From positions 14,572,501 through 14,636,500 of the forward strand of contig OX387200.1 in assembly GCA_947561715.1 (NCBI GenBank): a stretch of DNA of 64,000 bases. The letters run 5' to 3'. Positions 1 to 64,000 of the stretch are shown piece by piece. The notes beneath the pieces are model-generated. The model did not search any database. It was not told the origin of the DNA and saw only the letters and a program-made list of their open reading frames with translations. The stretch's first letter is position 1. Each line of letters starts with the position of its first letter. Position numbers and translations under genes: made by a program. The DNA is from Ascidia mentula. Its lineage: Eukaryota > Chordata > Ascidiacea > Phlebobranchia > Ascidiidae.

Positions 1-69
1 GTCCACGTACATGACGTAACTTTTCCACGTCTCCGAGTCGCCGGACGCTTTGAAGAGTTGCATGTTTTC
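1..69 (-). CDS. Dynein heavy chain exon 19, partial (residues 844-866)
   Basis: Starts after a TGCAG acceptor with ENMQLFKA, then WKSYVMYVD, matching the family E-LELFKA---W--Y--Y-D segment. It is cut by the window edge. Confidence 0.9.
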
Positions 70-3000
70 CTGCATAAATGCGATAGAAACTAAGCATTGG
101 AGAATGGTTCACGTCGATCGACATCAAGCAAAGAAAGTAAAATAGAAACAGATGACTGAGTTCTGAGAAAGGAAATATACTCAAAAAACTACCAGAGATA
201 AAAGAAAAACACCGGTGCGAGACCCTTTTTTGGAGATCGTTTTGGACAGTAGGGGTCCCCAAACATTTACGTTAGAAATTCCTCAGTTTTAGAGCAAGCA
301 TTGAGGCAGGAGATTGGCAGCCTTGGTCATGCGTCCAACCCATATACCAAGACCAAAAACCGGATCGAAATTCGTGGCAAGGATATTCTGGGTTTAAAGC
401 AAGCAGTAATATTCAATGATATGTATATCCATATATATTCGGAATAACTATGAACAACTCACACTCGTATAGGCCCTGAAGCGCCACATGGCTACATTTG
501 ACTTAGATGGGGTCAGTCATCTACTAACACCAAACAACTTTTTTCGTAGTAAAATGGGCAACTTCATAACGATATAACGAGCAACAATAAATGATTTGAG
601 CAAGCACCCAACATATATCCAACATACAAAACGCAACATCATCACATATACTATTACTATGAAGAGTACAAACGAATAAATTAATGTGAAAGTGAAATAA
701 GTGAAAAGAAACCTACTTGCAGTAGACCATGCACTGCCTCGGCGTTCTCTTTAATCATTCCATATCTCTTGTGTAATCGATCATCTCGGTCATCGAGGCT
801 AAGCAAAGCATCCTGAGAAAAACAAAATATGTTTTTACTTACAATGTAGCCATGATTAAATTTCCAGATTTAAAAAATCTGCTACCAAGATTTTTTAGTA
901 CGGGATAACAATATTAAGAACAACGAAAATGGTTAAGGCGTTGGACTCGAAATCCAATGGGATATTCCCGCACAGGTTCGAACCCTGTTCGCAACGTTTC
1001 AATTTTTTCGTCAGGTTATAGTAAGGGTTTATATTCTAGTTTTAGTTAAAACCGAACGTTTTCGTAGCTGCGATGGCCGAGTGGTTAAGGCGTTGGACTT
1101 GAAATCCAATGGGATATTCCCGCATAGGTTCGAACCCTGTTCGCAGCGTTTCAATTTTTTCGTCAGGTTATAGTAAGGGTTTATATTCTAATTTAAGCTA
1201 AAACCGAACGTTTTCGTAGCTGCGATGTCCGAGTGGTTAAGGCGTTGGAGTTGAAATCCAATGGGATATTCCCGCACAGGTTCGAACCCTGTTCGCAGCG
1301 TTTCAATTTTTTCGTCAGGTTATAGTAAGGGTTCATATTCTAGTTTATGTCAAAACTAAACGTTTTCGTTGCTGCGATGGCCGAGTGGTTAAGGCGTTGG
1401 ACTTGAAATCCAATAGGATATTCCTGCACAGGTTTGAACCCTGTTCGCAGCGTTTCAATTTTTTCGTCAGGTTATAGTAAGGGTTCATATTCTAGTTTAT
1501 GACAAAACTAAACGTTTTCGTTGCTGCGATGGCCGAGTGGTTAAGGCGTTGGACTTGAAATCCAATAGGATATTCCCGCACAGGTTCGAACCCCGTTCGC
1601 AGCGTTTCAATTTTTTCGTCAGGTTGGGTTTATATTCTAGTTTATGTCAAAACTAAACGTTTTCGTAGCTGCGATGGCCGAGTGGTTAAGGCGTTGGACT
1701 TGAAATCCAATGGGATATTCCCGCACAGGTTCGAACCCTGTTCGCAGCGTTTCAATTTTTTCGTCAGGTTATAGTAAGGGTTTATATTCTAGTTTATGTC
1801 AAAACTAAACGTTTTCGTAGCTGCGATGGCCGAGTGGTTAAGGCGTTGGACTCGAAATCCAATGGGATATTCCCGCACAGGTTCGAACCCTGTTCGCAAC
1901 GTTTCAATTTTTTCGTCAGGTTATAGTAAGGGTTTATATTCTAGTTTATGTTAAAACTAAACGTTTTCGTAGCTGCGATGGCCGAGTGGTTAAGGCGTTG
2001 GACTTGAAATCCAATGGGATATTCCCGCACAGGTTCGAACCCATGTTCGCAGCGTTTCAATTTTTTCGTCAGGTTATAGTAAGGGTTTATATTCTAGTTT
2101 ATGTTAAAACTAAACGTTTTCGTAGCTGCGATGGCCGAGTGGTTAAGGCGTTGGACTTGAAATCCAATGGGATATTCCCGCACAGGTTCGAACCCTGTTC
2201 GCAGCGTTTCAATTTTTTCGTCAGGTTACAGTAAGGGTTTATATTCTAGTTTATGTTAAAACTAAACGTTTTCGTAGCTGCGATGGCCGAGTGGTTAAGG
2301 CGTTGGACTTGAAATCCAATGGGATATTCCCGCACAGGTTCGAACCCATGTTCGCAGCGTTTCAATTTTTTCATAGTAAGGGTTTATATTCGAGTTTATG
2401 TTAAAACTAAACGTTTTCGTAGCTGCGATGGCCCAGTGGTTAAGGCGTTGGACTTGAAATCCAATGGGATATTCCCGCACAGGTTCGAACCCATGTTCGC
2501 AGCGTTTCAATTTTTTCATAGTAAGGGTTTATATTCGAGTTTATGTTAAAACTAAACGTTTTCGTAGCTGCGATGGCCCAGTGGTTAAGGCGTTGGACTT
2601 GAAATCCAATGGGATATTCCCGCACAGGTTCGAACCCATGTTCGCAGCGTTTCAATTTTTTCATAGTAAGGGTTTATATTCGAGTTTATGTTAAAACTAA
2701 ACGTTTTCGTAGCTGCGATGGCCCAGTGGTTAAGGCGTTGGACTTGAAATCCAATGGGATATTCCCGCACAGGTTCGAACCCATGTTCGCAGCGTTTCAA
2801 TTTTTTCATAGTAAGGGTTTATATTCGAGTTTATGTTAAAACTAAACGTTTTCGTAGCTGCGATGGCCCAGTGGTTAAGGCGTTGGACTTGAAATCCAAT
2901 GGGATATTCCCGCACAGGTTCGAACCCATGTTCGCAGCGTTTCAATTTTTTCATAGTAAGGGTTTATATTCGAGTTTATGTTAAAACTAAACGTTTTCGT

Positions 3001-6000
3001 AGCTGCGATGGCCCAGTGGTTAAGGCGTTGGACTTGAAATCCAATGGGATATTCCCGCACAGGTTCGAACCCATGTTCGCAGCGTTTCAATTCTTTCATA
3101 GTAAGGGTTTATATTCGAGTTTAGGTTAAAACTAAACGTTTTCGTAGCTGCGATGGCCCAGTGGTTAAGGCGTTGGACTTGAAATCCAATGGGATATTCC
3201 CGCACAGGTTCGAACCCATGTTCGCAGCGTTTCAATTTTTTCATAGTAAGGGTTTATATTCGAGTTTATGTTAAAACTAAACGTTTTCGTAGCTGCGATG
3301 GCCCAGTGGTTAAGGCGTTGGACTTTAAATCCAATGGGATATTCCCGCACAGGTTCGAACCCATGTTCGCAGCGTTTCAATTTTTTCATAGTAAGGGTTT
3401 ATATTCGAGTTTATGTTAAAACTAAACGTTTTCGTAGCTGCGATGGCCCAGTGGTTAAGGCGTTGGACTTGAAATCCAATGGGATATTCCCGCACAGGTT
3501 CGAACCCATGTTCGCAGCGTTTCAATTTTTTCATAGTAAGGGTTTATATTCGAGTTTATGTTAAAACTAAACGTTTTCGTAGCTGCGATGGCCCAGTGGT
3601 TAAGGCGTTGGACTTGAAATCCAATGGGATATTCCCGCACAGGTTCGAACCCATGTTCGCAGCGTTTCAATTTTTTCATAGTAAGGGTTTATATTCGAGT
3701 TTATGTTAAAACTAAACGTTTTCGTAGCTGCGATGGCCCAGTGGTTAAGGCGTTGGACTTGAAATCCAATGGGATATTCCCGCACAGGTTCGAACCCATG
3801 TTCGCAGCGTTTCAATTTTTTCGTAGTAAGGGTTTATATTCGAGTTTATGTTAAAACTAAACGTTTTCGTAGCTGCGATGGCCCAGTGGTTAAGGCGTTG
3901 GACTTGAAATCCAATGGGATATTCCCGCACAGGTTCGAACCCATGTTCGCAGCGTTTCAATTTTTTCATAGTAAGGGTTTATATTCGAGTTTATGTTAAA
4001 ACTAAACGTTTTCGTAGCTGCGATGGCCCAGTGGTTAAGGCGTTGGACTTGAAATCCAATGGGATATTCCCGCACAGGTTCGAACCCATGTTCGCAGCGT
4101 TTCAATTTTTTCATAGTAAGGGTTTATATTCGAGTTTATGTTAAAACTAAACGTTTTCGTAGCTGCGATGGCCGAGTGGTTAAGGCGTTGGACTTGAAAT
4201 CCAATGGGATATTCCCGCACAGGTTCGAACCCATGTTCGCAGCGTTTCAATTTTTTCATAGTAAGGGTTTATATTCTAGTTTATGTTAAAACTAAACGTT
4301 TTCGTAGCTGCGATGGCCGAGTGGTTAAGGCGTTGGACTCGAAATCCAATGGGATATTCCCGCACAGGTTCGAACCCTGTTCGCAGCGTTTCAATTTTTG
4401 CATCAGGTTTTAGTAAGGGTTTATATTTTAGTTTATGTCAAAACTAAACGTTTTCGTAGCTGCGATGGCCGAGTGGTTAAGGCGTTGGACTTGAAATCCA
4501 ATGGGATATTCCCGCACAGGTTCGAACCCATGTTCGCAGCGTTTCAATTTTTTCATCAGGTTATAGTAAGGGTTTATATTCTAGTTTATGTCAAAACTAA
4601 ACGTTTTCGTAGCTGCGATGGCCGAGTGGTTAAGGCGTTGGACTCGAAATCCAATGGGATATTCCCGCACAGGTTCGAACCCTGTTCGCAGCGTTTCAAT
4701 TTTTGCATCAGGTTTTAGTAAGGGTTTATATTTTAGTTTATGTCAAAACTAAACGTTTTCGTAGCTGCGATGGCCGAGTGGTTAAGGCGTTGGACTTGAA
4801 ATCCAATGGGATATTCCCGCACAGGTTCGAACCCATGTTCGCAGCGTTTCAATTTTTTCATCAGGTTATAATAAGGGTTTATATTTTAGTTTATGTCAAA
4901 ACTAAACGTTTTCGTAGCTGCGATGGCCGAGTGGTTAAGGCGTTGGACTTGAAATCCAATGTGATATTCCCGCACAGGTTCGAACCCATGTTCGCAGCGT
5001 TTCAATTTTTTCATCAGGTTATAGTAAGGGTTTATATTTTAGTTTATGTCAAAACTAAACGTTTTCGTAGCTGCGATGGCCGAGTGGTTAAGGCGTTGGA
5101 CTTGAAATCCAATGGGATATTCCCGCACAGGTTCGAACCCATGTTCGCAGCGTTTCAATTTTTTCATAGTAAGGGTTTATATTCGAGTTTATGTTAAAAC
5201 TAAACGTTTTCGTAGCTGCGATGGCCGAGTGGTTAAGGCGTTGGACTCGAAATCCAATGGGATATTCCCGCACAGGTTCGAACCCTGTTCGCAGCGTTTC
5301 AATTTTTTCATCAGGTTTTAGTAAGGGTTTATATTTTAGTTTATGTCAAAACTAAACGTTTTCGTAGCTGCGATGGCCGAGTGGTTAAGGCGTTGGACTT
5401 GAAATCCAATGGGATATTCCCGCACAGGTTCGAACCCTGTTCGCAGCGTTTCAATTTTTTCATCAGGTTATAATAAGGGTTTATATTTTAGTTTATGTCA
5501 AAACTAAACGTTTTCGTAGCTGCGATGGCCGAGTGGTTAAGGCGTTGGACTTGAAATCCAATGTGATATTCCCGCACAGGTTCGAACCCATGTTCGCAGC
5601 GTTTCAATTTTTTCATCAGGTTATAGTAAGGGTTTATATTTTAGTTTATGTCAAAACTAAACGTTTTCTACTGCAAGTAGGTTTCTTTTCACTTATTTCA
5701 CTTTCACATTAATTTATTCGTTTGTACTCTTCATAGTAATAGTATATGTGATGATGTTGCGTTTTGTATGTTGGATATATGTTGGGTGCTTGCTCAAATC
5801 ATTTATTGTTGCTCGTTATATCGTTATGAAGTTGCCCATTTTACTACGAAAAAAGTTGTTTGGTGTTAGTAGATGACTGACCCCATCTAAGTCAAATGTA
5901 GCCATGTGGCGCTTCAGGGCCTATACGAGTGTGAGTTGTTCATAGTTATTCCGAATATATATGGATATACATATCATTGAATATTACTGCTTGCTTTAAA

Positions 6001-9000
6001 CCCAGAATATCCTTGCCACGAATTTCGATCCGGTTTTTGGTCTTGGTATATGGGTTGGACGCATGACCAAGGCTGCCAATCTAAAACCGAACGTTTTCGT
6101 AGCTGCGATGGCCGAGTGGTTAAGGCGTTGGACTTGAAATCCAATGGGATATTCCCGCATAGGTTCGAACCCTGTTCGCAGCGTTTCAATTTTTTCGTCA
6201 GGTTATAGTAAGGGTTTATATTCTAATTTAAGCTAAAACCGAACGTTTTCGTAGCTGCGATGTCCGAGTGGTTAAGGCGTTGGAGTTGAAATCCAATGGG
6301 ATATTCCCGCACAGGTTCGAACCCTGTTCGCAGCGTTTCAATTTTTTCGTCAGGTTATAGTAAGGGTTCATATTCTAGTTTATGTCAAAACTAAACGTTT
6401 TCGTTGCTGCGATGGCCGAGTGGTTAAGGCGTTGGACTTGAAATCCAATAGGATATTCCTGCACAGGTTTGAACCCTGTTCGCAGCGTTTCAATTTTTTC
6501 GTCAGGTTATAGTAAGGGTTCATATTCTAGTTTATGACAAAACTAAACGTTTTCGTTGCTGCGATGGCCGAGTGGTTAAGGCGTTGGACTTGAAATCCAA
6601 TAGGATATTCCCGCACAGGTTCGAACCCCGTTCGCAGCGTTTCAATTTTTTCGTCAGGTTGGGTTTATATTCTAGTTTATGTCAAAACTAAACGTTTTCG
6701 TAGCTGCGATGGCCGAGTGGTTAAGGCGTTGGACTTGAAATCCAATGGGATATTCCCGCACAGGTTCGAACCCTGTTCGCAGCGTTTCAATTTTTTCGTC
6801 AGGTTATAGTAAGGGTTTATATTCTAGTTTATGTCAAAACTAAACGTTTTCGTAGCTGCGATGGCCGAGTGGTTAAGGCGTTGGACTCGAAATCCAATGG
6901 GATATTCCCGCACAGGTTCGAACCCTGTTCGCAGCGTTTCAATTTATTCGTCAGGTTATAGTAAGGGTTTATATTCTAGTTTATGTTAAAACTAAACGTT
7001 TTCGTAGCTGCGATGGCCGAGTGGTTAAGGCGTTGGACTTGAAATCCAATGGGATATTCCCGCACAGGTTCGAACCCATGTTCGCAGCGTTTCAATTTTT
7101 TCGTCAGGTTATAGTAAGGGTTTATATTCTAGTTTATGTTAAAACTAAACGTTTTCGTAGCTGCGATGGCCGAGTGGTTAAGGCGTTGGACTTGAAATCC
7201 AATGGGATATTCCCGCACAGGTTCGAACCCTGTTCGCAGCGTTTCAATTTTTTCGTCAGGTTACAGTAAGGGTTTATATTCTAGTTTATGTTAAAACTAA
7301 ACGTTTTCGTAGCTGCGATGGCCGAGTGGTTAAGGCGTTGGACTTGAAATCCAATGGGATATTCCCGCACAGGTTCGAACCCATGTTCGCAGCGTTTCAA
7401 TTTTTTCATAGTAAGGGTTTATATTCGAGTTTATGTTAAAACTAAACGTTTTCGTAGCTGCGATGGCCCAGTGGTTAAGGCGTTGGACTTGAAATCCAAT
7501 GGGATATTCCCGCACAGGTTCGAACCCATGTTCGCAGCGTTTCAATTTTTTCATAGTAAGGGTTTATATTCGAGTTTATGTTAAAACTAAACGTTTTCGT
7601 AGCTGCGATGGCCCAGTGGTTAAGGCGTTGGACTTGAAATCCAATGGGATATTCCCGCACAGGTTCGAACCCATGTTCGCAGCGTTTCAATTTTTTCATA
7701 GTAAGGGTTTATATTCGAGTTTATGTTAAAACTAAACGTTTTCGTAGCTGCGATGGCCCAGTGGTTAAGGCGTTGGACTTGAAATCCAATGGGATATTCC
7801 CGCACAGGTTCGAACCCATGTTCGCAGCGTTTCAATTTTTTCATAGTAAGGGTTTATATTCGAGTTTATGTTAAAACTAAACGTTTTCGTAGCTGCGATG
7901 GCCCAGTGGTTAAGGCGTTGGACTTGAAATCCAATGGGATATTCCCGCACAGGTTCGAACCCATGTTCGCAGCGTTTCAATTTTTTCATAGTAAGGGTTT
8001 ATATTCGAGTTTATGTTAAAACTAAACGTTTTCGTAGCTGCGATGGCCCAGTGGTTAAGGCGTTGGACTTGAAATCCAATGGGATATTCCCGCACAGGTT
8101 CGAACCCATGTTCGCAGCGTTTCAATTCTTTCATAGTAAGGGTTTATATTCGAGTTTAGGTTAAAACTAAACGTTTTCGTAGCTGCGATGGCCCAGTGGT
8201 TAAGGCGTTGGACTTGAAATCCAATGGGATATTCCCGCACAGGTTCGAACCCATGTTCGCAGCGTTTCAATTTTTTCATAGTAAGGGTTTATATTCGAGT
8301 TTATGTTAAAACTAAACGTTTTCGTAGCTGCGATGGCCCAGTGGTTAAGGCGTTGGACTTTAAATCCAATGGGATATTCCCGCACAGGTTCGAACCCATG
8401 TTCGCAGCGTTTCAATTTTTTCATAGTAAGGGTTTATATTCGAGTTTATGTTAAAACTAAACGTTTTCGTAGCTGCGATGGCCCAGTGGTTAAGGCGTTG
8501 GACTTGAAATCCAATGGGATATTCCCGCACAGGTTCGAACCCATGTTCGCAGCGTTTCAATTTTTTCATAGTAAGGGTTTATATTCGAGTTTATGTTAAA
8601 ACTAAACGTTTTCGTAGCTGCGATGGCCCAGTGGTTAAGGCGTTGGACTTGAAATCCAATGGGATATTCCCGCACAGGTTCGAACCCATGTTCGCAGCGT
8701 TTCAATTTTTTCATAGTAAGGGTTTATATTCGAGTTTATGTTAAAACTAAACGTTTTCGTAGCTGCGATGGCCCAGTGGTTAAGGCGTTGGACTTGAAAT
8801 CCAATGGGATATTCCCGCACAGGTTCGAACCCATGTTCGCAGCGTTTCAATTTTTTCGTAGTAAGGGTTTATATTCGAGTTTATGTTAAAACTAAACGTT
8901 TTCGTAGCTGCGATGGCCCAGTGGTTAAGGCGTTGGACTTGAAATCCAATGGGATATTCCCGCACAGGTTCGAACCCATGTTCGCAGCGTTTCAATTTTT

Positions 9001-12000
9001 TCATAGTAAGGGTTTATATTCGAGTTTATGTTAAAACTAAACGTTTTCGTAGCTGCGATGGCCCAGTGGTTAAGGCGTTGGACTTGAAATCCAATGGGAT
9101 ATTCCCGCACAGGTTCGAACCCATGTTCGCAGCGTTTCAATTTTTTCATAGTAAGGGTTTATATTCGAGTTTATGTTAAAACTAAACGTTTTCGTAGCTG
9201 CGATGGCCGAGTGGTTAAGGCGTTGGACTTGAAATCCAATGGGATATTCCCGCACAGGTTCGAACCCATGTTCGCAGCGTTTCAATTTTTTCATAGTAAG
9301 GGTTTATATTCTAGTTTATGTTAAAACTAAACGTTTTCGTAGCTGCGATGGCCGAGTGGTTAAGGCGTTGGACTCGAAATCCAATGGGATATTCCCGCAC
9401 AGGTTCGAACCCTGTTCGCAGCGTTTCAATTTTTGCATCAGGTTTTAGTAAGGGTTTATATTTTAGTTTATGTCAAAACTAAACGTTTTCGTAGCTGCGA
9501 TGGCCGAGTGGTTAAGGCGTTGGACTTGAAATCCAATGGGATATTCCCGCACAGGTTCGAACCCATGTTCGCAGCGTTTCAATTTTTTCATCAGGTTATA
9601 GTAAGGGTTTATATTCTAGTTTATGTCAAAACTAAACGTTTTCGTAGCTGCGATGGCCGAGTGGTTAAGGCGTTGGACTCGAAATCCAATGGGATATTCC
9701 CGCACAGGTTCGAACCCTGTTCGCAGCGTTTCAATTTTTGCATCAGGTTTTAGTAAGGGTTTATATTTTAGTTTATGTCAAAACTAAACGTTTTCGTAGC
9801 TGCGATGGCCGAGTGGTTAAGGCGTTGGACTTGAAATCCAATGGGATATTCCCGCACAGGTTCGAACCCATGTTCGCAGCGTTTCAATTTTTTCATCAGG
9901 TTATAATAAGGGTTTATATTTTAGTTTATGTCAAAACTAAACGTTTTCGTAGCTGCGATGGCCGAGTGGTTAAGGCGTTGGACTTGAAATCCAATGTGAT
10001 ATTCCCGCACAGGTTCGAACCCATGTTCGCAGCGTTTCAATTTTTTCATCAGGTTATAGTAAGGGTTTATATTTTAGTTTATGTCAAAACTAAACGTTTT
10101 CGTAGCTGCGATGGCCGAGTGGTTAAGGCGTTGGACTTGAAATCCAATGGGATATTCCCGCACAGGTTCGAACCCATGTTCGCAGCGTTTCAATTTTTTC
10201 ATAGTAAGGGTTTATATTCGAGTTTATGTTAAAACTAAACGTTTTCGTAGCTGCGATGGCCGAGTGGTTAAGGCGTTGGACTCGAAATCCAATGGGATAT
10301 TCCCGCACAGGTTCGAACCCTGTTCGCAGCGTTTCAATTTTTTCATCAGGTTTTAGTAAGGGTTTATATTTTAGTTTATGTCAAAACTAAACGTTTTCGT
10401 AGCTGCGATGGCCGAGTGGTTAAGGCGTTGGACTTGAAATCCAATGGGATATTCCCGCACAGGTTCGAACCCTGTTCGCAGCGTTTCAATTTTTTCATCA
10501 GGTTATAATAAGGGTTTATATTTTAGTTTATGTCAAAACTAAACGTTTTCGTAGCTGCGATGGCCGAGTGGTTAAGGCGTTGGACTTGAAATCCAATGTG
10601 ATATTCCCGCACAGGTTCGAACCCATGTTCGCAGCGTTTCAATTTTTTCATCAGGTTATAGTAAGGGTTTATATTTTAGTTTATGTCAAAACTAAACGTT
10701 TTCGTAGCTGCGATGGCCGAGTGGTTAAGGCGTTGGACTTGAAATCCAATGGGATATTCCCGCACAGGTTCGAACCCATGTTCGCAGCGTTTCAATTTTT
10801 TCATCAGGTTATAATAAGGGTTTATATTTTAGTTTATGTCAAAACTAAACGTTTTCGTAGCTGCGATGGCCGAGTGGTTAAGGCGTTGGACTTGAAATCC
10901 AATGGGATATTCCCGCACAGGTTCGAACCCATGTTCGCAGCGTTTCAATTTTTTCATAGTAAGGGTTTATATTCGAGTTTATGTTAAAACTAAACGTTTT
11001 CGTAGCTGCGATGGCCCAGTGGTTAAGGCGTTGGACTTGAAATCCAATGGGATATTCCCGCACAGGTTCGAACCCATGTTCGCAGCGTTTCAATTTTTTC
11101 ATAGTAAGGGTTTATATTCTAGTTTATGTTAAAACTAAACGTTTTCGTAGCTGCGATGGCCGAGTGGTTAAGGCGTTGGACTCGAAATCCAATGGGATAT
11201 TCCCGCACAGGTTCGAACCCTGTTCGCAGCGTTTCAATTTTTGCATCAGGTTTTAGTAAGGGTTTATATTTTAGTTTATGTCAAAACTAAACGTTTTCGT
11301 AGCTGCGATGGCCGAGTGGTTAAGGCGTTGGACTTGAAATCCAATGGGATATTCCCGCACAGGTTCGAACCCATGTTCGCAGCGTTTCAATTTTTTCATC
11401 AGGTTATAGTAAGGGTTTATATTTTAGTTTATGTCAAAACTAAACGTTTTCGTAGCTGCGATGGCCGAGTGGTTAAGGCGTTGGACTTGAAATCCAATGG
11501 GATATTCCCGCACAGGTTCGAACCCATGTTCGCAGCGTTTCAATTTTTTCGTCAGGTTATAGTAAGGGTTTATATTTTAGTTTATGTCAAAACTAAACGT
11601 TTTCGTAGCTGCGATGGCCGAGTGGTTAAGGCGTTGGACTTGAAATCCAATGGGATATTCCCGCACAGGTTCGAACCCATGTTCGCAGCGTTTCAATTTT
11701 TTCATCAGGTTATAGTAAGGGTTTATATTCTAGTTTATGTCAAAACTAAACGTTTTCGTAGCTGCGATGGCCGAGTGGTTAAGGCGTTGGACTTGAAATC
11801 CAATGGGATAGTCCCGCACAGGTTCGAACCCATGTTCGCAGCGTTTCAATTTTTTCGTCAGGTTATAGTAAGGGTTTATATTTTAGTTTATGTCAAAACT
11901 AAACGTTTTCGTAGCTGCGATGGCCGAGTGGTTAAGGCGTTGGACTCGAAATCCAATGGGATATTCCCGCACAGGTTCGAACCCTGTTCGCAGCGTTTCA

Positions 12001-15000
12001 ATTTTTTCGTCAGGTTATAGTAAGGGTTTATATTCTAGTTTATGTCAAAACTAAACGTTTTCGTAGCTGCGATGGCCGAGTGGTTAAGGCGTTGGACTCG
12101 AAATCCAATGGGATATTCCCGCACAGGTTCGAACCCTGTTCGCAGCGTTTCAATTTATTCGTCAGGTTATAGTAAGGGTTTATATTCTAGTTTATGTTAA
12201 AACTAAACGTTTTCGTAGCTGCGATGGCCGAGTGGTTAAGGCGTTGGACTCGAAATCCAATGGGATATTCCCGCACAGGTTCGAACCCTGTTCGCAGCGT
12301 TTCAATTTTTTCGTCAGGTTAAAGTAAGGGTTTATATTCGAGTTTATGTTAAAACTAAACGTTTTCGTAGCTGCGATGGCCGAGTGGTTAAGGCGTTGGA
12401 CTCGAAATCCAATGGGATATTCCCGCACAGGTTCGAACCCTGTTCGCAGCGTTTCAATTTTTTCGTCAGGTTACAGTAAGGGTTTATATTCTAGTTTATG
12501 TTAAAACTAAACGTTTTCGTAGCTGCGATGGCCGAGTGGTTAAGGCGTTGGACTTGAAATCCAATGGGATATTCCCGCACAGGTTCGAACCCATGTTCGC
12601 AGCGTTTCAATTTTTTCATAGTAAGGGTTTATATTCGAGTTTATGTTAAAACTAAACGTTTTCGTAGCTGCGATGGCCCAGTGGTTAAGGCGTTGGACTT
12701 GAAATCCAATGGGATATTCCCGCACAGGTTCGAACCCATGTTCGCAGCGTTTCAATTTTTTCATAGTAAGGGTTTATATTCGAGTTTATGTTAAAACTAA
12801 ACGTTTTCGTAGCTGCGATGGCCCAGTGGTTAAGGCGTTGGACTTGAAATCCAATGGGATATTCCCGCACAGGTTCGAACCCATGTTCGCAGCGTTTCAA
12901 TTTTTTCATAGTAAGGGTTTATATTCGAGTTTATGTTAAAACTAAACGTTTTCGTAGCTGCGATGGCCCAGTGGTTAAGGCGTTGGACTTGAAATCCAAT
13001 GGGATATTCCCGCACAGGTTCGAACCCATGTTCGCAGCGTTTCAATTTTTTCATAGTAAGGGTTTATATTCGAGTTTATGTTAAAACTAAACGTTTTCGT
13101 AGCTGCGATGGCCCAGTGGTTAAGGCGTTGGACTTGAAATCCAATGGGATATTCCCGCACAGGTTCGAACCCATGTTCGCAGCGTTTCAATTTTTTCATA
13201 GTAAGGGTTTATATTCTAGTTTATGTTAAAACTAAACGTTTTCGTAGCTGCGATGGCCGAGTGGTTAAGGCGTTGGACTCGAAATCCAATGGGATATTCC
13301 CGCACAGGTTCGAACCCTGTTCGCAGCGTTTCAATTTTTGCATCAGGTTTTAGTAAGGGTTTATATTTTAGTTTATGTCAAAACTAAACGTTTTCGTAGC
13401 TGCGATGGCCGAGTGGTTAAGGCGTTGGACTCGAAATCCAATGGGATATTCCCGCACAGGTTCGAACCCTGTTCGCAGCGTTTCAATTTTTTCATCAGGT
13501 TATAGTAAGGGTTTATATTCTAGTTTATGTCACAACTAAACGTTTTCGTAGCTGCGATGGCCGAGTGGTTAAGGCGTTGGACTTGAAATCCAATGGGATA
13601 TTCCCGCACAGGTTCGAACCCATGTTCGCAGCGTTTCAATTTTTTCGTCAGGTTATAGTAAGGGTTTATATTTTAGTTTATGTCAAAACTAAACGTTTTC
13701 GTAGCTGCGATGGCCGAGTGGTTAAGGCGTTGGACTCGAAATCCAATGGGATATTCCCGCACAGGTTCGAACCCTGTTCGCAGCGTTTCAATTTTTTCGT
13801 CAGGTTATAGTAAGGGTTTATATTTTAGTTTATGTCAAAACTAAACGTTTTCGTAGCTGCGATGGCCGAGTGGTTAAGGCGTTGGACTCGAAATCCAATG
13901 GGATATTCCCGCACAGGTTCGAACCCTGTTCGCAGCGTTTCAATTTTTTCGTCAGGTTATAGTAAGGGTTTATATTCTAGTTTATGTCAAAACTAAACGT
14001 TATCGTAGCTGCGAAGCCGAGTGGTTCAGGCGTTGGACTCGAAATCCAATGGGATATTCCCGCACAGGTTCGAACCCTGTTCGCAGCGTTTCAATTTTTT
14101 CGTCAGGTTATAGTAAGGGTTTATATTCTAGTTTATGTCAAAACTAAACGTTATCGTAGCTGCGATGGCCGAGTGGTTCAGGCGTTGGACTCGAAATCCA
14201 ATGGGATATTCCCGCACAGGTTCGAACCCTGTTCGCAGCGTTTCAATTTTTTCGTCAGGTTATAGTAAGGGTTTATATTCTAGTTTATGTCAAAACTAAA
14301 CGTTATCGTAGCTGCGATGGCCGAGTGGTTCAGGCGTTGGACTCGAAATCCAATGGGATATTCCCGCACAGGTTCGAACCCTGTTCGCAGCGTTTCAATT
14401 TTTTCGTCAGGTTATAGTAAGGGTTTATATTCTAGTTTATGTCAAAACTAAACGTTATCGTAGCTGCGATGGCCGAGTGGTTCAGGCGTTGGACTCGAAA
14501 TCCAATGGGATATTCCCGCACAGGTTCGAACCCTGTTCGCAGCGTTTCAATTTTTTCGTCAGGTTATAGTAAGGGTTTATATTCTAGTTTATGTCAAAAC
14601 TAAACGTTTTCGTAGCTGCGATGGCCGAGTGGTTAAGGCGTTGGACTCGAAATCCAATGGGATATTCCCGCACAGGTTCGAACCCTGTTCGCAGCGTTTC
14701 AATTTTTTCGTCAGGTTATAGTAAGGGTTTATATTCTAGTTTATGACAAAACTAAACGTTTTCGTAGCTGCGATGGCCGAGTGGTTAAGGCGTTGGACTT
14801 GAAATCCAATGGGATATTCCCGCACAGGTTCGAACCCTGTTCGCAGCGTTTCACTTTTTTCGTCAGGTTATAGTAAGGGTTTATATTCTAGTTTATGTCA
14901 AAACTAAACGTTTTCGTAGCTGCGATGGCCGAGTGGTTAAGGCGTTGGACTTGAAATCCAATGGGATATTCCCGCACAGGTTCGAACCCTGTTCGCAGCG

Positions 15001-18000
15001 TTTCAATTTTTTCGTCAGGTTATAGTAAGGGTTTATATTCTAGTTTATGTCAAAACTAAACGTTTTCGTAGCTGCGATGGCCGAGTGGTTAAGGCGTTGG
15101 ACTCGAAATCCAATGGGATATTCCCGCACAGGTTCGAACCCTGTTCGCAGCGTTTCAATTTTTTCGTCAGGTTATAGTAAGGGTTTATATTCTAGTTTAT
15201 GACAAAACTAAACGTTTTCGTAGCTGCGATGGCCGAGTGGTTAAGGCGTTGGACTCGAAATCCAATGGGATATTCCTGCACAGGTTCGAACCCAGTTCGC
15301 AGCGTTTCAATTTTTTCGTCAGGTTATAGTAAGGGTTTATATTCTAGTTTATGTCAAAACTAAACGTTATCGTAGCTGCGAAGCCGAGTGGTTCAGGCGT
15401 TGGACTCGAAATCCAATGGGATATTCCCGCACAGGTTCGAACCCTGTTCGCAGCGTTTCAATTTTTTCGTCAGGTTATAGTAAGGGTTTATATTCTAGTT
15501 TATGTCAAAACTAAACGTTATCGTAGCTGCGATGGCCGAGTTTTTCAGGCGTTGGACTCGAAATCCAATGGGATATTCCCGCACAGGTTCGAACCCTGTT
15601 CGCAGCGTTTCAATTTTTTCGTCAGGTTATAGTAAGGGTTTATATTCTAGTTTATGTCAAAACTAAACGTTATCGTAGCTGCGATGGCCGAGTGGTTCAG
15701 GCGTTGGACTCGAAATCCAATGGGATATTCCCGCACAGGTTCGAACCCTGTTCGCAGCGTTTCAATTTTTTCGTCAGGTTATAGTAAGGGTTTATATTCT
15801 AGTTTATGTCAAAACTAAACGTTTTCGTAGCTGCGATGGCCGAGTGGTTAAGGCGTTGGACTCGAAATCCAATGGGATATTCCCGCACAGGTTCGAACCC
15901 TGTTCGCAGCATTTCAATTTTTTCGTCAGGTTATAGTAAGGGTTTATATTCTAGTTTATGACAAAACTAAACGTTTTCGTAGCTGCGATGGCCGAGTGGT
16001 TAAGGCGTTGGACTTGAAATCCAATGGGATATTCCCGCACAGGTTCGAACCCTGTTCGCAGCGTTTCACTTTTTTCGTCAGGTTATAGTAAGGGTTTATA
16101 TTCTAGTTTATGTCAAAACTAAACGTTTTCGTAGCTGCGATGGCCGAGTGGTTAAGGCGTTGGACTTGAAATCCAATGGGATATTCCCGCACAGGTTCGA
16201 ACCCTGTTCGCAGCGTTTCAATTTTTTCGTCAGGTTATAGTAAGGGTTTATATTCTAGTTTATGTCAAAACTAAACGTTTTCGTAGCTGCGATGGCCGAG
16301 TGGTTAAGGCGTTGGACTCGAAATCCAATGGGATATTCCTGCACAGGTTCGAACCCAGTTCGCAGCGTTTCAATTTTTTCGTCAGGTTATAGTAAGGGTT
16401 TATATTCTAGTTTATGTCAAAACTAAACGTTATCGTAGCTGCGATGGCCGAGTGGTTAAGGCGTTGGACTCGAAATCCAATGGGATATTCCCGCACAGGT
16501 TCGAACCCTGTTCGCAGCGTTTCAATTTTTTCGTCAGGTTATAGTAAGGGTTTATATTCTAGTTTATGACAAAACTAAACGTTTTCGTAGCTGCGATGGC
16601 CGAGTGGTTAAGGCGTTGGACTTGAAATCCAATGGGATATTCCCGCACAGGTTCGAACCCTGTTCGCAGCGTTTCAATTTTTTCGTCAGGTTATAGTAAG
16701 GGTTTATATTCTAGTTTATGTCAAAACTAAACGTTTTCGTAGCTGCGATGGCCGAGTGGTTAAGGCGTTGGACTTGAAATCCAATGGGATATTCCCGCAC
16801 AGGTTCGAACCCTGTTCGCAGCGTTTCAATTTTTTCGTCAGGTTATAGTAAGGGTTTATATTCTAGTTTATGTCAAAACTAAACGTTTTCGTAGCTGCGA
16901 TGGCCGAGTGGTTAAGGCGTTGGACTTGAAATCCAATGGGATATTCCCGCACAGGTTCGAACCCTGTTCGCAGCGTTTCAATTTTTTCGTCAGGTTATAG
17001 TAAGGGTTTATATTCTAGTTTATGTCAAAACTAAACGTTTTCGTAGCTGCGATGGCCGAGTGGTTAAGGCGTTGGACTCGAAATCCAATGGGATATTCCC
17101 GCACAGGTTCGAACCCTGTTCGCAGCGTTTCAATTTTTTCGTCATGTTATGGTAAGGGTTTATATTCTAGTTTATGACAAAACTAAACGTTTTCGTAGCT
17201 GCGATGGCCGAGTGGTTAAGGCGTTGGACTCGAAATCCAATGGGATATTCCTGCACAGGTTCGAACCCAGTTCGCAGCGTTTCAATTTTTTCGTCAGGTT
17301 ATAGTAAGGGTTTATATTCTAGTTTATGTCAAAACTAAACGTTATCGTAGCTGCGATGGCCGAGTGGTTAAGGCGTTGGACTCGAAATCCAATGGGATAT
17401 TCCCGCACAGGTTCGAACCCTGTTCGCAGCGTTTCAATTTTTTCGTCAGGTTATAGTAAGGGTTTATATTCTAGTTTATGACAAAACTAAACGTTTTCGT
17501 AGCTGCGATGGCCGAGTGGTTAAGGCGTTGGACTTGAAATCCAATGGGATATTCCCGCACAGGTTCGAACCCTGTTCGCAGCGTTTCAATTTTTTCGTCA
17601 GGTTATAGTAAGGGTTTATATTCTAGTTTATGTCAAAACTAAACGTTTTCGTAGCTGCGATGGCCGAGTGGTTAAGGCGTTGGACTCGAAATCCAATGGG
17701 ATATTCCCGCACAGGTTCGAACCCTTTTCGCAGCGTTTCAATTTTTTCGTCATGTTATGGTAAGGGTTTATATTCTAGTTTATGTCAAAACTAAACGTTT
17801 TCGTAGCTGCGATGGCCGAGTGGTTAAGGCGTTGGACTTGAAATCCAATGGGATATTCCCGCACAGGTTCGAACCCTGTTCGCAGCGTTTCAATTTTTTC
17901 GTCATGTTATGGTAAGGGTTTATATTCTAGTTTATGTCAAAACTAAACGTTTTCGTAGCTGCGATGGCCGAGTGGTTAAGGCGTTGGACTTGAAATCCAA

Positions 18001-21000
18001 TGGGATATTCCCGCACAGGTTCGAACCCTGTTCGCAGCGTTTCAATTTTTTCGTCATGTTATAGTGAGGGTTTATATTCTAGTTTATGTCAAAACTAAAC
18101 GTTTTCGTAGCTGCGATGGCCGAGTGTTTAAGGCGTTGGACTTGAAATCCAATGGGATATTCCCGCACAGGTTCGAACCCTGTTCGCAGCGTTTCAATTT
18201 TTTCGTCAGGTTATAGTAAGGGTTTATATTCTAGTTTATGTCAAAACTAAACGTTTTCGTAGCTGCGATGGCTGAATGGTTAAGGCGTTGGACTTGAAAT
18301 CCAATGGGATATTCCCGCACAGGTTCGAACCCATGTTCGCAGCGTTTCAATTTTTTCATAGTAAGGGTTTATATTCGAGTTTATGTTAAAACTAAACGTT
18401 TTCGTAGCTGCGATGGCCCAGTGGTTAAGGCGTTGGACTTGAAATCCAATGGGATATTCCCGCACAGGTTCGAACCCATGTTCGCAGCGTTTCAATTTTT
18501 TCATAGTAAGGGTTTATATTCGAGTTTATGTTAAAACTAAACGTTTTCGTAGCTGCGATGGCCCAGTGGTTAAGGCGTTGGACTTGAAATCCAATGGGAT
18601 ATTCCCGCACAGGTTCGAACCCATGTTCGCAGCGTTTCAATTTTTTCATAGTAAGGGTTTATATTCGAGTTTATGTTAAAACTAAACGTTTTCGTAGCTG
18701 CGATGGCCCAGTGGTTAAGGCGTTGGACTTGAAATCCAATGGGATATTCCCGCACAGGTTCGAACCCATGTTCGCAGCGTTTCAATTTTTTCATAGTAAG
18801 GGTTTATATTCTAGTTTATGTTAAAACTAAACGTTTTCGTAGCTGCGATGGCCGAGTGGTTAAGGCGTTGGACTCGAAATCCAATGGGATATTCCCGCAC
18901 AGGTTCGAACCCTGTTCGCAGCGTTTCAATTTTTGCATCAGGTTTTAGTAAGGGTTTATATTTTAGTTTATGTCAAAACTAAACGTTTTCGTAGCTGCGA
19001 TGGCCGAGTGGTTAAGGCGTTGGACTCGAAATCCAATGGGATATTCCCGCACAGGTTCGAACCCTGTTCGCAGCGTTTCAATTTTTTCATCAGGTTATAG
19101 TAAGGGTTTATATTCTAGTTTATGTCAAAACTAAACGTTTTCGTAGCTGCGATGGCCGAGTGGTTAAGGCGTTGGACTTGAAATCCAATGGGATATTCCC
19201 GCACAGGTTCGAACCCATGTTCGCAGCGTTTCAATTTTTTCGTCAGGTTATAGTAAGGGTTTATATTTTAGTTTATGTCAAAACTAAACGTTTTCGTAGC
19301 TGCGATGGCCGAGTGGTTAAGGCGTTGGACTCGAAATCCAATGGGATATTCCCGCACAGGTTCGAACCCTGTTCGCAGCGTTTCAATTTTTTCGTCAGGT
19401 TATAGTAAGGGTTTATATTTTAGTTTATGTCAAAACTAAACGTTTTCGTAGCTGCGATGGCCGAGTGGTTAAGGCGTTGGACTCGAAATCCAATGGGATA
19501 TTCCCGCACAGGTTCGAACCCTGTTCGCAGCGTTTCAATTTTTTCGTCAGGTTATAGTAAGGGTTTATATTCTAGTTTATGTCAAAACTAAACGTTATCG
19601 TAGCTGCGAAGCCGAGTGGTTCAGGCGTTGGACTCGAAATCCAATGGGATATTCCCGCACAGGTTCGAACCCTGTTCGCAGCGTTTCAATTTTTTCGTCA
19701 GGTTATAGTAAGGGTTTATATTCTAGTTTATGTCAAAACTAAACGTTATCGTAGCTGCGATGGCCGAGTGGTTCAGGCGTTGGACTCGAAATCCAATGGG
19801 ATATTCCCGCACAGGTTCGAACCCTGTTCGCAGCGTTTCAATTTTTTCGTCAGGTTATAGTAAGGGTTTATATTCTAGTTTATGTCAAAACTAAACGTTA
19901 TCGTAGCTGCGATGGCCGAGTGGTTCAGGCGTTGGACTCGAAATCCAATGGGATATTCCCGCACAGGTTCGAACTCTGTTCGCAGCGTTTCAATTTTTTC
20001 GTCAGGTTATAGTAAGGGTTTATATTCTAGTTTATGTCAAAACTAAACGTTATCGTAGCTGCGATGGCCGAGTGGTTCAGGCGTTGGACTCGAAATCCAA
20101 TGGGATATTCCCGCACAGGTTCGAACCCTGTTCGCAGCGTTTCAATTTTTTCGTCAGGTTATAGTAAGGGTTTATATTCTAGTTTATGTCAAAACTAAAC
20201 GTTTTCGTAGCTGCGATGGCCGAGTGGTTAAGGCGTTGGACTCGAAATCCAATGGGATATTCCCGCACAGGTTCGAACCCTGTTCGCAGCGTTTCAATTT
20301 TTTCGTCAGGTTATAGTAAGGGTTTATATTCTAGTTTATGACAAAACTAAACGTTTTCGTAGCTGCGATGGCCGAGTGGTTAAGGCGTTGGACTTGAAAT
20401 CCAATGGGATATTCCCGCACAGGTTCGAACCCTGTTCGCAGCGTTTCACTTTTTTCGTCAGGTTATAGTAAGGGTTTATATTCTAGTTTATGTCAAAACT
20501 AAACGTTTTCGTAGCTGCGATGGCCAAGTGGTTAAGGCGTTGGACTTGAAATCCAATGGGATATTCCCGCACAGGTTCGAACCCTGTTCGCAGCGTTTCA
20601 ATTTTTTCGTCAGGTTATAGTAAGGGTTTATATTCTAGTTTATGTCAAAACTAAACGTTTTCGTAGCTGCGATGGCCGAGTGGTTAAGGCGTTGGACTCG
20701 AAATCCAATGGGATATTCCCGCACAGGTTCGAACCCTGTTCGCAGCGTTTCAATTTTTTCGTCAGGTTATAGTAAGGGTTTATATTCTAGTTTATGACAA
20801 AACTAAACGTTTTCGTAGCTGCGATGGCCGAGTGGTTAAGGCGTTGGACTCGAAATCCAATGGGATATTCCTGCACAGGTTCGAACCCAGTTCGCAGCGT
20901 TTCAATTTTTTCGTCAGGTTATAGTAAGGGTTTATATTCTAGTTTATGTCAAAACTAAACGTTATCGTAGCTGCGAAGCCGAGTGGTTCAGGCGTTGGAC

Positions 21001-24000
21001 TCGAAATCCAATGGGATATTCCCGCACAGGTTCGAACCCTGTTCGCAGCGTTTCAATTTTTTCGTCAGGTTATAGTAAGGGTTTATATTCTAGTTTATGT
21101 CAAAACTAAACGTTATCGTAGCTGCGATGGCCGAGTTTTTCAGGCGTTGGACTCGAAATCCAATGGGATATTCCCGCACAGGTTCGAACCCTGTTCGCAG
21201 CGTTTCAATTTTTTCGTCAGGTTATAGTAAGGGTTTATATTCTAGTTTATGTCAAAACTAAACGTTATCGTAGCTGCGATGGCCGAGTGGTTCAGGCGTT
21301 GGACTCGAAATCCAATGGGATATTCCCGCACAGGTTCGAACCCTGTTCGCAGCGTTTCAATTTTTTCGTCAGGTTATAGTAAGGGTTTATATTCTAGTTT
21401 ATGTCAAAACTAAACGTTATCGTAGCTGCGATGGCCGAGTGGTTCAGGCGTTGGACTCGAAATCCAATGGGATATTCCCGCACAGGTTCGAACCCTGTTC
21501 GCAGCGTTTCAATTTTTTCGTCAGGTTATAGTAAGGGTTTATATTCTAGTTTATGTCAAAACTAAACGTTTTCGTAGCTGCGATGGCCGAGTGGTTAAGG
21601 CGTTGGACTCGAAATCCAATGGGATATTCCCGCACAGGTTCGAACCCTGTTCGCAGCGTTTCAATTTTTTCGTCAGGTTATAGTAAGGGTTTATATTCTA
21701 GTTTATGACAAAACTAAACGTTTTCGTAGCTGCGATGGCCGAGTGGTTAAGGCGTTGGACTTGAAATCCAATGGGATATTCCCGCACAGGTTCGAACCCT
21801 GTTCGCAGCGTTTCACTTTTTTCGTCAGGTTATAGTAAGGGTTTATATTCTAGTTTATGTCAAAACTAAACGTTTTCGTAGCTGCGATGGCCGAGTGGTT
21901 AAGGCGTTGGACTTGAAATCCAATGGGATATTCCCGCACAGGTTCGAACCCTGTTCGCAGCGTTTCAATTTTTTCGTCAGGTTATAGTAAGGGTTTATAT
22001 TCTAGTTTATGTCAAAACTAAACGTTTTCGTAGCTGCGATGGCCGAGTGGTTAAGGCGTTGGACTCGAAATCCAATGGGATATTCCCGCACAGGTTCGAA
22101 CCCTGTTCGCAGCGTTTCAATTTTTTCGTCAGGTTATAGTAAGGGTTTATATTCTAGTTTATGACAAAACTAAACGTTTTCGTAGCTGCGATGGCCGAGT
22201 GGTTAAGGCGTTGGACTTGAAATCCAATGGGATATTCCCGCACAGGTTCGAACCCTGTTCGCAGCGTTTCAATTTTTTCGTCAGGTTATAGTAAGGGTTT
22301 ATATTCTAGTTTATGTCAAAACTAAACGTTTTCGTAGCTGCGATGGCCGAGTGGTTAAGGCGTTGGACTTGAAATCCAATGGGATATTCCCGCACAGGTT
22401 CGAACCCTGTTCGCAGCGTTTCAATTTTTTCGTCAGGTTATAGTAAGGGTTTATATTCTAGTTTATGTCAAAACTAAACGTTTTCGTAGCTGCGATGGCC
22501 GAGTGGTTAAGGCGTTGGACTTGAAATCCAATGGGATATTCCCGCACAGGTTCGAACCCTGTTCGCAGCGTTTCAATTTTTTCGTCAGGTTATAGTAAGG
22601 GTTTATATTCTAGTTTATGTCAAAACTAAACGTTTTCGTAGCTGCGATGGCCGAGTGGTTAAGGCGTTGGACTCGAAATCCAATGGGATATTCCCGCACA
22701 GGTTCGAACCCTGTTCGCAGCGTTTCAATTTTTTCGTCATGTTATGGTAAGGGTTTATATTCTAGTTTATGACAAAACTAAACGTTTTCGTAGCTGCGAT
22801 GGCCGAGTGGTTAAGGCGTTGGACTCGAAATCCAATGGGATATTCCTGCACAGGTTCGAACCCAGTTCGCAGCGTTTCAATTTTTTCGTCAGGTTATAGT
22901 AAGGGTTTATATTCTAGTTTATGTCAAAACTAAACGTTATCGTAGCTGCGATGGCCGAGTGGTTAAGGCGTTGGACTCGAAATCCAATGGGATATTCCCG
23001 CACAGGTTCGAACCCTGTTCGCAGCGTTTCAATTTTTTCGTCAGGTTATAGTAAGGGTTTATATTCTAGTTTATGACAAAACTAAACGTTTTCGTAGCTG
23101 CGATGGCCGAGTGGTTAAGGCGTTGGACTTGAAATCCAATGGGATATTCCCGCACAGGTTCGAACCCTGTTCGCAGCGTTTCAATTTTTTCGTCAGGTTA
23201 TAGTAAGGGTTTATATTCTAGTTTATGTCAAAACTAAACGTTTTCGTAGCTGCGATGGCCGAGTGGTTAAGGCGTTGGACTCGAAATCCAGTGGGATATT
23301 CCCGCACAGGTTCGAACCCTGTTCGCAGCGTTTCAATTTTTTCGTCAGGTTATAGTAAGGGTTTATATTCTAGTTTATGTCAAAACTAAACGTTTTCGTA
23401 GCTGCGATGGCCGAGTGGTTAAGGCGTTGGACTCGAAATCCAATGGGATATTCCCGCACAGGTTCGAACCCTTTTCGCAGCGTTTCAATTTTTTCGTCAT
23501 GTTATGGTAAGGGTTTATATTCTAGTTTATGTCAAAACTAAACGTTTTCGTAGCTGCGATGGCCGAGTGGTTAAGGCGTTGGACTTGAAATCCAATGGGA
23601 TATTCCCGCACAGGTTCGAACCCTGTTCGCAGCGTTTCAATTTTTTCGTCATGTTATGGTAAGGGTTTATATTCTAGTTTATGTCAAAACTAAACGTTTT
23701 CGTAGCTGCGATGGCCGAGTGGTTAAGGCGTTGGACTTGAAATCCAATGGGATATTCCCGCACAGGTTCGAACCCTGTTCGCAGCGTTTCAATTTTTTCG
23801 TCATGTTATAGTGAGGGTTTATATTCTAGTTTATGTCAAAACTAAACGTTTTCGTAGCTGCGATGGCCGAGTGTTTAAGGCGTTGGACTTGAAATCCAAT
23901 GGGATATTCCCGCACAGGTTCGAACCCTGTTCGCAGCGTTTCAATTTTTTCGTCAGGTTATAGTAAGGGTTTATATTCTAGTTTATGTCAAAACTAAACG

Positions 24001-27000
24001 TTTTCGTAGCTGCGATGGCTGAATGGTTAAGGCGTTGGACTTGAAATCCAATGGGATATTCCCGCACAGGTTCGAACTCTGTTCGCAGCCTTTCAATTTT
24101 TTTAGTCAGGTTATAGTAAGGGTTTATATTCTAGTTTATGTCAAAACTAAACGTTTTCGTAGCTGCGATGGCCGAGTGGTTAAGGCGTTGGACTTGAAAT
24201 CCAATGGGATATTCCCGCACAGGTTCGAACCCTGTTCGCAGCGTTTCAATTTTTTCGTCATGTTATAGTGAGGGTTTATATTCTAGTTTATGTCAAAACT
24301 AAACGTTTTCGTAGCTGCGATGGCCGAGTGGTTAAGGCGTTGGACTTGAAATCCAATGGGATATTCCCGCACAGGTTCGAACCCTGTTCGCAGCGTTTCA
24401 ATTTTTTCGTCATGTTATAGTGAGGGTTTATATTCTAGTTTATGTCAAAACTAAACGTTTTCGTAGCTGCGATGGCCGAGTGGTTAAGGCGTTGGACTTG
24501 AAATCCAATGGGATATTCCCGCACAGGTTCGAACCCTGTTCGCAGCGTTTCAATTTTTTCGTCAGGTTATAGTAAGGGTTTATATTCTAGTTTATGTCAA
24601 AACTAAACGTTTTCGTAGCTGCGATGGCCGAGTGGTTAAAGCGTTGGACTTGAAATCCAATGGGATATTCCCGCACAGGTTCGAACTCTGTTCGCAGCCT
24701 TTCAATTTTTTTAGTCAGGTTATAGTAAGGGTTTATATTCTAGTTTATGTCAAAACTAAACGTTTTCGTAGCTGCGATGGCCGAGTGGTTAAGGCGTTGG
24801 ACTTGAAATCCAATGGGATATTCCCGCACAGGTTCGAACCCTGTTCGCAGCGTTTCAATTTTTTCGTCAGGTTATAGTAAGGGTTTATATTCTAGTTTAT
24901 GTCAAAACTAAACGTTTTCGTAGCTGCGATGGCCGAGTGGTTAAGGCGTTGGACTTGAAATCCAATGGGATATTCCCGCACAGGTTCGAACTCTGTTCGC
25001 AGCCTTTCCATTTTTTTAGTCAGGTTATAGTAAGGGTTTATATTCTAGTTTATGTCAAAACTAAACGTTTTCGTAGGTGCGATGGCCGAGTGGTTAAGGC
25101 GTTGGACTTGAAATCCAATGGGATATTCCCGCACAGGTTCGAACCCTGTTCGCAGCGTTTCAATTTTTTCGTCATGTTATAGTAAGGGTTTATATTCTAG
25201 TTTATGTCAAAACTAAACGTTTTCGTAGCTGCGATGGCCGAGTGGTTAAGGCGTTGGACTTGAAATCCAATGGGATATTCCCGCACAGGTTCGAACCCTG
25301 TTCGCAGCGTTTCAATTTTTTCGTCAGGTTATAGTAAGGGTTTATATTCTAGTTTATGTCAAAACTAAACGTTTTCGTAGCTGCGATGGCCGAGTGGTTA
25401 AGGCGTTGGACTTGAAATCCAATGGGATATTCCCGCACAGGTTCGAACCCTGTTCGCAGCGTTTCAATTTTTTCGTCATGTTATGGTAAGGGTTTATATT
25501 CTAGTTTATGTCAAAACTAAACGTTTTCGTAGCTGCGATGGCCGAGTGGTTAAGGCGTTGGACTTGAAATCCAATGGGATATTCCCGCACAGGTTCGAAC
25601 CCTGTTCGCAGCGTTTCAATTTTTTCGTCATGTTATAGTGAGGGTTTATATTCTAGTTTATGTCAAAACTAAACGTTTTCGTAGCTGCGATGGCCGAGTG
25701 GTTAAGGCGTTGGACTTGAAATCCAATGGGATATTCCCGCACAGGTTCGAACCCTGTTCGCAGCGTTTCAATTTTTTCGTCAGGTTATAGTAAGGGTTTA
25801 TATTCTAGTTTATGTCAAAACTAAACGTTTTCGTAGCTGCGATGGCTGAATGGTTAAGGCGTTGGACTTGAAATCCAATGGGATATTCCCGCACAGGTTT
25901 GAACTCTGTTCGCAGCCTTTCAATTTTTTTAGTCAGGTTATAGTAAGGGTTTATATTCTAGTTTATGTCAAAACTAAACGTTTTCGTAGCTGCGATGGCC
26001 GAGTGGTTAAGGCGTTGGACTTGAAATCCAATGGGATATTCCCGCACAGGTTCGAACCCTGTTCGCAGCGTTTCAATTTTTTCGTCATGTTATAGTGAGG
26101 GTTTATATTCTAGTTTATGTCAAAACTAAACGTTTTCGTAGCTGCGATGGCCGAGTGGTTAAGGCGTTGGACTTGAAATCCAATGGGATATTCCCGCACA
26201 GGTTCGAACCCTGTTCGCAGCGTTTCAATTTTTTCGTCATGTTATAGTGAGGGTTTATATTCTAGTTTATGTCAAAACTAAACGTTTTCGTAGCTGCGAT
26301 GGCCGAGTGGTTAAGGCGTTGGACTTGAAATCCAATGGGATATTCCCGCACAGGTTCGAACCCTGTTCGCAGCGTTTCAATTTTTTCGTCAGGTTATAGT
26401 AAGGGTTTATATTCTAGTTTATGTCAAAACTAAACGTTTTCGTAGCTGCGATGGCCGAGTGGTTAAAGCGTTGGACTTGAAATCCAATGGGATATTCCCG
26501 CACAGGTTCGAACTCTGTTCGCAGCCTTTCAATTTTTTTAGTCAGGTTATAGTAAGGGTTTATATTCTAGTTTATGTCAAAACTAAACGTTTTCGTAGCT
26601 GCGATGGCCGAGTGGTTAAGGCGTTGGACTTGAAATCCAATGGGATATTCCCGCACAGGTTCGAACCCTGTTCGCAGCGTTTCAATTTTTTCGTCAGGTT
26701 ATAGTAAGGGTTTATATTCTAGTTTATGTCAAAACTAAACGTTTTCGTAGCTGCGATGGCCGAGTGGTTAAGGCGTTGGACTTGAAATCCAATGGGATAT
26801 TCCTGCACAGGTTCGAACTCTGTTCGCAGCCTTTCCATTTTTTTAGTCAGGTTATAGTAAGGGTTTATATTCTAGTTTATGTCAAAACTAAACGTTTTCG
26901 TAGGTGCGATGGCCGAGTGGTTAAGGCGTTGGACTTGAAATCCAATGGGATATTCTCGCACAGGTTCGAACCCTGTTCGCAGCGTTTCAATTTTTTCGTC

Positions 27001-30000
27001 ATGTTATAGTAAGGGTTTATATTCTAGTTTATGTCAAAACTAAACGTTTTCGTAGCTGCGATGGCCGAGTGGTTAAGGCGTTGGACTTGAAATCCAATGG
27101 GATATTCCCGCACAGGTTCGAACCCTGTTCGCAGCGTTTCAATTTTTTCGTCATGTTATAGTAAGGGTTTATATTCTAGTTTATGTCAAAACTAAACGTT
27201 TTCGTAGCTGCGATGGCCGAGTGGTTAAGGCGTTGGACTTGAAATCCAATGGGATATTCCCGCACAGGTTCGAACCCTGTTCGCAGCGTTTCAATTTTTT
27301 CGTCAGGTTATAGTAAGGGTTTATATTCTAGTTTATGTCAAAACTAAACGTTTTCGTAGCTGCGATGGCCGAGTGGTTAAGGCGTTGGACTTGAAATCCA
27401 ATGGGATATTCCCGCACAGGTTCGAACCCTGTTCGCAGCGTTTCAATTTTTTCGTCATGTTATGGTAAGGGTTTATATTCTAGTTTATGTCAAAACTAAA
27501 CGTTTTCGTAGCTGCGATGGCCGAGTGGTTAAGGCGTTGGACTTGAAATCCAATGGGATATTCCCGCACAGGTTCGAACCCTGTTCGCAGCGTTTCAATT
27601 TTTTCGTCATGTTATAGTGAGGGTTTATATTCTAGTTTATGTCAAAACTAAACGTTTTCGTAGCTGCGATGGCCGAGTGGTTAAGGCGTTGGACTTGAAA
27701 TCCAATGGGATATTCCCGCACAGGTTCGAACCCTGTTCGCAGCGTTTCAATTTTTTCGTCAGGTTATAGTAAGGGTTTATATTCTAGTTTATGTCAAAAC
27801 TAAACGTTTTCGTAGCTGCGATGGCTGAATGGTTAAGGCGTTGGACTTGAAATCCAATGGGATATTCCCGCACAGGTTCGAACTCTGTTCGCAGCCTTTC
27901 AATTTTTTTAGTCAGGTTATAGTAAGGGTTTATATTCTAGTTTATGTCAAAACTAAACGTTTTCGTAGCTGCGATGGCCGAGTGGTTAAGGCGTTGGACT
28001 TGAAATCCAATGGGATATTCCCGCACAGGTTCGAACCCTGTTCGCAGCGTTTCAATTTTTTCGTCATGTTATAGTGAGGGTTTATATTCTAGTTTATGTC
28101 AAAACTAAACGTTTTCGTAGCTGCGATGGCCGAGTGGTTAAGGCGTTGGACTTGAAATCCAATGGGATATTCCCGCACAGGTTCGAACCCTGTTCGCAGC
28201 GTTTCAATTTTTTCGTCATGTTATAGTGAGGGTTTATATTCTAGTTTATGTCAAAACTAAACGTTTTCGTAGCTGCGATGGCCGAGTGGTTAAGGCGTTG
28301 GACTTGAAATCCAATGGGATATTCCCGCACAGGTTCGAACCCTGTTCGCAGCGTTTCAATTTTTTCGTCAGGTTATAGTAAGGGTTTATATTCTAGTTTA
28401 TGTCAAAACTAAACGTTTTCGTAGCTGCGATGGCCGAGTGGTTAAAGCGTTGGACTTGAAATCCAATGGGATATTCCCGCACAGGTTCGAACTCTGTTCG
28501 CAGCCTTTCAATTTTTTTAGTCAGGTTATAGTAAGGGTTTATATTCTAGTTTATGTCAAAACTAAACGTTTTCGTAGCTGCGATGGCCGAGTGGTTAAGG
28601 CGTTGGACTTGAAATCCAATGGGATATTCCCGCACAGGTTCGAACCCTGTTCGCAGCGTTTCAATTTTTTCGTCAGGTTATAGTAAGGGTTTATATTCTA
28701 GTTTATGTCAAAACTAAACGTTTTCGTAGCTGCGATGGCCGAGTGGTTAAGGCGTTGGACTTGAAATCCAATGGGATATTCCCGCACAGGTTCGAACTCT
28801 GTTCGCAGCCTTTCCATTTTTTTAGTCAGGTTATAGTAAGGGTTTATATTCTAGTTTATGTCAAAACTAAACGTTTTCGTAGGTGCGATGGCCGAGTGGT
28901 TAAGGCGTTGGACTTGAAATCCAATGGGATATTCCCGCACAGGTTCGAACCCTGTTCGCAGCGTTTCAATTTTTTCGTCATGTTATAGTAAGGGTTTATA
29001 TTCTAGTTTATGTCAAAACTAAACGTTTTCGTAGCTGCGATGGCCGAGTGGTTAAGGCGTTGGACTTGAAATCCAATGGGATATTCCCGCACAGGTTCGA
29101 ACCCTGTTCGCAGCGTTTCAATTTTTTCGTCAGGTTATAGTAAGGGTTTATATTCTAGTTTATGTCAAAACTAAACGTTTTCGTAGCTGCGATGGCCGAG
29201 TGGTTAAGGCGTTGGACTTGAAATCCAATGGGATATTCCCGCACAGGTTCGAACCCTGTTCGCAGCGTTTCAATTTTTTCGTCAGGTTATAGTAAGGGTT
29301 TATATTCTAGTTTATGACAAAATTAAACGTTTTCGTAGCTGCGATGGCCGAGTGGTTAAGGCGTTGGACTTGAAATCCAATGGGATATTCCCGCACAGGT
29401 TCGAACCCTGTTCGCAGCGTTTCAATTTTTTCGTCAGGTTATAGTAAGGGTTTATATTCTAGTTTATGACAAAACTAAACGTTTTCGTAGCTGCGATGGC
29501 CGAGTGGTTAAGGCGTTGGACTTGAAATCCAATGGGATATTCCCGCACAGGTTCGAACCCTGTTCGCAGCGTTTCAATTTTTTCGTCATGTTATAGTAAG
29601 GGTTTATATTCTAGTTTATGTCAAAACTAAACGTTTTCGTAGCTGCGATGGCCGAGTGGTTAAGGCGTTGGACTTGAAATCCAATGGGATATTCCCGCAC
29701 AGGTTCGAACCCTGTTCGCAGCGTTTCAATTTTTTCGTCAGGTTATAGTAAGGGTTTATATTCTAGTTTATGTCAAAACTAAACGTTTTCGTAGCTGCGA
29801 TGGCCGAGTGGTTAAGGCGTTGGACTTGAAATCCAATGGGATATTCCCGCACAGGTTCGAACCCTGTTCGCAGCGTTTCATTTTTTTCGTCAGGTTATAG
29901 TAAGGGTTTATATTCTAGTTTATGACAAAACTAAACGTTTTCGTAGCTGCGATGGCCGAGTGGTTAAGGCGTTGGACTTGAAATCCAATGGGATATTCCC

Positions 30001-33000
30001 GCACAGGTTCGAACCCTGTTCGCAGCGTTTCAATTTTTTCGTCAGGTTATAGTAAGGGTTTATATTCTAGTTTATGTCAAAACTAAACGTTTTCGTAGCT
30101 GCGATGGCCGAGTGGTTAAGGCGTTGGACTTGAAATCCAATGGGATATTCCCGCACAGGTTCGAACCCTGTTCGCAGCGTTTCAATTTTTTCGTCAGGTT
30201 ATAGTAAGGGTTTATATTCTAGTTTATGTCAAAACTAAACGTTTTCGTAGCTGCGATGGCCGAGTGGTTAAGGCGTTGGACTCGAAATCCAATGGGATAT
30301 TCCCGCACAGGTTCGAACCCTGTTCGCAGCGTTTCAATTTTTTCGTCAGGTTATAGTAAGGGTTTATATTCTAGTTTATGTCAAAACTAAACGTTTTCGT
30401 AGCTGCGATGGCCGAGTGGTTAAGGCGTTGGACTTGAAATCCAATGGGATATTCCCGCACAGGTTCGAACCCTGTTCGCAGCGTTTCAATTTTTTCGTCA
30501 GGTTATAGTAAGGGTTTATATTCTAGTTTATGTCAAAACTAAACGTTTTCGTAGCTGCGATGGCTGAATGGTTAAGGCGTTGGACTTGAAATCCAATGGG
30601 ATATTCCCGCACAGGTTCGAACCCTGTTCGCAGCGTTTCAATTTTTTCGTCAGGTTATAGTAAGGGGTTATATTCTAGTTTATGTCAAAACTAAACGTTT
30701 TCGTAGCTGCGATGGCCGAGTGGTTAAGGCGTTGGACTTGAAATCCAATGGGATATTCCCGCACAGGTTCGAACCCTGTTCGCAGCGTTTCAATTTTTTC
30801 GTCAGGTTATAGTAAGGGTTTATATTCTAGTTTATGTCAAAACTAAACGTTTTCGTAGCTGCGATGGCCGAGTGGTTAAGGCGTTGGACTTGAAATCCAA
30901 TGGGATATTCCCGCACAGGTTCGAACCCTGTTCGCAGCGTTTCAATTTTTTCGTCAGGTTATAGTAAGGGTTTATATTCTAGTTTATGTCAAAACTAAAC
31001 GTTTTCGTAGCTGCGATGGCCGAGTGGTTAAGGCGTTGGACTCGAAATCCAATGGGATATTCCCGCACAGGTTCGAACCCTGTTCGCAGCGTTTCAATTT
31101 TTTCGTCAGGTTATAGTAAGGGTTTATATTCTAGTTTATGTCAAAACTAAACGTTTTCGTAGCTGCGATGGCCGAGTGGTTAAGGCGTTGGACTTGAAAT
31201 CCAATGGGATATTCCCGCACAGGTTCGAACTCTGTTCGCAGCCTTTCAATTTTTTCGTCAGGTTATAGTAAGGGTTTATATTCTAGTTTATGTCAAAACT
31301 AAACGTTTTCGTAGCTGCGATGGCCGAGTGGTTAAGGCGTTGGACTTGAAATCCAATGGGATATTCCCGCACAGGTTCGAATCATGTTCGCAGCGTTTCA
31401 ATTTTTTCGTCAGGTTATAGTAAGGGTTTATATTCTAGTTTATGTCAAAACTAAACGTTTTCGTAGCTGCGATGGCCGAGTGGTTAAGGCGTTGGACTTG
31501 AAATCCAATGGGATATTCCCGCACAGGTTCGAACCCTGTTCGCAGCGTTTCAATTTTTTCGTCAGGTTATAGTAAGGGTTTATATTCTAGTTTATGTCAA
31601 AACTAAACGTTTTCGTAGCTGCGATGGCCGAGTGGTTAAGGCGTTGGACTCGAAATCCAATGGGATATTCCCGCACAGGTTCGAACCCTGTTCGCAGCGT
31701 TTTAATTTTTTCGTCAGGTTATAGTAAGGGTTTATATTCTAGTTTATGTCAAAACTAAACGTTTTCGTAGCTGCGATGGCCGAGTGGTTAAGGCGTTGGA
31801 CTCGAAATCCAATGGGATATTCCCGCACAGGTTCGAACCCTGTTCGCAGCCTTTCCATTTTTTTAATCAGGTTATAGTAAAAGTTTATATTCTAGTTTAT
31901 GTCAAAACTAAACGTTTTCGTAGCTGCGATGGCCGAGTGGTTAAGGCGTTGGACTTGAAATCCAATGGGATATTCCCGTACAGGTTCGAACCCTGTTCGC
32001 AGCGTTTCAATTTTTTCGTCAGGTTATAGTAAGGGTTTATATTCTAGTTTATGTCAAAACTAAACGTTTTCGTAGCTGCGATGGCCGAGTGGTTAAGGCG
32101 TTGGACTTGAAATCCAATGGGATATTCCCGCACAGGTTCGAACCCTGTTCGCAGCGTTTCAATTTTTTCGTCAGGTTATAGTAAGGGTTTATATTCTAGT
32201 TTATGTCAAAACTAAACGTTTTCGTAGCTGCGATGGCCGAGTGGTTAAGGCGTTGGACTTGAAATCCAATGGGATATTCCCGCACAGGTTCGAACCCTGT
32301 TCGCAGCGTTTCAATTTTTTCGTCAGGTTATAGTAAGGGTTTATATTCTAGTTTATGTCAAAACTAAACGTTTTCGTAGCTGCGATGGCCGAGTGGTTAA
32401 GGCGTTGGACTCGAAATCCAATGGGATATTCCCGCACAGGTTCGAACCCTGTTCGCAGCGTTTCAATTTTTTCGTCAGGTTATAGTAAGGGTTTATATTC
32501 TAGTTTATGTCAAAACTAAACGTTTTCGTAGCTGCGATGGCCGAGTGGTTAAGGCGTTGGACTCGAAATCCAATGGGATATTCCCGCACAGGTTCGAACC
32601 CTGTTCGCAGCGTTTCAATTTTTTCGTCAGGTTATAGTAAGGGTTTATATTCTAGTTTATGTCAAAACTAAACGTTTTCGTAGCTGCGATGGCCGAGTGG
32701 TTAAGGCGTTGGACTCGAAATCCAATGGGATATTCCCGCACAGGTTCGAACCCTGTTCGCATCGTTTCAATTTTTTCGTCAGGTTATAGTAAGGGTTTAT
32801 ATTCTAGTTTATGTCAAAACTAAACGTTTTCGTAGCTGCGATGGCCGAGTGGTTAAGGCGTTGGACTTGAAATCCAATGGGATATTCCCGCACAGGTTCG
32901 AACCCTGTTCGCAGCGTTTCAATTTTTTCGTCAGGTTATAGTAAGGGTTTATATTCTAGTTTATGTCAAAACTAAACGTTTTCGTAGCTGCGATGGCCGA

Positions 33001-36000
33001 GTGGTTAAGGCGTTGGACTCGAAATCCAATGGGATATTCCCGCACAGGTTCGAACCCTGTTCGCAGCCTTTCCATTTTTTTAATCAGGTTATAGTAAAAG
33101 TTTATATTCTAGTTTATGTCAAAACTAAACGTTTTCGTAGCTGCGATGGCCGAGTGGTTAAGGCGTTGGACTTGAAATCCAATGGGATATTCCCGTACAG
33201 GTTCGAACCCTGTTCGCAGCGTTTCAATTTTTTCGTCAGGTTATAGTAAGGGTTTATATTCTAGTTTATGTCAAAACTAAACGTTTTCGTAGCTGCGATG
33301 GCCGAGTGGTTAAGGCGTTGGACTTGAAATCCAATGGGATATTCCCGCACAGGTTCGAACCCTGTTCGCAGCGTTTCAATTTTTTCGTCAGGTTATAGTA
33401 AGGGTTTATATTCTAGTTTATGTCAAAACTAAACGTTTTCGTAGCTGCGATGGCCGAGTGGTTAAGGCGTTGGACTTGAAATCCAATGGGATATTCCCGC
33501 ACAGGTTCGAACCCTGTTCGCAGCGTTTCAATTTTTTCGTCAGGTTATAGTAAGGGTTTATATTCTAGTTTATGTCAAAACTAAACGTTTTCGTAGCTGC
33601 GATGGCCGAGTGGTTAAGGCGTTGGACTCGAAATCCAATGGGATATTCCCGCACAGGTTCGAACCCTGTTCGCAGCGTTTCAATTTTTTCGTCAGGTTAT
33701 AGTAAGGGTTTATATTCTAGTTTATGTCAAAACTAAACGTTTTCGTAGCTGCGATGGCCGAGTGGTTAAGGCGTTGGACTCGAAATCCAATGGGATATTC
33801 CCGCACAGGTTCGAACCCTGTTCGCAGCGTTTCAATTTTTTCGTCAGGTTATAGTAAGGGTTTATATTCTAGTTTATGTCAAAACTAAACGTTTTCGTAG
33901 CTGCGATGGCCGAGTGGTTAAGGCGTTGGACTCGAAATCCAATGGGATATTCCCGCACAGGTTCGAACCCTGTTCGCATCGTTTCAATTTTTTCGTCAGG
34001 TTATAGTAAGGGTTTATATTCTAGTTTATGTCAAAACTAAACGTTTTCGTAGCTGCGATGGCCGAGTGGTTAAGGCGTTGGACTTGAAATCCAATGGGAT
34101 ATTCCCGCACAGGTTCGAACCCTGTTCGCAGCGTTTCAATTTTTTCGTCAGGTTATAGTAAGGGTTTATATTCTAGTTTATGTCAAAACTAAACGTTTTC
34201 GTAGCTGCGATGGCCGAGTGGTTAAGGCGTTGGACTCGAAATCCAATGGGATATTCCCGCACAGGTTCGAACCCTGTTCGCAGCGTTACAATTTTTTCGT
34301 CAGGTTATAGTAAGGGTTTATATTCTAGTTTATGTCAAAACTAAACGTTTTCGTAGCTGCGATGGCCGAGTGGTTAAGGCGTTGGACTCGAAATCCAATG
34401 GGATATTCCCGCACAGGTTCGAACCCTGTTCGCAGCGTTTCAATTTTTTCGTCAGGTTATAGTAAGGGTTTATATTCTAGTTTATGTCAAAAGTAAACGT
34501 TTTCGTAGCTGCGATGGCCGAGTGGTTAAGGCGTTGGACTCGAAATCCAATGGGATATTCCCGCACAGGTTCGAACCCTGTTCGCAGCCTTTCCATTTTT
34601 TTCGTCAGGTTATAGTAAAAGTTTATATTCTAGTTTATGTCAAAACTAAACGTTTTCGTAGCTGCGATGGCCGAGTGGTTAAGGCGTTGGACTTGAAATC
34701 CAATGGGATATTCCCGCACAGGTTCGAACTCTGTTCGCAGCCTTTCAATTTTTTCGTCAGGTTATAGTAAGGGTTTATATTCTAGTTTATGTCAAAACTA
34801 AACGTTTTCGTAGCTGCGATGGCCGAGTGGTTAAGGCGTTGGACTTGAAATCCAATGGGATATTCCCGCACAGGTTCGAACCCTGTTCGCAGCGTTTCAA
34901 TTTTTTCGTCAGGTTATAGTAAGGGTTTATATTCTAGTTTATGTCAAAACTAAACGTTTTCGTAGCTGCGATGGCCGAGTGGTTAAGGCGTTGGACTCGA
35001 AATCCAATGGGATATTCCCGCACAGGTTCGAACCCTGTTCGCAGCGTTTTAATTTTTTCGTCAGGTTATAGTAAGGGTTTATATTCTAGTTTATGTCAAA
35101 ACTAAACGTTTTCGTAGCTGCGATGGCCGAGTGGTTAAGGCGTTGGACTCGAAATCCAATGGGATATTCCCGCACAGGTTCGAACCCTGTTCGCAGCCTT
35201 TCCATTTTTTTAATCAGGTTATAGTAAAAGTTTATATTCTAGTTTATGTCAAAACTAAACGTTTTCGTAGCTGCGATGGCCGAGTGGTTAAGGCGTTGGA
35301 CTTGAAATCCAATGGGATATTCCCGTACAGGTTCGAACCCTGTTCGCAGCGTTTCAATTTTTTCGTCAGGTTATAGTAAGGGTTTATATTCTAGTTTATG
35401 TCAAAACTAAACGTTTTCGTAGCTGCGATGGCCGAGTGGTTAAGGCGTTGGACTTGAAATCCAATGGGATATTCCCGCACAGGTTCGAACCCTGTTCGCA
35501 GCGTTTCAATTTTTTCGTCAGGTTATAGTAAGGGTTTATATTCTAGTTTATGTCAAAACTAAACGTTTTCGTAGCTGCGATGGCCGAGTGGTTAAGGCGT
35601 TGGACTTGAAATCCAATGGGATATTCCCGCACAGGTTCGAACCCTGTTCGCAGCGTTTCAATTTTTTCGTCAGGTTATAGTAAGGGTTTATATTCTAGTT
35701 TATGTCAAAACTAAACGTTTTCGTAGCTGCGATGGCCGAGTGGTTAAGGCGTTGGACTCGAAATCCAATGGGATATTCCCGCACAGGTTCGAACCCTGTT
35801 CGCAGCGTTTCAATTTTTTCGTCAGGTTATAGTAAGGGTTTATATTCTAGTTTATGTCAAAACTAAACGTTTTCGTAGCTGCGATGGCCGAGTGGTTAAG
35901 GCGTTGGACTCGAAATCCAATGGGATATTCCCGCACAGGTTCGAACCCTGTTCGCAGCGTTTCAATTTTTTCGTCAGGTTATAGTAAGGGTTTATATTCT

Positions 36001-39000
36001 AGTTTATGTCAAAACTAAACGTTTTCGTAGCTGCGATGGCCGAGTGGTTAAGGCGTTGGACTCGAAATCCAATGGGATATTCCCGCACAGGTTCGAACCC
36101 TGTTCGCATCGTTTCAATTTTTTCGTCAGGTTATAGTAAGGGTTTATATTCTAGTTTATGTCAAAACTAAACGTTTTCGTAGCTGCGATGGCCGAGTGGT
36201 TAAGGCGTTGGACTTGAAATCCAATGGGATATTCCCGCACAGGTTCGAACCCTGTTCGCAGCGTTTCAATTTTTTCGTCAGGTTATAGTAAGGGTTTATA
36301 TTCTAGTTTATGTCAAAACTAAACGTTTTCGTAGCTGCGATGGCCGAGTGGTTAAGGCGTTGGACTCGAAATCCAATGGGATATTCCCGCACAGGTTCGA
36401 ACCCTGTTCGCAGCGTTACAATTTTTTCGTCAGGTTATAGTAAGGGTTTATATTCTAGTTTATGTCAAAACTAAACGTTTTCGTAGCTGCGATGGCCGAG
36501 TGGTTAAGGCGTTGGACTCGAAATCCAATGGGATATTCCCGCACAGGTTCGAACCCTGTTCGCAGCGTTTCAATTTTTTCGTCAGGTTATAGTAAGGGTT
36601 TATATTCTAGTTTATGTCAAAAGTAAACGTTTTCGTAGCTGCGATGGCCGAGTGGTTAAGGCGTTGGACTCGAAATCCAATGGGATATTCCCGCACAGGT
36701 TCGAACCCTGTTCGCAGCCTTTCCATTTTTTTCGTCAGGTTATAGTAAAAGTTTATATTCTAGTTTATGTCAAAACTAAACGTTTTCGTAGCTGCGATGG
36801 CCGAGTGGTTAAGGCGTTGGACTTGAAATCCAATGGGATATTCCCGCACAGGTTCGAACCCTGTTCGCAGCGTTTCAATTTTTTCGTCAGGTTATAGTAA
36901 GGGTTTATATTCTAGTTTATGTCAAAACTAAACGTTTTCGTAGCTGCGATGGCCGAGTGGTTAAGGCGTTGGACTTGAAATCCAATGGGATATTCCCGCA
37001 CAGGTTCGAACCCTGTTCGCAGCGTTTCAATTTTTTCGTCAGGTTATAGTAAGGGTTTATATTCTAGTTTATGTCAAAACTAAACGTTTTCGTAGCTGCG
37101 ATGGCCGAGTGGTTAAGGCGTTGGACTTGAAATCCAATGGGATATTCCCGCACAGGTTCGAACCCTGTTCGCAGCGTTTCAATTTTTTCGTCAGGTTATA
37201 GTAAGGGTTTATATTCTAGTTTATGTCAAAACTAAACGTATTCGTAGCTGCGATGGCCGAGTGGTTAAGGCGTTGGACTTGAAATCCAATGGGATATTCC
37301 CGCACAGGTTCGAACCCTGTTCGCAGCCTTTCCATTTTTTTAGTCAGGTTATAGTAAAAGTTTATATTCTAGTTTATGTCAAAACTAAACGTTTTCGTAG
37401 CTGCGATGGCCGAGTGGTTAAGGCGTTGGACTTGAAATCCAATGGGATATTCCCGTACAGGTTCGAACCCTGTTCGCAGCGTTTCAATTTTTTCGTCAGG
37501 TTATAGTAAGGGTTTATATTCTAGTTTATGTCAAAACTAAACGTTTTCGTAGCTGCGATGGCCGAGTGGTTAAGGCGTTGGACTTGAAATCCAATGGGAT
37601 ATTCCCGCACAGGTTCGAACCCTGTTCGCAGCGTTTCAATTTTTTCGTCAGGTTATAGTAAGGGTTTATATTCTAGTTTATGTCAAAACTAAACGTTTTC
37701 GTAGCTGCGATGGCCGAGTGGTTAAGGCGTTGGACTCGAAATCCAATGGGATATTCCCGCACAGGTTCGAACCCTGTTCGCAGCGTTTCAATTTTTTCGT
37801 CAGGTTATAGTAAGGGTTTATATTCTAGTTTATGTCAAAAGTAAACGTTTTCGTAGCTGCGATGGCCGAGTGGTTAAGGCGTTGGACTCGAAATCCAATG
37901 GGATATTCCCGCACAGGTTCGAACCCTGTTCGCAGCGTTTCAATTTTTTCGTCAGGTTATAGTAAGGGTTTATATTCTAGTTTATGTCAAAACTAAACGT
38001 TTTCGTAGCTGCGATGGCCGAGTGGTTAAGGCGTTGGACTCGAAATCCAATGGGATATTCCCGCACAGGTTCGAACCCTGTTCGCAGCCTTTCCATTTTT
38101 TTAGTCAGGTTATAGTAAAAGTTTATATTTTAGTTTATGTCAAAACTAAACGTTTTCGTAGCTGCGATGGCCGAGTGGTTAAGGCGTTGGACTTGAAATC
38201 CAATGGGATATTCCCGTACAGGTTCGAACCCTGTTCGCAGCGTTTCAATTTTTTCGTCAGGTTATAGTAAGGGTTTATATTCTAGTTTATGTCAAAACTA
38301 AACGTTTTCGTAGCTGCGATGGCCGAGTGGTTAAGGCGTTGGACTTGAAATCCAATGGGATATTCCCGCACAGGTTCGAACCCTGTTCGCAGCGTTTCAA
38401 TTTTTTCGTCAGGTTATAGTAAGGGTTTATATTCTAGTTTATGTCAAAACTAAACGTTTTCGTAGCTGCGATGGCCGAGTGGTTAAGGCGTTGGACTCGA
38501 AATCCAATGGGATATTCCCGCACAGGTTCGAACCCTGTTCGCAGCGTTTCAATTTTTTCGTCAGGTTATAGTAAGGGTTTATATTCTAGTTTATGTCAAA
38601 ACTAAACGTTTTCGTAGCTGCGATGGCCGAGTGGTTAAGACGTTGGACTTGAAATCCAATAGGATATTCCCGCACAGGTTCGAACCCTGTTCGCAGCGTT
38701 TCAATTTTTTCGTCAGGTTATAGTAAGGGTTTATATTCTAGTTTATGTCAAAACTAAACGTTTTCGTAGCTGCGATGGCCGAGTGGTTAAGGCGTTGGAC
38801 TTGAAATCCAATGGGATATTCCCGCACAGGTTCGAACTCTGTTCGCAGCGTTTCAATTTTTTCGTCAGGTTATAGTAAGGGTTTATATTCTAGTTTATGT
38901 CAAAACTAAACGTTTTCGTAGCTGCGATGGCCGAGTGGTTAAGGCGTTGGACTTGAAATCCAATGGGATATTCCCGCACAGGTTCGAACCCTGTTCGCAG

Positions 39001-42000
39001 CGTTTCAATTTTTTCGTCAGGTTATAGTAAGGGTTTATATTCTAGTTTATGTCAAAACTAAACGTTTTCGTAGCTGCGATGGCCGAGTGGTTAAGGCGTT
39101 GGGCTCGAAATCCAATGGGATATTCCCGCACAGGTTCGAACCCTGTTCGCAGCGTTTCAATTTTTTCGTCAGGTTATAGTAAGGGTTTATATTCTAGTTT
39201 ATGTCAAAACTAAACGTTTTCGTAGCTGCGATGGCCGAGTGGTTAAGGCGTTGGACTCGAAATCCAATGGGATATTCCCGCACAGGTTCGAACCCTGTTC
39301 GCAGCGTTTCAATTTTTTCGTCAGGTTATAGTAAGGGTTTATATTCTAGTTTATGTCAAAAGTAAACGTTTTCGTAGCTGCGATGGCCGAGTGGTTAAGG
39401 CGTTGGACTCGAAATCCAATGGGATATTCCCGCACAGGTTCGAACCCTGTTCGCAGCCTTTCCATTTTTTTCGTCAGGTTATAGTAAAAGTTTATATTCT
39501 AGTTTATGTCAAAACTAAACGTTTTCGTAGCTGCGATGGCCGAGTGGTTAAGGCGTTGGACTTGAAATCCAATGGGATATTCCCGCACAGGTTCGAACTC
39601 TGTTCGCAGCCTTTCAATTTTTTCGTCAGGTTATAGTAAGGGTTTATATTCTAGTTTATGTCAAAACTAAACGTTTTCGTAGCTGCGATGGCCGAGTGGT
39701 TAAGGCGTTGGACTTGAAATCCAATGGGATATTCCCGCACAGGTTCGAACCCTGTTCGCAGCGTTTCAATTTTTTCGTCAGGTTATAGTAAGGGTTTATA
39801 TTCTAGTTTATGTCAAAACTAAACGTTTTCGTAGCTGCGATGGCCGAGTGGTTAAGGCGTTGGACTCGAAATCCAATGGGATATTCCCGCACAGGTTCGA
39901 ACCCTGTTCGCAGCGTTTTAATTTTTTCGTCAGGTTATAGTAAGGGTTTATATTCTAGTTTATGTCAAAACTAAACGTTTTCGTAGCTGCGATGGCCGAG
40001 TGGTTAAGGCGTTGGACTCGAAATCCAATGGGATATTCCCGCACAGGTTCGAACCCTGTTCGCAGCCTTTCCATTTTTTTAATCAGGTTATAGTAAAAGT
40101 TTATATTCTAGTTTATGTCAAAACTAAACGTTTTCGTAGCTGCGATGGCCGAGTGGTTAAGGCGTTGGACTTGAAATCCAATGGGATATTCCCGTACAGG
40201 TTCGAACCCTGTTCGCAGCGTTTCAATTTTTTCGTCAGGTTATAGTAAGGGTTTATATTCTAGTTTATGTCAAAACTAAACGTTTTCGTAGCTGCGATGG
40301 CCGAGTGGTTAAGGCGTTGGACTTGAAATCCAATGGGATATTCCCGCACAGGTTCGAACCCTGTTCGCAGCGTTTCAATTTTTTCGTCAGGTTATAGTAA
40401 GGGTTTATATTCTAGTTTATGTCAAAACTAAACGTTTTCGTAGCTGCGATGGCCGAGTGGTTAAGGCGTTGGACTTGAAATCCAATGGGATATTCCCGCA
40501 CAGGTTCGAACCCTGTTCGCAGCGTTTCAATTTTTTCGTCAGGTTATAGTAAGGGTTTATATTCTAGTTTATGTCAAAACTAAACGTTTTCGTAGCTGCG
40601 ATGGCCGAGTGGTTAAGGCGTTGGACTCGAAATCCAATGGGATATTCCCGCACAGGTTCGAACCCTGTTCGCAGCGTTTCAATTTTTTCGTCAGGTTATA
40701 GTAAGGGTTTATATTCTAGTTTATGTCAAAACTAAACGTTTTCGTAGCTGCGATGGCCGAGTGGTTAAGGCGTTGGACTCGAAATCCAATGGGATATTCC
40801 CGCACAGGTTCGAACCCTGTTCGCAGCGTTTCAATTTTTTCGTCAGGTTATAGTAAGGGTTTATATTCTAGTTTATGTCAAAACTAAACGTTTTCGTAGC
40901 TGCGATGGCCGAGTGGTTAAGGCGTTGGACTCGAAATCCAATGGGATATTCCCGCACAGGTTCGAACCCTGTTCGCATCGTTTCAATTTTTTCGTCAGGT
41001 TATAGTAAGGGTTTATATTCTAGTTTATGTCAAAACTAAACGTTTTCGTAGCTGCGATGGCCGAGTGGTTAAGGCGTTGGACTTGAAATCCAATGGGATA
41101 TTCCCGCAAAGGTTCGAACCCTGTTCGCAGCGTTTCAATTTTTTCGTCAGGTTATAGTAAGGGTTTATATTCTAGTTTATGTCAAAACTAAACGTTTTCG
41201 TAGCTGCGATGGCCGAGTGGTTAAGGCGTTGGACTCGAAATCCAATGGGATATTCCCGCACAGGTTCGAACCCTGTTCGCAGCGTTACAATTTTTTCGTC
41301 AGGTTATAGTAAGGGTTTATATTCTAGTTTATGTCAAAACTAAACGTTTTCGTAGCTGCGATGGCCGAGTGGTTAAGGCGTTGGACTCGAAATCCAATGG
41401 GATATTCCCGCACAGGTTCGAACCCTGTTCGCAGCGTTTCAATTTTTTCGTCAGGTTATAGTAAGGGTTTATATTCTAGTTTATGTCAAAAGTAAACGTT
41501 TTCGTAGCTGCGATGGCCGAGTGGTTAAGGCGTTGGACTCGAAATCCAATGGGATATTCCCGCACAGGTTCGAACCCTGTTCGCAGCCTTTCCATTTTTT
41601 TCGTCAGGTTATAGTAAAAGTTTATATTCTAGTTTATGTCAAAACTAAACGTTTTCGTAGCTGCGATGGCCGAGTGGTTAAGGCGTTGGACTTGAAATCC
41701 AATGGGATATTCCCGCACAGGTTCGAACCCTGTTCGCAGCGTTTCAATTTTTTCGTCAGGTTATAGTAAGGGTTTATATTCTAGTTTATGTCAAAACTAA
41801 ACGTTTTCGTAGCTGCGATGGCCGAGTGGTTAAGGCGTTGGACTTGAAATCCAATGGGATATTCCCGCACAGGTTCGAACCCTGTTCGCAGCGTTTCAAT
41901 TTTTTCGTCAGGTTATAGTAAGGGTTTATATTCTAGTTTATGTCAAAACTAAACGTTTTCGTAGCTGCGATGGCCGAGTGGTTAAGGCGTTGGACTTGAA

Positions 42001-45000
42001 ATCCAATGGGATATTCCCGCACAGGTTCGAACCCTGTTCGCAGCGTTTCAATTTTTTCGTCAGGTTATAGTAAGGGTTTATATTCTAGTTTATGTCAAAA
42101 CTAAACGTATTCGTAGCTGCGATGGCCGAGTGGTTAAGGCGTTGGACTTGAAATCCAATGGGATATTCCCGCACAGGTTCGAACCCTGTTCGCAGCCTTT
42201 CCATTTTTTTAGTCAGGTTATAGTAAAAGTTTATATTCTAGTTTATGTCAAAACTAAACGTTTTCGTAGCTGCGATGGCCGAGTGGTTAAGGCGTTGGAC
42301 TTGAAATCCAATGGGATATTCCCGTACAGGTTCGAACCCTGTTCGCAGCGTTTCAATTTTTTCGTCAGGTTATAGTAAGGGTTTATATTCTAGTTTATGT
42401 CAAAACTAAACGTTTTCGTAGCTGCGATGGCCGAGTGGTTAAGGCGTTGGACTTGAAATCCAATGGGATATTCCCGCACAGGTTCGAACCCTGTTCGCAG
42501 CGTTTCAATTTTTTCGTCAGGTTATAGTAAGGGTTTATATTCTAGTTTATGTCAAAACTAAACGTTTTCGTAGCTGCGATGGCCGAGTGGTTAAGGCGTT
42601 GGACTCGAAATCCAATGGGATATTCCCGCACAGGTTCGAACCCTGTTCGCAGCGTTTCAATTTTTTCGTCAGGTTATAGTAAGGGTTTATATTCTAGTTT
42701 ATGTCAAAAGTAAACGTTTTCGTAGCTGCGATGGCCGAGTGGTTAAGGCGTTGGACTCGAAATCCAATGGGATATTCCCGCACAGGTTCGAACCCTGTTC
42801 GCAGCCTTTCCATTTTTTTAGTCAGGTTATAGTAAAAGTTTATATTTTAGTTTATGTCAAAACTAAACGTTTTCGTAGCTGCGATGGCCGAGTGGTTAAG
42901 GCGTTGGACTTGAAATCCAATGGGATATTCCCGTACAGGTTCGAACCCTGTTCGCAGCGTTTCAATTTTTTCGTCAGGTTATAGTAAGGGTTTATATTCT
43001 AGTTTATGTCAAAACTAAACGTTTTCGTAGCTGCGATGGCCGAGTGGTTAAGGCGTTGGACTTGAAATCCAATGGGATATTCCCGCACAGGTTCGAACCC
43101 TGTTCGCAGCGTTTCAATTTTTTCGTCAGGTTATAGTAAGGGTTTATATTCTAGTTTATGTCAAAAGTAAACGTTTTCGTAGCTGCGATGGCCGAGTGGT
43201 TAAGGCGTTGGACTCGAAATCCAATGGGATATTCCCGCACAGGTTCGAACCCTGTTCGCAGCGTTTCAATTTTTTCGTCAGGTTATAGTAAGGGTTTATA
43301 TTCTAGTTTATGTCAAAACTAAACGTTTTCGTAGCTGCGATGGCCGAGTGGTTAAGGCGTTGGACTCGAAATCCAATGGGATATTCCCGCACAGGTTCGA
43401 ACCCTGTTCGCAGCCTTTCCATTTTTTTAGTCAGGTTATAGTAAAAGTTTATATTTTAGTTTATGTCAAAACTAAACGTTTTCGTAGCTGCGATGGCCGA
43501 GTGGTTAAGGCGTTGGACTTGAAATCCAATGGGATATTCCCGTACAGGTTCGAACCCTGTTCGCAGCGTTTCAATTTTTTCGTCAGGTTATAGTAAGGGT
43601 TTATATTCTAGTTTATGTCAAAACTAAACGTTTTCGTAGCTGCGATGGCCGAGTGGTTAAGGCGTTGGACTTGAAATCCAATGGGATATTCCCGCACAGG
43701 TTCGAACCCTGTTCGCAGCGTTTCAATTTTTTCGTCAGGTTATAGTAAGGGTTTATATTCTAGTTTATGTCAAAACTAAACGTTTTCGTAGCTGCGATGG
43801 CCGAGTGGTTAAGGCGTTGGACTCGAAATCCAATGGGATATTCCCGCACAGGTTCGAACCCTGTTCGCAGCGTTTCAATTTTTTCGTCAGGTTATAGTAA
43901 GGGTTTATATTCTAGTTTATGTCAAAACTAAACGTTTTCGTAGCTGCGATGGCCGAGTGGTTAAGACGTTGGACTTGAAATCCAATAGGATATTCCCGCA
44001 CAGGTTCGAACCCTGTTCGCAGCGTTTCAATTTTTTCGTCAGGTTATAGTAAGGGTTTATATTCTAGTTTATGTCAAAACTAAACGTTTTCGTAGCTGCG
44101 ATGGCCGAGTGGTTAAGGCGTTGGACTTGAAATCCAATGGGATATTCCCGCACAGGTTCGAACTCTGTTCGCAGCGTTTCAATTTTTTCGTCAGGTTATA
44201 GTAAGGGTTTATATTCTAGTTTATGTCAAAACTAAACGTTTTCGTAGCTGCGATGGCCGAGTGGTTAAGGCGTTGGACTTGAAATCCAATGGGATATTCC
44301 CGCACAGGTTCGAACCCTGTTCGCAGCGTTTCAATTTTTTCGTCAGGTTATAGTAAGGGTTTATATTCTAGTTTATGTCAAAACTAAACGTTTTCGTAGC
44401 TGCGATGGCCGAGTGGTTAAGGCGTTGGGCTCGAAATCCAATGGGATATTCCCGCACAGGTTCGAACCCTGTTCGCAGCGTTTCAATTTTTTCGTCAGGT
44501 TATAGTAAGGGTTTATATTCTAGTTTATGTCAAAACTAAACGTTTTCGTAGCTGCGATGGCCGAGTGGTTAAGGCGTTGGACTTGAAATCCAATGGGATA
44601 TTCCCGCACAGGTTCGAACCCTGTTCGCAGCGTTTCAATTTTTTCGTCCGGTTACAGTAAGGGTTTATGTTCTAGTTTATGTCAAAACTAAACGTTTTCG
44701 TAGCTGCGATGGCCGAGTGGTTAAGGCGTTGGACTTGAAATCCAATGGGATATTCCCGCACAGGTTCGAACCCTGTTCGCAGCGTTTCAATTTTTTCGTC
44801 AGGTTATAGTAAGGGTTTATGTTCTAGTTTATGTCAAAACTAAACGTTTTCGTAGCTGCGATGGCCGAGTGGTTAAGGCGTTGGACTTGAAATCCAATGG
44901 GATATTCCCGCACAGGTTCGAACCCTGTTCGCAGCGTTTCAATTTTTTCGTCAGGTTATAGTAAGGGTTTATATTCTAGTTTATGTCAAAACTAAACGTT

Positions 45001-48000
45001 TTCGTAGCTGCGATGGCCGAGTGGTTAAGGCGTTGGACTTGAAATCCAATGGGATATTCCCGCACAGGTTCGAACCCAGTTCGCAGCGTTTCAATTTTTT
45101 CGTCAGGTTATAGTAAGGGTTTATATTCTAGTTTATGTCAAAACTAAACGTTTTCGTAGCTGCGATGGCCGAGTGGTTAAGGCGTTGGACTTGAAATCCA
45201 ATGGGATATTCCCGCACAGGTTCGAACCCTGTTCGCAGCGTTTCAATTTTTTCGTCAGGTTATAGTAAGGGTTTATATTCTAGTTGATGTCAAAACTAAA
45301 CGTTTTCGTAGCTGCGATGGCCGAGTGGTTAAGGCGTTGGACTTGAAATCCAATGGGATATTCCCGCACAGGTTCGAACCCTGTTCGCAGCGTTTCAATT
45401 TTTTCGTCAGGTTATAGTAAGGGTTTATATTCTAGTTTATGTCAAAACTAAACGTTTTCGTAGCTGCGATGGCCGAGTGGTTAAGGCGTTGGACTCGAAA
45501 TCCAATGGGATATTCCCGCACAGGTTCGAACTCTGTTCGCAGCGTTTCAATTTTTTCGTCAGGTTATAGCAAGGGTTTATATTCTAGTTTATGTCAAAAG
45601 AAAACGTTTTCGTAGCTGCGATGGCCGAGTGGTTAAGGCGTTGGACTCGAAATCCAATGGGATATTCCCGCACAGGTTCGAACCCTGTTCGCAGCGTTTC
45701 AATTTTTTCGTCAGGTTATAGTAAGGGTTTATATTCTAGTTTATGTCAAAACTAAACGTTTTCGTAGCTGCGATGGCCGAGTGGTTAAGGCGTTGGACTT
45801 GAAATCCAATGGGATATTCCGGCACAGGTTCGAACCCTGTTCGCAGCGTTTCAATTTTTTCGTCAGGTTATAGTAAGGGTTTATATTCTAGTTTATGTCA
45901 AAACTAAACGTTTTCGTAGCTGCGATGGCCGAGTGGTTAAGGCGTTGGACTTGAAATCCAATGGGATATTCCCGCACAGGTTCGAACCCTGTTCGCAGCG
46001 TTTCAATTTTTTCGTCAGGTTATAGTAAGGGTTTATATTCTAGTTTATGTCAAAACTAAACGTTTTCGTAGCTGCGATGGCCGAGTGGTTAAGGCGTTGG
46101 ACTTGAAATCCAATGGGATATTCCCGCACAGGTTCGAACCCTGTTCGCAGCGTTTCAATTTTTTCGTCAGGTTATAGTAAGGGTTTATATTCTAGTTTAT
46201 GTCAAAACTAAACGTTTTCGTAGCTGCGATGGCCGAGTGGTTAAGGCGTTGGACTTGAAATCCAATGGGATATTCCCGCACAGGTTCGAACCCTGTTCGC
46301 AGCGTTTCAATTTTTTCGTCAGGTTATAGTAAGGGTTTATATTCTAGTTTATGTCAAAACTAAACGTTTTCGTAGCTGCGATGGCCGAGTGGTTAAGGCG
46401 TTGGACTTGAAATCCAATGGGATATTCCCGCACAGGTTCGAACCCTGTTCGCAGCGTTTCAATTTTTTCGTCAGGTTATAGTAAGGGTTTATATTCTAGT
46501 TTATGTCAAAACTAAACGTTTTCGTAGCTGCGATGGCCGAGTGGTTAAGGCGTTGGACTCGAAATCCAATGGGATATTCCCGGACAGGTTCGAACCCTGT
46601 TCGCAGCGTTTCATTTTTTTCGTCAGGTTATAGTAAGGGTTTATATTCTAGTTTATGTCAAAACTAAACGTTTTCGTAGCTGCGATGGCCGAGTGGTTAA
46701 GGCGTTGGACTCGAAATCCAATGGGATATTCCCGCACAGGTTCGAACCCTGTTCGCAGCGTTTCATTTTTGTCGTCAGGTTATAGTAAGGGTTTATATTC
46801 TAGTTTATGTCAAAACTAAACGTTTTCGTAGCTGCGATGGCCGAGTGGTTAAGGCGTTGGACTTGAAATCCAATGGGATATTCCCGCACAGGTTCGAACC
46901 CTGTTCGCAGCGTTTCAAGTTTTTCGTCAGGTTATAGTAAGGGTTTATATTCTGGTTTATGTCAAAACTAAACGTTTTCGTAGCTGCGATGGCCGAGTGG
47001 TTAAGGCGTTGGACTCGAAATCCAATGGGATATTCCCGCACAGGTTCGAATCCTGTTCGCAGCGTTTCAAGTTTTTCGTCAGGTTATAGTAAGGGTTTAT
47101 ATTCTAGTTTATGTCAAAACTAAACGTTTTCGTAGCTGCGATGGCCGAGTGGTTAAGGCGTTGAACTTTAAGACATCTTACCTTTTTGTTTTCCTTCCTT
47201 TCGAAAAGTGGCAAAACCCATGTGGTCATGATTTTATTAATTTTCGTTACATTGTCTTTCGCCTTCTGCACTCTATCCTCTAAGTCTCGCACTTGGTCTC
47301 TCACATCTTGTATGTACTCCCAAACACCTGCACAACATCGAGTCACATGTATTTCTTTCTGAGTTCCAATTATTTTTTTTTGTAGTGTTTTGTTGTTGGT
47401 ATTCCGAATCAATTTTGGAACGGATACAAATGGCGAAATCCCGTAGTTTCCGAAATGTCAACAAATCACCGCTAGTTTGTTTGCCATCTTTAATGTAATT
47501 TGTTCACTCGCTCGTGCCAGTTTGCAAATATAGGCAAATTTTTTTTATCCTAATGCTCAAGAGTAATTGTTAAAACTCCAGCGTGGTGAATAACGAAGAA
47601 ACTTTGAAGAAAAATAATCAACGATATTGATATCTCAAAGTTGACGTTATTTACTCATCGAAGACAACCGTTAAAGGAAAACCTTATTTCCCGTCAAATT
47701 GTGTTCTGCTAACTCCTGTTACCCTACCATTGCTTTTCCAGCTGAGGTCTGTTTCAGCTTTAGTCATATAATCATCAATAGTGCTGAGCTGTCCGTCGAT
47801 CAACGGGTATTCAACATCAAGTATAGAATTTCGCACCTGCAGTTGATAATAGAAGTCTTAATTCGTATGATATTGGTCTATTTCAGAATATAAACGTCCA
47901 GAAATTTCCATAGATTATGCTACAAAAAAATGACAGCACTAAATGGATGTTGTACCTTGTTGTACCACTGCTGCGTGAGGTCGAGATTGGCCACGTACTG

Positions 48001-51000
48001 TCTGTATGATTCTTTAGCCTCGAAGATTTTGGATGCCTCCTCGGGAATATCTTCACTGTCACCAACATCCAGGTATTTAACCTCTCGTAACACGCTGACA
48101 AGCTAAAAACGCGTAAATATAACAGCATTAGAACCACCGATTTCTTATTATTTAACATACTGTACTAAGCAATGCAACTTCCATGAGACAAAAACGTTTC
48201 CGTGAAAGTTTAAAAGCGGTTACGCGAAAAAGAACATTTTACCATTTCCTCCATGCAACGTACGTAAAAGATCAAAGGTTACATTCACACCTGCGGATTG
48301 AAGTTAATCGTGATGAGTTTGGTTTCTTCGTTTCTCGTAACAAGTGGTTGGGAGAGGTTGTATTGTGATCGCTCATCGACAGATGTCGTCCACTTTTTGT
48401 ATATTTCGTCCTCGAACCTTCGCAGCACAAAATACACTTCAAATTATTCCATCATAAAAACATATTTGGGTGAACAACACGTTTTTCGATGTGCTGTGGT
48501 TGACAACAACAAATTTTAAACAGGTTTAGATTTGGTGGGCGTTAATCCTTTAAAGTTGAACATATATAAGATTTCGCAACTTAAAACTGTTCTGTTTTGA
48601 GGAAAATGATTCACGAACAACGATAAAACAAAACGTTTTCATACTCTTTTAGAAGTTTCATCATCTGTGTGTATTTCATCTCCATGATTCTTCCCTCTTC
48701 TGATTCCAAAATGCTGTCAACAAACACACGTCTCTTATCTTGATCTAACATGTGGAATATTTCTACGTCGTTTTAAATAAAGCTTACGGGTGCGAAACGT
48801 GTTTGAAGTTGTTGTACGGAATTTGGATGCGATCTCGCAATTCCTTTGACCACTTGATGGCGCCGGCGACAGGGGGCATGTTCTTGTTGACAGGGAAGTA
48901 ACCTTGGCAACACAAACTCAACGTTGGGTAATGAGTAACACACTATTTGCATTTTGCCGAGTCACAACGTTGCAAAATCTGTTGCATGTTCACGGATACG
49001 TATTGTGTATTGTTGTCTCCAGAAAGGAACAGTCGTCAAACCATCGCTTGATAACCAAAAAAATCAGGGTATAGGAAAACATGCAATTGCATATACCTTC
49101 AGAGTTTTTCCCGTTTTCGATTTGGCGATCGTAAATTACTTTGGCCTGGTCGAGTTCGCGGTGGAACATTGCCAACAACAGTGGGTACTTGCTGAGCATG
49201 TCGCCTTGAATAAGATCCCTGCAAAAATACGATTTTTTGTACAATTCTGCTTGGACTGCCTTGGCTGATTCAAGATTATTTATGTTCAACAATTTGGGTG
49301 CCAGTTTGTTTTTTAGGTCCATAACAAAAATGCTAGGATGAGGCCATAGTTTAATAAGTTTTGTTAAACTTTATGTTGGTGATCATTTCAGCAGCTCGTA
49401 GAGTGTTTATTTCATAAAACGATACAATGCCAAATTTGAACTCATTTTAGCCTACTGATGTAAAAATTGGATTATTTAATACAAAACATATTTAGATGTT
49501 TTTGAATATTGATCTGCCAGACATATCATCCATATTTTTGTATGATATATACCTGTCGAGCAGAGAGGAAAACATAGCGATCAGTTTGAAGGCGGATTCT
49601 GTGGATGGACAGTCGTCAAATGCCTGCGCTACTATGGAGCCCAAGCGGCGGTCGATGTCGGTAATGCGACTTTTGAAATTGTCGAAGTCGTCGAAAAATT
49701 CCTGCGAAGATACAACGTACTGTTTTACCAGGGTGATTTCTATTAAGTCTCGACTTGCATCCCAAAGAAAATATTGAAGCTTATAGGCATCGAACCAAGG
49801 CACAACGACTGTCATTTTCATTGACTATTGCAGAAAAACATTTATAGATGAAGTTTCTGGCAGGGTTTTTGTATAAAAATCGAGATACACAACGGCAGGA
49901 GGAATTCATTCCCAAACAAGTGCGTCCATAAATATCTTGTAACTCACACATGCCCATTATAATAAATTAGTCAGAAGACTTACCGTAATTTACCAAGTCA
50001 AAGAAAAAATGCGATTTTTTCAAAACAAAAACTTCCGAACCTTTCTTAAACCCGCACGAGATACCTAAGTTACAGCCTAAACGTCACGTTGGTAAGCATA
50101 ATTGTTTTGAAATGTCCTGTGTAAACAATTGGCCACCAACGAACCTTGTTAGAGGGGTCGAGTGGGTCGTATTTGAGCTCGGTGAAGACTTTGAAAAGGT
50201 TGTTGAATTCTTCAAACAAAGCTTCGACCTGGCCGCTGAGCGCCGCCCCCTTCACTCCACCAAACTCAATCTTCTCCAGTTTGAGCATGTCCCGAGCATC
50301 TTTGAAGATACTCTGTAGAAAAATATGGTTACCATGGTAAGCAATCAGCTACAAACAGCAAATCAGCTTTTTGTTCGCGTATCACATCACATTCTTGTGA
50401 CGAAAAAATTGTACCACTAACGTTTTTTTGTATTGATTGTATGAAAAATAACATATTTAATGAAGCGAACAAGCCTTTGAAGAATCATCAGTTTCTTATT
50501 CAAATAGAAGTAATTTATTTTCAGATATGGAACCACTTCCACTGACATTTAAGTGACATCTTGAAAACAAACCACAGTAAATGAAGTTCAACTACTTACC
50601 ATCACGTCATCGAGTCTGCTGGAGAAAGCATCGAATCGTGTGAACACGATGCTGTTGTCGAAATCCCACAGAACCACTTCTCTGTCCATGCCCTCAAAGT
50701 AGGATTCGAGCTTTTCTTTGTGGGTTTGATACGACGTTCTGTTCGTAACAGATTCAAATCGTACGTTACTACTCAATCATTGCGATATTGTTAAATTTAT
50801 GGGTGGCTAAATCGTAAACTCAAACTTTTTCAAACGATAATATTCATATTATTGGCTCCAGTTTCCTTACGCAATAATAATTTATACTTTATCACGCAAA
50901 ACCATAGGGAATGTCAATCAGAGTCGCCGTTAGGGCGTTAACAAGGAGTCTTGCCAGAGGTAAGTGTTTACAATACCAACCCGACCAACAGCTCTGCTCT

Positions 51001-54000
51001 TACCTGAAGTTGTTTAGCACTTTGCTCGCAGCCTCAACCTTCTCAAGCACTTCGTCCACTTCAGATTTGAACAGGTCCTCCGGGTTGAGGTACACACGAC
51101 ACTGAATTAACGGGCACGATTTTAAATGGTAAAATATGGCATTTAGTTGTAAAAATGCACACTGTCATTACTTTACGTGTCAAAGTAATTGTCTGTGGTG
51201 AACATATACAGTAAATTTCAATCCACATTACAAAAATCCAATTTACAATCAACGAAAGCATTTCACTATCTAGCAAACACTCCTATCACATAGGGATAAT
51301 TGTATTCATAAAATTAACAGACGACACCTTAGTCACATTAAACAGGCACACAACAAACTTCCACTGGACAAATGCTTTAAAAAACACTCACTTGACTAAT
51401 TAAAAGATTACAGATTTCCTGTAGCAAGACAATAAGGCGAGCAGGTGTGCTGTAGTATTTGCTGTGAGCCCACATCTTACAAACAGTCTCGAACAAGGGA
51501 CGGATGTAGAGCTGGAATTCGTTGAACTCGCGTTCCTCAAGATCTTCTATAATCCATTTGATGGCTTTCAGGTGCAGGTGAATGTCCTCGGCCTCGTTTC
51601 GGCCTAAAAGGTTTAAGCATAAAACATGTTAAAACTTTTTGTAACAAAAATACATAACGTCTTTCTTCAAGAAATGTCCGTAGTATACCCAACGTTTGTT
51701 TGGTGTAACAAAAAATCTGTCGTTTGACAAAACGTAATTAGAAGCAGGTAATTCAAAAAAATACAGCATGTTTAGTTTGTATGTAAAAAGTAAGCCTTGC
51801 CACGTGAAAGTAAGATATTATGTATTCTTTATATCATGTAACGTGGTCAGTACATTATTCACAACTTACAGCAGACATCGCCAGCTCACAGACAGGTTAC
51901 AGTCGCAGTATCTTAAACTGAGGAAAATCAAACAGGAGCTAAACGATGTACTTACTAGCGCGGACATCTTGGAACATCTTCAAGAAGGCGGGATAGTAAC
52001 TGCTTTGTACACGCTTTAGAATCTCCGCCATCGTTTTTACTTTGGGCATTTGAAGCTGTTCAAAATGAGACATGTAAATAACTGGGCTTTACTGTATGAG
52101 CTATAACTGGTGTAAAATCATCGTTTATGGCCTACTACATGTGTTTAACATGTTTTTTTTGGGGGGTAGAAAACCACCAAAAACACATACGTTTTAGGCT
52201 ATGGGTTGTTGTAGTTATGAATCAGATATAGGTTTAATACATTTTTACTTACAAAGGATATAAGCTTTTCTGCTTGATTTATCAATTATTCAAATTTCCG
52301 TGCAAATACCTGGTCGAATATACATTTGAGATTTTCGTAGCGGTCAGCCCAGAAAGTGAGTTCGGTTACTGGGAGTGGGTTGAGACCCTGCAGCAATGGT
52401 TCGGACGAATCGCGCTTGAGGACGTCCCGGACTTGATGGCTCCACTCGATCACAACCGACTCAAGAGTGTGGAGAATTTGACGATCGATGATATTTTCTC
52501 TGCGGATTTACAAATTCTCGGTGATGCACTTGCCAGGTTTGGAAACATACGAATGTAAGGAAATCAAATTGGTATGGGATGTAATGGGTAGTGGTCGACC
52601 GCAAGTACTTAGTGAGCATGTGTATTTGGTTATTTGTAGATAAGAAAAAAAATACACACTTCGGTTTTTCTTCCTCTGCTTGATCTTCGGGAATTTTCTC
52701 AGTTCCTGGAGGCAGCGGGAGTAACGTCTTTCCTTTGACCTGTCATGAAAGTTCAATGCTTCATTGCGTTACATCGTGTGTTTGCAGCGGACATATTTTA
52801 CAAATTTATCATTTTGTTATGAAGTAATGGCAGCCCAAATACAAATACTGATCGTGCGTTTTCAGTGCGCTTACCTATTTGCAAGTGGAACATAACAACT
52901 AAGAAATAAAAAAATGCAAAAACGATCAATAGAAGTTCGGCAACAGGTTTTGCGGCAATGTAACGCGAGAATTTTATTACCTGTCCGGATACGACGAACA
53001 CGTTGCTCTTCAGTTTATGCACATGACGCAGCACGTCACCGGATACCACGTGGGGCCAAGTGTCGTGATTTCTATCGTTTGACAACAATGGCACGACCAC
53101 CTGACAACAGAAAACATCAGTGCTTAGTCGCAAGTATCACCCCAGGAGTCGCGGGGTCGCGAAATTCCGTAAACGGCATCCACAGTTAAAGCGCTGGTGT
53201 TCTTTTGGTTCGCGTTATGGTAAGACGCCGAAAACGGCGTACGAAAACTTTTCATTGTGTCGTCGATACAGTGACAATTAATAAATGGTCTCGGGGACCC
53301 GTGGCAAGCTTGGATTGTTCATACTTTGCCTCAGCGTGGGTCCCAGAGCAAGCGCTGACGAGGCATATTCCTTTCTCGCGAGTGCCTTTTCGACAAACTT
53401 AGACGTTATTCCGGGGCAATTAAACGTCATATGTTTGACGTTTCACAATCAGGTGATTTTAGTCTCATTAAAGTTATAAACTTCCCCAAACAATATCAAA
53501 AGCATTCTTCGGCCGAGACAGATATTATTCAATTCACACTTCCGCTGTTGTAAAGGCTTTTTGACCTTTTGTCGGGCTTATTATAATGTCCCAACTTTGT
53601 GAGTGGGAGTGTTATGATAAGATTGAGTGCTAACAAAAGCACAGACGTTCAGTCGAAAGGCAATTTGTGATTAAAACGCAAAAGATCATTGATTTGGGAT
53701 CCACCACTGTTTGCTTTGACTTTGGGCCCAGACACTTTTTTACGATTGTCAACTCGCAGCAGACAGTGCAAATAAAAGCGCGAGATTAGACGTTACGATA
53801 AAAAAACCTCAAAGGGGTTTTCAATAACAATCCAACCTCCTTGAAAAAGTCAACACAGGTACAACTGCTGAGTGAGGATCTAAATGATGAAAATAGCTTT
53901 ACTGTCGTAGCTTAACATAATCATATTAAAGGCATGGGTTTAAAAAAAGGTACAATTTGTTAAATATGGACAAAAGATTGTCAGTAACTACTGTCCCGCT

Positions 54001-54604
54001 GGCAAAAAAAAACTTTCGCAATCACAATTGGACACGCGTCTAGGAATTTCGGCGAACAAAACCACTGTCTCGCAACCCCGCGGAGAAGGTACAATGGAAG
54101 CAGGCCTAGGAATGAATTTCGTGTCTATGACGTCATAATACTCAACAGCGTGTCGGCAAGTTTAGGTTGTTTTCGGGTGAAAAGTTACGTGAAAGTTACG
54201 TGAAATGACATTTCTGTCGAAAAACGACTAATTTATATTCTCAAGACCCGAACTTTACTCACATCGTCGACGAGCGAAGACATTTGGTCGAGAGGGGCGT
54301 ACGACAAATCGCCAAACAGTAGCTGCCCTTGTACGGTGTCGGGTGCGATCGTTTCTCGGCTTCGTTTTATGAAGTACACCGCCTTGGTTTTTCCAGTGAG
54401 CGGAAATTCCCCACTCGGCACCATCAAGCCAGCCTGGTTGAGTCCAAGTATCAGCAGGACGTGGTCGGACTTGTCGAAAAACTCTTGAATGAAAACTTTG
54501 TATTCCTCGACGCCAATGCATTTCTGCCATTTGTCCGGTTTTAGTTTTAGCGTCTTTAGAACATATTCCGACACAAATTCAAAGCGCTTGTCTCCCGACT
54601 CCAT
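1..54604 (-). CDS. DNAH9/11/17-like: Axonemal outer-arm dynein heavy chain, beta type; N-terminal 866 codons in 19 exons, 3' part outside window
   Basis: Motor subunit of ciliary and flagellar outer arms. The window encodes only the N-terminal tail (DHC_N1 region), which binds intermediate chains and neighbouring heavy chains; linker, AAA+ ring and microtubule-binding domain would follow beyond base 1. Exons (high to low): 54604-54263, 53100-52981, 52739-52660, 52499-52310, 52055-51956, 51603-51392, 51101-51004, 50738-50600, 50312-50145, 49701-49553, 49218-49097, 48902-48788, 48713-48645, 48417-48291, 48102-47956, 47836-47728, 47327-47182, 812-717, 69-1. All junctions are GT-AG and the summed 2598 nt stay in one frame. 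Family assignment rests on the opening LKLKPDKWQKCIG (19-31), LREVKYLD, VNKNMPPVAGA and FDDCPSTESAFKL, which follow the order of DNAH9/11/17 and sea urchin beta chain. Which of the three human paralogues is the orthologue cannot be decided. The oddity is intron 17, 46.4 kb of tRNA-Ser array between residues 811 and 812. Confidence 0.93.
70..716 (-). other. Dynein intron 18 (647 bp)
   Basis: GT-AG intron between exons 18 and 19. Bases 311-716, with ten exon bases, are repeated in inverted orientation at 5667-6082. The remainder (70-310) appears unique. No RNA gene or other element is clear. Confidence 0.85.
311..726 (+). repeat. 416-bp dynein intron/exon segment, source copy of an inverted duplication
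   Basis: Intron 18 sequence plus the last ten coding bases of exon 18. The reverse complement appears at 5667-6082 with no length difference. Confidence 0.92.
717..812 (-). CDS. Dynein heavy chain exon 18 (residues 812-843), first exon after the tRNA array
   Basis: Exactly 32 codons, DALLSLDDRDDRLHKRYG and KENAEAVHGLLQ, continuing directly from the FERKENKK end of the previous exon as in DNAH9/17. Acceptor CTCAG, donor GTAGGT, phase 0 at both ends. Its last 10 coding bases and the donor are also present in the inverted 416-bp copy at 5667-6082. Confidence 0.93.
930..996 (+). pseudogene. 5'-truncated tRNA-Ser(CGA) at the left array edge
   Basis: Homology to the unit starts at about 930 within the D loop, so the acceptor 5' strand and box A are missing. 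Anticodon loop CTCGAAA and box B remain. It marks the left breakpoint of the array. Confidence 0.85.
1219..1300 (+). tRNA. Variant tRNA-Ser(TGA) with G32 and altered D arm
   Basis: The anticodon loop begins GTTGAAA (C32 to G) and the D arm reads TGTCCGAG, changing G10. The G10-C25 pair and box A are weakened, so function is doubtful. Duplicated at 6254. Confidence 0.6.
1371..1452 (+). tRNA. tRNA-Ser(TGA) with compensatory variable-arm change
   Basis: The variable arm is AGGA/TCCT in place of GGGA/TCCC: two changes (1415 and 1425) that restore a base pair. The T loop is TTTGAAC. Duplicated at 6406. Confidence 0.75.
2277..4306 (+). repeat. 145-bp-unit sub-array (14 units)
   Basis: Fourteen units of exactly 145 bp, 12 of them with the CCCAG D arm, nearly all identical. 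The shared seven-base spacer deletion and T-stem insertion mark one recently expanded subfamily. Confidence 0.92.
3292..3374 (+). tRNA. tRNA-Ser-derived copy with TTA (ochre-suppressor) anticodon
   Basis: The anticodon loop is CTTTAAA, so anticodon TTA (3325-3327) would read UAA. The serine long variable arm and acceptor stem, the main serine synthetase identity elements, are intact. The copy also has C13 in the D arm and the bulged A in the T stem, shared by its neighbours, so it may be inactive. Boxes A and B still match consensus. Confidence 0.8.
5667..6082 (-). repeat. Inverted 416-bp copy of dynein intron 18 and exon 18 edge inside the array
   Basis: Reverse complement of 311-726, including the exon 18 splice donor now facing the plus strand. 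It replaces tRNA unit sequence abruptly on both sides and is the only non-tRNA DNA inside the array. Confidence 0.93.
7312..9341 (+). repeat. 145-bp-unit sub-array, second copy (14 units)
   Basis: Positional duplicate of 2277-4306, offset 5035, with the same single-unit variants in the same order (for example the TTCTTTC trailer and the TTA anticodon). Confidence 0.92.
8327..8409 (+). tRNA. Second tRNA-Ser-derived copy with TTA anticodon
   Basis: Exact positional duplicate of the copy at 3292 (offset 5035), anticodon TTA at 8360-8362, with the same C13 and T-stem bulge. Its existence follows from the block duplication, so the two copies are one mutational event. Confidence 0.8.
12522..13246 (+). 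repeat. 145-bp-unit sub-array, five units
   Basis: Same subfamily as 2277-4306, within the 5.6-kb duplication. Confidence 0.88.
13863..13873 (+). promoter_or_regulatory. Pol III box A, example copy
   Basis: TGGCCGAGTGG matches the A-box pattern TRGYNNANNGG within the gene starting at 13856. The same box is at gene start +7 in nearly all units; units with CCCAG keep the match. Confidence 0.85.
13916..13926 (+). promoter_or_regulatory. Pol III box B, example copy
   Basis: GGTTCGAACCC matches the B-box consensus exactly in the gene starting at 13856. It is kept even in copies with the bulged T stem, so those could still be transcribed. Confidence 0.88.
13944..13949 (+). terminator. Pol III T6 terminator, example copy
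   Basis: A run of six T begins seven bases after the last base of the gene at 13856. A run of at least four T, usually six or seven, is present at the same place after almost every unit; copies around 6931 and 12140 have the run broken (TTTATTC). Confidence 0.85.
14008..14088 (+). tRNA. 81-nt tRNA-Ser(CGA) with a one-base deletion at positions 8-10
   Basis: Reads GCTGCGAAGCCGAG where other copies have GCTGCGATGGCCGAG. Box A and the 8-9 linker are changed; the remaining arms pair. Equivalent copies start at 15375, 19603 and 20970. Confidence 0.6.
14767..14848 (+). tRNA. tRNA-Ser(TGA), consensus example
   Basis: 82-nt type II tRNA. Acceptor GCTGCGA pairs with TCGCAGC. The D arm is GGCCGAGTGGTTAAGGC. 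The anticodon stem TTGGA/TCCAA encloses CTTGAAA with anticodon TGA at 14800-14802, reading UCA. The long variable arm has a GGGA/TCCC stem with a TAT loop, typical of serine. T stem ACAGG/CCTGT, loop TTCGAAC, discriminator G. No intron. Confidence 0.95.
15526..15607 (+). pseudogene. tRNA-Ser(CGA) copy lacking the D-loop GG
   Basis: The D loop reads GAGTTTTTCAGG, so the invariant G18-G19 that docks with the T loop, and the GG of box A, are lost. Probably inactive. Duplicated at 21121. Confidence 0.65.
18110..18191 (+). pseudogene. tRNA-Ser(TGA) copy with D-loop G to T change
   Basis: GTGTTTAAGG replaces GTGGTTAAGG, removing one of the two conserved D-loop guanines and weakening box A. The rest is consensus. 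Duplicated at 23857. Confidence 0.5.
18262..18344 (+). tRNA. Chimeric tRNA-Ser(TGA) unit at a duplication junction
   Basis: The 5' part has the GGCTGAATGG D arm seen in the unit at 24009; the 3' part has the bulged CCATGT T stem and the 145-bp spacer of the units at 12667-13102. It lies exactly where two 5.6-kb copies meet. Confidence 0.8.
18262..18841 (+). repeat. 145-bp-unit sub-array, four units
   Basis: Counterpart of 12667-13246 at offset 5595; its first unit is the chimeric copy. Confidence 0.88.
18276..24022 (+). repeat. 5.7-kb array segment, copy 2
   Basis: Same order of unit variants as copy 1. It is one unit longer overall, with local gains (an extra TTCAGG unit near 21425, an extra CGA unit at 23249) and one rearranged stretch near 22033-22641. 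Confidence 0.82.
24009..24090 (+). tRNA. tRNA-Ser(TGA) with GCTGAATGG D arm and C discriminator
   Basis: D arm GGCTGAATGG, T arm ACAGG/TCTGT (one G-U pair), 3' end GCAGCC, giving C at the discriminator. Box A TGGCTGAATGG still fits consensus. Related copies are at 25836 and 27815. Confidence 0.7.
24009..25835 (+). repeat. Higher-order repeat C, copy 1 (12 units, 1827 bp)
   Basis: Begins with a GCTGAATGG unit and contains 153-bp units at relative positions 0, 609 and 914. Confidence 0.85.
25836..27814 (+). repeat. Higher-order repeat C, copy 2 (13 units, 1979 bp)
   Basis: Same start and same spacing of 153-bp units as copy 1, with one more 152-bp unit in its second half. A third, partial copy starts at 27815. 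Confidence 0.85.
27815..29033 (+). repeat. Higher-order repeat C, partial copy 3
   Basis: 153-bp units again at 0, 609 and 914 from the GCTGAATGG unit; after about 29033 the following units no longer match copies 1 and 2. Confidence 0.75.
31770..34203 (+). repeat. Two direct copies of a 1217-bp (8-unit) higher-order repeat
   Basis: Copies at 31770-32986 and 32987-34203 share a CCTTTCCATTTTTTTAATC trailer in unit 1, CCCGTACAGG in unit 2 and GCATCG in unit 7. Confidence 0.82.
32987..37246 (+). repeat. Two direct copies of a 2130-bp (14-unit) higher-order repeat
   Basis: Markers recur at offset 2130: the AATC-trailer unit (32987, 35117), GCATCG (33976, 36106), GCGTTACAA (34284, 36414) and the CCATTTTTTTCG unit (34508, 36638). 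Confidence 0.82.
34508..44550 (+). repeat. Two direct copies of a 4869-bp (32-unit) or longer higher-order repeat
   Basis: Marker units at 34508, 35117, 36638 and 37247 recur at 39377, 39986, 41507 and 42116. The second copy has three more units near 42725-43334, so later markers (TTAAGACG, GGGCTCG) are offset 5326. Confidence 0.82.
47135..47163 (+). pseudogene. 3'-truncated tRNA-Ser at the right array edge
   Basis: Only the first 29 or so bases of the gene (acceptor 5' strand, D arm, start of the anticodon stem) remain before intron sequence that leads straight into the dynein splice donor at 47181. Confidence 0.88.
47182..47327 (-). CDS. Dynein heavy chain exon 17 (residues 763-811), last exon before the tRNA array
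   Basis: Encodes VWEYIQDVRDQVRDLEDRVQ and WVLPLFERKENKK. The donor GTAAGA is intact and ends the exon in phase 0. Array sequence begins only 18 bp into the intron. The next exon of the protein is 46.4 kb away and resumes the conserved sequence without loss of a residue. Confidence 0.94.
47728..47836 (-). CDS. Dynein heavy chain exon 16 (residues 727-763)
   Basis: Encodes ILDVEYPLIDGQLSTID and ends DLSWKSN, equivalent to the EYPLI-QL and L-W-S motifs. Ends in phase 1, donor GTAGGG. Confidence 0.92.
47956..48102 (-). CDS. Dynein heavy chain exon 15 (residues 678-726)
   Basis: Encodes LVSVLREVKYLD, a hallmark of axonemal heavy chains, then IPEEASKIF and WYNK. Exactly 49 codons, phase 0 at both ends, donor GTACAA. 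Confidence 0.94.
48291..48417 (-). CDS. Dynein heavy chain exon 14 (residues 635-677)
   Basis: Encodes YKKWTTSVDERSQYNLSQPL and ITINFNPQ, the conserved Y-L-QPL and V-F-PQ motifs. Ends in phase 0, donor GTGTGA. Confidence 0.92.
48645..48713 (-). CDS. Dynein heavy chain exon 13 (residues 612-635)
   Basis: Short exon coding for ILESEEGRIMEMKYTQMMKL after a 74-bp intron, the shortest in the gene. Both junctions are forced by phase (2 in, 2 out). The donor GTATGA is weak. Confidence 0.86.
48788..48902 (-). CDS. Dynein heavy chain exon 12 (residues 574-612)
   Basis: Encodes VNKNMPPVAGAIKWSKELR, the near-invariant NMPPVAG-L-W motif of axonemal dynein tails. Starts in phase 1, ends in phase 2, donor GTAAGC. 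Confidence 0.94.
49097..49218 (-). CDS. Dynein heavy chain exon 11 (residues 533-574)
   Basis: Encodes KYPLLLAMFHRELDQAKVIY, the HRELD-AK-IYD segment. It starts in phase 2 and ends in phase 1 at donor GTATAT. The open frame upstream of the acceptor is not conserved. Confidence 0.92.
49553..49701 (-). CDS. Dynein heavy chain exon 10 (residues 484-533)
   Basis: Encodes FKSRITDIDRRLGSIVAQ and FDDCPSTESAFKL, among the most conserved tail motifs. It starts after a CGCAG acceptor and ends in phase 2 at GTATAT. An open frame continues upstream to 49821 but is intron. Confidence 0.93.
50145..50312 (-). CDS. Dynein heavy chain exon 9 (residues 428-483)
   Basis: Exactly 56 codons with LKLEKIEFGGVKGAALS and YDPLDPSNK, the FLKLEK-E-GG and YDP-DP motifs of the family. 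Phase 0 at both ends, donor GTTCGT. Confidence 0.93.
50600..50738 (-). CDS. Dynein heavy chain exon 8 (residues 381-427)
   Basis: Encodes LWDFDNSIVFTRFDAFSSRL, the conserved WDF and VF-RFD-F motifs. It starts in phase 2, ends in phase 0, donor GTAAGT. Confidence 0.92.
51004..51101 (-). CDS. Dynein heavy chain exon 7 (residues 349-381)
   Basis: Encodes YLNPEDLFKSEVDEVLEKV and a following helix ending VLNNF, matching the family YL-PEELF region. It ends in phase 2 at donor GTAAGA. Confidence 0.9.
51392..51603 (-). CDS. Dynein heavy chain exon 6 (residues 278-348)
   Basis: Largest internal exon. It encodes NEAEDIHLHLKAI, then IRPLFETVCKMWAHSKYY and an LLQEICN helix, all standard for axonemal dynein tails. 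The donor is GTGAGT and it ends in phase 0. Confidence 0.92.
51956..52055 (-). CDS. Dynein heavy chain exon 5 (residues 245-278)
   Basis: MPKVKTMAEILKRVQSSYYP followed by AFLKMFQDV is the conserved tail helix after the IFDQL region. It starts in phase 0 and ends in phase 1 with donor GTAAGT. Confidence 0.9.
52310..52499 (-). CDS. Dynein heavy chain exon 4 (residues 181-244)
   Basis: Contains LESVVIEWSHQVRDVL, the WSHQ motif opening the DHC_N1 domain, then GLNPLPVTELTFWADR. Acceptor is CCGCAG and donor GTATTT; it ends in phase 0. Confidence 0.92.
52660..52739 (-). CDS. Dynein heavy chain exon 3 (residues 155-181)
   Basis: Short exon with KGKTLLPLPPG, the conserved LPLPP stretch, followed by an acidic linker. 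The donor is GTGTGT and it ends in phase 2, which matches the one-base start of the next exon. Confidence 0.88.
52981..53100 (-). CDS. Dynein heavy chain exon 2 (residues 115-154)
   Basis: Forty codons between a CAG acceptor and a GTAATA donor, phase 0 at both ends. NHDTWPHVVSGDVLRHVHKL matches the family pattern of WP-VVS followed by HVH-LK. Confidence 0.9.
53101..54262 (-). other. Dynein intron 1 (1162 bp)
   Basis: Non-coding sequence between the first two dynein exons. I recognise no RNA gene or transposon here. A first intron of this size may hold regulatory sites, but none could be identified. Confidence 0.75.
54263..54604 (-). CDS. Dynein heavy chain exon 1 (residues 1-114)
   Basis: The start is chosen because the ATG sits in GCCATGG and an in-frame TAG lies 12 nt upstream. 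It holds the conserved N-terminal box with KPDKW at residues 22-26 and a KAVYFIKR segment. The donor is GTGAGT and the exon ends in phase 0. A longer open frame runs into the intron as far as 54233 but is not conserved. Confidence 0.92.
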
Positions 54605-55124
54605 GGCTTTGAACTAAATGTTGCCTGTCCCTAAGAACGTACAGCTCACATAAGCTCTACGTTAATAACCAAAGTCCTGCCATAAAGTTCAAATTTCAAA
54701 GTTTAAGAAACGCCCGGTTGTTAGTTTCAAAAATACAGAAGACAGCAGCGTCCTTTTTTGAAGCAAGTCTGTCTATATGTCTGTCAACTACTGACCTCAG
54801 CATGAATCGCACAAAGAAAGCAGCCGAGCGAGCAAATTTAACGACGAAAATCTCATTTTGTAATCCTTGTATTACGCACGCGCCACAGGTTTGTCGAGTA
54901 AAGTGATTGAGCCGTTAGCTAATATCCGCCTTCTGACAACTGCTTTCTGACAAAGTAACCAAGCGCAGTAACAGCTCCCGATCTTTGAAAACTGTGTATT
55001 TGGCGAGTCCATTGTATTGAATTAATTCGTTCCTATTGTGTGGAAGCTCTCCTCGGAATAATAACAATGCGAACCACACAAGGCTGTATTAAATTACGCA
55101 ACGCTACCAGCTCTTTGGACTTTC

Positions 55125-55138
55125 GTCGCCATGGTTAC
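55125..55138. promoter_or_regulatory. RFX X-box-like palindrome
   Basis: GTCGCCATGGTTAC matches the ciliary X-box pattern GTHNYYATRRNAAC at all but one defined position. It lies about 520 bp upstream of the dynein start codon. RFX factors drive cilia genes in animals, so control of the dynein gene is a reasonable inference. Confidence 0.4.
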
Positions 55139-55724
55139 CACAAACAAGCTGCGCAACTCGTACCGTATGAAGCATAACCTACGTAGCTACAAGGCGCGCC
55201 CTACGATATAACTGAACAACGGTAACTACTTAAAGCACACCTCGACATGTCAGGGTTTGACATGATTTAACCCTCTTCCACACTTAAGAGCTGTAACGAT
55301 GGTCATTGCATTGCAGCATTGAATCGTTCACTTAATGCCTCGCTGCGGCCACGAATTCCACTTGCCACAACTGATAAGCCCTTGAAATACTCAAACCTTG
55401 CTGAACAAGGGGAGCGTGTTTACGCTTTTTCGCCACTATGTGTGGTCGTTTTCTTTTCACAACAATAACATGTTTCAACACCTGCACTTTTTAACTAAAC
55501 GAAAGTTGCTCACACAATAAATGGAAACAATTATTAAACGTTCATTCATTGCTCGCAGAAGCAATTTTATTTTGACTGCCAAAATAAAAAAAAACAGCCA
55601 CGAGGTCCGTGCCATTATCATTACTGCGTCACAAAGGTGTATAATAAAAGAAATCTCATAAAGAACGAAAACTAACACAGTCCATTTGATTTCTTATTGA
55701 GTGACACTACGCGCAACTTCAATA

Positions 55725-55759
55725 TATTCACAAAGCTTGTCTTATTCACAAAGCTTGTC
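55725..55759 (+). repeat. Short direct repeat, two copies of an 18-bp unit
   Basis: TATTCACAAAGCTTGTC occurs twice, 18 bp apart. No function is evident. Confidence 0.7.
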
Positions 55760-56082
55760 GTGTTCAAATGCACGCAAAACAGCAATGTATTTTAAAACAA
55801 AAGGAAAGTATGCCGCATTAAAAAAAATAAAAGAAACGTCTGTGTTTATCTAATTGCTTAAATCACGCCCAGTATGTGTGGATTCATAAATCATTCCAGT
55901 AAGTTTACTCTGCTACATTATTAACACAAACCTTGCACCGCTGACATTAGTTGTCCATTAACGAAATCCAGCGTGATCGGCGAATGTCGCAGCAAACAGA
56001 AACTACTGGAGCGTATCGACACTCCACTGGAAGCTGAAATAGAGAAGGACGCACAAAGGTCTTTGCTGGCGGCACATTGATA

Positions 56083-56335
56083 ATGGCTGATTTAGAAATA
56101 GCGAAATGGTGTGCTTATGTGATCACCACGATGGTGGCAGTGCATCTTGTGGATGTTTTAATAAGGGCTGGAATTACTGGGGTTTTGAAAGCAGTGGCCA
56201 ACTTTATTTTGCTGATGCCTGGAGCTAATGTAGCTGTCAAAACATTCACACAAAAGGAAGTGGACGGATATGTATCACAAGCATTTAACAGAAAACCAGG
56301 AACCAAGAAAAGTGAGATATCTATCCCAGAAAAAG
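56083..56335 (+). CDS. SGPL1: SGPL1 exon 1 (residues 1-85)
   Basis: The start is the first ATG of the frame (MADLEIAKW). It encodes the membrane anchor and juxtamembrane helix. Ends in phase 1, donor GTAATA. Confidence 0.85.
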
Positions 56336-59300
56336 GTAATAACAAATTAACGTTGTATTGCTTTGGCCTTTGTGCCAAGATTCTCTGGCTTGGCATGGTA
56401 AAAACAGATGCTGGACCAGCAGTGGTGGTGCTACGTGCGTGTTGCAATTTTTGGTAAGACCTAAAGAGTAACCTTTACGTTGCAACCTTTACGAATATTG
56501 ACTACAAATTGCAGCACTTGACTATCGGCGTTTAAGCACGGTGAAGGTGGTCACGCATGATTGATTTCACGTGACAGAGCAAGTATTTTACGACTCAAAG
56601 TAGATGTTTGGCTCCTTTGCATAGCCACTTTGAAAGTGGCTAAAATGTGGACTGGCCACGTTTTCCGGCCACTGCGGCTATTTTTGGGGCACTTTTGGTA
56701 GTGGGTTTAAATGGCCGCGAAAATTTGTCCGAAAATATGGCCTGGTCTTTTTCTGGCTTTTTTCGACAACATTTGTCGACTACTTGAGTAATCATGCCTC
56801 TGAGTTCTGCGCTGCACAAGAAGTTAAATTTTGTGTGTTAAGGTATTGTGATAGAAGCAAAGTGAACGGAATCGGCATAATTAATAAATGCAAAATTTCA
56901 CTATCTGTGGATCTCGGAATAATGCAGTATATCTGTGAGGTTTTGGGAAAATAGGCTTATTTTTCATCACCAAAGTCTCCAAAATTTGTTGGTTTGTTGC
57001 AAAAGTAATAAACACAACATCATAAACAAACACTTTCGCTTCCTAGTCCGCCATTTCCTCAAGCAACTTTTGATATTATTTGCGAACCAGCACTGTCGGT
57101 TCAAATAGCGGACTTCATGCGGCCATGTAAACCCGCAACAAAAAGCGGCTGGAAAAGTCATTTGTAATGAATGACCTGAATGTCCTGATTAAACAACATA
57201 GTTTAAACGTAAAAAAACTTACTACTTAACAAGATATGCTCGCAGGTATTCCAGTGGAAGAGTTGAGAAAAGAACTTGAAAAAATGAAATCAGGCGACCA
57301 GCATCTGTCAGAAAACGGAAGACTCTTTGCCTATGTCTACACCAAAGAAGGTCCGCGTTTCAATCTGCAGGTAACACTTGTTCATTTTGTTTGTTGCTCT
57401 TCAGTGTTACGTTATCGTGTTTTTAAACAGAGGGAAGCATTTAAAATGTTCACTGACTTGACTTTGGATGGCGCGCAAGATGAAAGAGTGGAGATTGTTC
57501 ACGCCTTCATGGATGCTTTCATGCACGACAATGCTCTTAACCCCATGGTCTTTCCGGCATTGAGGTAAACCATGTCAACAACAGTAACATATTTTTTGAG
57601 CAACTTCGCATTAAATTTAATCAAAATTGGTAATCCATTTGTCTTGGGTGGTTTAATATACAAGTCATGTTCGTTAGCGACGATGTCGTCAGTTTTCTTG
57701 CAACTTTTATCAGATCCTTGTTTGTAATTTTGCAGAAAGTTTGAAAACGAGGTGGTTGGCATGACAGCCAGCATGTTGCACGGAGATGGGGATGTAGTTG
57801 GAAGTGTGACGTCAGGTGGCACAGAAAGCATCCTGATGGCGATGAAGACGTACAGAGATAGGGCACGAAGTTTAAATCCGCGCATCACCAAGCCAACAGT
57901 GGTAAAACGTCTGATAGTTGAACTCCTTATGACCTCACTCATGTCTGTGCAATCTGCTTGTTCCAACTTAAATAAGTTGTTGGTATCACTTCATGAAACT
58001 TTGCCAAATCGTTTGGTAATTCGTTTGTGTAATTTCTATGTTAGATGGTAATCATTTCGTAAAGAAAATAACGAAATAACAGAACACAAAAACAAGCCAG
58101 TAGATCCGACATACCAAAAAAACACGAATCGTGGTAAAAGTGTTCATCACTCTTTTCATTTGTTACTCGCTAAATCAGTTTAAAAAAATGCTAACGTTTA
58201 TCTGAACTAATTGCTTGGTTGTAGGTTGCCCCGACCAGCATTCACCCGGCTTTCGAAAAGGCCGCCCATTACTTTGACCTGACCATGAAACATGTTCCAG
58301 TAAACCACGAAACTCTCACATGCGACTTGGGTGAATACGAAAGTGCGATTGACTCCAACACCATTCTTCTTCTGGCCTCCGCCCCAGCTTACCCACAGGT
58401 TGAACTTTTTTTGCTTTAACGCTTTGGTTACTATGCTACAAAACTTCACTGATGAAATGTTCCAAATTTCCGATCGAGTATTTGCAATAACTAAGTGACA
58501 TGACCCAAAGCATTTCATACAATTATAATCCCCATCTCAATAAACTGATGTCGCTGAGAAGACGATGCCTGTTCGAAAGGCAGGCTTAACCAGGAGCTTA
58601 TGTTCTGAATTACTTGCTTTGGTCTGACGATTGGCATAGCATTATAAGGTTTGTCAATATAGAACCTTTATTAATGTGCTACCGATTAAATTGGAAACTG
58701 CCTTTTCCTGTATTGTTGCAATTTATTCCTTTTTACGGACGCCTAAAACCTTATCAACTTTTTATCCAGGCAATACTGGACCCAGTTGAAGCAATATCGG
58801 AGATCGCCATTCGCCACAAGCTTCCATTTCACGTGGACGCTTGTTTCGGGGGTTTTATGTTGCCATGGTAACGACCTTTATATATTTTATTCTTCGTAGA
58901 GGGTTTGTTTTGAAGATGTTACAAATATGTAGGATCGAAAAACTGGTGAAGAACATTCCCAAATGGGATTTCCGAGTGGAGGGGGTTACATCCATTTCTG
59001 CCGATCTCCACAAGTACGGTTATGCCACCAAAGGCGCCAGTGTTGTCTGTTACCGAGACAGCAGTATAAGAAAGCACCAGTTCTTCGCTTACTCGGGTTG
59101 GTCCGGTGGTCTCTTTGCTTCTCCAACAATGGCCGGAACTCGTCCTGGTAAGTTTATGATTTAAAATCGCCGAAATTTACCATAGTTTTAAATGCCAAAT
59201 AAGACAGAACAAGTGTCTTCTCAGTAAACAGGGATGCCTTGCCGTATTTCTAATATTTAATCTTATTTCATTTCTGACTGGGTATTCGTATTTTAAAGCT

Positions 59301-60397
59301 GGTTTAGCTCTAACGTGAATAACGTGACTTTTTGTGTGGCAACTCTGTGTCCGGTGACATCTCCCCCTGAAATGAAAGTCTGACATTTTCTCTTACGTTT
59401 AAATTTTAATAAAATAACTATCATTCAGCATCACCAAAGGAAAATCATGTTCCTCTTTCAGTCGTCCTTATTCTAAGTTCAAACCACCCCGGTAAGATAA
59501 ATAAATAAATAAGTTTAGTCGTCAGAAGAGTGAAACTAAAACTCGACACAATCACACTCCACACATGTGTATCGAATACGGCCAAACGATTGGTAACTTT
59601 CAAGCTGAGATACGAAATTCCGCGTATTGAGCTCAGACCATTTTGTTTATGATTAGGTGGTCATCTTGCAGCGGCGTGGATTGCACTTAAGGCGATGGGC
59701 CAGGATGGCTACACAGATATGGCTGAGAAACTGTTGGCCACTGCAAACAAGATGAAAAACGGAATTAATGAAATAGAGGTAATTAGTTTCATTTTTCATT
59801 TTTTCATACTGCTCATGTATACTTAATTAAAATAATCTCTATACAATATTATCAATTAGTCATACACCTTTCAAACTGCGCTTCAAGTTGAACATTTCGC
59901 CAGCAAAGTGTTGAAGTGGTTTCGACATTTGTCCTTAAAAATAATATTTTCCATTTTTCTATTCGGTGATTTTGTGTCGTTGGTTTAATTTGTCTTATTT
60001 GTTGTTTGTGTAGTATGCATGTTTATTGCTCTTTGTGTCCAAATCGCAGTCAAGCTTCTAAACTTCCCTAATTTAATCAAGAAGTAATATGGTTTTAATA
60101 TGACTGTGTTGTTATACCGCATACAAAAAACACTTGAAAATATTAAGCAATTAAAATATGTAAAGAAAAAAGCAAACGTTTTCTTAATGCTGTAAAAATG
60201 TTTAAAAAGTCTAATCTTTAAAAGAGAATTTAACTTAGTCCGCCAGATGGCGCCTTGTCACCGCTTTCAACCAACACACGGTATTTTCGCGCAGGGTTTG
60301 CGAGTGCTTGGATCACCGCTGATGACGGCCTTCGGGTTCGGCTCCAGCCACTCAGACTTGAGTATTTTTGCCGTCTCCGACCAGATGGACCAAAAAG
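56083..60397 (+). CDS. SGPL1: Sphingosine-1-phosphate lyase, nine exons, C-terminal part not found
   Basis: PLP-dependent ER-membrane enzyme that cleaves sphingosine 1-phosphate to hexadecenal and phosphoethanolamine. Exons: 56083-56335, 57246-57370, 57431-57564, 57736-57901, 58225-58398, 58770-58867, 58933-59147, 59657-59778, 60295-60397; all GT-AG and in one frame (463 codons). Residues 9-27 form the N-terminal membrane anchor. PLP-site features are TSGGTES (196-202), HVDA with Asp307, and SADLHKYGY with Schiff-base Lys344. [11 protein letters not shown] follows, as in animal lyases. The animal enzyme is about 570 residues, so roughly 105 are missing. The last exon ends in phase 1 at a good GTGGGC donor, but no matching exon follows before the next gene. 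Confidence 0.93.
56336..57245 (+). other. SGPL1 intron 1 (910 bp)
   Basis: No gene seen. It contains an 8-bp-stem hairpin at 56623-56641 and a stretch rich in GGCCAC, possibly an old mobile-element remnant; not classified. Confidence 0.6.
56623..56641. repeat. Small perfect inverted repeat
   Basis: AGCCACTT and AAGTGGCT flank a three-base loop. It may be part of an unrecognised repetitive element. Confidence 0.5.
57246..57370 (+). CDS. SGPL1: SGPL1 exon 2 (residues 85-126)
   Basis: Encodes [13 protein letters not shown] and GRLFAYVYT, equivalent to the lyase L--LKEY and G--SGAVY segments before the catalytic domain. Ends in phase 0. Confidence 0.88.
57431..57564 (+). CDS. SGPL1: SGPL1 exon 3 (residues 127-171)
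   Basis: Encodes the AFM and [12 protein letters not shown] stretch, matching the NPLHPDIFPGLR motif of lyases. Separated from exon 2 by a 60-bp intron; ends in phase 2. Confidence 0.9.
57736..57901 (+). CDS. SGPL1: SGPL1 exon 4 (residues 171-226), PLP-phosphate loop
   Basis: Encodes KFENEVVGM and [27 protein letters not shown] is the cofactor-phosphate-binding loop. Ends in phase 0, donor GTAAAA. Confidence 0.93.
57902..58224 (+). other. SGPL1 intron 4 (323 bp)
   Basis: Ordinary intron; nothing recognised. Confidence 0.7.
58225..58398 (+). CDS. SGPL1: SGPL1 exon 5 (residues 227-284)
   Basis: Encodes [17 protein letters not shown] and [12 protein letters not shown], matching VAP-S-H-AF-KAA-YF of the family. 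Phase 0 at both ends. Confidence 0.93.
58399..58769 (+). other. SGPL1 intron 5 (371 bp)
   Basis: Ordinary intron; nothing recognised. Confidence 0.7.
58770..58867 (+). CDS. SGPL1: SGPL1 exon 6 (residues 285-317)
   Basis: Encodes [12 protein letters not shown] and [12 protein letters not shown]; the Asp of HVDA pairs with the PLP pyridine nitrogen. Ends in phase 2 at GTAACG. Confidence 0.93.
58933..59147 (+). CDS. SGPL1: SGPL1 exon 7 (residues 317-389), catalytic lysine
   Basis: Encodes [20 protein letters not shown] with the PLP lysine, then KGASVV and [15 protein letters not shown]. Leu replaces the usual Thr before HK. Ends in phase 1. Confidence 0.95.
59148..59656 (+). other. SGPL1 intron 7 (509 bp)
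   Basis: Ordinary intron with a short ATAA microsatellite at about 59496-59512. Confidence 0.7.
59657..59778 (+). CDS. SGPL1: SGPL1 exon 8 (residues 389-429)
   Basis: Encodes [20 protein letters not shown] and the following helix, equivalent to the family GG-IA--WAAL---G--GY. Ends in phase 0. Confidence 0.92.
59779..60294 (+). other. SGPL1 intron 8 (516 bp)
   Basis: AT-rich intron; nothing recognised. Confidence 0.7.
60295..60397 (+). CDS. SGPL1: SGPL1 exon 9 (residues 430-464), last one recognised
   Basis: Encodes [17 protein letters not shown] and [12 protein letters not shown], matching lyase sequence just before its W-L--LQ-P segment. It ends in phase 1 and a further exon is expected. 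Confidence 0.9.
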
Positions 60398-61057
60398 GTG
60401 GGCAAACTCATTTCACACATCCCTAATGTAATGTGTGTTGCTTTAATCCAGTAGCGGCTGCAATGCCGCCTTTGACCTCACACTCACTTGTGTTTTACAT
60501 CACGAACTTTATTATTCTGCTCTCTATTTCAACACACAACAGAAAACACTCAAGTGTAGTAGAGGTTTTTGTTTTTGTTAAAAGATAAAAGCTGATACAG
60601 AAACCATAAATGTTGACACGTTTGTGGCGTAAAAGTCAAAACATAGCAGTACCAACCAGAATGGAGAAACGGCGTCAACAGCAACGGCAGTGCGTTGTAG
60701 AACATGCGGCAGCATTTCGTGCTTCTGCAAACTCTTTTCGTGCAGGCATGTTTTGCAAAAAAAATAATGCCTAATGTTTTTGCTAGCAGCCCGCAGTATG
60801 TGTGACGCGGTGTCGCATTTCAGAAGCGCCTCTATTAAGGAAACGTCAAATTATTGTTACGTTTTCGAATTAAGCTACAGTCGGTCAGTTCGCGCTTGCA
60901 AAAAAGAACAGACGAAGACAGTTAGTTCAGGAGACTGGGAATTACCTAAGTTCGGCGAAAAGGTTGTCGAAGCCCATTTCTCTGAAACAATCGCACTCAT
61001 CTGGCTATTCTCAATTGATCATTACAGACAGAGGCAAGAAACTGAATGCAAGACACC
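60398..61057 (+). other. Gap between the last recognised SGPL1 exon and the receptor gene
   Basis: Expected to contain the final SGPL1 exon or exons, but all three plus frames lack the family W-L--LQ-P and following motifs. An open frame at 60774-61061 shows no resemblance to the lyase. The receptor promoter should also lie here. Confidence 0.6.
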
Positions 61058-61127
61058 ATGAACACTTATTTGTTGTATTGCAGCCCGTTGGTTATCGCAA
61101 TGTTATGTCAAAACACAAGCGGCCAAG
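61058..61127 (+). CDS. Receptor exon 1, signal peptide
   Basis: ATG at 61058 opens MNTYLLYCSPLVIAMLCQ, a short signal peptide. Ends in phase 1 at GTAAGA. Confidence 0.7.
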
Positions 61128-63379
61128 GTAAGAGATTTATGCAATTTAGAAGATAAAGTTGTTTTAAACCGCATATTTACAGAATTCATTCCGGCACCAA
61201 GACAATTGCGAGTACAATGCGTGAACCTTGACCCTTGGCTATTTTGGAGTCCTCCAGATTTTAATGAAACCCTCACCTATAAAGTGTATTATCGCACTTA
61301 CAATAACACCATCAGTAAATGGAGGTGCGTAGAACTTAATGACCGCAATGAATTTGCATCATAAAATTTGTGCATAATTTAACAAAAGTACTTGGTTACT
61401 TTTTTGGTTTCACATTACATACATTTTGAGGTAAACAAAGCAACTGACCGTGCACAATTTCCAAGATACCATAAACGTACCATTTATTTTGCATGTGTGT
61501 TTGTGCATAGAAGTTATTAGGCAATATACGTAATACCAAAAAGGGGTTAATGGCATTGCGTTGCAAAGCGCTAAGAGTGCTTTTAAGTTGTTAACAAGTC
61601 CCCAATACTGACGGCAATTGCCACTTTGCAGTTGGAAAGTTGTATCGGGCTGCGAGGAGTTGGATTCTTGTGCGTGTCGCATGTCGAATGTCGAAGTGCT
61701 TCCGTTTGAAACGAACGATTATGCGGTCGTGAGCGTGTTAGCAAATCACAGCAGCGAGATGGCGAAGACCGATGACTTCGCGCCCTACGTAGACGGTAAG
61801 CATGATGTTTCTCCATTCCACGACTATCCCTCACTAATGCAACTGTTCCTTTGTATGCTGTAACAGCACTTACACATCGAAGTACCGAGGAGTAACTAGA
61901 TAGTACATATATTTCCCGAGGAGCAACTGAACCGGGTGGACTGAAATAATGCCTACAAAAAATTTCTCCCGCCTTGCGACACAAAAAAGACTATACCCTA
62001 TAGATCACTGCTTCCCAACCTCTTTCAGTTCGCGACCCACTTTTAATGCAAGTTTTATTGTGCGACCCACAATGAGATATGACCAAACGTGATCTAATAG
62101 AAAACTGTAACATTTAGAAATGCTACGCGACCCACCTGAAATAGCTTCGCAACCCACCAATGGGTCGCGACCCACTGGTTGGGAAGCACTGCCCTAGATG
62201 GTACATCCCACTTTCTTACCGAAAATAGTGAAAGTTTTAATCCAATTGTATCGGTATGCCAATGTCATTTCCAAATTGGTTTCAATTTACATTGGTACAC
62301 ATATAACCGCGAGTTTAAGAGTTTTTACCAACAAATAATCCCACTTTACTGCTACCTTAAGGGTCAATACCGAATGGGAACAGGTAACTTATCGCCTTTG
62401 CAGCCGATAACTTCCGTTTTACGTTACTCGTATGTAGGAAAGTGTTTCTTGCCTGCAAATTTGTATATGGTACATGTTGCATACAAGTCCGTGTGAGTGT
62501 TGTTGATCTTTTGCAAATAAATAGGTAATGGCATATCGCAAGTAGAATTAGGAGAAAGTATTTTTCATTTTTTTGTCTGAATGACGTTTTTTGGGTAAAG
62601 TATGGTTACAAACGCCAAGTATAAATATCCTATGTGAGCCTAAAATTTTTATATATTTCATTAAAACAAAACGCCATTCTATAAATCTCAGACATTTCCA
62701 AGTATGGAGAATCCAAAGGAGTAAGTTTGAAAACAACCGGCCTCACGCGGGGTTTTTGTGGTTAAAGCAAAACACGTTTCCTGATCTGTCGCATCGGGTA
62801 TAACCGCAAATCCATGACGATGATGAATTTGCTGCAGCAATTTTCTTTGCTTGACTTGTGACTCAGATTATAATTAATGGCCGCGGCGCAGCAAAGTATG
62901 ACTGAACAGAGTTAAGTTGATTAGGATAGCGAAAGATCAAATTCGCGAATGAATCACGACGTTAGTTTCTAGTCAAGGGGATGTAGTACTCGACACTGGA
63001 ACTGATTTGAGTGATTGCAACGTTTCATACGTATATCCATTTCTTTTTTGTATCTCAAAACTCCACAAGTCATTTTTAATTTTAATTTCATATGTTAATT
63101 GTTCCAAGTCCTTGACACTCTTTAACAAGTTTTGGTGAATGATGTTTGAGTGGATTTGTCCCAACGCACTGTTATTTGCTTAACGGTGTTTATTTGTTAG
63201 TTATTCTATCCTTTTGGTATTTAGGCTTTCTCCAAGCGCCCAACTTCACGGTTACTGTAGAGGATCGGGTTGCTAATCTTACAATCACCAAACCGATACG
63301 CGTACTATGGTCGGGAGAACTTTTAACAGACATCTTGTTGGACGACTTTCTGGAGTACACGGTTCAGTATTGGCTTAAG
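61058..63379 (+). CDS. Class II cytokine receptor / tissue-factor-like protein, first four exons (partial)
   Basis: Predicted cell-surface receptor ectodomain. Exons: 61058-61127, 61183-61324, 61632-61795, 63225-63379 (177 codons in frame). Exon 1 is a signal peptide (MNTYLLY, then a hydrophobic core). Exons 2-3 form a first fibronectin-III-like domain: APRQLRV, W-FWSPP, TYKVYYRTYN, then a Cys-x6-Cys-x-Cys cluster (SGCEELDSCAC) and FAPYVD, closely parallel to tissue factor and interferon/IL-10 receptors. Exon 4 starts the second domain (APNFTVTVED ... LEYTVQYWLK), where YTVxYW is typical. Intron phases are 1, 2, 1, 0, the arrangement I know for vertebrate class II receptor genes. The rest of the second domain, membrane segment and tail were not found before the window ends. 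Whether it is cytokine receptor or coagulation-factor-like cannot be told. Confidence 0.75.
61183..61324 (+). CDS. Receptor exon 2, first half of domain 1
   Basis: Encodes PAPRQLRVQCVNLDPWLFW and TLTYKVYYRTYNNT, the A-C and E-F strand patterns of class II receptors. Starts in phase 1, ends in phase 2, donor GTGCGT. Confidence 0.78.
61325..61631 (+). other. Receptor intron 2 (307 bp)
   Basis: Ordinary intron; nothing recognised. Confidence 0.65.
61632..61795 (+). CDS. Receptor exon 3, second half of domain 1
   Basis: Encodes WKVVSGCEELDSCACRMSNV and VVSVLANHSSEM, ending FAPYVD, comparable to the F-P----T linker between the two receptor domains. Starts in phase 2, ends in phase 1. Confidence 0.78.
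61796..63224 (+). other. Receptor intron 3 (1429 bp)
   Basis: Contains one small hAT-like element (62006-62191). Open frames at 62179-62496 and 62591-62803 have no recognisable similarity. Confidence 0.65.
62006..62191. mobile_element. Non-autonomous hAT-like MITE (186 bp)
   Basis: Terminal inverted repeats CACTGCTTCCCAACC and GGTTGGGAAGCACTG match the hAT end pattern CAG-G-TTC-CAACC. Inner copies of GCGACCCAC and the palindrome GGGTCGCGACCC are also typical. Flanks CTATAGAT and CCCTAGAT look like a decayed 8-bp target duplication. Confidence 0.65.
63225..63379 (+). CDS. Receptor exon 4, first half of domain 2
   Basis: Encodes FLQAPNFTVTVEDRVANLTI and DDFLEYTVQYWLK. Starts in phase 1, ends in phase 0 at donor GTACCA. 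Confidence 0.75.
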
Positions 63380-64000
63380 GTACCACTGGACACGCAATTT
63401 TGTGATTACGCTTATAGATATTGAGCCTTATAACGGTTTGTGGCGCTTGTATAAATATGTAGGCATTCTTTTTACGAAATATTATAAATAATCCTGAGTC
63501 GTCTTTCTCTTAAACGTTTCTACGATATATATATTTCGCATGTGTTTGCAGGCATCATCAGTATCGCTAAAACAACACAACAACGCATTTTACTAACCGT
63601 AATAACAAACTTTCATTCTTTTTAGGTTGCTGGTTTTCAATCCACGGTGATTTCAATGTAAACTAACCGTAAATAAACTGCAACTTTTATCGTTCTTCAA
63701 CAACTTTTGTAATAAATCCCACAATGTTGTTTGATATAAATTTATTTGTAAATATATTTCCACTGTACTTAAAGACATTGTCGGTATTGCTGAAAACAGA
63801 CAACAACACAATTTAAAACCAGTAAATCAATATGAATAAAAGTCAAATTATAAATCAAACAACATTGTAAGACAAAGGTTTTTATACAAAATTTGTTGAA
63901 AAACGTTGGAGTCTTAGTGGGCCATAATGCTAAGGGGATTCTGACCTTTGAGAGGGTCAAAAGTGCAACATTTTCACCAATATTACTATCACACTCAAAA
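63380..64000 (+). other. Non-coding end of window
   Basis: Probably intron 4 of the receptor gene or its 3' region. It holds an inverted repeat (63721-63868) and two diverged copies of a roughly 50-bp stretch (63551-63602 and 63771-63822). No convincing receptor exon. Confidence 0.55.
63721..63868. repeat. Inverted repeat with 15-bp arms
   Basis: ACAATGTTGTTTGAT at 63721-63735 and its exact reverse complement at 63854-63868, 118 bp apart. It may be a MITE end pair, but no target duplication was found. Confidence 0.5.

What the first reader, a model, noticed from the sequence alone, without database searches (positions are those of the whole stretch)
930..47163. A 46-kb antisense array of about 300 tRNA-Ser genes inside one axonemal dynein intron
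The sequence shows dynein exons 17 and 18 joined in frame across an intron that is almost entirely head-to-tail tRNA-Ser units on the opposite strand. tRNA clusters are known in animals, but several hundred serine genes inside a Pol II intron, transcribed against the host gene, is an unusual arrangement. It raises questions of polymerase collision, intron transcription time in cells making cilia, and whether the host gene is expressed when the array is active.
Basis: partly seen in the sequence, partly recalled or inferred. Interest (0 to 1): 0.92.

Follow-up and report, generated by a model that had tools for sequence, protein, structure and literature searches.

The report
Giant serine-tRNA array inside dynein intron
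In a sea squirt, about 300 copies of a serine tRNA gene fill one intron of a motor-protein gene for cilia and point against it; it is one of several large tRNA arrays in this genome, and a second one sits in an intron in the same reversed way.

Summary
302 tRNA-Ser genes, all on +, lie head to tail at 930-47168 (period 152). They fill 99.7% of a 46,369-bp GT-AG intron (813-47181) of a - strand outer-arm dynein heavy chain. Anticodons: TGA 196, CGA 104, TTA 2; 214 of 302 pass a simple A-box, B-box and T-stem check. The tRNA part varies less than the spacer, and its T-stem differs from two dispersed relatives by a compensated pair.

The arrangement recurs: a 61-gene tRNA-Ser(AGA) array lies in a 9.6-kb intron of a MAM-domain gene, also antisense. 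A 549-gene Lys/Glu array appears intergenic. Arg, Val, Asp/Pro and Gly arrays exist too, flanks unread. tRNA clustering is known in ascidians (PMC5006418), antisense intronic Pol III interference in mammals (PMC5358760); my searches listed no intron-filling antisense tRNA array. Transcription, copy number and effect on dynein are untested. A near-perfect 5-kb duplication with a 416-bp inverted piece of flank is the least certain part of the assembly.

The parts
930..47168 (+). tandem array of tRNA-Ser units, period 152 bp (variants 145 and 153), with partial units at both ends
   Evidence: TRF 306.1 copies, 96% matches; unit spacing
1067..47064 (+). 302 tRNA-Ser genes: anticodon TGA 196, CGA 104, TTA 2
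   Evidence: ARAGORN, cmscan RF00005 302 matches, anticodon count
813..47181 (-). 46,369-bp GT-AG intron of the dynein heavy chain gene
   Evidence: donor GTAAGA, acceptor TTTTTCTCAG
47182..47327 (-). dynein exon upstream of the intron (GVWEYIQ...ERKENKK); outer limit read by eye
   Evidence: sequence; joined exons align to DNAH9 785-865; match
717..812 (-). dynein exon downstream of the intron (DALLSLDD...VHGLLQ); outer limit read by eye
   Evidence: sequence
5667..6082 (-). 416-bp exact inverted copy of the dynein flank 311-726, inside the array
   Evidence: blastn 416 of 416 identical, opposite strand
1049..5667 (+). array block that recurs at offset 5035 (6084-10702) with 2 mismatches in 4,619 bases
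3292..3374 (+). unit with anticodon TTA and T-stem bulge; its copy lies at 8327-8409 in the duplicated block
49495..51628 (-). two upstream dynein exons (49495-49824, 51380-51628) that match DHC_N1
   Evidence: Pfam PF08385, 48.6 and 75.4 bits

Best explanation
This is a real, recently expanded array of RNA polymerase III tRNA-Ser (UGA/CGA) genes. A tRNA gene with about 70 bp of spacer came to lie in a short intron of an outer-arm dynein heavy chain gene and was amplified head to tail by unequal exchange and local re-copying to about 300 units; CGA isoacceptors arose by one base change in the anticodon. It is one of several tRNA arrays in this ascidian. An intron can host it because the dynein-sense strand of the unit carries no recognised tRNA gene and few splice-like signals, so that splicing can remove it as one very long intron. 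Shown: anatomy, splice sites, intactness, traces of local amplification, a second antisense intronic array. Inferred: that the tRNAs are transcribed; how the first copy arrived; that antisense placement is favoured because sense tRNAs in a pre-mRNA could be cut by tRNA-processing enzymes and, in this array, would add about 270 decoy 5' splice sites; and that active units slow Pol II through dynein, so that most units are silent, or dynein is low, where the array is active.
For: 302 tRNA calls on one strand. 214 of 302 pass the A-box, B-box and T-stem check. 299 of 303 anchors have a run of at least 4 T within about 30 nt after the tRNA. With the anticodon column left out, 29 of 81 tRNA sites against 39 of 70 spacer sites vary (p 0.021, 293 of 302 units); in the Ser(AGA) array 5 of 82 against 12 of 69 (p 0.038, 51 of 61 units). 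First T-stem pair is A-U in the array (269 of 302 read) and G-C in the two dispersed relatives. Exact repeats up to 3,757 bp. Splice sites and joined exons. On the dynein-sense strand of the array GTAAG occurs 0 times, on the tRNA strand 272 times. Second antisense intronic array. The host gene has no closer copy among 8 matches.
Against: No expression data. 88 of 302 units are altered. The variability tests ignore shared ancestry of units. The reverse complement of a unit folds as well as the tRNA strand (-30.6 kcal/mol, z -3.55, against -31.0, z -2.64), so the dynein pre-mRNA would still hold strong hairpins. Each unit shows TATAAA and AATATA on the dynein-sense strand (296 and 297 in the intron), weak polyadenylation-like words. 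The GTAAG asymmetry is absent from the second array, which has 36 ATTAAA on its host strand. In C. elegans 56% of intronic tRNA genes run with the host (PMC4999229, passages), so sense placement of single genes is tolerated there.
Confidence: 0.72

Rival explanations
1. Assembly artefact: the array, or part of it, belongs elsewhere or has the wrong copy number.
For: The block 1049-5667 recurs with only 2 mismatches, separated by an exact inverted copy of nearby flank; exact repeats of over 1 kb at ten further offsets are hard for any assembler. No reads could be examined.
Against: No N in the window; both edges are single-copy dynein sequence with a matching splice pair and gap-free alignment; the genome note reports HiFi 74x, Hi-C curation and QV 64.9.
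Confidence: 0.12
2. A tRNA-derived satellite: amplified without use, not transcribed by Pol III.
For: Recent block duplications; 88 of 302 altered units; only two close relatives elsewhere, which could supply the function.
Against: 214 of 302 intact; tRNA part less variable than spacer in two arrays; compensated T-stem pair; T-runs after the gene.
Confidence: 0.2
3. A regulatory device: antisense Pol III activity in the array controls how much dynein Pol II makes.
For: Same geometry in mammalian Polr3e: deleting one antisense intronic MIR relieved Pol II accumulation and raised protein almost 1.5-fold (PMC5358760, passages).
Against: No expression data; conservation in related ascidians could not be tested; the second array sits in an unrelated MAM-domain gene and the Lys/Glu array appears intergenic, so arrays do not mark dynein in particular.
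Confidence: 0.1
4. A tRNA-derived SINE or other retroelement inserted in the intron.
For: tRNA-derived sequence inside an intron.
Against: Head-to-tail copies with a full tRNA; 209 of 209 exact copies of a 21-base array signature lie in the window, none elsewhere in the assembly; the two relatives match only over the tRNA.
Confidence: 0.02

Closest known systems
Clustered tRNA genes of other tunicates (Ciona, Botryllus)
   Same: Direct tandem tRNA copies; about 40% of tRNA genes clustered in C. intestinalis and B. schlosseri and 90% in C. savignyi (PMC5006418, passages)
   Different: The passages seen say nothing of introns, host orientation or arrays of hundreds; D. vexillum and O. dioica hardly cluster
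Entamoeba tRNA gene arrays
   Same: Most tRNA genes in long tandem arrays, single- or multi-gene units (PMC2652664, passages)
   Different: Protist; 25 array types with short tandem repeats between genes in E. histolytica; no host introns mentioned in the passages seen
Arabidopsis Ser-Tyr-Tyr (SYY) tRNA cluster
   Same: Tandemly repeated serine-containing tRNA genes, expanded by tandem duplication (PMC12308677, abstract and outline)
   Different: Plant; mixed Ser and Tyr; described in heterochromatin and silent in most tissues; no host intron mentioned in the abstract
Intronic tRNA genes of C. elegans
   Same: tRNA genes within introns; those opposite to the host have higher Pol III occupancy; the host promoter affects tRNA expression (PMC4999229, passages)
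   Different: The cases seen are individual genes, not arrays; 56% run with the host
[quoted passage not shown]
   Same: Antisense Pol III unit in a Pol II intron; shown to obstruct Pol II (PMC5358760, passages)
   Different: One SINE copy, not 302 tRNA genes; interference is untested here

Membership tests
Nuclear tRNA-Ser gene | tRNA covariance model match with serine anticodon | tested here: met
   302 matches over the gathering score; TGA 196, CGA 104, TTA 2 of 302
Nuclear tRNA-Ser gene | internal A and B boxes, intact T-stem and a T-run after the gene | tested here: met
   214 of 302 pass the box and stem check, 88 do not; T-run of 4 or more at 299 of 303 anchors
Nuclear tRNA-Ser gene | transcription by Pol III and charging with serine | not testable with these tools
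   no expression data held
Tandem tRNA gene array | head-to-tail units of one period on one strand | tested here: met
Tandem tRNA gene array | homogenised units with local re-duplication | tested here: met
   89 distinct unit sequences among 298 intervals, the commonest 60 times; exact repeats up to 3,757 bp
Intronic tRNA genes | lies between joined exons of a protein-coding gene | tested here: met
   splicing itself not observed
Antisense Pol III roadblock (Polr3e type) | antisense to the host inside an intron | tested here: met
Antisense Pol III roadblock (Polr3e type) | Pol II accumulation relieved on removal of the Pol III unit | not testable with these tools
   needs an experiment
tRNA-derived SINE | dispersed copies with a shared non-tRNA part | tested here: not met
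   array signature only in the array; relatives match over the tRNA alone

The most novel reading that the evidence does not exclude
Introns of Pol II genes are a recurrent home for tRNA mega-arrays in this ascidian, and orientation is under selection: arrays persist only antisense to the host, because sense copies would be cut out of the pre-mRNA and disturb splicing. Much of a chordate's tRNA supply is then coupled to host-gene transcription, with dynein and tRNA-Ser output mutually exclusive between cell types.
Probability: 0.2. Interest if true: 0.85.

Novelty: new variant of a known kind. Interest (0 to 1): 0.66.

Why it matters
It offers a natural test of how Pol II passes hundreds of opposing Pol III units, of how a large tRNA family is homogenised and changes anticodon inside one array, and of whether the orientation of nested tRNA genes is selected. 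It also suggests that a chordate can keep much of its tRNA gene set in long tandem arrays reminiscent of Entamoeba, several of them on one chromosome.

Tried and rejected
SINE or retroelement: disfavoured, copies are not dispersed. A second, closer dynein copy elsewhere: not seen; the five matches outside this locus are 43-57% identical. All tRNA arrays intronic: rejected, the Lys/Glu array ends near what looks like the 3' end of a NACHT-LRR gene, read by eye. Splice-signal asymmetry as a general rule: not supported by the second array. Antisense RNA as unstructured: not supported, the reverse complement folds strongly. The same intron in other ascidians: not possible, the whole genomes held are prokaryotic and this genome has no relatives there. 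A full tRNA census failed (one search scored 63 of 19,702 first-look candidates). Ends and flanks of the Arg, Val, Asp/Pro and Gly arrays were not reached. An S1P-lyase reading of frames at 56038-59161 got no Pfam match in three frames.

The second intron was sliced one base short (9,608 bp); counted from the donor G it is C67:10659379-10668987, 9,609 bp.
Full report
Identity of the source. The window is G000:C67:14572501-14636500. The COX1 of contig C79 gives the conserved protein, judged by eye, when AGR is read as glycine, as in the ascidian mitochondrial code. C79 is 19,461 bp, and contigs of 19.88, 23.17, 22.72, 22.34 and 21.17 Mb match the chromosome table of Ascidia mentula kaAscMent1.1 (the table prints 22.35 for chromosome 5). 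C67 is therefore chromosome 4.

The array. TRF: 930-47168, period 152, 306.1 copies, 96% matches. ARAGORN: 302 tRNA genes, all on +. cmscan: 302 RF00005 matches (150 rows shown). Of 298 intervals between recognised unit starts, 212 are 152 bp, 43 are 145, 38 are 153, four of 303 hide a further unit each, and one of 583 spans the insert. Anticodons of 302: TGA 196, CGA 104, TTA 2. The two TTA units are copies of each other in the duplicated block and carry the T-stem bulge. By A box, B box and absence of the bulge 214 of 302 are intact, 118 TGA and 96 CGA; 88 are altered. A consensus unit folds as a cloverleaf (z -2.64); a bulged unit folds otherwise (z -1.51), a CGA unit with a changed acceptor stem folds less well (z -0.46), and the reverse complement of the consensus folds as strongly (z -3.55).

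Selection and history. With the anticodon column left out, 29 of 81 tRNA sites and 39 of 70 spacer sites vary by substitution (p 0.021; 293 of 302 units, nine dropped for irregular intervals). In the Ser(AGA) array 5 of 82 against 12 of 69 vary (p 0.038, 51 of 61 units). Both tests ignore shared ancestry. The two dispersed relatives, C52:4023068 (TGA) and C52:4023571 (CGA), carry G-C where the array has A-U at the first T-stem pair (A-U in 269 of 302 units, 33 not read by the pattern): a compensated change. All 209 exact copies of a 21-base array signature in the assembly lie in this window. Exact repeats reach 3,757 bp, and at ten further offsets exceed 1 kb, which points to recent local amplification. 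The block 1049-5667 recurs at offset 5035 with 2 mismatches in 4,619, separated by a 416-bp exact inverted copy of 311-726: template switching, or an assembly fault. Both array ends break inside the tRNA and share TGGTTAAGGCGTTG (by eye).

The host gene. On - the donor lies at 47181 and the acceptor ends at 813. The joined exons align gap-free to DNAH9 785-865. Frames at 51380-51628 and 49495-49824 match DHC_N1; the frame 54236-54613 has no match. To the left the frames continue into AAA-domain-like sequence, read by eye. Of 8 matches to the joined exons, three are this locus (91-97%) and five lie on C70 and C72 at 43-57%.

Strand asymmetry. The array holds 272 GTAAG on the tRNA strand and none on the dynein-sense strand; acceptor-like sites 12 and 1; AATAAA 0 and 4; ATTAAA 1 and 7. 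TATAAA and AATATA occur 296 and 297 times on the dynein-sense strand of the intron. The second array shows no such GTAAG asymmetry (1 on the host strand, 0 on the other) and has 36 ATTAAA on its host strand, so this is an observation, not a rule.

The wider pattern. A second array, 61 tRNA-Ser(AGA) genes on - at C67:10659542-10668789, lies in a 9,609-bp intron of a + strand gene: donor GTGACC after TGCTTCAG (L011:880), acceptor CTCTTTTTAG ending at L012:587. The joined 145 aa score as one MAM domain (118.4 bits, profile 17-158). A third array, 549 genes (271 Lys-TTT, 271 Glu-CTC, 6 Glu-TTC, 1 Asp-GTC), all on + at C70:14198647-14281939, appears intergenic: it ends about 400 bp from what looks like the 3' end of a NACHT-LRR gene on the other strand, and I saw no continuation of that gene on the left side, both read by eye. 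Further arrays: Arg-ACG/TCG, 12 of 12 genes on - in one 2.5-kb stretch, matches from C69:4254773 on (40 of 323 candidates scored); Val with Arg-TCT, C67 9.34-9.42 Mb (40 of 208 scored); Asp-Asp-Pro in units of about 2,140 bp, C67 13.92-14.02 Mb (40 of 333 scored); Gly on C67 and C72 (37 of 37 scored); a mixed-strand Leu-TAA cluster of 14. Their ends were not found and their flanks not read. So of three arrays with flanks read, two are intronic, and both of these are antisense.

Literature. Tunicate clustering: PMC5006418 (passages). Entamoeba arrays: PMC2652664 (passages). Survey of eukaryotic tRNA organisation: PMC2888827 (passages). Arabidopsis SYY cluster: PMC12308677 (abstract and outline). 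Antisense intronic Pol III interference: PMC5358760 (passages). Intronic tRNA genes of C. elegans: PMC4999229 (passages). Searches listed no title that reports an intron-filling antisense tRNA array; only listings were seen beyond the papers named, and subscription papers and bioRxiv are mostly outside that library.

Mechanism. Shown: the anatomy above. Inferred: the units are Pol III genes; sense placement would be selected against; active units would obstruct Pol II. If each of 214 intact units lost 1% of passing Pol II (an assumed figure), about 12% would get through, so either the array is mostly silent where dynein is expressed or the loss per unit is very small.

Noticed in passing
L011/L012 (C67:10659379-10668987): A 61-gene tRNA-Ser(AGA) array lies antisense in a 9.6-kb intron that splits a MAM domain.
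   Followed up: yes
L022-L025, L030-L034 (C70:14198647-14281939): An array of 549 tRNA genes, Lys-TTT and Glu-CTC alternating, beside a NACHT-LRR gene on the other strand.
   Followed up: partly
L038, L039, L040, L041; C67 and C72 places: Further tRNA arrays: Arg, Asp/Pro in units of about 2,140 bp, Val with Arg-TCT, and Gly; several on chromosome 4. Whether they are intronic is unknown.
   Followed up: partly
window 3292-3374 and 8327-8409: Two units carry anticodon TTA, which would read the stop codon UAA if used; both have the T-stem bulge and are copies of each other.
   Followed up: no
window 5667-6082: 416-bp exact inverted copy of the dynein flank 311-726 between two near-identical blocks: template switching or an assembly fault.
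   Followed up: partly
window 56038-59161 (+): Frames that resemble sphingosine-1-phosphate lyase by eye (recalled); no Pfam match in the three frames tested.
   Followed up: partly
L012:1153-1815 (-): A GIY-YIG domain frame (27.5 bits) inside the MAM-gene region, perhaps part of a mobile element.
   Followed up: no
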